From positions 10,151,501 through 10,215,500 of the forward strand of contig CM075765.1 in NCBI GenBank assembly GCA_037974665.1: a stretch of DNA of 64,000 nt, read 5' to 3'. The position numbers and the translations under genes were made by a program. Within the stretch, counting starts at the first letter, position 1, and the number at the start of each line of letters is the position of its first letter. A model generated the notes under the pieces. The model was not told where the DNA came from and made no database searches. It saw only the letters and a list, made by a program, of their open reading frames with translations. The stretch is from Ehretia macrophylla. Lineage: Eukaryota > Streptophyta > Magnoliopsida > Boraginales > Ehretiaceae. This document shows, one piece after another, positions 1 to 64,000 of the stretch.

Positions 1-900
1 TGAAGAGGTTTCGGGCGGACGAGGCTCCTTTATAGGTCGACCGGTGGAGCAAGGGTCCACCAGTCGTGCCAGTTCAAAGAAAGACGAGAATTTTTCCCTG
101 TGTTCCCCATCTTGCTACACTTCTTCCCACCTTCTACCAACCATCAAGCAAGCTCAAGATGATCTATAAGACACCATACAAGGGTTCAAAACTCCACCAA
201 AACACCTCACATCAACAATAAATCCTTAACTAACCAAGGACCCAACATAGCTCAAATACAAGACATAGGCTCACATTCTTGCTAGAACAAATTCAATATA
301 CTTATATACACAGAAATCAAGTTCAATATACAAGTATATCCACAAACCATGCTCAATGTATCTTTGCAAAGCATTTGAGAAAACAACCATCACCTCAACA
401 ATGCAAGCAAATGATGATTCAGGGTTGTAGGATGCAAGCAAGAGCTCGAAAATGGTAATAAATGGTTGGACAAAGCTTATTCTTCTCCTTGTTCTTCCTC
501 TTTCTTCTTCTTCTTTTTCTTTTTCTCTCTCTCTCTTCTCCTTTTCTTGGTCGAGTAAATGGGTGTGTGTGTGTTGTGTTGTGTTTTGTTTTGTGTATGT
601 ATTTGTTAGGTGAACAAATATCAAGAGGGGCAAATGACGAGAATGCCCTCAACTAAGACATATATTGCCAGTTTGCCATTCCGGTTGAATTGCAACTAAT
701 TAGTTACTACTCTTGACCTATTGGAATACAATTAATGCATACGACACGTAAAACTTCCTAATGCACGTAATTGAACATTTTGGCACGTAAAATGATAAGT
801 ATACACGTTAATTAATATTAATGATGCTAATGCATATGAAATGATATAAATGCATTATTAATAGTGTAATCACGCATAGGTTCCCGTGCTGGGTTTTACA
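1..900 (-). repeat. E1 3' LTR, partial
   Basis: The distal 900 bases of the left LTR, matching 6992-7896 nearly end to end. About 1.24 kb of this LTR must lie left of the window. It ends in TTTACA at 900 (TGTAAA on the element strand). The adjoining bases 901-917 read, on the minus strand, as a purine-rich tract (TTTTAAAGAGATGAGGA) that fits the polypurine tract. It contains a long pyrimidine run (about 478-548) and a GT-rich stretch (about 562-600), both also present in the right LTR. Confidence 0.9.
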
Positions 901-941
901 TCCTCATCTCTTTAAAAGAATTGCGTCCTCGCAATTTCTTC

Positions 942-3900
942 TTACCATGAAAACAACTCCAGATATTTCTTCTCCATTTGATCCCGTAACTCCCAGGTTA
1001 TTTCCTCGATCCCATGGTTGTTCCACAACACCTTTACGATAGGAATTTTCTTTCTACGTAACTCCCAATCTTGTTTATCCAAGATTCGCACGGGTCTTTC
1101 TTCATAGGAGAGGTTCTCACGAAGTTGTAGTGGTTCTGGCTCCAAGATATGAGAAGGGTCGGGCTGATACTTCTTCAACATCGAGACATAGAACACGTCA
1201 TGTATACCATAAAGATCTGGTAGTAGACCCAACCAGTATGCTAATTTACCAATTCTTTTCACAACCTCAAATGGTCCCATGTACCTCGAACTCAATTTGC
1301 CACCCTTACCATGCCTAATCAATCCTTTCTGAGGAGACAACTTCAAAAACACCTTATCACCCACTCCAAACTCCAAGTCTCTTCTTCTTCTATCGGCATA
1401 ACTTTTCTGCCTACTTTGAGCGGTGAGCATCCTCTTCCGGATCAACTACACATTCTCTATCTTCTCCATCATCTCCGGTAACAACGTAGGATCAATGGCT
1501 TTCATCTCAACAACCTCACTCCAATATAGAGGGGATCTACACTTCCGTCCATACAAGGCCTCGTAAGGTGCCATGTCAATCGTCGCTTGGTAACTATTTT
1601 TGTAGGTAAACTCTACTAACGACAATTGTTTCTTCCATGTTCTTCCAAAATCCAATGCACAAGCCCGTAGCATGTCCTCCAAGATCTAAATAGTCCTTTC
1701 GGATTGCCCTTCAGTTTGAGGATGGTAGGCTGTACTGAAACTCAGCTTCGTCCCCAACGCTTCTTGAAACTTTGGCCAAAACTGATATACGAACCTTGGA
1801 TCTCTGTCAGATACGATGCTGGCAGGTACACCATACAATTTCACAATATTAGCTATATACAAATCGACTTGTTTCTCTATGTTATCCGTCTTATTCCTTG
1901 AGATGAAATAGGCTGTCTTCGTCAACCGATCCACGATCACCCAAACAATATCACAACCTTAAGGTGTCCTCGGCAATTCCGTCACAAAATCCATTGTTAT
2001 GTGCTCCCATTTCCATTGTGGAATTTCTAAAGGTTGCAAAAGTCCTGCGGGTCTTTGATGTTCTGCCTTAACCCTCTAACATGTCAAACAACGTGACACA
2101 AATTCCACAATCTCCCGCTTCATATTATTCCACTAATAAAATTGCCTAAAATCATGATACATCTTCGTTTTTCCAGGATGTATTGTATACCTTGTATCAT
2201 GAGCTTCTTCAAGTATCTTTCTCTTCAATTTTGGGTCACTCAGTATATAAACTTGGTTCCGAAATCTCCACAATCCATCTTGTTGTCTGAAATCTGGATT
2301 GTCTTCTTTTATCTTTTGGAATTGTGAGTCTTGTTGTTGGGTCTCTTTTATTTGCGACAATAATGTTGGTTGAATCATCAAATGAGCATTTACCCTAAAT
2401 CTTGCCAAGCTCGCCTTTCGGCTCAACGCATCCGCTACCATATTAGTTTTTCCGGGCACATAGTTGATGGTGCAATTACAATCTTCCAGAATCTTTATCC
2501 ATCGTCTTTGTCTCATGTTCAACTCTTTTTGAGAAAACAAATACTTCAAGCTTTTATGGTTAGTGAAGATCTCGAACTTACTTCCTCACAAATAATATCT
2601 CCACTTCTTCAATGCGAACACTATAGCTACCAACTCCAAGTCATGTGTGGGGTAATTCACCTCATAAGGCTTCAACTTCCGAGAGGCATAAGCAATGACT
2701 CGATCATTTTGCATCAGAACATATCTTAATCCTTCCTTCAAGGCATCACTGTAAATGACAAACCCTTGACTTCTCTCGAGTAAGGCTAGGATAGGGGCAG
2801 TTGTCAATCTCTTCTTCAATTCTTGGAAGCTATTTTCTCATTTACCATCCCATGTGAAGTTCACATTCTTTTGTGTCAATCTTATAAGAGGTCCTGAAAT
2901 CTTTGAGAAGTCTTTCACAAACCTCCTGTAGTACCCGGCTAGCCCAAGAAAACTGTGCACCTCCGTAACATTCTCGGGTTTCTTCCATGACTGCACCACT
3001 TCAATCTTCGAGGGATCTACTGCTATCCCCGCTTGGGAGATTATATGCCCTAAGAAAGCAACTTGTTGAAGCCAAAACTCACATTTGCTAAACTTGGCAT
3101 ACAACTGATATTCCTGCAACTTCTGCAACACCCGATGTAGATGTTTTTCATGCTCCTCCTCCGTCTTGGAATACACCAAAATATCATCTATGAATATCAC
3201 CACGAATTAATCTAAGTAAGGTTGGAGCACCCTATGCATCAAGTCCATAAAGGTAGCAGAAGCATTTGTTAGTCCAAACAGCATCACAACAAACTCATAA
3301 TGTATGTACCTAATTCTAAAGCTGACTTAGGCACGTCTTCCCTCTTGATGCGAAGCTGATAATAACCCTGCCTCAAATCAAACTTCGAATAAACTTTGGC
3401 TCATTGTAATTGATCAAACAATTCATCTATCAATGGCAAGGGATACTTATTCTTAACAATCACATGATTCAATCCCCGATAATCAATACATAATCTCAAT
3501 GTGCCGTTTTTCTTCTTCACGAACAATACTGGGGCTCCCCAAAGAGATGAGCTAGGTTGAACAAACCATTTTTCTAGCAATCCCTGCAATTGATTCTTCA
3601 ACTCTTGCAATTCAATTGGGGCCATCCGATATGGTGCCTTTGAGATGGGTAAAGTACCCGGTAATACCTCAATCATAAAATCGATCTCTTTTTTTTGGTG
3701 GCAATCCCGGTCATTCTTCTGGGAACACATCAACATATTCCTTCACCACTGATACTTCTCCTAGCTTAACTTGGTCGGTTGGCTTGTTGAGCAAATAGGC
3801 TATATACCCACTGCATCATTTCCTTATTAATTTCACAGCCTTGATTGAGGATACAATAGTATTACCTGAAAAATCACATCTACCCTTCACCTCAACCACA

Positions 3901-4250
3901 GGTTGACCCGGTACTTGCAACTTTACAATTTTTGTTCGGCAATCCAATTGGGCATAATTGCGAGCTAACCAATCCATTCCCAATATAACATCATATTTTT
4001 GAAAAAAGAGTACAATGAGATCGGCCAAAAATTCTCGGCCTTTTATATGAATTTTACATTCCTTGTATCTATATTTAGAAATGTACTTGGTACCCATAGG
4101 ATTGCTAACTTCTACATGACATGATAAATGTCCTATTTGTAATTTGATGCGATGCACACATTGGGGTGAAATAAAGGAATACGTGGCTCCAATATCAATA
4201 AGCACATTTACCAATTGCTTTGAAATTAAGAAAGTACCTTCAACCACTAC
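942..4250 (-). pseudogene. E1 pol region (PR, RT, RNase H, IN, chromodomain), fossil
   Basis: Pieces of a Ty3/Gypsy pol on the minus strand. Read from high to low coordinates they are: aspartic protease (about 4100-4250), reverse transcriptase with the [10 protein letters not shown] block (about 2850-3700), RNase H with DALKEGL and DHKS-like surroundings (about 2480-2800), integrase including the HPQTEGQSERT block (about 1450-2250), and a chromodomain with KVLWNNHGIEEITWE wording (about 950-1100). The region is broken in many places and cannot encode a polyprotein. No host role is suggested. Clade assignment to Tekay rests on the chromodomain and the long LTRs. Confidence 0.88.
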
Positions 4251-4449
4251 TGCAGCCTCTAGAACCTCCTATTGATCAACAGCATATACCCGGGCTTGGA
4301 CTCTCTGGGCCGGTGCATTCCTAATGGCCTAATTCGGTGCATGTTTGTTCTGTCGTTTCGGATAATCCTTAGCGAAGTGCTAATCACTTCCACACCCCAA
4401 AGACTTGCCCATTTTCTTCCAACATTGGGCCTCAACATGCCCCTTTCTA

Positions 4450-5397
4450 CCATAATAATTTCATCCCATATTCTTAGCAGTTGTAGCACTACCTGACGAG
4501 CCACTTGCCGATTGAGTGATAGAAGCACTCGGTTGTGGTCGGGTAGGAGCTGACCTAGCTTGACTCAAAGCTTGACTCTGGACGAAGTATGTTCTTTGTG
4601 GTGCTTGTGACAACATTGGCCTCTTACTCACTTGACTCCGTCCCCCACGAGTATCCAATCTCATCTTCTCAACTCGCGATGTTAAATCAACCATGTCGGC
4701 ATAATTAGTGAAATAGTGGGATGCAAGGAAATCATGAATTTCAGGCCTTAGCCCCTAAACAAAGTGTTTGATCCTTGCACTTTCTGTTTAGACCAACCCT
4801 GGCAAGTATTTGAAAAGTTTGTTGAATCGAGCTTCGTACCGTACCACCGACAAGCTTCCTTGCCTCACAGTTAGGAACTCTTCTTCTTTTCTCTCTTGAG
4901 CCACCTCCGACACATAGTTGCCTTTGAAGGCCCCCACAAAGTTATCCCACGTTGTTAGGGTGCCATTTTGCTCCCAACGAGCCTTCTCGTTTCTCCACTA
5001 TTCCGCCGCATCCTCCTCCAACAAGAAGGTTGCAAAGGTCACCTTCTTTATCATTGTAGTCCATGGCCACATAAATTTTCTCCACCTTGGCAAGCCAAGC
5101 CTCTGCCTTCTCACTATCAGGCTCACCCAAGAACCTAGAAGGTCTATACCCTAGGAAGCCTCTTAAGGTATCATCTCCATCACTTCGGTTGTTATTGTTG
5201 TTGTTGCCACTACTATTGTTATTATTATTGTTGTTGTTACTAGCACCTATATTCATGTTCGCTTGTTGTTCCATCACTCTACTCATACGATCCAATGCAG
5301 TTGCCATCATATTAAACATGGCTATCCCAGGGTTGGCTGGGTCAACATTCCCTGTTCCTTGTGCTCCGGTATTTGCACGGGTGTTACGACCTACCAT
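4450..5397 (-). pseudogene. E1 gag region, fossil
   Basis: The gag part of E1. The start side (MVGRNTRANTG) is at 5397 on the minus strand, about 350 bp inside the 5' LTR, as expected for this family. Recognisable wording includes FLGEPDSEKAEAWL and an alanine/serine/glutamine-rich C-terminal tail. A run of asparagine codons (about 5188-5240) is encoded by an imperfect trinucleotide repeat, so the N-terminal half carries low-complexity expansion. The region is broken. Confidence 0.82.
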
Positions 5398-5730
5398 CTA
5401 TAGACATAACACATAGATCATTCATGGTTATATAATACACATGTATTATAATATGAAATGAATGTATATATCCTATAGTTACTTCTAACATGAGTAATTA
5501 TACATAACTTACCATTGTCACAATATAGAGTATGGCCATACTTAATCACATAATCCTCACATTAACAAGAAACAAATACCACATATAAGCACATATCATT
5601 CACACATAGACACCTAAATCACCTTGACACATAAGTAATTCAAAACATCTCTTAAGCAATTCATCTTCCTGTTTAAGGCATCTACCCACGGACCATTTTT
5701 CTAAACCCGAACATTCGCTAACCTAGGCTA

Positions 5731-5742
5731 GCTCTAATACCA
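5731..5742 (-). promoter_or_regulatory. E1 primer binding site (tRNA-iMet type)
   Basis: On the minus strand this reads TGGTATTAGAGC, one base from the TGGTATCAGAGC complement of plant initiator methionine tRNA. It lies 8 bp inside the 5' LTR boundary, the usual place for the minus-strand primer site. Confidence 0.8.
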
Positions 5743-5750
5743 CCTAAAGG

Positions 5751-7896
5751 TATCACACCTCAGCCCGGACTCGTTGCCAAGACAAGGCCTGAACATGACA
5801 TGAACAGGATAGATAACCTGTACAATCATCAATCATAACCTAACAATTATAAATTTCACAAGTAACTTCATGAGGGGTGCCCAAAACTAAGGGCACTTTA
5901 CTTTCATTAACTTGTTTCATATATATACAAGGCCTAAATCCAACCCTCAGGCATGCAACAACCTCAATGGCTTCTATGCCTCAGAAGAATAGACTAGTAA
6001 TAAGGTTACAATCCATCGTTTAGAAGTTAGTTACACAACCAAATCCAAAAGAATACTACAGTACATGAAGTTGTTCAATCTTGACATGGTTAACAACATC
6101 CAAAATAGTATTAACAACCAGTATGATCACAACAAGCAGAAGTCCGACTCGTCACACAAGTAGGTCTCGCTTTCAGCTTGAGTCTCAGGCTCAGGCTCAG
6201 CCTCACCTAAAAGATTGTCATGAAAGCGATGAACTACACTTAGCTCAACGAGGGTTAATAGTCTCGGATGGTTTTCGCAAGCATTTCAACATTTGAAAAC
6301 CCTTTCTTGAAAACACGATATGCATAAGTGCAATTGAGTACAAGAAATAATAAACAAGTAATAACACATCACTCTACCCTCCGAGGTCCTCAAAGGCCCA
6401 AGAGAAGGTAGGTTTACCATAAATCAAAGGATACAGTTTCCTTTGCAATTGCTGTAGACGGCCGGCTTTGAATCAATTTTCATCCATTTTCCCCAACTCC
6501 AAACATTAGGTGATATCCGGATAATCACTGAGGACCATGGTAGTCGAGACTGACTAGTAGCCCGATGCTACCCAGAGGAAACGAACGCCACCATACCCAT
6601 AATTGTGGTTGCAACTGCCTCGCCAACAGTTATTAACATTATAAGCAATATACATATGCATCAAGCAAGAATAGAGGAAGTAACAAAGTAGGTTACCTCC
6701 GTCATAGCAGTAATATCCAAGTACAACAGATATTCACATAAGCAATCGTATGTATACAACATTTGATGAGCCACATGGAAATATTATATCATAACCAAAG
6801 AGAAGTAATGAAAAACCATAATTAGATCCTACTATGATAAACTAGGGTTCGATACGATTCTAATTCCACCAACCATGCCCCATTCGGACATCTATAGCTC
6901 ACGAAATCACTAAAACAAGTTCATTGTCCGAAGTTGTCAAACCGGTAGACCCTAGAGCCACCGGTCGACTGGTGCTACAAGGGTCATCCGGTGAAGAGGT
7001 TTTGGGTGGACGAGGCTCCTCTATAGGTCGACTGGTGGAGCAAGGGTCCACCGGTCATGCCAATTCAAAGAAAAACATGAATTTTTCCCTATGTTCCCTA
7101 TCTTGCTACATTTCTTCCCGCCTTCTACCAACCATCAAGCAAGCTCAAGATGATCTATTAGACACCATACAAGGGTTCAAAGCTCCACCAAAACACCTCA
7201 CATCAACAATCAATCCTTAACTAACCAAGGACCTAACATAGCTGAAATACAAGACATAGGCTCACATTCTTGCTAGAACAAATTCAATATACTTATATAC
7301 ACAGAAATCAAGTTCAATATACAAGTATATCCACAAACCATGCTCAATGTATCTTTGCAAAGCATTTGAGAAAACAACACTCACCTCAACAATGCAAGCA
7401 AATGATGATTCAGGGTTGTAAGATGCAAGCAAGAGCTCGAAAATGGTTAGAAATGGCTGGACAAAGCTTATTCTCCTATTTTTTCTTCTTTTTTCTTCTT
7501 CTTCTTTTTCTTCTTCTCTCCCTCTCTTTTCCCTTTCTTGGTCGAGTAAATGGGTGTGTGTGTGTTGTGTTTTGTTTTGTGTATGTATTTGTTAGGTGAA
7601 CAAATATCAAGAGGGGCAAATGACAAGAGTGCCATCAACTAAGACATATATTGTCAGTTTGCCATTCTGGTTGAATTGCAACTAATTAGTTACTACTCTT
7701 GACCTATTGGAATACAATTAATGCCTACGACACGTAAAACTTCCTAATGCACGTAATTGAACATTTTGGCACGTAAAACGATAAGTGTGCAAGTTAATTA
7801 ATATTAATGCACGAAATTGAAGCTAATGCATATGAAATGATATAAATGCATTATTAATAGTGTAATCACGCATAGGTTCTCGTGCTGAGTTTTACA
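5751..7896 (-). repeat. E1 5' LTR (2146 bp)
   Basis: The complete right LTR. It is bounded on the left by the primer site and on the right by TTTACA at 7896, matching the left LTR end at 900. A TATA-like stretch (CTTGTATATATATG on the element strand, 5918-5931) is identical to one in the E2 LTRs. Short blocks shared with other Tekay LTRs occur at about 6225-6255 and 6674-6700. The immediate right flank is GGGGT (7897-7901), the predicted target duplication whose partner lies outside the window. Confidence 0.88.
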
Positions 7897-9528
7897 GGGG
7901 TACTCTAGATATACCCCGATCCTATGACCCATAATCTCCCGAGATAGGTCCTTATGCCCCAACGAAGTGAACCACGCCTCTGGGGTAGGGGAGTATGCCT
8001 CAGCGAGATAAGGATTGGGAAACCATGGTAGTCGAGGGAGCACAGCAAGCCCGACGCCGCCCGTGTTACTCGACGCTACCATGCCCGAATAGGTTACGCA
8101 ACCCCGAATCAAGTTCACGAGAGCTAAGATTTCCAAATAACACATAAGAGAGATGACAAAGTAGGATGCCCTCGTATTTAACCACAATATACACAAAGTA
8201 ACGATATAAACATGAAAGAGACAAATGACATATTTTTCCACAAACTCTTCAATTAGCACAATTATATCTTAGACAAGCATATAAACACATCACAATACAT
8301 CTACAAGCTCTTATAAGCACAAATATCTATCACTTTTCCCCTTTCTTTAACTATGTTATTCTTCTTCGATATGAAATTCAAGGCTCCAAAACTACAATCC
8401 AATCATTCTACATTCCTAAAGAAGCCAAATGACACCTACCAAGGCCCCAAAAGTCCGCTTTGGAGACAAGATCTCGGGAAGCCCCTAAGTGGGTTTTAAC
8501 TATACCAACCTTATCCGGACCCCAATTTAACGCAACGAAAGCACCAAAAGTGCTTCCATGTCCCCAAGAATACCTAATCTAAAGCCCAAATGTGCCCGGA
8601 TTACGTTTCGTGGAAAACCCCCTTTTAAAAGTTAGCTAATTTTGCATTTTAACTCAAATTCGGGCAATTCAACTCCACGGGAGCTTCTAACGTATTTCAC
8701 TAATGTCAAGAGCACCTAAAAGAAGCATCAATTTACTCTAAATAGCAAGTTATAGCAAAACCCTAAAAATTCGTCACTATTCATCATCTCTTTTGTGATT
8801 CAAGCTTTCAACCATGGAACTTGCTATCAAACTACACAAACATGGTCTATAGATCATAATAAACATGTATATCACAATATATATGCATATCAATAGCTAT
8901 AAACAACAAATCATCAAATCTCAAAAAGTTGACAAAACTTTAACATGTATTTAAATGCAAATTCCCTCACAATTTGTAGGTGTAGGCTAGTTGTAGATAT
9001 CCTAAAAGCTCTAAGAAATCCTCAAGATCAAGCCAAGAGTCCAAATTTGCAAAGCTTGAAGTTGAAATCATTTTCTTCTTCTCCTAGAGGCCATCGGGTT
9101 TGGGGGGGGAGGGCTTATTGGGCATTTTCTAATTTGTTTTGTATGTATGTTGTTTGCAAATGTGTGGTAGTATGTATATAGCATATGTATGAGCAAGTAT
9201 TTTAAGTCTAATATTAGTATGTTTTAGTCAAACTAAGTTAAAAATTCAAACTAAAAGACATTTCTAGTATTTTACTATTCAACAAAGCACGAATCATTTT
9301 CCTAACGCGTATTCCCGACCTCCAAAGCTCAAAATCACAAGTTCCCGATCTCTTTTATAAGTTATACTATCTAAGAAAAATATTAAACCAAGCAATTTAG
9401 ACAGTAAATTTTCTTATGAATAGTGACCATCAAGTAAACATATTTAAACTAGAAATAAAACACATTAAAATGCACAAAAGATATGCTACAGTTATTGATG
9501 ACTATGATACAAATTCTCGGGCGTCACA
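7897..9528 (-). repeat. Right part of an older Tekay LTR, interrupted by E1
   Basis: Bases 7897-9528 align with about 26990-28663 of the E2 left LTR. They share the block with GCAAGCCCGA(C/T)GCCGCCC (8044-8062), the ACAAAGTAGG block (8155-8175) and the terminal TTCTCGGGCGTCACA (ending 9528). No polypurine-tract-like sequence follows the end, so this is the outer edge of an LTR. The missing first approximately 790 bp should lie left of E1. Solo LTR or full element cannot be told from this window. Confidence 0.85.
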
Positions 9529-11197
9529 CACTTTTTGGAATATATATGTATCTATACACACACACATATATATGTGTATGTATATCTTTGTATATGTATA
9601 ACAAGAGAGAACTGCTTTGTTTGTTTAAACTCAAATCCTATTTATTCATCCCTTAAATTTATCATCTTGCTATCTTTTTTTAAATCAAATGCCAACGACA
9701 TGAAAAGTTAGACTATAATTAAGCTACTGGTTGTTTTATGGATTTGATTATTTTTTACTATTTTATGTATCATTTTTGTGTATTTTAAATAATATTGACT
9801 TTTTTCTACATTATTGATATTAAAGAAAATTCAATGGTATAAAATCATTGGATGAACTTAAACTTAAAAGAATATATAAAATTTGATGTAGTGGGCACTC
9901 ACTTTTTCTAGTATTTGAAGAGCACTTTGAAAATCAAGTTTTCCGAGAACAAGGTATCTAACTTTTGCAAAACATAAATTGTCTTACTATTTGATACCCA
10001 ATGCAACAACCCAGTAACTCAAAATTATAATTAGAGTGCAAAGTGTTTAAAAGTCTCAAAACACTGGGTCAAAAAACACCATTAATCTATTAGATGTGAC
10101 ATATATCATAAAAGTAATTTTGTAATGGGTGAAGCACAGTAAAGGAAGATGACATGGTTCCTATTTGAAAAAAAAATCATTGAATGAATGTAAACTTAAA
10201 ACAATTATGTAAAACCTTGATTTAATGAGCACTCGTTTGGTCTAACATTTGGGAAACAACTTTAATTTCATGTTTTCCAAAATTAGGTATACCTAAGTTT
10301 TGAAGAGAATATTCCTTTTTTTTGTCTTTCTTTCTAAGGCCCTTGATGCAAATCCAGATTTAAATGGCCAAACACTCAGAATCAAGATAGAAATTCAAAA
10401 GTATTTTTAGGGCCTCAAAAACACTGGGTAAGAAATACTTTTAATCTACTAGATCTGAAAGATTTGTAATATGTGAAGAAAAGTAAACAAGAATGATGCT
10501 AATCGTATTTACTTGACTGGCGATTGTCAAGTCCTTATTTACTTGTGACCAACACAATTGGTATGACAATGCGGAAATATTTTACGGGTACTTGCTTGGC
10601 CCCAATCCTAAATAGGGGGTGTAGCGAGTGGTGGGGATTAACTTTTAATCATCGTACGAGGATGGGGTCAGGGATAAGCATTCTTCACCTTGCAAAATTC
10701 GTAGGGTATACATATAAAGTTATTTTTATACTCTTTGTTCTTATATATGTAATAAAACTTAAGGTTATAAATATGAAAAACTTAAAAACATGACATTAGA
10801 CAAATCTTTATTAGATTGGATAGGAAAAGATAATATTTCAAAAGATTTAATTATTCTTTTTAATTAAGAGACTAAACACTATTACTTAAATTTTGCAATT
10901 ATTTTATATGGATATCCTCTATTTATTATTGATCAAAGTGAATTTAAGAGATTTTTTCAATAGTTTCTATCCATGCTTAAAATTTTTTTTAAAAGATACT
11001 ATTCAGAGTGATATCTTGAAGATTCATAATGTGAAAAAATAGGAAACATATCAATATTTAAGAATAAAATCACAATAGTTACTAATATCTTGAATTATCT
11101 TTTCTTAAACTAATTTTGTTTATCCTTTGTTCCTTATTAGAATTCTCCGTTTGTTGTTATCTTTTAAAGTCCATTTCGACCTATGCCTTAATAGTAA
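9529..11197. other. AT-rich spacer with a diverged tandem pair
   Basis: No gene seen. A short AC/AT-type microsatellite lies at about 9555-9600. Bases about 9838-10165 and 10176-10500 are two diverged copies of one roughly 330-bp unit. Shared landmarks are the AATCATTG(G/A)ATGAA start, GAGCACTYG/GGGCACTC, and AAACACTGGGT followed by TTTTAATCTACTAGAT-like sequence. The stretch 10520-10793 contains an open frame with no recognisable protein. The rest is AT-rich without structure I can name. Confidence 0.6.
9838..10500. repeat. Diverged two-copy tandem repeat, about 330-bp unit
   Basis: Copy 1 (about 9838-10165) and copy 2 (about 10176-10500) share ordered landmarks along their length, including CAAAACACTGGGT / CAAAAACACTGGGT near their right ends. 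The copies differ by many substitutions and indels, so the duplication is old. Nature unknown: it could be part of an old non-autonomous transposon. Confidence 0.65.
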
Positions 11198-11225
11198 ACT
11201 AGTCTTTTACCCGTGTGATGCACGG
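11198..11225 (-). terminator. Helitron 3' terminal hairpin and CTAGT end
   Basis: A stem of 5 bp (CCGTG/CACGG) with loop CATCA, 8 nt before the terminal CTAGT. The spacing and terminal pentamer fit the rolling-circle transposon end signal. The base after the end on the element strand is T, as expected for an A/T insertion site. Confidence 0.85.
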
Positions 11226-11689
11226 ATGTGGCACGGGTGTAATGTGAATACTCTAAAAATATGAAATACAGAACCAATTCATTAACTGTTTAACCACATT
11301 ATCGAGATACTATAATATATAGCTACTCTATATACCATATTATTATAAAAATGAACAATTTAAAAAATAAATATAAGCATCTTTTTTCTGAAAAATGTGA
11401 TAGTAAGCACTTTAAAAAGATCAGTTGTTTCAAAAGATACATGTATGTATCTCATTTTCTCAAGTTGTTATCTCTATAAAGTTTACGTCATCTCATCTTG
11501 CTTTGACATCGTTCTTACTCATTGTCCATACCATTGTAGGATATAACTGAAATATATGATTTGATTGAAATTAAAAAGTAAGCAAATCATCTCAGAAATC
11601 ATATAGCATAAGAGTTAAACAATGATGAAAAGGAATATAAACATGTTAAATAGAATCAAATGTATGATACAAATAATAAAAAAAGACAT

Positions 11690-12150
11690 ATTTGCCTAGT
11701 TTATTCTTTGGAATACTTCTTTGTAAAACACATTGATTGTGGTTTTTGATACTTTATCATTTCTATCTTTTATCAAAATATTCAATCATTGTTTACTTGT
11801 CACTCTTGAAAGTACAACATATAGTTGTCCATAATTGAAGAGAGGCCTTGAAAGTATAACCCAATGAAAAAAAGAGTTTGACCTTGACTTTTGTTTATGG
11901 TCATGGAAAAACTTATAGCCAAAGAAAATTGTCTTCGTTGGAATTTAATAGGCATACTGTGGTTAGATGGGATCATTGTCATCCAAGATATTAACACAAT
12001 ATATTCTGTTACTCCTAAAAATAATTTTACCTTCAATAACATGTTTACCAAGCTTAGTAATTTGCATCCTTGTTCTGTTGCATAAGTCATTAGATTGATC
12101 AATATTTCTTAACAACATCACAGGGACTCCAACCTTGAGGTTCAAAGTTG
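11690..12150 (-). pseudogene. Helitron helicase (PIF1-like) C-terminal fragment
   Basis: Minus-strand pieces match the end of plant Helitron Rep/helicases. LKVGVPVMLLRNID and RMQITKLGKHVIEG lie at about 12010-12145. FQRRQFSLAISFSMTINKSQ, the conserved helicase block before GQTL, lies at about 11890-11960. The tail reads SRVTS...YKEVFQ at about 11700-11810. The first and second blocks are in different frames, implying a frameshift near 11980-12000, and an in-frame stop falls just before the SRVTS tail. Only about 150 residues of a protein usually well over 1000 residues remain. Domains before LKVGVP (Rep, helicase motifs I-IV) are absent, and the sequence changes abruptly to another origin near 12150. 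Confidence 0.85.
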
Positions 12151-12159
12151 ATTAATTAT

Positions 12160-12352
12160 TTGAAAAATAAAAAAATTGGAACAGATTTGTAACTACATAC
12201 TTCTTTGTCAAGTAACACCATCTCAATTGAGTTAGTAATGGAAGGATTGTTAAGATATTAGGTAGCATCCAAAGACGAACCACCCTGAGCTTAATTCTCC
12301 ATGTTTCTTTTTCAGGTGTAATGTCATTGATAGAATTAATATGAATGGCCAT
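12160..12352 (-). pseudogene. Replication protein A-like OB-fold fragment
   Basis: The minus-strand frame from Met at 12352 reads ...INDITPEKETWRIKLRVVRL, wording typical of the first exon of RPA 70-kDa-like (DUF223) proteins carried by plant Helitrons. The following residues (NSIEMVLLDKE, about 12190-12225) are in another frame, so a frameshift separates the two. Only about 60 residues remain. It lies directly upstream of the helicase tail on the same strand. In the plant Helitrons I know, the RPA gene is a separate unit, usually downstream, so the order is odd and suggests internal deletion or recombination between two Helitrons. Confidence 0.7.
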
Positions 12353-14219
12353 ATAAAATTTTTAAAAACAAAGAAATCCAATATTAGATTTAAAGTATGA
12401 AAGACTTATTAAAAAAATCAAACAATTAAAATCCATCTATGTGAGCGGGGGCTTAGTTACAAATTCGGTAGATCAAGTTTGATAACAACATGTGAAATCA
12501 TCATTACATGTGATGACATGTTTATAGAATATGACAATATATCAAAATTGACTAACTAAACATTACACACAATCCAAAATATAAAAAGAAAGAACCAAAT
12601 CTGCCTAATTAAAATTTTTAAGAAATATTACCTACGTAAGACAAAGAATGTTGATTTCTACTATGAGCATAGTTGTGAAATCAGGTGTAATCTTAGTAGA
12701 CACTAAGGTACAGGGAAATTAGATTAAAAAAAGTGTCCAATTAAGTTCATGTACATGCAAAAGAAAGGGATAAAAAAAAAAAGTAAAAGAAAAAATATAA
12801 CTCAAATAATTTTATAGGAACTAAGCCGATAATTTTAATAACTTATCCAATCCAAAAATTTAAGAAGCAGACGATATTATAAGAAAACGAAATATGATTA
12901 ACTTTGAAAATCTTCACACAAATTGTATGGAATTAGTACACAAAAGTCTAGGTGTTTGTCTAATTGTATATTAGTTTTCTCTTGTTAAGAATTATATTTT
13001 CTGATTATGTGGATTCTTTCCCATTGTTATGTGAAAGAAAGTTCAAGAAAGTTCTCTTATGATAGTTTGACTGTATACAAATAGTTATTGGATATGGATC
13101 TAGTGCATCCTTAATGATTTTGAGAGTAGATAGTCTACTGAAAAGAAATTAGTATAGCTAATGAATAAACCAAAATTTAGAATATTTTTTGAGTAATCAT
13201 AACTTATCACTGCCATTAAAGAATCTTTGGAATCTCCTCAAACTACATGTTGTATATATTATTAGAATTCAACTGATTTATACTTGTACTATTGCTAAAG
13301 TTCATTTTCTTTTTATTTTGTTTTTTCTGATCATGTTTTCTCTGGACTTTTTTTTTCTAATTTGTATGATTGTATCCTACTTGTGGACATGACACATTGC
13401 AGATATTTAATAACACCATCCTATTATTTATGTTTTTATGATTCAATGATGACTCTAATATGTAATAGCACAAAACCAAAGTCACAGCTCCACAAAATAG
13501 ACAATTAAAAGCTGAAACTTTAGAACTCTTTAGATATATCTACAGAAATGAGGCTCATATAGAAGAGGGGATACATCTATATTTCTGGAAATGAGATGTA
13601 CATAGATATTACAAAATCATAAATATAAAATGCAAAAAGCTGAAACATCAATATTATATATTCCTGAAAATCAGTATACTAATACACTTGATCATCCTAA
13701 GGATAAGAATAAATGTCTAAAAATTAGCAAAGTAATATACGAAGAGGTGCACATCTCATGATTAGATATCGCTTTACTAATATAATTTTTACAATGTAAA
13801 AAGTCCTACTTATAGCAAAGTAATATTAGAAAAATTGTTTGTCATTATATGTTACTTGTACTTGAAATACAAAGCAAAAGCTAACACTATTTGTATCAGA
13901 GTTGAATAATCATAAACTATTTGAAATACAAAGCAAAAGCTAACACTATTTGTCTCAAAGTTGAATAATCATAAACTATATCAAATAAATATCCATTTAT
14001 TTAATATTATAACATAATTTTTATTTGAGACTTCTTTTTTTTTCACCTCATGTGGAGGTGGGCTCCTTTTAAAGAAAACATTATATGACTTACTAATCAA
14101 AATATTATTGAAGCCTATAATGATCAATGAATATTTGGGTTGACTAATTATACGTTATACAAGGTTTGCTCTTTTCATTGTAATGTCAATTTTCATCATA
14201 AGAATAACTTAGAAGTTTA
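12353..14219. other. AT-rich spacer
   Basis: No gene or named element recognised. It holds homopurine A runs near 12770, a 59-bp tandem duplication at 13862-13979 and a 6-bp stem (CACCTC/GAGGTG) at about 14044-14060. Part may belong to the truncated Helitron on its left. The right edge is the Copia insertion site. Confidence 0.5.
13862..13979. repeat. Exact-length tandem duplication, 2 x 59 bp
   Basis: Two adjacent 59-bp units (13862-13920 and 13921-13979), each starting TTGAAATACAAAGC and ending CATAAACTAT, differ at only about two positions. The junction is seamless. The low divergence indicates a recent duplication. Confidence 0.95.
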
Positions 14220-14805
14220 TGTTGGTATAAGTCAATGTCCACCTCCTCATAATAAGTTAATTATATGGTAGCATATATTAACGATTCCGACTTAAACGTC
14301 GATGAGGTCAAAAGATACCGCGATGGCTACAAGAAAGAAGTTCAGGAATTTGGAGTTACCTAAGATGACGTCAGGATGATACAATGCTAAAGTCAGCAAA
14401 TTTGACCAATGGAAGTTTCCTAGAAGTTGACTTGGATGCTAGCCACCCATGTGGTCAATTGAAGCCACTCATGTGATAAATATGGTTGGTAAATACTTTG
14501 AACATGGTTGGTAAAGCCAACCAAGATGGAAAATGTTTGATAGGAAGTCTCCTATGGCGGGCTAGCTGAATTATATAAATAGGCATGCATTAGTTCATCA
14601 AATTCATTCACAACACACCTCCAAACACAAACCCGAAGTTAGTTTTCTTTCTTGTAAGTCCAGAAGCAATTGAAGCTCTAATCTTGAAAGCGCACGATGG
14701 GACAATTATCTTGTAAGTGTTATATTGAATTGTTATAAAGAGTAGTATTGTCTTTCTACTTGATTGTTGTTAAGACTTTTTTGGGAAATTTGTTACATTC
14801 TTACA
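14220..14805 (+). repeat. Copia 5' LTR (586 bp)
   Basis: Starts TGTTGGTATAAG and ends TTACA. A TATA box (TATATAAATAGG, 14572-14583) lies in its centre. It carries a short internal duplication of ATGGTTGGTAAA (about 14482-14515) that the right LTR has only once, so this copy changed after insertion or the right copy lost it. Confidence 0.95.
14572..14583 (+). promoter_or_regulatory. Copia LTR TATA box
   Basis: TATATAAATAGG in the left LTR. The matching site in the right LTR reads CTATAAATAGG at about 19275-19286. It is positioned mid-LTR, as for a U3 promoter. Confidence 0.75.
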
Positions 14806-14817
14806 TGGTATCAAAAG
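14806..14817 (+). promoter_or_regulatory. Copia primer binding site
   Basis: TGGTATCAAAAG immediately follows the 5' LTR with no gap. It resembles the initiator methionine tRNA complement TGGTATCAGAGC, the usual Copia primer. Confidence 0.8.
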
Positions 14818-14864
14818 CTTAAAGGGCTCTTAACAACAATCTTGTCTAGTAAAGCTCAACAATT

Positions 14865-15833
14865 ATGACTACTCAAGGTGCTAGTTCTTCCTTTACTAGT
14901 TCTAGTTCCAGTTTAGTACCGAAAATTTGTATTCGTCCCCCTACCTTCATAGAAGGAAAACTTGATGGCACGAACTATCTTTTGTGGAAGTTCAAAATCA
15001 CTACAGTTCTGGACTCCTACGAACTCCTTGATATAGTGTTAGGCACAGATGCAGAACCAGTTGCAGTCCGTGATGAAGATGACACAAAAAATGTCACACC
15101 TCCAAATCCTCAACTTGTCAAAGAATGGAGGAGACAAAATACTGATGCACTTTGTGCAATTGTAACAAGTGTTCAAGATTCCGTCCTTACTCTAATTCAA
15201 CACACAACCCAGGCATCTGAAGCTTGGAGCATACTGAGAAATCAGTATGAAACAAAAAATCATACTAGCATTCAGAACTTGGAGAATCAGTTAGCTGTTA
15301 AGAGATTAAGTGAAGATAAATCAGTTGAGTCATTTATCAGGAGGATAAAAAACATACGTGATCAAATGGCTGCAGTTGGTATTGTCAAATCAACTAAGGA
15401 ACTAGCTCGAAGGTGCATTAAAGTGTTGCCTCCAAAATTTGACGGCCTTGTGACAGCACTCAATACACAAGTTCGCATTCCTCCTTTGACGTTTGAAGAA
15501 TTCACTGCCATGTTGATGGAGGATGAGATGAGGCTGAGGAGCAAAGAAAATCAACTTGACTCTGCCTTTGCAGCCAAGGCGAGGAGTAGCCAAGAAGAAA
15601 AGAAGAAAGCAAAGAAGAAGACATTCTTTGGATCGTGCTACTACTGCAATAAGAAAGGCCATGCTGTCAAAGATTGTAGGAAACGAATCCATGGCGAGAA
15701 GAATGGAACTCGAAAGCCAAATTGGAGAAAAGAATCTGCCAATACGATTGAAACGGAAGTACATCTGTTTACTGTAACAGATGTATCGAAAGAAATGTGT
15801 ACTAGCGCACATGTACATCAAGCAATTGTATGA
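14865..15833 (+). pseudogene. Copia gag region
   Basis: The longest open piece of the element. It begins MTTQGASSSF and contains the GTNYLLWKFKITTVL block typical of Copia gag (about residues 36-50), a DUF4219/UBN2-type capsid region, and one zinc knuckle CX2CX4HX4C (CYYCNKKGHAVKDC, about 15635-15680). The surrounding lysine-rich tract fits the nucleocapsid. It is part of a broken element. Confidence 0.88.
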
Positions 15834-18800
15834 GTGTTAGATAGTAGAGCTTCCCAACACATGACCAGCAAGAAGAAGTTATATGACTCCATAAAACCTC
15901 TACAAGAACCAATGAATGTTGTCGTCGGGAATAATGCTAGGTGTCCTGTTAAGGGCATTGGAACCATCTCGCTCGTGTCTAAAGATGGAGGAAGCAAGAA
16001 GCTGCCCAACGTACTCTTTGTACCCCAGATCACCAGAAATCTGCTATCTGTAGCTGTTATTACATATAATGATCAAGAAGTGCGGTTCAAGAAGACAGAA
16101 GCTTTGATTCTTGACAATGATCAAAATATAGTAGGTAAAGGTATTCGCAAAAATAACCTTTACGAAATCAGCTCTCTTTTTGCCGTTGCAGATGCCAAAA
16201 CAAGTCAACTTTGGCATGAAATGTTTGGGCACATTTCTTATCTTGTGTTAAAGGAAATGAAAAAGAAGAAGATGGTGGCCAACTTGCCTTCAATTGAAAA
16301 AGTTGAAGGACCATGTAAAGCTTGTATGCTGGGCAAGGAACATAGACAGTCATTTCCCAAACAGAGTCATAACCGATCAAAGGCTCCTCTAGAGTTGGTA
16401 CATGCTGACCTCTGCAGAAAAATGACTACCACGGCATTGGGAGGATCTTCCTACTTTATGTCGTTAGTCGACAATTATAGTAGGAAGATATGGGTGTACT
16501 TCCTTTGGGACAAGGCTGATGTTCTTGAAAAGTTTAAAGTGTGGCACAAACTTGTGACAAATGAGAACACAACTCAGTTGAAGAAACTTCGGACCAATCG
16601 TGGGGGGAGGGAAATTCTATTCTACAGAGTTTACCAATTACTGCAACAAGCTTGGGATTAACTGCCAATTGACTACTCTATACACACCACAACAAAATAG
16701 AGTTGTAGAATGAAGAAATCGAACAATTGTAGAAATGGCTCGATGCATGTTAAAAGGTGCTGGCCTACCTGACATATTCTTGGCTGAAGCAGTCAACACA
16801 GCAGTATACATCCTCAATCGGTGTTCAACTAGGGCACTCAACGATAAGACTCCTAATGAGGCTTACTATGGTACGAAACCTTTTGTGTCTCATTTAAGAA
16901 AATTTGGGTGTGAGTGTTTTGTACATAACCCAAATGAAAATAGAAAGAAATTGGATGACAAGAGGAAGAAGGGCATTTTCTTGGGATATAGTGAAGAGTC
17001 TAAAGCATACATAATCTATGATGTAAAGGCCAAGAAGGTGATTATAAGCCAAGATGTGGTGTTTAATGACCGACCACACTCAATAGAGAATAGCGGTCCT
17101 GCCATTTCGTCATCAACCGATGAAGTAATCTACCAAGTGCCTAAACAACGACCGTTGAACAATGAAGAAATCTCTAATGATGAGGAGACTAAAGACCAAC
17201 TTGTTGTACCCACAAGGAAGCTACAACCAAAGTGGTTCCAACAGCTCTTTGATCAAAGAAATCCAAAAGTTGCTGATGATAGTCCACGTCCTGATGGGCT
17301 AAGAAGGTCAAAGAGAATAAAGAAGCAAAATCGATTAGGACAACAGTTAGTAAACATGGCTTTGATGACCCAAATCATCAAGACAGTAAAAGAACTGGTA
17401 ACTATGGAGGAAGCTATGTCAGATCCAAATTGGAGAGTAGCTATACAAGCCGAATATGATAGTATCATGAAAAATGATACATGGGAGATCATTGAAAAGC
17501 CACCGATCAGAAAAAATATCAGCACCAAATGGATCTGGAAAGTGAAGTACAAGGCAGATGGAAGTCTTGAAAAATATAAGGCACGCCTTGTAGCACAAGG
17601 ATTTTCACAAGTCGAAGGTTTCGATGTATATGAAACCTTTGCTCCAACAACAAAAATGACAACAATCAGGTTAGTTGTTGTAGTTGTCGCCGCAGTATGG
17701 ATGGATTGTACATCAAATAGATGTCAAGTCGGCTTTCCTTAATGGGCAACTTGAAGAAGAAGTCTACGTTGCACAACCCCCTGGCTTCCAAATCCCAAGT
17801 GAAGAAGAAAAAGTATGCAAATTGAAAAAGGCTTTATATGGGTTAAAGCAAGCACTACAAGATTAGTACAAACGTATAGACTCTTTCTTCTTGCAATATG
17901 GTTTCTGTAGAAGCAAATCAGAGGCCAACTTGTATGTTGTAAGTGAACAAGGAAAGAAGGTAATTGTAGTCCTATATGTGGATGATTTTGTAATCACTGG
18001 TGACCATGAAGATAATATTCGAAAGACTCAAGAATGGTTAAGCCAAGAATTTGAAATGAAAAATCTTGGTCTTCTTCATTATTGCTTGGGAATCGAGGTA
18101 TGGCAAAAACCTCATACTATCTTCATTTCGCAGCAACGATATGTTCGTGGGCTCTTGACTGCATTTGGTATGTCCGAGTGTAATCTAGTTGTCACCCCGA
18201 TGGAAGTGAATACAAAGCTATCAGTTGATGATCCTTCAGAACAAGTTGATAACAAGCTCTACAGAAAGTTGGTAGGAAGTTTAATCTTCCTTTGTAACAC
18301 AAGACCTGATATTAGTTATGGTGTGGGAGTTCTTAGTCGATTTTCAAATAAACCGAGACGAAGTCACTGGCAAGTAGGGATGCAGATCCTCAAATATCTC
18401 AAAGGCACGTTGGAGTATAGGATATCATACAAGTCTGGAGATATTTTATCTGGGTATTATGACTCAGACTAGGCTGGTGATACTGACTCTAGAAAATCTG
18501 TTACATGTTATGTATTAATATTCGGTAGTGGAATCATCTTATAGGCTAGTAAGAAGTAATCCACCGTTGCACTTTCATCAACGGAGGTGGAATACAAGGT
18601 TACTTGTGTAGCATCTTGTGAAGCTGTTTGGCTACGACACATCTTGACTAATATAGGCATTCCAATGAAGGAAGCAACAATACTGAATATGACAATCAAA
18701 GTTGTATAACCATGTCAAAGAATCCGATATTTCATGCTAGATTAAAACATATAGAGATTCAGTATCACTATGTGAGGGAACTGATCGAGAAATTTAAATC

Positions 18801-18900
18801 TACATAGAGTATTACCCTACAGAAGATAATTGTGCAGACATTTTCACTAAAGCATTAGAGAGCGTCAAGTTGAGCAAGCATCTTCAAACATTGGGTGTTG
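15834..18900 (+). pseudogene. Copia pol region (PR, IN, RT, RNase H), fossil
   Basis: In order on the plus strand: protease (about 15835-15900), GAG-pre-integrase LWHEMFGH block (about 16210), integrase core around ELVHADL and DNYSRKIWVYF (about 16390-16510), the LGYSEESKAY block (about 16980), reverse transcriptase TWEIIEKP to YKARLVAQGF (about 17480-17610) and VLYVDDFVITGD (about 17970-18005), and RNase H with LVGSLIFLCNTRPDI (about 18270-18320). Integrase before RT marks it as Ty1/Copia. It is interrupted by several breaks. Confidence 0.9.
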
Positions 18901-18927
18901 GCCCAATAGCTTAGTCAACATAAGGTG

Positions 18928-18941
18928 AACATTGAGGGGGG
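18928..18941 (+). promoter_or_regulatory. Copia polypurine tract
   Basis: GAACATTGAGGGGGG lies directly before the 3' LTR start (18942). This is the expected plus-strand priming site. Confidence 0.85.
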
Positions 18942-19511
18942 TGTTGGTATAAGTCAATGTCCACCTCCTCATAATAAGTATCGTTAATTATATGGTAGCA
19001 TAAATTAACGATTCCGACTTAAACGTCAATGAGGTCAAAAGAGACCGCGATGGCTACAAGAAAGAAGTTTAGGAATTTGAAGTTACCTAAGATGACATCA
19101 GGATGATGCAATGCTAAAGTCAGCAAATTTGACCAAAGGAAGCTTCCTAGAAGTTGGCTTGGATGCTAGCCACCCATGTGGTCAATTGAAGCCACCCATG
19201 TGATAAATATGGTTGGTAATGCCAAACAAGATGAAAAATGTTTGATAGGAAGTCTTTTATGGCGGGCTAGCTGAATTCTATAAATAGGCATGCATTAGTT
19301 CATCAAATTCATTCATAATACACCTCCAAACACAAACTTGAAGTTAGTTTTGTTTCTTGTATTCTTCTTGTAAGTCCAAAAGCTATTGAAGCTCTAATCT
19401 TGAGAGCACATGGTGAGACAATTATCTTGTAAGTGTTATATTAAATTGTTATAAAGAGTAGTATTGTCTTTCTACTTGATTGTTGTCTGGGAAATTTGTT
19501 ACATTCTTACA
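18942..19511 (+). repeat. Copia 3' LTR (570 bp)
   Basis: Matches the 5' LTR from TGTTGGTATAAG to TTACA and is followed by target duplication GTTTA. It is 16 bp shorter in net length because of several small indels. Confidence 0.95.
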
Positions 19512-21388
19512 GTTTACAAACAAATTTTACCATTGAAAATTATTATCATAACTAGTTCTTGAAAACAAAGAAAAAAAAATTAATTATGATTTGAAATGAA
19601 ACCCAAGAGAAAAGAAAATTATTACAATTAGTAACGTGTTTACATAATAAACCTTATACTGCAAATTATATGAATCTGTAGAAAGAACTGCGAAGTAATT
19701 TACTGTACTTCACAATTACTGGAATTTAACCCAAATGCCCTCACAGGAAATATCTTGATGAACCTTCGTGATAGTGTGAAATTGTGTGATGGTGATCTTG
19801 TATTTTACTTCCTAATATTGCTTAAAACCACATTCAAATCTTGTACTTTCAGAACTTAATCTCACTTGTTAAGCCATAAGTTCAAAGTAGTAAAAAAACA
19901 AAACAAAGTTACGTGAAAAAGCTTCATATCTAGAGATGTGAAGTTTTTACTCTATTCAAATTTGGCACATGAGCATGCCTATGAAACTGTTCCGTGTTAA
20001 TGAACTTCAAGAGGAGATGTGATCAAACCGGGAACAAAAAAGAAGTCGTAATCATACGAACAATAGTAAAAGAACTGCATAAGTATGTAAGAGGCTGATG
20101 TAGTTTAAAGGGACAATCAACTGGTAAAATCGAAATTAGACTTGATTTTGAAGGATGAATGTACAACAACAACAATAAAAAAAAAAATAAAATAAAAAAA
20201 ACTATAGCTCATAAAATTTCACTCTCAAGACTAATACCAAACTTTTGCCATCGTATTGCCGAAATGCATGAGCATAATTGCATTTCACATGGTGTAGCAT
20301 ATAGTCCACTCCAAAGACTAATACCAAACTTGTATAAAATTCTCTACTCCTAATATAAAGTCATATGTGTGTATTTGAATTTATATACTTAAAACTCACC
20401 AATGTATTCGACTATTTAGTTATTAGATGCCTCTTATAGCAATGAAAAGATTAGTCACTTCTTTCTACAGTCAAATATTTCCTAAAAATAAAAATTCTCC
20501 AAGAAAAATAATCAAGAATCTCAAAGTTCACACTTTTATATACATAATTGCTTTGATCAGATTTCAAGGATAACAATGAATGACATGTTGAAAAATCAAA
20601 ATTTTCAATCTTAAATTTTTCTCTATTAATTTTTTTTAGAAATAAAATAGATTTTTTCTCTATTTAACTTATATATGTAATAAATTTACACAACCTTCAA
20701 GCTCAACTTTCATAAATTAGTTTATTTTACTTCTATATATAAATTTGTCTATAAATTTAAACAAACTTCAAGCTTAGGTTTTATTCCATCACACTAACAA
20801 ATAAAAAAAATTATATATATGTACATCTTTATCTAAGCATGCAAAATCCTCAAATTTCAAAAATGCAAGTACACATAAATACATATATTAATATATATAG
20901 ACACACACACGAATTTTACACATGCAAGTGCACATACATTTTAAAATCACAGCCTATATATGAACTGAATATGTATCTAAATATCAACTGTTTGTGGAGA
21001 AATGAAGAGCAGTACCTCGAGAATGACGGCGGTAAGATTAGCAGTGACCTTTTTGTTAGTGAGTCTATTCTTTAAAGTTGGACTTGAGGTTACCTGGGTC
21101 AATAATGCTGAGGCAACAAACACAAAAAATATTTATCATAAGCAGTTACCAAATCAACGTTGTTTGAAATAATGATATTATAATAGAATTAGTGCTCGAA
21201 CTATAATATTGAAAAAATAGGAAAATAACTTTAAAATCCTAAAAATCTTGATTATATTCTAGTGATCAACACATATATTTGGCGCCCCACTTGCAAAATC
21301 ATGAAATAAATGATAGATGGAGAACATAATTAATGTCATGCAGGCAAGATAGTCAATAACCAATAAAAATAAAAAATTAAGGAGCAAA
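19512..21388. other. AT-rich spacer
   Basis: No gene recognised. The 18-bp phrase AAGACTAATACCAAACTT occurs twice, about 90 bp apart (near 20228 and 20313). Otherwise it is simple AT-rich DNA. Confidence 0.5.
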
Positions 21389-21404
21389 ACACACACACAC
21401 ACAC

Positions 21405-21454
<50 letters not shown>
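21389..21454. repeat. Compound microsatellite (AC)n(AT)n(GT)n
   Basis: About eight AC, seven AT and eighteen GT dinucleotides run together. The AC arm is complementary to the GT arm, so the tract can fold into a long hairpin with an AT centre. Confidence 0.97.
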
Positions 21455-21456
<2 letters not shown>

Positions 21457-21818
21457 CTGTAGTTGTAAAACCTAAAACTTTACAAGGATCAAGGCCTTTG
21501 GGAGCAGTAGCACAAACCCCTTGATTAGGCAACCTACGTAAACGTCTCATTTTTCAACTGACTTTGATTTAGGCCCTGAGCAATCTGAAAAACAAAAACG
21601 GAAAAAGAAATAAAAAATTCTAATTTACTAGTATCAAGTAAAGATAATGCTATTAATAAAGTAAAGATAATGCGATTAATAAAATGAAGATTTCTAGAAA
21701 TAGAGATTAAAAAAAAATTTAATGAAGTTATGATAAAGTCCAACTATAAATAGAAAAATTATTTGAAAATATAGGATATAAATTTAAAATAATATGATTT
21801 GAATAATACTGCATCTAA

Positions 21819-22618
21819 ATATTATCTAGTACATTATAACCTATAAAAATCATTTCAAAATTTCAAAATTAATTATCTTGTACATTATAACATGTAAAAA
21901 TCATTTCAAAATTTCAAATTAATTATCTTGTACATTATAACCTATAAAAATCATTTCAAAATTTCAAATTAATTATCTATTACATTATAACTTGTAAAAG
22001 TCATTTATGGTTGTTGTAAAGATTCTCATTAATTGACAAATTTTAAAATTAATTATCTAGTACATTATAACCTTTAAAAATCATTTTAAATTTTTAAAAA
22101 GTATCTGGTACATTATAACCTGAAAAAATTATTTCAAAATTTCAAATGAATTATCTAGTACAATATTAATTATCTTGTACATTATAACTTGTAAAAAATA
22201 TTTATGGTTGTTCCTGTAGAGATGCTCATTAATTGACAAATTTCAAAATTAATTATCTAGTACATTATAACCTTTAAAATCATTAAAAAATTTAAAAATT
22301 ATCTGGCACATTATAACATGAAAAATCATTTCAAAATTTCAAATGAATTATCTAGTACATTATAACTTGTAAAAATCATTTATGGTTGTTCCCATAGAGA
22401 TGCTTATTAATTGACAAATTTCAAAATTAATTATCTAGTACATTATAACCTTTAAAATCATTTTAAAATTTTAAAAATTATCTGGTACATTATAACCTGT
22501 AAAATCATTTCAAAATTTCAAATGAATTATCCAGTTCATTATTAATTATCTACTACATTATAACTTGTAAAAATTATTTTTGGTTGTTTTTGTAGAGATG
22601 CTCATTAAGTGACACCTA
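21819..22618. repeat. Minisatellite with higher-order structure
   Basis: About 13 copies of a roughly 48-60-bp unit built on TCTAGTACATTATAACCT, AAAATCATTTCAAAATTTCA and AATTATC. Every third or fourth unit carries an extra segment (TATGGTTGTT...GATGCTCATTAATTGAC) near 22008, 22205, 22383 and 22581. This gives higher-order periods of about 197, 178 and 198 bp. The array is AT-rich with no coding potential. Confidence 0.93.
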
Positions 22619-23656
22619 ACATAGCAGTTGTTATCTAAGAATATTAATAGATAGATGTGTAAGAAATATATTTATTTATTTTGGTGTCCCTCTTGGTTTA
22701 AATTATTTTGAAACCAAAAGATCTGTTAATTTGTATGATGGCTTTTCGTAAATAATGAATTAGTTTATCGCTTTCTTAGGATCATTCTTAAATTTGTTAA
22801 ATTTTACATCCATTTCTAGCAGTCATTTCCAACTACGATTTCCTAAAATTATTCTAGCTTTATAATGATATGGATTTTGCAAATAGACTTGTTCTTCCTA
22901 CTTTGATCCTCCCAAATTGAATCATATACTTCTTTTCCCCTATAAACTTTTATTCCATTAACGCTTCTAAAATTTATGCGCTTATTTTACGTAATTGTTA
23001 AATTATTACAAACATGATTGTATTGGTTATTCTGTTTCTAAAAAGTATTCTTACTTCTAGTCCTAATGCGATTTTCTTCATTTTCTATTCACATAACCAA
23101 TTAAATATATGCAGCGATAGAATTTTTGAATACTTACTTTTTGTATTATCCTCCATGTACTGTCATTTATGTTATTTTACTTCCAGAGAAAATTTGGTAT
23201 TATTGTTAAAAAAAATTCAATCCTTAATTTGTTTCTACTGTTATTGTTTGTAAATGTATTCATGAACATAGTATTACTGCAAACCTTATCAATGGCTTTA
23301 ATAGTCTAATTGTGAAAAAAAAAAAAGATATTCCACATTTTTATCATGGTAGATTTAGTCCCATTACCTCACTTTTAAAATTCAGAATTTGTTCTTATAA
23401 CCAATAAATGTACATATATACGACCATTTTTTACTTTTATCGTCCTTTTTTAGTGGTACTAATTTGTTGATATGATCCTTATATTCCAAGATATATTTTT
23501 ATTGCTCATAATTATCTCTATTTTGGTAGATTTGAGTTTTTGTGACCATTAACCTTCCCTACATATGTTCACCTTCATATTTTAAGAGTAAAATGATTTT
23601 TGTATTTGAGCTCTTGGGTTGTTGATCATCAAGTTTAGTTTTGCTTGGATGTACTC
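22619..23656. other. AT-rich spacer
   Basis: No gene or repeat recognised. An A-run lies near 23318-23330. The right edge ends in TACTC (23652-23656), the target duplication of solo LTR A. Confidence 0.5.
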
Positions 23657-26197
23657 TGTAACGCCCCGATCCCTCACGAGACCGGAGGCTCTAATAACCA
23701 TACTATTTTCAACCCAATTCCAACCCGGTCTCAAAATTTTAAGGGAAAAACGGACAAAGTCTCCCATGTTATGGACATTTTGAAAACCTGTAAGCATTCA
23801 ATAAGCTATAAAGTAACAATAAAGCAATTTCCAAAATAAAGATCCCAACTTTAAGGTCTTCCGAGCCTTAAGACATACAAACAATTTAGATACACACAAG
23901 CATGCATTCACAATATATTTTCTTTACAAAACCGCTTATCATGCCACTCTATGATAGCCTTTAAACATTCTTAGGAATTGAAAACAACCTTACATCCTAA
24001 CATTCACACTCAAGCATGCAAAGTAGCTAGAAGTAGAAACATAAGTTATTACATGTCATAGTTCTATGCCTTCTACCATAATCATCTAGTATTCAGCTTA
24101 CAACCACACAACATGTACATAAGCACTTAGGCTACAAAATAGGACATAAAGTAGAGCAAACAAGGTCCCCACATTACAACAAGAACCATAAATCCACCTC
24201 AACCAACTAGACACTGCAACTACGGTAGTTGATCAGTCTGGACCTCCTGTTCTTCACCCTCTACCAAATCTAGCTGGGGTTCAACCTCAGCGTCTCCTAA
24301 AACATATTAGCGAGGTATGAGAAACCACTATTGCCCAGTGAGGGATAAAGACTACCCGGGACTTGCAATGCAACAGTTATAGCAATTAAACAAGAAGACA
24401 AGTAAAGTACATTTGAAACAGTAGATAACCACACATATCAAAAGATACGATACACTTAACCCCAACACTCCATAATTCTCTAACTTCGATCACGAACCAC
24501 GAGCCACAAACCACGATCCATATGCCGACAAATCCCCAATCACTCCAGTGGGTGTACTCCGGATGTACCCCGATAATCCTACAACCCAACACCCCCTGGC
24601 AATCTCCGGACCAGGCGAGTAAGGGACTAGGGCACGGAGATCGAATATCCACTGGCAAGCCTTCTGCCGCCCAGCCGATATTCAATACAACCGCCCCTGA
24701 CACTATGGTTGTGCAACCACTATGCAATGCACTTATCAATGGCAATATAACAATAACAATAGAAGTAATAACACATGGGAGAAACAACAAAGTAGGTTAT
24801 CCTCGAAACAGTTAGAAAAGAAGCAATTTCATATAACAATTAAGCAAATTACAAAGGGGCATAATCAAGATTCACATAGAACTATACCAAAAGCTCCAAA
24901 ACATCTTGAAACCACATTTAAACACACAAGGAGTCATGTCAAGGTCTTAGAAGCGTGAGATAATCAAAATTGTACTTAAACCCCTTTGTAACTCAACCCA
25001 TTTTCCTTCCAAACTCATGTTACGGTTCTAGATTCGTAAGTGGTTTATTCCATGCTCTTAGTTAACCCCTTAGGTACCCTTAGGACCCTCAAAGTCACCT
25101 AATTACCCGTATTTAGCCTGAAAGTCCTAATTTTTCTCTTTTGACTTTGTACTACACGTACCTCACCCGGGACCCAAACAGAAACTAGCAAAGCATAACT
25201 AGAGTCTACTTATCCTAGGAATACCAAAAGTGAAGGCCCATTCAACCCGGATTCGCAATAACCCCAAAACCCCTTTCTAAAAGTCAGTTATTTCATGCTT
25301 TTGATAGGTTATGAGAAATTAAACCCTACGGGGCCTTTACACTACTTTCATTAGCACCTAAAGCATCTATTATAACCATTAATTCAAGCTATAAGGTCCG
25401 ATTATGCAAAACCCTAGTTTTCCCGTCACTATTCATGCCATACGATCAACAAGTAATTTCAACCGTTTAAACTATGAAACAATAACATAAATTAGGTCTC
25501 TACTATTTATATACAACATACATAAGCATATTTAAGCATTACATAAGCATTTGATAGCAAATCTAAGAATTCAAGAAAGTTGTCACATTTTTCAAATGCA
25601 AAAATAGGTATGAAATCCCTCACCTATTGCGCATAGTAGCTCCTAGGAGGCTAGTAAACACCCTAAACCACTTGCACCTAGCTTGGCTTGGCTTGGAATG
25701 AGGATTTGTTGAGCAAAAATCTCTCATTCTCCTCCTATGCTGATTTTCGGCCTTGCTACAGTATTTTCAGCATTGCTCTCTTATTATTATTATTTTTTTA
25801 TGAGCTTGTTATGTGTATGTTGAGCAATATAAAGGGTGGGGTCAAGTTGGGTACACATATTGACTATTAAAAAGAGTTTAGCTAGCTAGAAACAAGTCCT
25901 AATTGTGCAATTAATGTTAGCTAATTAAAACACCTAGTTTAGTTACGTAACACTATTCACTAGTTTGCTAAAACATTTTCTAAACGAAGGCTCCTAATGC
26001 ATTTAGCTCAAACGCACATTTTTCTCATTCCTAAAACAATTAATATGATTTAAGAAAAATGCAAATTCAAGATAGTTAAGTAGTTGAAAAACGGAATATA
26101 TTGTAACCACATAAAGTAACAAGTAAAACACATAATAAATGTACAAATAGTGGATGCAACAGTGGCTTAAAGTACGGCTAAAATCTCGGGCGTCACA
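23657..26197 (-). repeat. Solo LTR A (Tekay-like, 2541 bp)
   Basis: Begins TGTAACGCCCCGATCCC and ends CGGGCGTCACA. The 5-bp flank TACTC (23652-23656) recurs at 36149-36153, on the far side of the nested element E2, so both target duplication copies are present. No internal retrotransposon sequence accompanies it, hence a solo LTR produced by LTR-LTR recombination (inference). It holds the shared Tekay LTR blocks at about 24316-24343, 24651-24673 and 24781-24805, in the same orientation as E2. Confidence 0.9.
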
Positions 26198-26200
26198 TAT

Positions 26201-28663
26201 TGTAACGCCCCGAACCCAACCCCACGCTAATAGTCAGGCTCGGACCCGTCACTCGGACAGAGTCTCCTCTGTACCAAGGACAAAACTGATACCTGTAAAC
26301 ATTCATTCGAGACATCTGAACTAAAAGCAACAACTTATCAACAATAACTCCAAAGCCAAAGCACAATCACAAGGCCATCCGAGCCTTGGAGTAACAATAT
26401 TCTACTAAAGCACACAAGCATGCGAGATAAGTTGGTTTTAGTCATAAGTAATTAAATACAATAAAATTCTAAGTTCCATATGAAGATTAACAAACACTCC
26501 AAGCATGCAAGGGAAATTAAAGTCTAGAATTCATTATTACAATCCAACAACTTTCTTTAACATCTTAGTACACATCTACTAGACATATATATACAAGACT
26601 CCAAAGTCTCAAAATACATTAATAACAAGAACTCCACGCAAGAAGCACATAAAATCCACCTCAGCACACAAGATCACTGATTCTGATCTACTTGAACTTC
26701 TTCCTCTTCTTCTACTTCTAATAGCTGGGGATTCACCTCAGCTTCTCCTGAAACATTTTAAATGAGGAGTGAGCAACAAAGTTGCCCAGCGAGGGAGGTG
26801 ATGCAGCATGCCAACGTGCAATATGATATGCAACACAAGTACACATATACAAGCCACATAAACTATCAAGACAATAAATCAAACTATTAATCACTTTAAA
26901 AAGGATACGGTTCCACTTCCAAGACTTCATCCACGAGCCACGATCCACGAGTATCACGAATATGCCGGCAAACCCCAAACACCACAATTGGGATACTCCG
27001 GATGTATCCCGATCCTACGACCCTTTCTCCCGAGGTAGGTCCATGCCCAGCAGGTGAACCACGCCTCTGGGGTAGTGGAGTATGCCTTAGCGAGAAAGGG
27101 AATAGGCACCATGGTAGTCGAGGGAGCACGGCAAGCCCGATGCCGCCCGTGTTTCTCGACGCTACCATGTCCGATATAGGTTGTGCAACCCAATGCAAGT
27201 CACAAACAATCAATATATCGCATAACACGTAAGAGGGACGACAAAGTAGGCCGCCCTCACATATATGCACGATAAAAGTTCATATATGCACGATATTAAC
27301 TAATAGATGCCAAAAGAAGCAATCAACACAATTAATTCCAATAATCTACTCAAATAACTTAAATAGATCCTAAATATTCAATGCAAAGCATTACTAACAC
27401 ACAACAAGTTCCAATTGCAACTAAAAAGGCTAAAAACTACTTTTCCCCTTTCTTTAACCGAGTTTTCTTTCTCCTAAGCATGGTTCGAGATTCCCAATCA
27501 TACCCTAGTCTTTCTATATTCCTAATTAAGCTCAAAGGTACCCTTTAAAGTCACTAAAACTCATTTTTGAAGCGAAAGTTCGGGAAGGCCCCGAACGGGT
27601 TTGAACTATAGCCATACTAACCGAACCCCAATTTCGCGAAACGAAAGCACCAAATGTGCTTCCTTAGCTCAAGGATACCCAAATCGATGCCCAAATTTGC
27701 CCGGATTGCCTAACGTGCAAAACCCCCTTTTTAAAGTAAGCTATTTATGCACTAAAGTTCAAATTCGAGTGATTCAACCTAACGTGGCTTTTCAATTACC
27801 TTCCCTAGGGTCTAGAGCACCTAATTGAGGCATCAATTCAAGCCAATTAGCAAATTTTCTCAAAACCCTAGTTTTAGGCACTATTCATCATCTCTTTGAT
27901 CAAATTCAACATTCAACCATTAAATTTGTTATCACACCACAAAAGTTAGCTCTATAGACATTAAATAACTCATAGGAAGCATTCATAACAAGTTATATAG
28001 CTATAGTTGACAAATCAAGAAAATTGAACATATGCACATAAACTTTAAACTCAAGAAAATGAGACTCTCTCACAATTTTTGAAGATGGAGAAGTTTGTTG
28101 AAGATCCTAAGTTGCTCAAAACCCTCCCAAGCTCAATCTAAGAGCTCAAAGTGCAAGATTGAAGAAGCAAAAAACCTCTTTTTCCCTCCTTGAAGTGGAC
28201 GGCCAAGGCTTAGGACAAGGATGGAATTTTTGCAATTGTTTTGTTGACAAGAATAAGCTTATGTTTTAATTTAATAAGTTGGCTAATATTATATGTGGTG
28301 CATGACTAGATAATGTAAGCTAATTAGTCTCTAATCTTGATCAACTAATGGCTAATTGAAATTCCAAATGCTTTTAATTTAATACTAGCATTATTCTAAC
28401 GTAACACTATTCAAAGCTTACGGAAAATATTTTTCAAACGCATACTCCTAAGCTCGAAAGTTCGAAACGAAAATTTCTTGGTTCCTTTTAAATGTCGAGT
28501 GACCTAGGAAAAATTTAAAATCAAGCTTTTGAAACAGTCGAAAATATTATGAATAGTAACCCACAACAAAAACAATTAAACAAGAAAAATGATGCACGTA
28601 GAAATGCGCACATAAGTATGCAACGATTATAATAAATTTAGGGTGAAATTCTCGGGTGTCACA
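26201..28663 (-). repeat. E2 3' LTR (2463 bp)
   Basis: TGTAACGCCCCGAACCC to GGTGTCACA. A TATA-like CATATATATACAAG (26584-26597) is shared with E1. A conserved higher-GC block at about 26990-27195 contains an imperfect inverted repeat (CATGGTAGTCGAG near 27110 and CTCGACGCTACCATG near 27156-27170) around GGCAAGCCCGATGCCGCCCG. A second block, GTGAGCAACAAAGTTGCCCAGCGAGGG, lies at 26769-26795. Confidence 0.96.
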
Positions 28664-31600
28664 CCCTCTCCCCCTTAAACTAATTGCGTCCACGCAATTC
28701 TTACATGATTCGGCAAAGAGCTCCGGATACTTCTCTCTGATCTGATATTCTCGCTCCCAAGTGGCATCCTCAACCCCATGATGATCCCAGAGAACTTTTA
28801 CCATAGGAATATTTTTAGTCCTAAGTTCCTGAATCTTTCGGTCAACCACTCGAAGAGGTTTCTCAACATAAGCTAAGGACTCATCAATCTCCAACGGCTC
28901 CGGCTCAATGATATGCGACGGATCAGGATTATACTTTCTCAGCAGTGATACATGAAAAACATCATGAATCCGACCCAAACTCGGAGGTAGTGCCAATCTG
29001 TAAGCTAAATCCCCAACTTTCTCAGTGATCTCAAATGGTCCCACGTATCTAGGACTAAGTTTACCTCCTTTGCCGTGCCGAATCAAACCTTTTCGCGGAG
29101 AGACTTTCAAGAAAACATGATCACCCTTAGAAAATACTAAGTCCCGTCGACGTCTATCAGCATAATTCTTCTGTCGACTCTGAGCTGTAAGCATCCTTTT
29201 CTTTATAAGTCTCACATTATCCACCATTTTAATCATCTCCGGAAGAATAGCGGGATCAACTGTTTTCATCTCACCTACCTCATCCCAATACAACGGAGAC
29301 CGACATTTTCGCCCATAAAGTTCCTCGTAGGGTGCCATGCCAATAGTGGCCTGATAACTGTTATTGTAAGCAAACTCTGCTTGAGGCAGATATTTCTCCC
29401 AATTCTTGCCAAAATCCAGAACACAGGCTCTCAACATATCCTCCAGTATCCTGATAGTTCTCTCCGACTGACCATCCGTCTGCGGGTGATAAGTAGTACT
29501 AAAACTCAAATTAGTCCCCAAAGCCTTTTGTAGTTTCTGCCAGAACTGTGATGTAAACCTGGGATCCCTGTCTGACACTATCTGAGATGGAACTCCATGC
29601 AGTCTCACAATATTTTCAACATAAAGCTCAGCCAATTTATCGAGAGAATCTGTTTTCTTTGTAGCAATAAAATGCGAACTCTTCGTCAACCTGTCTACTA
29701 CAACCCACACCGAATCATTACCTCGTGGTGATCTCGGTAAATCCGACACAAGATCCATAGTAACCTGATCCCATTTCCAAACCGGAATCTCCAACGGCTG
29801 CAACAATCCTGCTGGCCTCTGATGCTCTGCCTTAACTTTCTGACAAGTCAAACATTTAGCTACATACTCAGCTATCTCTCTCTTCATGTTGTTCCACCAG
29901 AAATTCTGTTTCAAATCTCTATACATTTTTGTGCTTCCAGGATGAATTGTATATTTAGAAGCATGAGCCTCAGCAAGAATCTCATATTTCACAGTAGAAT
30001 TACTAAGAATGCAAATTCTGTTCCTGTACCTCAGAAGCCCATCATTATGCATCTTAAAGTCGGACTCTCCCCCTTTTGACTTCTCTAAAAGCTTCAATAG
30101 CTGAGAATCTGATTGTTGCGCTTCTCTGATTCTAGATAGCAATAAAGATTGGATTTGTAGGCTAGCGAATTGGATACCTGACCTAGAAGCTTTCGGTTTC
30201 CACAAACAAAGCTCTTCTACAATCTCCCAATCCTTGATTATCAAACAGGCCACAGAAACTTTTCGGCTCAGTGCATCTGCAACAGTATTAGCTTTTCCCG
30301 GCAAATAGCTAATGGTACAGTTATAATCATTTAACAATTCTAGCCAACGCCTTTGCCTCATATTCAAATCTTTTTGAGAAAACAAATATTTCAAGCTTTT
30401 ATGGTCAGTAAATATTTCAAATTTGTTGCCCCACAAATAATGCCGCCATTTCTTCAAAGCAAAGACAACAGCTGCAAGCTCCAAATCATGTGTAGGATAA
30501 TTGAGTTCATATGGTTTCAATTTCCTAGAGGCATATGCTATGACTTTACCATTTTGCATCAAAACACAACCTAACCCTTCTTTCGAAGCGTCACTATAAA
30601 TCACCAAGTTCTCGGTTCCCTCAGGCAAGGCAAGGATAGGTGCAGTGGTAAGTCGCTTTTTCAACTCTTGAAAGCTAGCTTTACATTTGCCATCCCAATT
30701 AAACACAGTTTTCTTCTGAGTTAAAGTAGTCAAAGGTCCTGCAATCTTTGAAAAATCTTTAACAAATCGCCTATAATAGCCCGCTAATCCCAAGAAACTA
30801 CGGATTTCCGTGACAATTTCAGGTCTCTTCCACGACATGACTACATCAATTTTAGCAGGATCAACAGATATTCCCTCCTGGGAAATGATATGACCTAAAA
30901 AGGCAACCTGTTTCAACCAGAATTCGCATTTGCTAAATTTGGCAAACAACTTGTGTTCTTGCAGGGTTTGAAGTACAATTCTCAAATGCTCTTCATGCTC
31001 TGACTCAGACTTAGAGTATACTAAGATATCATCAATAAAAATCACAACAAACTGATCAAGATAGGGTCGAAATACTCTCTGCATTAGATTTATAAAAACG
31101 GTTGGAGCATTTGTCAACCCAAATGGTAAAACAACAAACTCATAATGGCCGTACCTGGTTCTAAATGTAGTCTTAGGTACATCCTCTTTCCGGATCCTCA
31201 ACTGATAATAACCCTGCCTCAAATCAAATTTCGAAAACACAACAGCACCCTGTAGCTGATCAAACAACTCCTCAATTAAAGGCAAAGGATATTTGTTTTT
31301 CACCGTTACCTGATTCAAACCCCGATAATCTATACACAAACGCAGAGTACCGTCTTTCTTTTTCACAAATAACACGGGAGCACCCCACGGTGACGAACTA
31401 GGCTGAATAAAACCTTTCTCAAGCAAACCCTGAAGCTGAATTTTCAATTCTTGTAACTCAGGGGGAGACATTCTATACGGGGTTCTCGAGATAGGATTAG
31501 TTCCCGGCAACAGGTCAATCACAAATTCAATCTCCCTATCAGGTGGTAACCCAGGCAACTCTTCAGGGAAAACCCCCGGAAACTCTTTTATAACAGGTAC

Positions 31601-32416
31601 TTCATTCAATTTCAATTTATCTCCAGGCTGATTAATTAAATAAGCTAAATATGCATCATAGCCTTTACTCAACATTTCAGTAGCTTTAATGGATGATATA
31701 ATACGAGTCCTAGTAGACTTTCGACTCCCAGTTACTTTAATAATAGGTTGGTTAGGTACTTCTAAAGTCAAAACTTTCCTCCTACAGTCCAAACATGCAT
31801 AATATCGCCCCAACCAATCCATCCCCAAGATAACCTCAAAGTCTCGAAATGGCATGATAATCAAATCAATAGGATACATGCAACCCTCAATGCAAATATT
31901 ACAATCCTTACATACAGACTCCGTAACAAATTTAGTTCCCATAGGATTACCTACTTCAATCACATACGGCAGTTTATCAACTTTTAATGTAGCAGACTGT
32001 GCACATGCAGGTGTAATGAATGAATGTGTAGCCCCGGTGTCAATCAAAACTACTACCGGCTGACTATTAATAAGAAAAGTACCTTCCACCACCACTGTCG
32101 TCTCTGGAAGCTCCTCCTGGTCAAGTGCAAATACCCGTGCCTGACCTCGCGGTACGGTAGCTGCTCCTGAAGCTCTAGTCTGGGCACCCTGGCCTGAAGT
32201 CTGACCCTGACCAAATTTAAACTTGGAATAATCCCTAACCCTGTGCTCATCACTGCCACAACCTATGCAACGACCCAGTTTCCTACAACAGTCAGCCTCT
32301 GTGTGACCCTTACGACTGCAATCAGTACACTGGAGATTCTTCCTAGCAGCAGTTCCTCCTGTAGGGGCCCTATAAGTAGATGTGGCAGAACTACCCTGCT
32401 GAGATCTAGCAGTCAC
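28547..32416 (-). CDS. E2 pol region (nucleocapsid end, PR, RT, RNase H, IN, chromodomain)
   Basis: A long open reading frame of about 1289 codons on the minus strand. Rough residue positions: zinc knuckle [14 protein letters not shown] (30-43); aspartic protease [12 protein letters not shown] (123-134); RT from about 310 to 470 with [10 protein letters not shown]; RNase H around [15 protein letters not shown] (about 31500 to 30250 covers RT-RNase H in DNA terms); integrase zinc finger [12 protein letters not shown]...CLTCQKVK (about 29830-29950); integrase core with [12 protein letters not shown] and [12 protein letters not shown] (about 29430-29780); chromodomain [17 protein letters not shown] (about 28710-28880). 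The frame continues past the polypurine tract about 117 bp into the 3' LTR. Products would form a reverse-transcribing particle and an integrase that targets heterochromatin through its chromodomain (known for the family). Confidence 0.93.
28664..28680 (-). promoter_or_regulatory. E2 polypurine tract
   Basis: On the minus strand GTTTAAGGGGGAGAGGG abuts the 3' LTR. E3 has the near-identical tract, confirming the assignment. Confidence 0.9.
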
Positions 32417-32437
32417 TGGTCGGGTTTGTGACTGTCC

Positions 32438-33376
32438 CTATGGCTGGCTCTGAGCTAGTCTCGGCTGTGACTGCACCTGAACTGGTCCTGGATAGCTCTG
32501 AGTCTGTCTAGGCTGCTGAGTCTGAACAGGCTGCTGATACTGCCTCTGATAACCTTGACTCTGAGACTGAAACTGACGTTTGCTGGATTGACTAGACTGA
32601 GCTAACACATCTGCTTTACGTTTCTCATATCTCGATGCAGCCCGAACTACTGCAGCATAGTTCGGATAATCTTGCGAAGACAAGTTAAGCATGATGTCAC
32701 TCCTCAACCCTGTAATAAATCTCTGAATTTTCACATCCTCCGGCTGAACTAAAGCTGGCACATATTGAGATAGTCTCGTAAAGGTAGCCTCATACTGGTC
32801 TACAGTAATGTTCCCCTGTTTCAAAGCTATAAACTCATCATGATGCCTCTCACGGGCTACAACCGATACATATTTATCTCGAAACTCATGAACAAAATCA
32901 GCCCATACGTGCTGAACCCTCTCAGCATCCCATTTTTCTCTAATAGTGCGCCACCAAGCCTCGGTATCACCCTCCATTAAAAATGCAGCACATGTGATCT
33001 TTCTTTCATCGTCACACTCAAGTATCGCAGCAACTTTCTCGAATTTGCTCAGCCACAACTCTGCTTTCATATCATCAGGCTCACCATAAAAACTATATGC
33101 TCCATGATGCAGAAATTTATCAAATAAGTTACCTCCTGCAGTACCACTGCCCTCTGCTCTGGCAGTCTGATTACCTCTGCCGGCACCTGCTGTACCCTGC
33201 TGAACCACAAACTGTGCTATGGTATTCATCGCAGTAGCCATAGTAGCTAAAATCTGGGCAGTGCTCGGCTCCTGACCCTGCTGTACATTCCCGGCTGCCC
33301 CAGCATCCTGCCCCGGTACATTCTGTCTAGGAGCCTCCTCCGGCTCACCCCGTGGTCTACCCCGTCTCCTCATCAC
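32438..33376 (-). CDS. E2 gag region
   Basis: A 312-residue frame starting MMRRRGRPRGEPEEAP about 310 bp inside the 5' LTR. It has an N-terminal basic patch and a capsid region with YSFYGEPDDMKAELWLSKFE and FLMEGDTEAWWRTIREKW (Retrotrans_gag type, about residues 95-180). KQGNITVDQYEATFTRLSQY follows, then a long glutamine/serine/proline-rich tail (about 255-312). The nucleocapsid knuckle is in the adjoining pol region. Gag assembles the particle. Confidence 0.9.
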   Translation of the reverse strand: MMRRRGRPRGEPEEAPRQNVPGQDAGAAGNVQQGQEPSTAQILATMATAMNTIAQFVVQQGTAGAGRGNQTARAEGSGTAGGNLFDKFLHHGAYSFYGEPDDMKAELWLSKFEKVAAILECDDERKITCAAFLMEGDTEAWWRTIREKWDAERVQHVWADFVHEFRDKYVSVVARERHHDEFIALKQGNITVDQYEATFTRLSQYVPALVQPEDVKIQRFITGLRSDIMLNLSSQDYPNYAAVVRAASRYEKRKADVLAQSSQSSKRQFQSQSQGYQRQYQQPVQTQQPRQTQSYPGPVQVQSQPRLAQSQP

Positions 33377-33665
33377 AATGCTAGAAGAACATCATATTAT
33401 AATAGGCAAATAAACTATGCAAGATAATTTACACATTGTTTTCAAGCATTTTACTCACATATGAACACATAAAATACTTAACAACATTCAATACTAACTT
33501 TTCATATTCTTATCATATTAAGTTTTATCATTCCTCTTCATGCTAGCATGTCTTATGTCTAAGTACTTAAACAACTAAACACTTACATATTCACATAATT
33601 CACTTTCACATATAGACCTCTACACACATGCCAAGGAATTTAACCCGGCTTCAAGCATTCTAGTA

Positions 33666-33677
33666 GCTCTGATACCA
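33666..33677 (-). promoter_or_regulatory. E2 primer binding site (tRNA-iMet)
   Basis: On the minus strand this is TGGTATCAGAGC, an exact match to the initiator methionine tRNA complement, 7 bp inside the 5' LTR. Confidence 0.9.
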
Positions 33678-33684
33678 CTTAAGA

Positions 33685-36146
33685 TGTAACGCCCCGAACC
33701 CAACCCCACGCTAATAGTCAGGCTCGGACCCGTCACTCGGACAGAGTCTCCTCTATACCAAGGACAAAACTGATACCTGTAAACATTCATTCGAGACATC
33801 TGAACTAAAAGCAACAACTTATCAACAATAACTCCAAAGCCAAAGCACACTCACAAGGCCATCCGAGCCTTGGAGCAACAATATTCTACTAAAGCACACA
33901 AGCATGCGAGATAATTTGGTTTTAGTCATAAGTAATTAAATACAATAAAATTCTAAGTTCCATATGAAGATTTACAAACACTCCAAGCATGCAAGGGAAA
34001 TTAAGTCTAGAATTCATTATTACAATCCAACAACTTTCTTTGACATCCTAATACACATTTACTAGACATATATATACAAGACTCTAAAGTCTCAAAATAC
34101 ATTAATAACAAGAACTCCACGTAAGAAGCACATAAAATCCACCTCAGCACACAAGATCACTGATTCTGATCTACTTGAACTTCTTCCTCTTCTTCTACTT
34201 CTAATAGCTGGGGATTCACCTCAGCTTCTCCTGAAACATTTTAAATGAGGAGTGAGCAACAAAGTTGCCCAGCGAGGGAGGTGATGCAGCATGCCAACGT
34301 GCAATATGATATGCAACACAAGTACACATATACAAGCCACATAAACTATCAAGACAATAAATCAAACTATTAATCACTTTAAAAAGGATACGGTTCCACT
34401 TCCAAGACTTCATCCACGAGCCACGATCCACGAGTATCACGAATATGCCGGCAAACCCCAAACACCACAATTGGGATACTCCGGATGTATCCCGATCCTA
34501 CGACCCTTTCTCCCGAGGTAGGTCCATGCCCAGCAGGTGAACCACGCCTCTGGGGTAGTGGAGTATGCCTCAGCGAGAAAGGGAATAGGCACTATGGTAG
34601 TCGATGGAGCACGGCAAGCCCGATGCCGCCCGTGTTTCTCGACGCTACCATGTCCGATATAGGTTGCGCAACCCAATACAAGTCACAAACAATCAATATA
34701 TCACATAACACGTAAGAGGGACGACAAAGTAGGCCGCCCTCACATATATGCACGATAAAAGTTCATATATGCACGATATTAACTAATAGATGCCAAAATA
34801 AGCAATCAACACAATTAATTCCAATAATCTACTCAAATAACTTAAATAGATCCTAAATATTCAATGCAAAGCATTACTAACACACAACAAGTTCCAATTG
34901 CAACTAAAAAGGCTAAAAACTACTTTTTCCCTTTCTTTAACCGAGCTTTCTTTCTCCTAAGCATGGTTCGAGATTCCCAATCATACCCTACTCTTTCTAT
35001 CTTCCTACTTAAGCTCAAAGGTACCCTTTAAAGTCACTAAAACTCATTTTTGAAGCAAAAGTTCGGGAAGGCCCCGAACGGGTTTGAACTATAGCCATAC
35101 TAACCGAACCCCAATTTCGCGAAATGAAAGCACCAAAGGTGCTTCCTTAGCTCAAGGATATCCAAATCGATGCCCAAATTTTCCCGGATTGCCTAACGTG
35201 CAAAACCCCCTTTTTAAAGTAAGCTATTTATGCACTAAAGTTCAAATTCGAGTGATTCAACCTAACGTGGCTTTTCAATTACCTTCCCTAGGGTCTAGAG
35301 CACCTAATTGAGGCATCAATTCAAGCCAATTAGCAAATTTTCTCAAAACCCTAGTTTTAGGCACTATTCATCATCTCTTTGATCAAATTCAACATTCAAC
35401 CATTAAATTTGTTATCACACCACAAAAGTTAGCTCTATAGACATTAAATAACTCATAGGAAGCATTCATAACAAGTTATATAGCTATAGTTGACAAATCA
35501 AGAAAATTAAACATATGCACATAAACTTTAAACTCAAGAAAATGAGACTCCCTCACAATTTTGAAGATGGAGAAGCTTTGTTGAAGATCCTAAGTTGCTC
35601 AAAACCCTCCCAAGATCAATCTAAGAGCTCAAAGTGCAAGATTGAAGAAGAAAAAATCCTCTTTTTCCCTCCTTGAAGTGGACGGCCAAGGCTTAGGACA
35701 AGGATGGAATTTTTGCAATTGTTTCGTTGACAAGAATAAGCTTATGTTTTAATTTAATAAGTTGGCTAATATTATATGTGGTGCATGACTAGATAATGTA
35801 AGCTAATTAGTCTCTAATCTTGATCAACTAATGGCTAATTGAAATTCCAGATGCTTTTAATTTAATACTAGCACTATTCTAACGTAACACTATTCAAAGC
35901 TTACGGAAAATATTTTTCAAACGCATACTCCTAAGCTCGAAAGTTCAAAACGAAAATTTCTTGGTTCCTTTTAAATGTCGAGTGACCTAGGAAAAATTTA
36001 AAATCAAGCTTTCGAAACAGTCGAAAATATTATGAATAGTAACCCACCACAAAAACAATTAAACAAGAAAAATGATGCACGTAGAAATGCACACATAAGT
36101 ATGCAACAATTATAATAAATTTAGGGTAAAATTCTCGGGTGTCACA
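33685..36146 (-). repeat. E2 5' LTR (2462 bp)
   Basis: Pairs with 26201-28663 over its whole length with about 1.8% difference by eye. The same TATA-like 14-mer is at 34067-34080 and the same conserved blocks at 34251-34278, 34612-34631 and 34709-34742. Confidence 0.96.
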
Positions 36147-38040
36147 CATACTCTATTCTAATGTTGAAAAAAAAATTAATATAAATTTTGGCATTTTGCA
36201 AGGTCTTTTTTGTCACGACCCCAATTTTTTAATCACTAATGCAGTATCTGACACCATAATAAAACCACCAACATGCCTGGGATCGTGATGCCATGGGCTT
36301 AAAAAGATCGCTCCGCCTAAGTCTGCTAAGGCACAATTGTAATAGCCCGAGCATTATTAACCAAAATTCAAAATTTCAAGACTATTAAATAATTATTTAC
36401 CAATTACTAATTTCTAAATTTCAAAATTCCAATTACATTAGTCGGGGAACTAAATCTGATTATGGCCTAAGATTCACTTATCACTTATGATTCAATTAAC
36501 AAGTAACAAATTCCTAGTCTTTCAGATCGAGTGTGATAGTTGATTCAATTACTGATCCATACTTAGTCAAATTTTCAACCTATTCATGGTTTTCTCGAAA
36601 ATCGGGCAGCACAACGGCTGTATTTTGAGCTAAACAGTTTTATCATGCAAGTAGAAAAAAGCCACAACCACAGCTCCAAATCCTTCACTGCAGCTCCTCA
36701 ACCCTAACTTCCAACAACATAATAGAATTCACCCAAAACATATTAAAATGACATCTAATTCCAAAGTAAAGCATATATCATTTGTACAACCAAAAACTTA
36801 TATATAATTACGACATCTAACTATTACATTAATTCAAGTACCACATATTATACCAACTTCATCACTAGTAATTAAAGTCACGAACATATTTTCCCTTAGC
36901 AGAAGATCATCACATATTGTACTCCGTCTCACCTACACTTGAAAGGGGGAAACAAATAGGGTGAGCTTATTCGACACCAAAGCTCAGCGAGGAGGGAATC
37001 TAGGAAGGGGTTTCGAATACATTTTCCTATTTACAAATCATTAGAAAACTCTGAATGCAATGCACGCCATATCTGCAATCAAGTAACAATCAAGTATCCA
37101 TATACAAGTCATATAACATATACTAAGTAAGAAATAACTTACTCTTTCGAATCGAATCGATTTCAAACGGTAACTGGTTGTCTGAGATGTTCAATATCTC
37201 TTTTCTTATCTCACCCAATAGAGTATTCCGGATAATACTTGAACCTTCGGCCCGATTCTCTGAGGAAATTAAGGTTCCCAAGCGAGAGGGGAATACAAAT
37301 CATAGTAGACATATGATCACCGGCAAGCCTTATGTCGCCCGGCATGGTATACACACTACCATGCCAAAATTAGGTGGTTGAAACCCCTTTTAAACACCAA
37401 TTTATATCCAAGTTCATGAAAAACTAGCAATATCGCAATCACGTTGGCATCGAGTGCACAACTAGCACATATTTGTACATGTAATGCATATCGGTAAATC
37501 AACAAGTAAACAAGCAATATACTTCATATTAAAGATTCCACAATTACCCTAACACATCTAGAGGTTGTATAATAACATTACACATTAGTAAATCTAGTAA
37601 CTTAGCCATTTACTCAATAGCAACTACATTAGTACTTAACAATTTAGCCTAAGACAATGTCTATACCACTACAATAGCCCAACTTTAACAAATCAGTTGT
37701 CGACCTTCCCCGAACTCCAAATTACTCGATTTATGTATAGAATTAAAGCTCTTCGAGTGTAGATAACTCCAGAATCAAGCAGAACTCAATTTCGATTTAA
37801 GTTGACTGACTTATAACTCAATTAGTGCAACTATGTTTGACTGTCCATAATGCAAGCTATTCTTGCGTCCTTTTGGAAATGGAAAATTCATAGTATTAAA
37901 GCGATGGAATATGACGTTTTGTAAAACATGAAGTTTGTTCCTAATTTCCTAATATAACTATTGTGAAAATTTCATTCGATTCTGAGATCGTTTACTATTT
38001 TTAAAATGCAAAATACCTCAAGATCAGTAGTATGTCCAGT

Positions 38041-40333
38041 TGTCACGCCCCGAACCGACCCCGCAAAAGGCCAAGCCCGAACCTGACACACGGACGGAGT
38101 CTCCTCTGTACCGTGGACGATCCGAAACCCTACATTCAATATAATACTTGCGAATTCCATAATAAACATTTGAAACAAGCCAACTTTCTTTTAAAACATA
38201 CATCTTCTTATTAACCAACTTGCAATCCAAAATGCCATGCATACTACACAAATATTTATGCCACTAAACAGTTAACCATTGGTATGCAATTCTTTATTAG
38301 TCATAAGAGTATAACTTTACAACTTTACAATCTTTAAACCTTTACAACAAAAGACATAAAGGCCTCAAAATAGAACTACATACAAGGCTACAAGCCTCAA
38401 AATAAAGCGACAACCAAGCATTAAACACATCAAGTATAGCTCGCACAAAAGTCTGGCAACCAACCACTAGCTAAGCAAAGAAGTGCTATCAAGGAAACAC
38501 CTCCACTTGCTCCTCCTCCTCAATTACCTCAAGAGGATCAGCTTCAACTACTCCTGTAAAAATATGGTATAGAAATGAATGAGCAAAAACTATTGCTCAG
38601 CGAGGGCAAATGGTCTCAAGGACGGAGATGAGAGGAGAATACAATGCAAATAGCCAAGCAATTCATTCAATTATCATATAGAAATACAAACAACGCCAAC
38701 AATAAACAAGACAAGCATTAAAATTGTAAACACTCATTCAAAGGATACGATTCACTTTCCACGAACAACTTTCAATCACGAATTCGATGACGACGCGCCG
38801 GCCCAAACCACCTTATAACTTCAGTTTGGAATACCCCGGAAGTATCCATCAATTCTACGACCCAAATCTCCTTGGGAGGCAACCCAAGCGAGAAAGGGAA
38901 TAGGACACGGAGCTAGGGCAACCAACACTGGCAACCCGAGGCTACCCAGAAAGGCCCATCACACCGCCCTTGGCTCTATGAATGCAATACAATATACAAT
39001 GCAACAATCGAGCAATCAAGCAATAGAGCCACACGTGGGAGAATAAAAAAGTAGGTTACTCTCGCACGCAATAGCAACAATTGATAAACATTTCAATTAG
39101 AATCAACTCTAACAAGCATAATAAGCAGTAACAAGCATTCTACAAGCAAAATTCTATGAAAACCAACAAAAACACAAAACGACCCCAACTTACCAAACGC
39201 TACTACTTTCAAACGAGCCACGAGTTTTGGAAACCGACTTCACCAATCCTCCTAGGTCACCATAAGGCACGTCTAAAGACCCCGAAACCCTACTTTACCC
39301 TAGAATTCACACAAAGCCCCGATTTCCCCATTTGCTCGTTTGAACTACCGCTACCCTAACCAAACACCCAACCAACGCCATAACCACACCAAAAGTGTTT
39401 TCATGGCCTCCCGAGACAATGCCATCACGCAAAACGAGAAAATGCTAAACTCGACCTAAATGACCCCGACTTTCACAATGCATTTTTCTCTTTTTTTCCA
39501 TTACAAAATCCAAACAAAACATGCATTTAGGCATTCTAGCATATCTAGCATCTTTTCACATCAACAGAACGCATAACGGAACAACTTCTACGTTTCGAGG
39601 GTTTACTATTCATATTTTACTATTCAATTGACACTTTAAATTACAATAGCTATATTTAACCGTAGAAAATGCTAAAAAGCTATAAATACATGTTCTACAA
39701 TAGTCAAGGAACATTCTTTAAGCATTAAAATAATTAAACTAACGATCTACGCATAAAATCCAAAAATCAAAGTTTGTGAACCAAATATTCAAATGCGCAA
39801 ATAAACGTGCTTCCCACACCTTAGACACTCCTAGTCGCTAGGAAAACCACGCTGGATGCCTCGGTAACAACCCCGTGCAAGCTTACGCGAAGATTGGAAG
39901 TTTTGAAAGTTGAAATGTTTTTTTTTTCTCTTCAAAGTTTCGGCCAGCTCAAGGGACTGTTTTTGTGCTTGTTTTTTATTTTATTTTGTTATGTTATAAC
40001 TATTAAAAGATGACAAGCTTGGTCAAAGGTCAAGCCCCTTGGTCAACCTAACTTAATTTGGTCAATTTAGCCTATTTTCATGCATTTTAAAGCTAAAATA
40101 ACTAGTGCAATATTAATTCTAGCTAACAACAACTAAAACACTAAAATTAAAACACTAAACACTAGTTTTCACTATTTGTTGAGGACTAGAAAACACCCTC
40201 TAACTATCGCTCTCGAAATGCAATGCACTTTGCGACAGTAAAGAAGTAACAATTAGATTCCAAGGAATTTAAGAAAACATAATTTTCAGAATAATAAACA
40301 AGAAAATTCCACATTCCGGGCTCGGGTATTACA
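38041..40333 (-). repeat. E3 3' LTR (2293 bp)
   Basis: TGTCACGCCCCGAACC to CGGGTATTACA. Shared Tekay blocks: GACGGAGTCTCCTCTGTACC (about 38093-38112), GAGCAAAAACTATTGCTCAG then CGAGGG (38581-38606), and AAAGTAGGTTACTCTCG (about 39048-39064). Confidence 0.95.
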
Positions 40334-40350
40334 CCCTCTCCCCCTTAAAA
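40334..40350 (-). promoter_or_regulatory. E3 polypurine tract
   Basis: On the minus strand TTTTAAGGGGGAGAGGG, directly before the 3' LTR and nearly identical to that of E2. Confidence 0.9.
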
Positions 40351-43300
40351 CAATTGCGTCCACGCAATTCTTACCTGGTCAACAAACAACTCCGGATACT
40401 GATTCCGAACCTGGTCCTCTCTTTCCCAAGTCGCTTCCTCAAACCTATGATGATTCCACAGAACCTTTACTAACGGAATACTCTTTCTGCGAAGTTCCTG
40501 AACTTTCCGATCCACAATTCGAATCGGTTTCTCCTCATAAGACAACTTTTCCTCAATCTGCAAAGGCTCTGGTTCAAGAACATGTGAAGGATCTGGATGG
40601 TACTTCCTCAACATTGACACGTGGAACACATCATGCAGTCTCGACAAGCTCGGAGGCAAAGCTAACCGATAAGCCAAAGGACCCACATTTTCGGTGATCT
40701 CATATGGACCCACATACCTGGGACTAAGTTTCCCACTCTTACCGTGCCGAATCAATCCCTTTCGAGGAGAAATTTTAAGAAACACCCAATCTCCCAAAGC
40801 AAACTCAAGATCCCGACAGTGTTTATTTGCATAACTCTTATGACGACTCTGAGTTGTAAGCATACGCTGGCGAATAAGGTGAACATTATCCACCATCTTA
40901 ATCATTTCAGGTAACACAATCGGATCAACTGTTCTCATCTCTCCAACCTCTTCCCAATACAATGGGGATCTACATTTACGACCGTACAACGCCTCGTAGG
41001 AAGCTATACCTATAGTAGATTGATAACTATTATTGTAGGCGAACTCCGCTAAAGGCAAAAACTTCTCCCAATTCTTCCCAAAGTCTAACACACATGCCCG
41101 AAGCATGTCTTCCAAAATCCTGATAATTCTCTCAGACTGGCCATCAGTTTGTGGATGATATGCAGTGCTGAAGCTCAATTTAGTTCCCATGGTCTCTTGC
41201 AAATTCTGCCAAAAACGAGATCTAAATCTAGGATCTCTATCTGACACTATACTCTGTGGCACACCATGAAGTCTCACAATATTAGCAACATAAAGCTCAG
41301 CTAGTTTATCAAGGCTATCCTGTTTGTTCACGGGAATAAAGTATGACACCTTAGTCAATCGGTCCACAACAACCCAAACAGAATCACATCATCTCGAAGA
41401 TCTAGGAAGATCGGTCACAAGGTCCATTGTTATATGCACCCATTTCCATTACAGAATCGACAACGGTTGCAGAAGCCCGGCTGGCCTCTGATGCTCAACT
41501 TTAACCCTCTGACAAGTTAAACACCTGGATACATACCCAGCAATCTCCCTCTTCATATTGTTCCACCAGAAGTGTTGTTTCAAATCTCTATACATTTTAG
41601 TACTGCCCGGGTGAATCGTATATCTTGAATTATGTGCCTCGGACAGAATCTCATTCTTCAAAGTCGGATCACCAGGAACACACACTCTGTCCCTGAATCT
41701 GAAGATACCATCTGCATGTAATTTAAACTCCGACTCTCCCCCTTTTGCTTTTTCTTGGATTTTCAAGATGTGAGGATCAGTCTTCTGTGCCTCTCTGATT
41801 TGTGCTAGCAATCCCGACTGAATTTGTAAGCTAGCAAATCGAATCCCTACCTCAGTAGCTTCTGGCTTCCATGAACAAATTTCCTCCAAAGTCTCCCAAT
41901 CCTTGATAATTAAACTTGTAACAGTAGCCTTTCGGCTCAAAGCATCAGCAACAACATTTGCCTTACCTGGCATGTAGTTTATAGAACAATTGTAGCCACT
42001 TAATAGCTCAAGCCATCTTCACTGCCTCATATTCAAATCCTTTTGTGAAAATAAATATTTGAGACTCTTGTTGTCAGTAAAAATTTCAAATCTGCCACCC
42101 CACAAGTAATAACGCCACTTCTTCAAAGCAAACACAACTGCAGCTAACTCCAGATCATGTGTAGGGTAATTAACTTCATAAGGTTTCAACTTCCTAGAAG
42201 CATAGGCAATCACCTTACCATTCTGCATTAAAACACAGCCCAAACCTTCTTTAGATGCATCACTGTAGACAACAAAGTTTTCTGTACCCTCAGGTAAAGC
42301 TAGTATAGGAGCTGTAGTTAGTCTCTTCTTCAGTTCTTAGAAACTGGATTCACATTTAGCATCCCAGTTGTAAGTAACTTTCTTTCGAGTTAACTGGCTT
42401 AAAGGTCCATAAATTTTGGAAAAGTCTTAACAAACCTCCGATAGTAACCTGTTAACCCTAGAAAACTTCGAATCTCTGACACCGTTTCAGGTCTCTTCCA
42501 AGACGAAACAACTTCAATCTTAGCTAGGTCTACTGAAATTCCTTGATCTAAAATGATATGGCCTAGAAAAGATATCTAATTCAACCAGAATTCACACTTG
42601 CTGAATTTAGCAAAAAGCTTATTTTCTTGCAAAGTCTGTAGCACAATCTTCAAATGTTGTTCATGTTCCGCCTCATTCTTAGAGTACACTAAAATGTCGT
42701 CAATAAAGATTACGACAAATTGATCAAGATAAGGTCGAAAAACCCTCTGTATTAAGTCCATGAATGCAGCTGGTGCATTCGTCAATCCAAACGGTAACAC
42801 AACAAATTCATAGTGGCCATATCTAGTCCTGAATGCCGTCTTAGGTATATCGTCACTCCGAATCCTGAGTTGATAGTAACCCTGCCTCAAGTGAAATTTG
42901 GAGTAAACACTCGCACCCTGCAACTGGTCAAACAATTCTTCAATCAACGGCAAGGGGTATTTGTTCTTAATCGTGACTTGATTAAGTCCCCTGTAATCAA
43001 TACATAACCGTAGCGTGTCGTCTTTCTTTCTCACACACAACACAGGCGCACCCCACGGCGAAGAACTAGGTTGTATAAACCCTTTCTCAAGCAAGTTCTG
43101 AAGCTGAATTTTTAATTCCTGAAGTTCAGCTGATGTCATTCTATAAGGACTCCTAGAAATTGGCGCAATGCCTGGCATAAGGTCAATCACAAATTCAATC
43201 TCCCTATCCGGTGGTAAACCTGGTAATTCTTCGGGAAATACACCAGGGAAGTCTTTAACAATCGGAACCTTATTCAAATTCAACTTATCAGTAGGTTGAT

Positions 43301-43906
43301 TGATCAGATAAGCTAAGTAAGCTTCACAGTCTTTATTCAACAACTTAGAAGCCTTGATCGATGATAAAAGAGGTATTCGGGCAGCCCTGCAGTTCCCAAC
43401 AATCTCCAGTACCGGTAGGTCAGGAATCTGAAGATAAACAATTTTTGTTCTACAATCCAACTGAGCATAGTATTTCCCCAACTAGTCCATTCCCAACATG
43501 ATTTCAAAATCACGGAAAGCAATATAATTAACTCAGCAGGAAAATTACAGTTCTCAATGCATATATCAAAAGATTTGCAAATAGACTCATTAACAAATTT
43601 CGCACCCAAAGGCGTACTAACTTCAACTTCATGCGGCAGTTTATCAATGCAAACATTCACAGATCGTGCACATGCAGGAGTTATAAACGAATGTGTAGCT
43701 CCGGGATCAATCAAAACTTTAACTGGCTGAGTATTGAGAAGAAAGGTACCTTCCACTATTGGTGTAGTGTCGGGTAGCTCCTCCGCATCCAGTGCAAAGA
43801 CCCTAGCCTGTACCCTCTGTGCTGGACCTGCACCTGCAGCCCTATTCTGCACACCTTGGCCTCCAGTACGACCCTGAACATTCTTATACTTAGGGCAATC
43901 TTTCAC
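40345..43906 (-). pseudogene. E3 pol region, fossil
   Basis: On the minus strand from high to low: protease (about 43600-43760), RT with [20 protein letters not shown] and [10 protein letters not shown] (about 42600-43150), RNase H (about 42000-42330), integrase zinc finger and core (about 41000-41620, including [11 protein letters not shown]), and chromodomain KVLWNHHRFEEATWERE (about 40390-40570). Wording is close to E2 throughout, so E2 and E3 are related families of one clade. Broken at several places. Confidence 0.92.
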
Positions 43907-43982
43907 CCTATGATCATCACTCCCACAACCGGTGCACTTACCACTCTTCCTCCAACAATTAACCTCAACGTTCCCCGATCGA

Positions 43983-44912
43983 TTAAAAAAGTCTGGCAGT
44001 AGTAGGAACTGTAGCTCCCTGCTGGGGTCTAGTCACAGCTGGCCTCCCCTGAATCTGATACTGAGGCTGATACGGACGTTGCTGAGGAACCTGCGCAGAA
44101 GTCTGATACTGCCTCGGCTGACTCTGGCTGCTCTGGCCCAAGTACTGTTTCTTACTCGGCTGACTACTCTCAGCTATCATCTCTGCCTTCCGTTTCTCAA
44201 ACTTCGAGGCTACTTGGAATGCCTCGGGAAAAGTAGTGTAGGTCTGCCCAGTCAAATGTAGCTGTATATCCATCCTCAGCCCACGAACAAACCTATGAAT
44301 CATGCTCCTAGCTGGCTGCACCAGCTCAGGCATATACCTCGATAGGCTAACAAACCTAGTCTCATACTGTGCAACAGTCATGTTTCCCTGCTTCAGGGCC
44401 ACAAACTCATCTTCCCGCCTTTCCCTAGCCATCTCGGGAATATACTTGTCTTGCAACTCACTCACGAAATCATCCCACAAATGTGGAACATCCTCACAAT
44501 CCCACATCAACCTGACAATGTTCCACCACTGCTCGGCATCGCCCTCAAACAGAAATGCTGCACAATTCATTCTTGCCTCATCAGTGTACCTCAAAGCAGC
44601 GAAAATTTTCTCAACACGGTTAATCCATCTCTCGGCTGCCTCATCATCCGGCTCTCCAAAGAACTTACCCGGCTCGTGCCTCAAGAATTTCTCCAGCTGA
44701 TTATTCTCAGCCCTAGGCCCCTGTCCACCAGGATTAGCTTGATTTCCCTGGGGATTATTATTCCTGTCCTGCCTCTGCTCATGCAGTACCTGTGTAATCC
44801 GGTCAACTGCAGTGGTCATAGTAGCCATAAACTGTTCAGGCAACGGTTGCTGACCCTGTTCTGCTGCCTCTTCATCTGCCCCTTGACCTTGAGTACCACG
44901 ACGTGGCGGCAT
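43983..44912 (-). pseudogene. E3 gag region
   Basis: A 309-residue frame starting MPPRRGTQGQGADEEA, 307 bp inside the 5' LTR, the same spacing as E2. Capsid landmarks are GKFFGEPDDEAAERWI and FLFEGDAEQWWNIVRLMW, followed by KQGNMTVAQYETRFVSLSRY and a glutamine-rich tail. It is part of a broken element. Confidence 0.88.
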
Positions 44913-45199
44913 AGTAACAACTCACAATAGCTGGCAGCATATAAAAGCAGTTTATAGACAGAAATATAGCACATAAGATTAGATAACACTCAAGTCAATA
45001 ACAATCAAATATCCTATCACACAATTCATATAACACCAGATTGACATGCCAACCACTTCACTTGAACACATAAGCACTCAAGTTCATATAGTCATGCTAT
45101 AACACTTTTCCACTTAACAATCATACAATAACACTTCAGCATTTTAGACCTTTACCCCACAGACTGAGAAACATATCCCGGCTCATGCAAGACTATCAT

Positions 45200-45211
45200 G
45201 CTCTGATACCA
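45200..45211 (-). promoter_or_regulatory. E3 primer binding site (tRNA-iMet)
   Basis: On the minus strand TGGTATCAGAGC, an exact initiator methionine tRNA complement, 8 bp inside the 5' LTR. Confidence 0.9.
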
Positions 45212-45219
45212 CCTAAAGA

Positions 45220-47512
45220 TGTCACGCCCCGACCCGACCCCGCAAAAGGCCAAGCCCGGACCCGACACACGGACGGAGTCTCCTCTGTACCGTGGACGAT
45301 CCGAAACCCTACATTCAATATAATACTTGCGAATTCCATAATAAACATTTGAAACAAGCCAACTTTCTTTTAAAACATACATCTTCTTATTAACCAACTT
45401 GCAATCCAAAATGCCATGCATACTACACAAGTATTTATGCCACTAAACAGTTAACCATTGGTATGCAATTCTTTACTAGTCATAAGAGTATAACTTTACA
45501 ACTTTACAATCTTTAAACCTTTACAACAAAAGACCATAAAGGCCTCAAAATAGAACTACATACAAGGCTACAAGCCTCAAAATAAAGCGACGACCAAGCA
45601 TTAAACACATCAAGCATGGCTCGCACAAAAGTCTGGCAACCAACCACCAGCTAAGCAAAGAAGTGCTATCAAGGAAACACCTCCACTTGCTCCTCCTCCT
45701 CAATTACCTCGAGAGGATCAGCTTCAACTACTCCTATAAAAATATGGTATAGAAAGGAATGAGAAAAAACTATTGCTCAGCGAGGGTTTTTGGTCTCAAG
45801 GACGGAGATGAGAGGAGAATGCAATGCAAATAGCCAAGCAATTCATTCAATTATCATATAGAAATACAAACAACGCCAACAATAAACAAGACAAGCATTA
45901 AGACTGTAAACACTCATTCAAAGGATACGATTCACTTTCCACGAACAACTTTCAATCATGAATTCGATGACGACGCGCCGGCCCAAACCACCTTATAACT
46001 TCAGTTTGGAATACCCTGGAAGTATCCATCAATTCTAAGACCCAAATCTCCTTGGGAGGCAACCCAAGCGAGAAAGGGAATAGGACACGGAGCTAGGGCA
46101 ACCAACACTGGCAACCCGAGGCTACCCAGAGAGGCCCATCACACCGCCCCTGACTCTATGAATGCAATATAATATACAATGCAACAATCGAGCAATCAAG
46201 CAATAGAGCCACACGTGGGAGAATAACAAAGTAGGTTACTCTCGCACGCAATAGCAACAATTGATAAACATTTCAATCAAAATCAACTCTAACAAGCATA
46301 ATAAGCATTAACAAGCATTCTACAAGCAAAATTCTATGAAAACCAACAAAAACACAAAACGACCCCAACTTACCAAACGCTACTACTTTCAAACGAGCCA
46401 CGAGTTTTGGAAACCGACTTCACCAATCCTTTAGGTCACCATAAGGCACGTCTAAAGACCCCGAAACCCTACTTTACCCTAGAATTTACGCAAAGCCCCG
46501 ATTTCCCCCTTTGCTCGTTTGAACTACCGCTACCCTAACCAAACACCCAACCAACGCCATAACCACACCAAAAGTGCTTCCATGGCCTCCCGAGACAATG
46601 CCATCACGCAAAACGAGAAAACGCTAAACTCGACCTAAATGATCCCGACTTTCACCAATGCATTTTTCTCATTTTTTCCATTACACAATCCAAACAAAAC
46701 ATGCATTTAGGCATACTAGCATATCTAGCATCTTTTCACATCAACAGAACGCATAACGAAACAACTTCTACGTTTCGAGGGTTTACTATTTATATTTTAC
46801 TATTCAATTGACACTTTAAATTACAATAACTATATTTAACCGTAGAAAATGCTAAAAAGCTATAAATACATGTTCTACAATAGTCAAGGAACATTCTTTA
46901 AGCATTAAAACAATTAAACTAATGATCTACGCATAAAATCCAAAAATCAAAGTTTGTGAACCAAATATTCAAATGCGCAAATAAACGTGCTTCCCTCACC
47001 TTAGACACTCCTAGTCGCTAGGAAAACTACGCTGGATGCCTCGGTAACAACCCCGTGCAAGCTTACGCGAAGATTGGAAGTTTTGAAAGTTGAAATGTAT
47101 TTTTTTTTCTCTTCAAAGTTTCGGCCAGCTCAAGGGACTGTTTTTGGGCTTGTTTTTTTTTTATTTTGTTATGTTATAACTATTAAAAGATGACAAGGTT
47201 GGTTAAAGGTCAAGCCCCTTGGTCAACCTAACTTAATTTGGTCAATTTAGCCTATTTTCATGCATTTTAAAGCTAAAATAACTAGTGCAATATTAATTCT
47301 AGCTAACAACAACTAAAACACTAAAATTAAAACACTAAACACTAGTTTTCACTATTTGTTGAGGACTAGAAAACACCCTATAACTATTGCTCTCGAAATG
47401 CAATGCACTTGCGACAGTAAAGAAGTAACAATTAGATTCCAAGGAATTTAAGAAAACATAATTTTCAGAATAATAAACAAGAAAATTCCACATTCCGGGC
47501 TCGGGTATTACA
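45220..47512 (-). repeat. E3 5' LTR (2293 bp)
   Basis: Same length and ends as the left LTR, with the same conserved blocks (45759-45786 and about 46216-46246). Followed by target duplication CCAGT. Confidence 0.95.
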
Positions 47513-48958
47513 CCAGTAGCAGCAAAATTTCCAAAACCTATTGTTTTAAGTGTTTTCGAGCATGAAAACAATTTGTTCTCAGATGTTTTCCAACAGAATA
47601 AATGTTCCTCTATGAGTCTACTACAACATAGATTTTTTTCCAAGTTTTTCTTAAAAAATTTAATCATGCAATCGGACCAACACTTTTGATGGCACATAAC
47701 TGTCCAAAAACGTTATTTTACAAGTCATTCATGATCTAGCTTCAATGTCATCAAGAACAACTACTATACATCTTAGCAACCTCTAGCAACTTGAATAAAC
47801 ATCAAACAAGCATATTTTCATAGGTAGGTACAATTATCTTCATCCAAGAAGCTTCAAACTTCCAAGATGATAACTTTAGTTCAAATCATCCACAATCAAG
47901 ATTCCAACAAATTTAATCCATGGAATAGCTAGGATATCAACAATCAAACTCCAAAATCCATATATATGCATTTATATCTCAAAAATACAAGTTTTTGAAG
48001 AATCCCTCACCTTGAAGTTTGGTTGAAAATGCCTAAATCACCTTGCAAATGTCTTAGAATCACTTGACTAGCTTGATTATCACCTTAGTTGTTGTTGATG
48101 TTCATAAAATTTTGCAAGACAAGAGCTCAAATTTCCTCTCTTTCTCTCCTATGGTGGACGGACAAAGCTTGGAGAAGAAGAAGATGAAATATCGTCTTTA
48201 TCTTGCCTTGGAAGCTTGGTCAAACTATTGCCTAATTGCAATTTGACCCCAATTGTTTTTCTACTTTGCAAAATAACCCCCATTTTCCCTACCCTTGGTC
48301 ATGGGGTCCCTCTTGTAATTAGGAAATACTTAAGTTCTAGTTATAATTGAAATCTTGGTCCCTAAGTTTTACTTTAGGTATTTGCAATTTAGCCCCTAAA
48401 GTTTGTAAATTTTGTTAATCGACCCCTCGTGTTTTCTAAAATTTTAAAGTTTCTCTGTTTCTTTTTCTAACTTGCCCGGGGTGTTCCTTGTACGATTTAA
48501 GATACTCGATATCTAGTTTAAAACGCCAAACTTGGTGCCCAAGTATTAGTTTCCATAATTGTAATTTGACCCCAAAAGTTACAAAGTCTTCATTTTTTAC
48601 CCTAAATCTTTAAAGGACTTTTGTTCTTGATTTTTTTTCTTCTAATTTCTTATAGTCTTGGGGTTCTAATGGGATTTTGGGAAAGTTAATTCTAGATTTA
48701 AGGTAATTAATTGGTGTCCGAGTGTAATTTAGTTAATTATACTTTGGCCCCTAAGTTTTCTAATATTTGTAAAGTTACCCTGAAGTTACTATACTTAGTT
48801 CCTGTTCTTCTAACTTATTTCCTAGCCTATTACCATTGTATCTAACAAGCATTTAGGGTTTAGAAGAATTTAATATATATATTATACACATAACATGGAA
48901 TTACACTTAACTACACAGTGAAATAGTAATGCATATGCATTTGGATCAGGGTCTCACA

Positions 48959-49173
48959 TTTTTGCTCCCTCATGTGTTTTCTTAAAATGTCAAATCATCT
49001 TCTATTCTTCTTTGGTAAGTTCCATCACCTATCAATTTTGTTTCCTTTCCATTGTTTGGTGGACTTGCAAAATGCCTCGGGTTAGATCTCAGTGTATATG
49101 AATCCTCCTATGGTCTCAGTTTTTCCTTCATATGTCTCATTCTTTGACTTTGAGAGTTAGTTCTAATGGTTTT
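48959..49173. other. Short spacer between solo LTRs C and B
   Basis: About 215 bp of pyrimidine-rich unique-looking sequence with no recognised feature. It starts with TTTTT (target duplication of C) and ends with GTTTT (target duplication of B). Confidence 0.6.
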
Positions 49174-51375
49174 TGTCACGCCCAAACCCGGTCCCTTCAG
49201 AAACCAAGCCCGGTCGCGACGGCACACATATATTATAACGCCTGTAATATGAAAAACCAACACAACAATGAATACACAACATATATTCTCAAAGGTTCGT
49301 GTCATTCATATACAATATTTCATCACATCTCTTGCGAAATACACGAAACATTCATTCATTCGCTTCGGAAAAGTAGACAACATCCTCTACAAAGTTAAAG
49401 CATACTTGAACATAAACATATGACAAGATATAAGACTAGTTAGTTGTGATCATGATTCAACATGACCAACCATATAGATACATCAAAACAAGTTACGCTT
49501 CACAATACTTCAAATTAGCCAAGTACTACACCGTACATTAACAACTACTAAAGTAAGTAAAACATAGTTTCAAAGTTAAGTACATCAACTACTCATGAAC
49601 TACATGATCAAACTCATTAATTCCTTCCTCTCGCACATAATCAACATCATGAACACTTGTAACATGCATTAAAGAGGAGTGAGCTAAACAGGCTCAGTGA
49701 GGAAGAGATATAAGAAAGTTTGAAAACTTTAACCTGAAAACCTTTTGAAGCACATTAGAAACAACATATTACATTTGTAACCACGTACTCACATTTGCTT
49801 AACAACCTTGAAACATTCACGCTAAACAACACATTAAAAGGTTACCGCTTTAGAACACTTGTTGAAGCCGATACTTATAACTCTGCCATGAACTCAACAC
49901 TTCTCTCTACCGCTCGTGCACTCATGATGTGCACGAATCTACGACCAATCTCACCATGGCCATCACTGACCACACAAGAGAAAAGACTAGTACATAATAG
50001 TCATGCAATTACCGATAAGCTGTATGTCGCCCAGCACGACATGATACTACCATAACGGATTAAGGTTGTAACCCGACACTTCACATAACATCTCATAACA
50101 CATTCATTACTCAGCAACACATTCATTACTCAACAACACATTTATTACTCAACAACACATTCATTACTCAACAACTAACCTTCAATAAAACATATATCCA
50201 ACACATTAATACCAACATTTAACTATCAAAGAACATGATCACTACAACACACTAACACCACCTAAGCTTCATAAGAACATGATCTCAACACATTAACATC
50301 ACTTAAGTTTCATAAGAACATGATATTTACAGATTAACACTAATTAAACCTTAAAAGAACATGATCTCTACAAATTAACTCCAACTTTTTGACATCATTT
50401 AACCATTTTATGAATCTCTACAACACATAACCTCAACATAACCAATATAGTAACCAGCTAAAATGCATTATGAACCCATTACAATAGCAAAACCGAGCAT
50501 GAAACAAGCCAAACAAGCCAATCTCTACATTTGTACATTGGTTGGAATTTTAAGAAATTCATCAAAATAAACCCCTAAATTCACCAGATTCACACCAAAG
50601 CCATGAAATCATACCCAATCACATATATATAATCACAAACACCAAAGCCATCTTAAATTCTCAACTTCCAATTAACAAAGTTAGGTATATAACACCTATT
50701 TTGCATCGAACAAGTTCTAATGCATATATAAAGCTCTCAAATCACTACTACAACATATATTCATCATCAATTAGTATTTATATCACATATATATGATATT
50801 CCACGAATTAAAGTAAGCAAATAACATACAGGAACTTGAAACCCTCACCTAAAATTGTGGAAAAAGGCTAGAAATGGCAAGAACTAACTATGGAGAACAA
50901 ACTTAGGCTATTTCCACTTTGATTTGGCTTAAAATTGCAAGAATTCTTCAAAAAAAATCAAAACCTTGTTTTTTCTATTGTTCTTCTTTTTTCTTCATTT
51001 ACTTGATTTTTCCTAGGCCTTTCTAGTATTTCTTTTGTTTGTTATGTTATATTGTATGCATATGTATGTATTATAATGCAAGATGGTCAACTTAGTCAAG
51101 CAAGACACCTAAGGCTAAGTCAAACATGGTCAAGGTTGGTTGGCTTTGTAAAATAAGCTTATATTTGTATGTATATATGTATGTATTATATAATTAAGAG
51201 TAAAACAAGTCAAATATGGTAGAATTAGTAAAATAAGACTATATTTATATGTATAAATGTAATTTAAATGCAAATATGATGTATTAAAATAGATAAACAC
51301 ATAATTAACACATAATACTTTCAAATAATATTTAAAGTAAATAAATGCACATAAAATGCATGCTCGGGTCTCATA
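49174..51375 (-). repeat. Solo LTR B (Tekay-like, about 2.2 kb)
   Basis: Begins TGTCACGCCCAAACCC and ends CGGGTCTCATA. It is flanked by GTTTT on both sides (49169-49173 and 51376-51380), which places the right end after TCATA. The E5 LTR starts with the same bases on the other strand (TATGAGACC at 59600), supporting this unusual terminus. It carries the GAGC...GGCTCAGTGAGGAAG block (49678-49706) and AAGCTGTATGTCGCCCAGC (about 50017-50035). A tandem run of ACATTCATTACTCAACAAC units lies at about 50100-50175. No internal sequence is adjacent. Confidence 0.85.
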
Positions 51376-52282
51376 GTTTTGGACCCTTAGATTATGTCTT
51401 TTATAATTAAGATTAAGCTCTTAACTTATTTGGTGTCTACTCCACCTCTAGGAATTTAGTAAGTTCTTAGGGACTTTGCTTCTCTTTTGTTGTGTAAATG
51501 AAAAATGTCATGTGGGCTCTTATCATAGAACCTTTTATATGTTCTAGACTTAGAAACATTGCACATTGTTTGGGGAGCTTTCCTCTTTTCTGTTAGTTAA
51601 GTATAATATATGTTCATATGGTCTTCGAATGGAGCTAGTGATACACCCAGATGAATTTAGTAATATCCCTATATGACCTTTACGACATAACTTGGGAGAG
51701 AATATATTTCAACTATATTTAGATATCTTACGGGTTTGGCTGATGTTAACATATGATTTTGATATGTTTATGTGGAGTTACATTTTTAGTTCCTTGTCTA
51801 GACATGAGGATGCTTGTAAGTTTGGATAAAAGTATATAATCGTGAGTAAGATTCAAATCCTCTCCAATGGTTTTTTTGGTCAGTAACTTAGAAGTGTTGT
51901 ATAAGCCTCTAATTTAGATGTTAGAAAGGACAAGGATAATTGGCATAATTTTTGGGGTGCGGATTGCACACTTATCATTATAATATTGGGTTGATTTTTT
52001 TTATCGGTGGACAGGACAAGACAAGTTCATTAATTATTCGAGAAACTTAATAATGCATCATCTATTGTGAGCCTAGGCATATGATAAGCTGAACAACTTA
52101 TTCAACAATTTAAAGGTCTAGGGAATTTTTATTGATCTTTCATCAACTTACGTGTGACGAGATGGAAAAAGTTGACACTAGTGAGGTCGTATTATTGAAT
52201 ATAGAGTTTTGACTTGGAAATTTTAAACTTTAAGGTCTAAATGTAGGTTTTGAGGACGAAACTTTTTCTATGGGGAAAATGA
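51376..52282. other. Spacer ending in the 3' internal edge of the LTR D element
   Basis: No coding domain recognised in about 0.9 kb. The last approximately 35 bp (GAGGACGAAAC at about 52251, then CTATGGGGAAAATGA) resemble the end of chromovirus pol and a polypurine tract just before an LTR, so at least the right edge is internal sequence of the element owning LTR D. How far that element reaches left is unclear. Confidence 0.55.
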
Positions 52283-54495
52283 TGTAATGCCCCGTAATTC
52301 AGGGTCTTGACTTAATTAAACTATTTTATTGGGTATAAGATTTGAAAATAGAATTTATATTAAGTTGTGTATCTTCTTATGTTTGTAAGTTGTGACAAAC
52401 CGATCTTTTTCTCTTTGGAAATTTTTTAAACCCTATAAGATTAGCCCATGTTTGCTATTTTAATAGGTCAGTTATAGATGAATATGGGAAGTGGTCAATT
52501 GGTTTTAGCTATAGTTTAGGGGGGGATGGCTAAATACAAGGAATCTTATAAGCAATATACAGTAGGTTTTGAAAAAAAAAGGACTTCATTTTGAATAGAA
52601 AATAAAAAAAAAGAAAGGAAATAAATAAACTTCTATCTACTTAAGCAACCTTTGTAGATGAATAACTCCAAACCAAAATGAAAAAAGGGAAATCAGGTAG
52701 CAATTCTAAGGATAGAGACTTTGTCCATGAGGAGATCACTTTTGGCATATGTAGGGCTTCGATGCAATATTTGGAATTTTGATGAGGCATCATTGATAAA
52801 AGGTAAGTAGAATGACCCTAAAATTATTTTCTTATAACACCCCATTTGATTATTGTGAAAAAAAAAATGATATTTTATGATGTTCATAGTATGAATAATG
52901 TATTATTGAATTATGTTGCATCCATATAAATTATTAAAGTTACCGATTCATGTGCTGAGTTATGAATCCTTATATTTTATAATGTTTGAAACGTTCTCAT
53001 ATCCTGATCAATTTATGTTATTTTGAGAAGAATGGGTTTAATTTATAAATTTATGATTTCTTACCATCCTTACTAACTATACAATTATTTTTTATAATTT
53101 AAACTATCATGAACAATTAATAAAGTAAAGAAAAAAAATAGAAAGCACTATTGAATAGTGATTCGTCACTTCACTGACGAATCACTATTCAAACAGTAAA
53201 TTTTTATTATTTTATTTAAATGTTGTTTTTTCTTTCTAAATGTTTGCTAGTTCCTTTAAGAAAAATATTCTTATGCTAAAGTATTAAACAGTGATTAAAA
53301 ATTCCTCTTACTACTTTACTAAACGTTTCATGGTAACAAGTCACCATTCTTCTAGTTATTATTTTATTAAATATTTTAAGAAACAAAGAATTTAGATATG
53401 TGTTAGACTAGGATATTATATATTTTTAAGTGTATGAAAAAGGTTATAAATATCTTATATTATGATGAAATATAGCAATCAAAGTTTGGGACATAAAATA
53501 TATTCTTATTTATCGCATGATTTATGTTGTCTTATTTATTACATATTTTGCGATAATAAATTTCGAACCCTTATGCCATATACTTTTGAGGCTGTGTGCC
53601 GTCGGTGGTAGGGATTGTACACCATTCTTTGGGTAGTACACTACTGTTTCGTTTAAGACTCCCGCTTGCTTTTGGTAGTATGTGCAACAACAAAACACTT
53701 TTCATTTTCGACCTGTGCTACCGGGATTGTAGTTGGCCATCTATTTCTTTGAATTTTGAGTTTTATTGTGGCATATCCTGGGTCATTTTGTTTTTCATTT
53801 ATTTTGATAAGTAGTAATATGTACTTCGTATCTTTGATAAGTATGTATTGGCATTGTATTTTCGATAAGTGTCGACATCTGCATATTTTCGATAAGAAAT
53901 TTCTTGCACTTTGTTATGTTTTATGAGTGTCTTTTAAAAATAAATTTATTCTTTTTATATACACACCATCGTTACTTTTGTTAACATTCTTTGTCTGACA
54001 AATGATATTTATTTGGATAAAAGTATATTTTTATTTTATTTTCTTTGGGGGTCATACTACTTACTGAGATGTTTATCTCACAGTGTCATTTTGTCTCCCT
54101 TTGAAAAGATACAATTATATATTTGCAGATGGAAAAAGTAGAAACATTTTGCTTAGGACTTTGGAGCCAGATGACATTTTGTGGTGCTGGATCTCCTTAG
54201 TACATTTGGACCATTTAGATATTCAATTGATTTAAGATTTATGTTATCTTAGTCCTTTCACATTCGATTGGAATTTTCTGTCGATTTATATACCCTATAA
54301 GTTACCCTTTAATTGTATTTGAAGACTTTGAACCAATCAATTTTGGTCTTTTGGATTAGAAGCTCAGGGACTTACTATCTTATGGTTTTTAGTTTATTTT
54401 GTGGTTTAGGGCCTTGCAGGTTCAGGAGGGTTATCTTAGGCGCGCGACATTCACGTTTCTCAAAATTTGCCTAAATGAAATTTGGGGGCGTGACA
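52283..54495 (+). repeat. LTR D: 3' LTR of a plus-strand chromovirus remnant (2213 bp)
   Basis: Begins TGTAATGCCCCGTAATTC right after a polypurine-like tract and ends GGGGGCGTGACA. Orientation is plus, from the preceding GAGGACGAAAC...GGGGAAAATGA and from a reversed form of the shared LTR hairpin (TACTGAGATG...ATCTCAC, about 54062-54083). It contains a perfect 18-bp inverted repeat (53151-53192). The 5' LTR and most of the interior are not recognisable here, so this is an old, truncated fossil. Confidence 0.75.
53151..53192. repeat. Perfect 18-bp inverted repeat, 6-nt loop
   Basis: The arms TTGAATAGTGATTCGTCA (53151-53168) and TGACGAATCACTATTCAA (53175-53192) are exact reverse complements around loop CTTCAC. 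It lies within LTR D. Confidence 0.97.
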
Positions 54496-55949
54496 TAATC
54501 AATGCACGTCCAATAACACAAAAAATATTTCTTACATGTAATTTTTATACATCATATTTTTAGTTGAAATTTATTTTAGATGCTTAAAACTTGGTTTTTA
54601 GGACCTTATTTTTACTGTCTAGTTGGAGGTATAAAGCTTAAGTACAATTCATAGTTGACCTTTATTTAATACCTATATTTATATTCAACATTTGTTATAA
54701 TTTTAATATAATTTTGAAGTTTTGTGCTTTAAATTAAACCAAATGTCGTGCGATTTATAAAAAAAACAAAAAACACAAAACAAAATAACTCATGGGTAAC
54801 CACTATCCTCAACGGGGTTTTAGGCCGGACTTCAAAGATGGGGTGGGGGTATAATCAGTGTTGGGGTGACTTTTAGATGATGGGGCATGACATGAAGACA
54901 GGTCTCTTCGCCTTAATTCTACTCCATTGTCATCTCTACACAACATGTATGGGAGGTTGCATAAATGAGTATAGGTTTTTGTCTTGTTATATACAATTGA
55001 TGCATGAGCATATTTTTTGCAATCCTATAAATCATTCCAAATCCAAGAAGGAACACAATTCAAACTATGAGCCCCAATCCAATACTTTGTCCAATATGTC
55101 ACTACTATAGCAGCCCCGATGCTACAATAACTCGGCCCAATTAGATACTCCTAGTAGATGGCATCTTCTCTTCAATGGGATTTGAGCTTGGGATTCTACT
55201 ATTTTTATCTTCAACTTTAGATAAACTATTATTTATGTCTTCCACCTTTTGACTAGAATGGTCTTAGGATCCATTTTTCCAACATTTTGTAATATAATAA
55301 ATCCTAACCTAGGGAGTGACAAATTTACTATTTATCTACTCTTCTTGGAGGTTGTTCCAAGTCTATAAATAGCCATTTGTAAGACCTTTGGTGGTAGAGT
55401 GTTTTGTGAGTAAAACTAAGCTTGAAACTTTGTTATTTTAGTTATGTTTCTCTTTGGTTATTTCCTTTGAGTGGTAAACAACATTTAACTCTTTATCTTT
55501 AAAATAATGAATTATATTCTGTATCTTTAGAGTGGTGTGTTTTTCTTGATCCAAATAATCTGAATTATCTTTATCTTAATTTTTTTGTGTCGTTTTTTAT
55601 TTTATCTTGCAATCGATACAGAATCAATATAGAAGGTCAAAACTATGTTAGTTTGGGAGTTCATTTTTCACATCCATGGAAGGTTGTATCAATGAGGTTA
55701 ATTTTTTTAACGTTATATTGAGCTCAAAAGTTCATTTTTCACTCCATTTTCATAGTTGGCGTAGCATCATTTGTTCACATACATTTTTGAACTATAGTTC
55801 CTTTTTTCTTTCTTTCTAATACATTTTCAACTTTTTGATGCATGAACTTTTCATCTTCAAGGAATAATTTGATTAATAAATGACCACATCTCCAATAAAT
55901 AAATAAAAATATTCTGAGTTAAAATCCTCGCGGAGATCCAAATTAGGTT
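54496..55949. other. AT-rich spacer, possible promoter-like stretch
   Basis: No gene recognised. A TATA box (TCTATAAATAGCC, about 55359-55371) followed by T-rich and GT-rich sequence resembles the U3-R part of a Copia-type LTR, but I could not find matching ends. GTTCATTTTTCAC occurs twice (near 55659 and 55730). The right end passes into the Tat fragment at an uncertain point (about 55900-55957). Confidence 0.45.
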
Positions 55950-57040
55950 TGATTTGCCGCCGCCCCCAAAGATGAGGACTGACCCTCGCAAGAGACCTCA
56001 GGACAAGTTTTGTAGGTTCCACAATGACCATGGGCATGATACGAATGAATGTAACCAACTCAAGAATGCCATAGAAGCTTTAATCCATAAGGGACACCTG
56101 AACGCATATTTTAGGCGTGATAACAACCGAAGCCCTATGAGGGGTCAGAAAATGAGTCCCTAACGCAGGAGAGAGAGGAACCTGAGGCTTGAGCAAAGAG
56201 GTCCAGTCTAGGAGATTGAAATGATTACAGAAGGCATGGCCTCGGGAGGAGAAAATCTTTTAGTAATGAAAAACTATTGGAGGTCGGGTAAGGGAGAGCC
56301 CCCACTAAAGTTACCTAGAAAGGAATTGAGCATATTATTCATGATGATCCACTTGTGGTAACCGCGGATGTTGATGGTTAGTTGGTGAGGCGTATGATGG
56401 TTGACACTAGTAGTTTTGCCGAGATGCTGTTTTTCAAAGCATTTGAGAATATGGGGTTTAGAAGGGACTAGGTAAGGCCTATGAAAGGCACTTTATCAGG
56501 TTTTACAAGGCAAGTTTTTAGGCCCGAGGGAGTTATCACCTTGCCCATGACTTTGGAAGAAGGCGAATGGAAAAGTCATGAGATGATCGACTTTATAGTC
56601 GTTGATTGTGAATCCGCATACAATGGGATTCTGGGGAGAGTAGCTCTAGGGAAGTTCTGAGTTGTGGCATCAACTTATCACATCGCCCTAAAGAATCCAA
56701 CTGACCGTGGCATCGTCACATTGCTAGCTAATTAGAGGAGAGCACATGAATGTTATGTTGCGTCCTTGACGTTGCAGAAAGATGAGTCGGAGCTTAAAGA
56801 GATGCCTGAGATGAAGGTCAAGAAAGCCACACCTGTTGAGAAGCTTGTTGATGTGGAGATGGAGCTTGGCAAGAAAGTCTAGCTCGGGAGTGAGCTCGAC
56901 CCTACCCTTCGCGAAGGTATAATAAATTTTTTTCGTAAAATAAACATATATTTGTCTGGTCTGCATCTGACATTATAGGTATAGACCCGCGGATAGCGAT
57001 CCATCTCCTCAATGTTAATCCGAGCTTCAGGAAAAACCAA

Positions 57041-57721
57041 GGCTCCATTTGTTTGCCGTAAAATATTCTTCCGGAAAACATTTTTCTACTTTTACGGTGT
57101 TTGGTAACACCGAAAATTTGGTCAACCGGAAAATATTTTACAGTAAAAAATGGTGGGCTACTTTTGAAGATTTTCCGGTGTTTGGTAACACCGGAAAATT
57201 GGTCAACCGGAAAACATTTTCCGGTCAAAAATGGTAGGCTACTTTTTAGAGATTTTTCGCTGTTTGGTAACACCGGAAAATTGGTCAACTAAAAAATGTT
57301 TTCCGGTCAAAATTGACGGCTAGTTCGAAATTTGGGAAAATATTTTCATTTCTTTGGGAGATGAAAACATTTTCCAGAACTTAACCACCCTTATTTTATG
57401 TGTATTTTTTTTTTTTATAAATCTCATGTCGAAAAATATTTTTTATTGTACATCCAAACACTAGAAAATATTTTCCAGTATTTTATTTTCTAGGAAAATA
57501 TTTTCCTCTAACAAGTTATTTTACGGCAAACAAACGGAGCTCAGGAAAATATTTTCCTCTGAAAACATTTTCGAAGAAAACATTTTCCACTGAAAACATT
57601 TTACACAAGAAAATTATTTTACGATAAACAAACGAAGGAAAATATTTTATTTTCCAAGAAAATATTTTTCACTGAAAATATTTTTCACAACTAAGTTATT
57701 TTACGGCAAACAAACGGAGCC
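57041..57721. mobile_element. 681-bp non-autonomous TIR element (MITE-like) inside the Tat fragment
   Basis: Terminal inverted repeats run GGCTCCATTTGTTTGCCGTA (57041-57060) and TACGGCAAACAAACGGAGCC (57702-57721), with one mismatch over 20 bp. Flanking CAA is present on both sides (57038-57040 and 57722-57724), a 3-bp target duplication. The Tat sequence resumes directly on the far side, so this is an insertion. Inside are three approximately 80-bp units sharing GTGTTTGGTAACACCG (near 57100, 57179, 57260) and many TTTTCC/GGAAAA inversions. The 3-bp duplication and GG-start fit a PIF/Harbinger (Tourist-like) origin, though CAA departs from the usual TWA. No transposase. Confidence 0.85.
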
Positions 57722-58662
57722 CAAATAATCAAAGAGGATGTCAGAAATTTATGGAGGGTAGGTCACATCTAAGAACTCGAGTATCCCACTTGGTTGGCTC
57801 ATATGGTGCTAGTGCCGAAGCCCTCGGGCAACTGGAGATTATGTATCAATTTCACAGGCCTCAACAAGGCCTATACGAATGATTGTTATCCACTCTCTCG
57901 AATTGATCAGATGGTAGACGCAACCTCGGGTTGTGAGATACTAACTTTCATGTATGCCTTCAAAAGCTACAACTAGATTCAGATGGCCCCAGAGGATGAA
58001 GAAAAAACTGCATTTATTATAAACCAATGTACTTACTACTACAAAGTGATGCCATTCGGACTCAAGAACACAAGGGCAACTTATCAATGAATGGTGGATA
58101 AGGTGTTTGAGGATCAAATTAGTCGGAATATGGAGATATATGTAGACAACATGCTAATGAAAAGCAAGAGTGTTCAAACTCATATGGAGGACTTGGTCGA
58201 GGCTTTCGCCACAATAGCCGAGGTCGGAATCAAGTTGAATCCAGAAAAATGTGCCTTCGAAGTACAAGCGGGAAAGTTTTTTCACTTTATGGTTACCCGA
58301 TAGGGGATAAAGGCTAATTCAGAGAAGGTTCAAGCTATTCTCGACCTGAAGCCCCCGATTTGTGTGAAAGAGGTTAAAAAATTGGCAGGAAAAGTGGCAG
58401 CCTTAAGCCGATTCTTGTCTTGGTCGACCGATAGGTGTGCACCTTTCTTCAAAACATTGATGAACCCAAAACATTTCAAGTGGAAGGACGAGTGTCAGAC
58501 CACATTTGATGGATTGAAGTAGTACACCCCATCTACTATCTCGACCTGAGGAGGGAGAAGCCCTATACCTATACTTAGCCACCTCAGCAACAACAATATC
58601 GGTAGCACTAATCAGAGAAGAGGGCAAAGTACAAAAACCAGTATACTATGTGAACAAGATAT

Positions 58663-58682
58663 TCTGGGGGGGGAGGGGGGGT
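58663..58682 (+). repeat. G-run with possible quadruplex-forming potential
   Basis: Two long G tracts separated by a single A (a run of eight or more G, A, then seven or more G) inside the Tat RNase H region. It is not expected from coding sequence and probably arose after inactivation. Confidence 0.6.
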
Positions 58683-59599
58683 AGAGTAGAGTTATCTAGT
58701 GATTGAACGTATAGCTTTGACATTAATAACAGCATCGATGAAACTCTGACACTACTTTGATGCGTATACCATACATGTGGTGACGAACATGCCACTTCGG
58801 CAGGTTTGCGTAGGCCTGAAACCTTGGGAAAACTGTTGAGGTGGTCATTGGAGCTTAGTCAATTTGATATAGTATATCAGCCCAGAACAGCTATCAAAGC
58901 GCAAGCCTTAACAGATTTCATAGTAGAATGTACGAGTGGGTCGAGCCTTGAGAAGAAACCAGTTTGGAAGGTTTAGGTAGATGGAGCCTCAGGGAAGCAA
59001 TGTAGTGGAACCAAGGTAGTAATCTAAAGTCCAGAGGGTGACAAAATACAATATTCTCTAAAGTTCCAGTTCCCAACATCCAACAATGAAACAGAGTACG
59101 AGGTGCAGGTTGCAGGACTCAAAACAACGCAAGCCCTAGGGGCATGGTCCATAGAAGACAAGACTAATTCCCAATTGATTGTGAACCAAGTGACTGGGGA
59201 GTTTGAGGCTCAAGATCCAGTCATGGTGGCATATCTATCCAAAGTCAGAGATCTTATTACCGACTTTGAGTAATTCATAATTCAGCAAGTGCCTCGGGCA
59301 AAGAACGAGCAGGCAGATGCACTCTCTAAGTTAGGAGTGGGGGCTAAAAAATCCTCAGTTGTTCAGGTGGAAGAGGTCATAGGTCTAATTGTGACTCTCA
59401 AAGGAAAAGAGGTAGCCATAATAGAGCAAAATATCTCTTGGACTCAGCCTGTCATTGACTTTCTGGAAAAGGAAGACCAACCCTCAAATAAGGAGAAGGC
59501 GAGAAGAATAGAACATCGATCCTTAATATTTATCATCCTTGGGGGCAGCTTTACAAACGGTCTTTTACTTGGCCATTACTGAAGTGTGTTAGCCATGAG

Positions 59600-62100
59600 T
59601 ATGAGACCTGAGTCTTGAATTATGTGTTTCCACTTGCTTTATATGATATTTGAATAAATATATGTGCAATTACATGTTTATTTGACTTTTACGTGCAAAT
59701 TACGTGTTTATTTGACTCTTATGTGTAAAAATTATGTGTTTATTTAATTTAGCACCTAATATGTGCAATAATATGATTTACATAGGTTTACTAGTTCAAA
59801 AGTGCATTTGAAATTCGTTTGATTTGCTAATTGTTGTCTTTTCATTTTCTTTGACCACGTAGGATTAAAATTGCATATGCTAGTTAAAAATAATTCCTAA
59901 GTTAGTCTGTAATCACCTTAGACATTTGCTAGCTTGTTAAAATTGAAATTAAAAGCAAACTAAAAGGCTAACTTAGTCATTTGGACTTTATATTTTCCAT
60001 TGACCTTCCTTTGACCTCTTTGACTCTTACTTAAGCCTTTTATATCACAAAAACAAAGCAAAACACCCCACAAAAAGCTTGGTTCAGTCGTGAGAGGATA
60101 GAAGAAATAAGGGCTTGAGTGAATAATGAAAATTAGTAATTTTAAGCAATTTAGGAGCAATTAGAAGCCAATTGGAGCGAAATGAAGCTTGTTCTTGACT
60201 CGTCTTAGTATGTTCTAGATTTTTACCAATTTATTTTGTCTTTATTTTGCAAAAAAGGTGAGGGGATTTTTACAAAATTGAGTTTTAAAGTTAAGTTTTT
60301 GGTTATATAATTGCTTATATATGTTGTTTATGCCTGTATATGTTTATGATTCATGCTAGATAAGTTATTTAGTGCACTTTAGTTGAATTTTAGTTAGATG
60401 GATTTATAAGTGTTGTACGAAGTGTTAAATGGCTAGAATTGAGTGAAAACTTGTTGTATAACATGTTGTTGAAGTCTACCTACGTTGTGGATTAGTTTAA
60501 TATTGCTTAATGGCTTGAATGGTAGGAGTTGAGGGGTGTTGGCCGGCTGGTTGTTCATGGGTTTGGGGGCTTTTGGATTATATCCACGATGTTTTAAGTG
60601 TATGCTATGTTAGTTAGTTGCTAAATGGTAGAATGAGTATGGTTTAGTTGTTTAATTGTGTGCAATATTGAGAAAGGTTTATGTAAATGTTGCTAAGTCG
60701 AATCTAATGTTGAATTGTATTTGTTGAATGCTATTTTGTTAATTGTGCAGCTATGCATAAATGTAGTGTCTAATGTGGTTGGAAATTAGTTGAAATATGA
60801 AGGGTATGCTATGCTAATTAATTGCTAAGTAGTGGTTTGAATGTTGCATGGTCATTTAATTGTGAGAGAAGTTGAAATAGTGTTGTTTCAATTGTTTTGT
60901 GTGGAAAATGTTGCTAAGGTTGAGTTGGCGTTAAGTGCGGTCGTATATGGTTATTGCATGAAAGTGTATGGTTGAGGTTGGATGGCTTACTTTGTTATCT
61001 AATCAATGTCTTCTAAGTAATGTTAAACTGTTGAATTACTAAGTGTTACCATGTTAAAGTGTTGAATTGTTCAAATGCATATTAATTGTTAAAGTGCTAA
61101 GTGTTGAAATGTTATATAAATATTGTGAAGCATGGTAGCGTCATGTTGATCTGGGCGGCATCGGGTTTGCCAGATAATACCACGTCTACCATGTTCTATC
61201 CCCTAACCCTTATAGACGGAGTTGGGGAATGTTCATAGGTTGTGGGTACTGCAAGGCATAGTAGCGTCACCCTATTCTATCCTCAATCTTCACGGACGGA
61301 ATGTGTCATGAAGTGTGGGTCTAGGGTTCGGTACTTCCGCAATGTATTCAATGTAGTGAAAATGAATCGGTTGAGAGTGAAGATAATGGTAAAATGAACG
61401 GCATTAACAAGTGACAAGGGTATCCTTTTGGAATATTTATATATTGTCTCAAATGCATGCTAATTGTTCATTGATGGTATATAGTTTAAGTGTACGTTTT
61501 TGAAAGTTTTTCAATGACAAAATATTTTCAAAACCTTCCTTTTATCCCCCCTTACTATGTTTGTCGAAACTCACCCCATTTCATGACCACAATACAGGTG
61601 TAGTTGAGATCAGGGATTAAAGTGATGGTTTTACTTGTCTTGCCTGTTGTCTATTGCCTTGGAGCCTTGTAGATTGAGTTGTTTTAAAGACTTTATTTCA
61701 AATATGTAAAGTGTATTAAATGCTTATCTGTTGCTTTAAAGTTGAAAGGTTTGAAGGACTTTATTGTAAATTCATAAGTTTACCTTTGGGCATGTATGCA
61801 TATTGCTTGCCTATAAGATCTATGTTGGATTATTGTACCTTTATGTCATTGTGTAAGGTAGCCTAGCCAAGTGAATTTGTAAAGTTGATGTATGTGTAGT
61901 GCCCAGTGGATGTACTGTTTGATTTTATTGTTGTTAAATGAAGTGTAGTGTTGTTGTATGTTGTTGAACTTGATTGACCAGGCTTGGTCTGGCCATAGTA
62001 CAGGGGAAACTCCGTCTATTTTTCCTTATTTTTCTTGCCTTGGGGATTGAATTGGGTTGTTATATCGAGACTTGATTCCACGAAGGATCAAGTCATTACA
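59600..62100 (+). repeat. E5 5' LTR (about 2.5 kb)
   Basis: The left end TATGAGACCTGAG matches, on the opposite strand, the right end of solo LTR B. The right end GTCATTACA (62100) is followed 2 bp later by the primer site. The preceding five bases are ATGAG (59595-59599), the predicted target duplication. It contains an imperfect inverted repeat (CATGGTAGCGTC near 61132 and ACGTCTACCATG near 61181) around the GGGCGGCATCGGGTTTGCC block. Confidence 0.8.
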
Positions 62101-62102
62101 GG

Positions 62103-62114
62103 TGGTGTTAGAGC
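62103..62114 (+). promoter_or_regulatory. E5 primer binding site (degenerate)
   Basis: TGGTGTTAGAGC differs at two positions from the initiator methionine tRNA complement TGGTATCAGAGC. It is 2 bp inside the LTR end, a fitting position. Confidence 0.7.
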
Positions 62115-62472
62115 TTAGATAGCTTATAAGCCGAGACAAAGTCCTTGGTTTGTCGGGTAGCAACCCTTGAATGAATGTATGCGAAGTGTGTTAAGTGGAC
62201 AATATGTTACCTGTATAGTATATGGTAAATGTGTATTATGTGGTCACAATATGTAACAAGTGTTCATAATATGATATTTGCTTCTTGTGTGTATAGAATG
62301 TGCATTACGTGATCAATATGCTTTATGTGAAGCTTGTTTCTTGTATAATATCAATTGCTTATAACCTGTTTGTGTGATATTTGTTTCCTGTCTGTTAATT
62401 GTGTGTCACGTGAAAATGTTGCATTATATGATAATTATACATTATGTGGTACTTGTTTTTCATGTGATATAA

Positions 62473-63255
62473 TTGCATATATGTTATAAAATATGGGTGA
62501 CTCTTTTGGGTGAAGTAAAGATGGCTGCCAAAACTCTCGGAATCAAGGGAAGACTTAAGAGGAATGAATTTATGACCTTCCAACAAGGAAATTTAATGGT
62601 TTCACAGTATAAAGCCCGGTTTAATCAACTGTCACATTATGCTCCGGGGATGGTGAAAACTCCTGAGAAGAGGACTAGGAGATTTATTAGAGGGTTGAGG
62701 TCAGAGATCTAGAACAACTTGGCTTCTTTTCAGTTTTCCACCTATGGTGAATCCCTTTTCGCTACAACAAGAGCTAAGAAAGGAAAGAATGAGGAAAGAG
62801 CAAGGCTGAGTCAGTCGAGCATGAGGCCTTTTCAAACTCAAGGCCAGCAGAGATATATTCAACCTCATAGTCGGCAGAGTCAGCTACAAAGGCAGGATAG
62901 GTCAGTTGTTGTGAGGGCTCAGCAGGGTCGTTCAGTGGCTCCATCAACACAGGGTTCCTCAGGTAATAGTGTTGATGCACCAGCTCCATACTATTGTAAA
63001 TGGAAAGGCAACCTGGAGGACAACTGTTGGATGAGATTGGGGAAATACTTAGAATGCGATAACCGGCATAGAGCAAGGGATTGCCCAAAATTTAAGACTC
63101 AAACTCAGGGTCAGTTTAGGCTAACTATTATGAGGTCTCAACAGGATGGTTCAACTACTTCCTTCCGTCCAGGTTCTTCTTGGAATAAGGTCGCAGATCA
63201 AGTTAAAAATTGTGCCTTTTGTAAATGTAAAGGCCACCTCGAATCTAATTGTTGA
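62473..63255 (+). pseudogene. E5 gag region, fossil
   Basis: The second half of a Tekay-type gag: FMTFQQGNLMVSQYKARFNQ (about 62570-62630) and RFIRGLRSEI (about 62680-62712), a glutamine/serine-rich linker, and two zinc-knuckle-like stretches around 62990-63080 and 63215-63255 (CAFCKCKGHLESNC). The capsid N-terminal part is not recognisable upstream. Broken. Confidence 0.78.
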
Positions 63256-63289
63256 ATAAAAACTAAGAGTTGTACACAATGTAGTAGTG

Positions 63290-63800
63290 ACCAACATAGG
63301 AAGAAGAACTGTACGAGACAACAGAAAGATCGTGCCCAGACTTCAGGCAGAGGTGCCTAGGTTAGGCCTACAGGTGATATACCTGCACAACATGTACCGG
63401 CCAGAATTGGAACTACTAACCAGCAGGAGTTGCCCTGAGGTAGCAGCCATGGTTGAAGGACCAAGAATTGTTGTTGACCTTATCTTACTTCCTGATCAAG
63501 ATTATAGAGTTATTTTGTGTATGGATTGTCTTGTAAAACATCTTGCACAGTTAGATAGTGGAACCTAGATGATGGAATTTCAGATACCAGACCGACCAGT
63601 GGTAGAAATATCGGGAACCGTGATTCTTTGGAGAATTTGCTTATTTCTTCAACTAGAGCTATCAAGTTTATGAAAGAAAATGCATTTATGATTGATGTGC
63701 TACTGGAAACACTACCTAATTCTAAATTACAATATCGTATGACACTTGTGTTGATCAGGATAAAGAAAGATGGCATCTACGGCTATGTATTAACTATCGG
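63290..63800 (+). pseudogene. E5 protease/RT scraps, fossil
   Basis: DLILLPDQDYRVILCMDCL (about 63478-63534) matches the protease-downstream block [19 protein letters not shown] of E2. A short piece near 63680-63800 (MIDVLLETLPNSKLQYRMT) matches the sequence before RT. After about 63800 the pol wording is lost. Heavily degraded. Confidence 0.7.
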
Positions 63801-64000
63801 GATTCTTATTTGGTGTTCTTCTTCGACAATCGATATTCTTATTCGGCATTATTATTAGGTATTCTTCTTTGGGAATTCTATTTGAAGATTTTATTCAGTA
63901 TATTTCTTTGGTATTATTCTATGGTATTCTTACCCAGTATACGGGCATTCTTATTCGGAGTTCTTACTCAGTATTCTTCGGTGGTATTCTTATCCAGGAT
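63795..64000. repeat. Degenerate short tandem repeat, TATTCTTATTCGG-like
   Basis: From about 63795 to the window end the sequence is made of imperfect 13-18-bp units around (G)GTATTCTTAYTCGG. It replaces expected pol sequence of E5 and continues past the window. Confidence 0.6.

Follow-up and report, generated by a model that had tools for sequence, protein, structure and literature searches.

Why should long terminal repeats (LTRs) that share little else keep a few short blocks in a fixed order, and what would such blocks do? The question is raised by a 64,000-nt stretch of Ehretia macrophylla DNA (the window, in which all coordinates are positions) that holds the elements E1, E2, and E3 and the further LTRs T (an LTR fragment), F, G, H, and M. 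To our knowledge, how plant LTR retrotransposons separate RNA for translation from RNA for packaging is largely open, and little is known about the packaging signals that plant Ty3/gypsy elements use.

Elements and reading strand

The minus strand carries gag/pol, the PBS, and the PPT of E1, E2, and E3. The sequence-only reading had given its blocks on the plus strand, which is antisense to these three, the elements with a readable strand. In a profile search, pieces of E2 scored above cut-off for Retrotrans_gag, Ty3_capsid, RVT_1, and SH3_Tf2-1, and its pol has RT upstream of integrase. The rve core fell below cut-off (21.9 versus 32.6 bits in E2; 30.8 in E3), as did a candidate chromodomain at the C-terminal end of integrase, a feature expected of chromoviruses, against the curated cut-off of PF00385 (E 0.0012 in E2, 0.00045 in E3). 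With Gag and a pol in which RT precedes integrase, the group belongs to Ty3/gypsy; Tekay is the label given by the earlier reading, and the class here is read from the domains and their order.

33685..36148, minus: 5' LTR of E2 (partner 3' LTR at 26201-28664)
45221..47514, minus: 5' LTR of E3 (partner 3' LTR at 38042-40335)

A predicted intron inside the LTR

In the sense direction the blocks run d, p, c, e, b, with block a close to the LTR end. The first five lie in the 3' half of a predicted intron and a lies outside it, an arrangement that the sequence-only reading had overlooked. In the following rows a slash marks the splice site.

34231..35556, minus: predicted LTR intron of E2 (5' LTR), 1326 nt; donor AAAATT/GTGAGGG, acceptor TTTCAG/GAG
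45734..46999, minus: predicted LTR intron of E3 (5' LTR), 1266 nt; donor CTAAG/GTGAGGG, acceptor TTTTTATAG/GAG
6207..7384, minus: putative LTR intron of E1 (5' LTR); donor TTGAG/GTGAGTG, acceptor TTTTAG/GTG

The E2 donor is weak in the 5' LTR copy and was not found in the 3' LTR partner; other families have the donor CTAAG/GTGAGGG, and the exact excisions described below come from two families other than that of E2. The E1 intron is assigned by analogy. Block b, described before as a hairpin, does pair, but it is also the putative 3' end of the intron: its 3' arm contains a branch-point-like CUCAC, and in E1, E2, and E3 the 3' splice site comes after it. The donor, the branch-point-like site, and the acceptor keep their positions across copies, which makes the predicted intron one of spliceosomal type. 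A donor-like site is present at 67 of 90 loci, an acceptor-like site at 81, and both at 61; each locus reaches 1.5 kb upstream of the core, and any donor beyond that limit counts as a miss. Where a donor would be expected, locus L005 shows none that is clear. With d, p, c, e, and b inside the intron, only unspliced RNA would keep them.

Blocks conserved in order

The blocks were compared across the LTRs of the window, with the following members.

34716..34741, minus: block d hairpin, E2 5' LTR, loop CCUACUUUG (arm-swap test)
34662..34673, minus: block p, E2 5' LTR, palindrome GGTTGCGCAACC
34593..34652, minus: block c, E2 5' LTR, long interrupted hairpin around GGGCGGCATCGGGCTTGCC
34473..34493, minus: block e, E2 5' LTR, hairpin with palindromic loop AUCCGGA
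34231..34277, minus: block b, E2 5' LTR, hairpin, branch-point-like CTCAC, pyrimidine-rich stretch, and predicted 3' splice site
33744..33759, minus: block a, E2 5' LTR, short hairpin whose loop looks GNRA-like by eye; not part of the intron, close to the end of the LTR
27110..27169, minus: block c, E2 3' LTR
26990..27010, minus: block e, E2 3' LTR
46096..46140, minus: block c variant, E3 5' LTR, absent from the earlier list
38916..38960, minus: block c variant, E3 3' LTR, absent from the earlier list
46217..46243, minus: block d, E3 5' LTR
6537..6594, minus: block c variant, E1 5' LTR, absent from the earlier list
6510..6528, minus: block e, E1, loop within the 8-nt palindrome ATCCGGAT
6674..6699, minus: block d, E1
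8024..8083, minus: block c, LTR fragment T
7897..7918, minus: block e, LTR fragment T, loop AUCUAGA (palindrome UCUAGA)
24643..24683, minus: block c, LTR F, different arms
24550..24571, minus: block e, LTR F
37302..37362, minus: block c, LTR G
49994..50053, minus: block c, LTR H
49915..49935, minus: block e, LTR H, loop AUCAUGA (a different palindrome)
61131..61193, plus: block c, LTR M, opposite strand

Blocks a to d had been listed before, and they exist, but p, e, and the c variants of E1 and E3 had been missed. With 0 to 2 mismatches, we recovered a at 26256, 33740, 38093, and 45272, b at 6243, 24333, 26784, 34267, 36982, 38595, 45775, and 49692, and c at 8044, 24654, 27130, 34613, and 37322. 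Block a also occurs in reverse at 61997 (3 mismatches), and c at 50014 (4 mismatches) and, on the opposite strand, at 61153 (1 mismatch). Block d was recovered exactly at 6683, 8156, 24787, 27241, 34724, and 46226 and with 1 mismatch at 39046. The reversed b reported near 54062 is not there when up to 2 mismatches are allowed. One-mismatch matches to the d loop at 1410, 1481, 16450, 22897, 24134, 60479, and 60986 were not counted as members. The proposed enclosure of c by CATGGTAG and CTACCATG can be seen, intact or in degenerate form, in E1, T, E2, G, H, and M; F and E3 lack it and have other arms in its place.

That the blocks keep their order and are conserved well above the rest of the LTR is borne out: matches among ten representatives cluster at d-p-c-e. 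In the 1.58-Gb genome, the c core with at most 2 mismatches occurs 26,040 + 26,169 times, against 3 + 3 for the reversed pattern, and is thus commoner than chance. The e loop TCCGG[AG] is at the expected place in 59 of the 90 loci and the d loop in 58. The bare core also turns up in 12 stretches of viral contigs and at least 120 of genome contigs, matches that we take as chance. No Rfam family matched the window at gathering score, and a permissive search of 34231-35000 gave one match (E 0.063; 21.9 bits, with 80 required).

Pairing and covariation of the hairpins

Block conservation and pairing were assessed in one genome. In the arm-swap test, the duplex energy of the two arms is compared within their own family and across families. 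Own arms paired better for c (-23.96 versus -18.41; P = 1e-4, n = 10), e (-7.67 versus -4.72; P = 1.5e-4, n = 9), b (-8.22 versus -5.93; P = 0.0016, n = 9), and d (-7.80 versus -6.05; P = 0.004, n = 9, a sample that included T, which is related to E2, plus one further form). M was left out of the e, b, and d tests, none of these blocks having been found in it, and G and H, in which no d was found, were left out of the d test. The own-versus-cross gap for c is 5.6 kcal/mol, whereas 40 shifted controls reach 3.0 at most. Own arms are the best partners in only 5 of 10 cases for c, 4 of 9 for e, and 5 of 9 for b.

In the alignments, 96% of cells are paired for c (86.6% in shuffles; several rows come from one family) and 81% for e (65% in shuffles), and the covariation score beats all 500 shuffles for both. 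The earlier expectation of compensating stem changes is accordingly upheld by the arm swaps of c, d, e, and b and by the covariation of c and e, but not by the count of c pairs changed on both sides, which 146 of 500 shuffles match. Pairing is better in sense than in antisense for c, d, and b; for e, antisense is slightly better (-8.09 versus -7.67). A count of G.U against A.C pairs (13 G.U, 0 A.C) was set aside, being biased by registers chosen by eye in sense, and the argument rests on duplex energies.

The loop of e, UCCGGA, is self-complementary, as expected of retroviral-type packaging/dimerization signals. In H another palindrome, UCAUGA, takes its place, and the UCUAGA of T could have arisen by CpG decay on both strands. 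Self-complementarity, with wobble allowed, holds in 11 of the 12 copies listed. Conserved order together with compensating stems indicates that the idea of a selected RNA structure was the right one, and we consider the predicted LTR intron and the RNA structure of d, c, e, and b well supported.

Intron-less copies in the genome

Spliced joins were predicted first, and the genome was then searched for them. Exact predicted joins occur in three LTR copies of two families (1 against at least 14,550 unspliced copies, and 2 against at least 19,548), and reversed controls gave 0. Two of the three have 5-bp target duplications: L223 is a 1365-bp solo LTR with the duplication ATGGG, and L225 has CTGCC on both flanks (by eye). 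The third, L224, sits after a PPT-like stretch. When 0 to 30 extra bases were allowed at the join, both family A matches were exact, and family C2 gave one exact join and one match whose 31 printed letters are unlike the LTR. No spliced copy of the E3 family was found with its predicted join. A single form of exon 1 is built into the join patterns, which may therefore pass over other subfamilies. A looser pattern was discarded: it differs from unspliced acceptors by no more than 2 mismatches, so that its 10,152 matches are uninformative.

On C5 a second LTR, L227, stands about 7 kb upstream of L224, which is spliced; L227 retains the intron, and its exon 1 is 97.5% identical. No matching target duplication was seen at the flanks, and the two may be separate insertions. 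Rare splicing, the use of spliced RNA for translation, or a need for matching ends in strand transfer would also lead one to expect few spliced copies.

Proposed function and alternatives

Packaging and dimerization were among the functions suggested before. Their RNA structure component is supported by order and compensating stems; the role itself we infer from the anatomy, and we hold it an even chance that the module is a packaging/dimerization signal kept by unspliced RNA only. The transcript would exist in spliced and unspliced forms, and the unspliced form, which retains the module, would be the genomic RNA. Kissing through its self-complementary e loop, perhaps also through p, would start dimerization. 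Recognition for packaging, whether by Gag or by a host factor, may fall to c and d, whose stems bear conserved unpaired letters. The spliced form, devoid of the module, would go unpackaged and be used for translation. Since the intron lies inside the LTR, copies made from unspliced RNA would keep the system. The full proposal, that splicing of a plant Ty3/gypsy LTR intron with such a module sorts transcripts into mRNA or genome, is tentative, at slightly less than an even chance.

The same hairpins could instead control splicing, with b above all keeping it inefficient so that unspliced RNA survives, and no role in packaging. The module is just upstream of the acceptor, and b covaries in its arm-swap energies, overlaps the branch-point-like site, and in E1, E2, and E3 has the 3' splice site after it. 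We think this unlikely, if worth serious weight, as it accounts neither for the unpaired letters that c and d conserve nor for an e loop that stays self-complementary despite sequence change. Rather improbable is an export or stability element that lets unspliced genomic RNA leave the nucleus. An LTR intron would create that need, the long stem of c contains asymmetric internal loops, and some retroviruses and retrotransposons have transport elements of comparable role, such as IAP RTE and MusD MTE; however, as far as the cited part of the source goes, these act via NXF1 and plants use TREX instead (PMC12786077), and a palindromic loop is unnecessary for export.

If the three intron-less LTRs were chance deletions and the splice-site-like sequences had another role, the small number of copies and the 3-nt ambiguity (AGG) of the junction would be accounted for, but hardly joins that were predicted beforehand and that two families then showed at precisely those sites, nor the exactness that persisted when extra bases were allowed (2 of 2 in family A, one in C2); we regard this as very improbable. 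Still a shade less credible is conservation of the blocks as coding exons. Several families do have an acidic in-frame tail that ends in a stop after the 3' splice site, but family C2 lacks it, and its position is outside the module. We rejected c-e as coding sequence, since among the matches listed several frames of both strands are similar and the stems covary. The tail as a pol extension was rejected as well, because joining a GTAAGA-like site at the end of pol to the acceptor gives immediate stops in E1, E2, and E3.

An LTR intron around a covarying module would explain why a few short blocks are kept in such long LTRs, and the intron-less LTRs would be a natural record of failed sorting. 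Such an intron offers a precise place to test RNA sorting in a very abundant repeat group.

Comparison with known systems

Among the matches listed from open-access literature, we found no natural intron within an LTR. Plant LTR retrotransposons generally lack introns, according to the part of PMC12786077 cited here, apart from cases such as Ogre and EVADE, whose introns serve subgenomic coding RNAs; for BAGY2 and Athila, the cited part of PMC2829016 gives a predicted spliced env-like RNA, again subgenomic and coding. These four bear introns, as do the elements described here, but theirs yield coding RNAs (PMC12786077, PMC2829016, in the parts cited). BARE1, likewise a plant LTR retrotransposon, has separate pools of RNA and undergoes splicing, and its spliced RNA must escape replication; it differs in that its 104-nt intron follows the gag coding domain directly, outside the LTR, and its pools are distinguished by promoter, cap, and poly(A) (PMC3735527, same limit). 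Sireviruses have conserved noncoding palindromic motifs in their LTRs, but they are Ty1/copia elements, the motifs are DNA dyads that recur upstream of the TATA box, and the cited part of PMC2829016 describes no intron or covarying RNA module. The 5' TIPIRT domain of Ty1, with a kissing-loop dimerization model, a role in packaging, and palindromes also proposed, resembles the module as a structured LTR-retrotransposon RNA with candidate kissing dimerization; the Ty1 model differs in pairing complementary motifs of two different stem-loops, and no LTR intron is described in the part cited (PMC5454406).

If our proposal is true, a retrovirus-like switch between genome and mRNA would lie in the LTR and be repeated tens of thousands of times within a single genome. 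Retroviral psi/DIS leaders combine hairpins that have self-complementary loops with other conserved hairpins, which splicing removes and unspliced RNA keeps. Unlike them, the candidate signal described here lies inside an LTR intron of a plant Ty3/gypsy group and is proposed from its sequence; like them, it consists of predicted hairpins, one with a self-complementary loop, that would be retained by unspliced RNA alone, here by virtue of their position.

Elements and order of the blocks

The genome searched comprised 1.58 Gb in 20 contigs, its repeats pointing to a plant, and the window occupies positions 10151501-10215500 of contig C2. It contains nested LTR retrotransposons, of which three are legible as elements:

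E1: 5' LTR at about 5750-7896, the remainder extending down to the window start; minus strand
E2: LTRs at 26201-28664 and 33685-36148; minus strand
E3: LTRs at 38042-40335 and 45221-47514; minus strand
PBS, TGGTATCAGAGC-like: 5731, 33666 and 45200; minus strand

Family profile matches to gag, RT and the integrase C-terminal SH3 family lie above the cut-off in pieces of E2; those to the integrase core and chromodomain are below it. Because the gag/pol frames, PBS and polypurine tract of all three elements are on the minus strand, the blocks a to d of the sequence-only reading had been written in antisense; read in sense, the LTR carries them as d, c, b, a. Nearly all of these blocks were relocated where they had been reported, with few exceptions; no reversed b was found near 54062, where one had been claimed. 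Comparison of thirteen representatives added two more conserved blocks to this order. Between d and c sits p, a GGTTGCGCAACC-like palindrome; hairpin e, whose loop reads AUCCGGA, falls between c and b. In E1 and E3, block c has a shorter form that had been overlooked. Genome-wide, 52,209 sites match the c core (up to 2 mismatches) and 6 its reversed pattern. Matches number 9,231 for the E1/E3-type core, 984 for the GAC-type core and 433 for one d hairpin form, with 0 for each reversed control. The e loop occurs in 59 and the d loop in 58 of 90 fetched loci, each at its expected place.

Several other features of the window deserve mention. The start of E1 coincides exactly with an edge of hairpin e in the LTR fragment T (7896/7897), so that E1 seemingly splits the LTR of T, the other part of which would fall past the window start. 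From where pol ends to the polypurine tract (900-945, 28665-28704 and 40336-40374, minus strand), E1, E2 and E3 have in common the sequence GTAAGA, which resembles a donor site, and, adjoining the tract, the hairpin AATTGCG-(T/A)GGA-CGCAATT. A unit of about 81 bp with inverted repeats such as CCGGTGTTTGGTAACACCGG stands in three tandem copies at 57090-57328, and an AT-rich tandem array with a unit of about 180-200 bp lies at 21813-22674. By eye, 14220-19511 on the plus strand is a Ty1/copia-like element with several open frames and direct repeats at 14220-14805 and 18942-19511.

A predicted intron in the LTR

In E1, E2 and E3, block b contains CUCAC or similar, and TTTCAG|G or similar lies within the next 15-30 nt, as expected for a putative branch point and 3' splice site. 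Upstream in the LTR is a donor-like site, CTAAG|GTGAGGG or a variant. Among the 90 fetched loci, 67 have the donor-like site, 81 the acceptor-like site and 61 both, some donors falling outside because the loci were cut 1.5 kb upstream of the c core. Blocks d, p, c, e and b (the module) lie inside the predicted intron, and a lies outside.

Spliced joins were predicted from these sites first and then searched genome-wide. The exact join was found at one place for the LTR family C2 and at two for family A (reversed controls, 0), a lower bound since the join patterns carry a single form of exon 1; comparable intron-exon patterns gave 14,550 and 19,548 unspliced copies. The join predicted for E3 had no match genome-wide. 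A search tolerating 0-30 extra bases returned the same three exact joins and one more match, the printed letters of which are unlike the LTR. In all three fetched spliced copies the missing stretch coincides exactly with the intron. The target duplication ATGGG flanks L223, a 1365-bp solo LTR; L225 is an LTR flanked on either side by CTGCC (by eye) and starts with TA rather than TG; and L224 looks like a 3' LTR, as it directly follows a polypurine-like stretch. The natural account of such copies would be splicing of an LTR transcript followed by reverse transcription.

L227 (C5:72413200-72416400), an unspliced LTR on the same strand, precedes L224 by about 7 kb and is 97.5% identical to it in exon 1. 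Another donor-like site, CGAG|GTAAGTTTA, occurs in many family A loci, about 190 nt into the intron (at 308, sense, in locus L001). Right after the predicted 3' splice site, E2 (34157-34230, minus strand), E1, E3, the window LTR F, L001, L005, L007 and L025 all have an acidic open frame that keeps one phase and is closed by a stop (for example EAEVNPQLLEVEEEEEVQVDQNQ in E2 and SAEGEPQLVEVLVEEEEVQAEPLP in L005, each followed by the stop); family C2 has none. It may be a splicing enhancer rich in purines or the coding tail of a hypothetical exon further upstream.

Conservation along the LTR

Ten representatives (E1, E2, E3, the window LTRs F, G, H and M, and loci L005, L006 and L163) were compared by blastn, with collinear matches tallied per position. 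Each was trimmed by distance from the c core (1450 nt on the upstream side, 960 nt on the downstream side), exact LTR ends being known for only part of them. Coverage by the 9 other representatives mostly stays at 0-0.3. It rises to 0.7 at -150 and to 1.1-2.3 between -100 and +150, is 0.7-0.9 between +150 and the b region, and reaches 0.7 at block a (+850). The sequence-only reading had named equal conservation in the rest of the LTR as the result that would count against it; by blastn coverage, the blocks are conserved above the rest.

Pairing of the hairpin arms

Hairpin arms pair better within a family than across families, by mean duplex energy:

Mean duplex energies of hairpin arms
c: own -23.96, cross -18.41, permutation p 1e-4, n = 10; antisense -18.66
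e: own -7.67, cross -4.72, p 1.5e-4, n = 9; antisense -8.09
b: own -8.22, cross -5.93, p 0.0016, n = 9; antisense -5.99
d: own -7.80, cross -6.05, p 0.004, n = 9; antisense -6.58 (p 0.11)

Where a block was not found, the LTR was omitted from its test: M from those of e, b and d, G and H from that of d. The d test takes in T and one form from the genome-wide d hairpin matches. The sense strand pairs better for c, b and d, and the antisense slightly better for e. The own arm ranks first among all partners in 5 of 10 cases for c, 4 of 9 for e and 5 of 9 for b. Among 40 shifted controls that keep the arm geometry of c, none has an own-cross gap above 3.0; two have p below 0.01, one at -425 and one, close to b, at +425.

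By alignment counts, 81% of e cells are paired versus 65% in shuffles, and the covariation score of e is 0.444 versus 0.185. For c, in an alignment that leaves out E1 and E3 and has several members from one family, the values are 96% versus 86.6% and 0.362 versus 0.166; none of 500 shuffles was as high in any of these four comparisons. Pairs changed on both sides number 3 in c, as many as 146 of 500 shuffles reach, and its inner helix hardly varies. The e loop can pair with itself, wobble allowed, in 11 of the 12 copies listed, the exception being that of the E3 5' LTR. Its palindrome UCCGGA is replaced by UCAUGA in H, through two transversions, and by UCUAGA in T, where CpG decay on both strands could also explain the change.

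Possible function of the module

Judged from sequence comparisons, a covarying RNA module within the predicted LTR intron is real and conserved, intron and RNA structure each being supported by independent tests. The sequence-only reading was right that the blocks are real and conserved; database tools give a better account of them as this module. Its function we infer. With an intron in its LTR, a retroelement would have to copy itself from unspliced RNA if the intron is to persist, and the counts, with about 1 copy in 10,000 spliced, point to unspliced RNA as the template. This would be secured by a signal confined to the intron. Such a signal would be expected to include a hairpin with a palindromic loop, a further palindrome and a pair of hairpins whose unpaired letters are conserved, and because the module holds these parts we favour packaging or dimerisation, a reading to which we give about an even chance. 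As rival readings the module may control splicing, which we think rather unlikely, or may serve export of unspliced RNA, which seems less likely still; the three roles may overlap.

Among the papers listed by literature searches on LTR introns or Tekay LTR structure, none reported this arrangement; the single match of one search concerned an engineered lentiviral vector, and the portion of PMC6911290 covered holds nothing on it. In the parts covered of the other sources, an LTR-modelling study could build no models for plant Ty3/gypsy LTRs owing to LTR length variation (PMC3601003), a kissing-loop model exists for Ty1 (PMC5454406), and Sirevirus LTRs carry conserved palindromic motifs (PMC2829016). 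According to a 2025 review (PMC12786077), plant LTR retrotransposons are generally without introns, with Ogre and EVADE named as exceptions and BARE1 mentioned elsewhere; BARE1 splices out an intron of 104 nt located just behind gag (PMC3735527).
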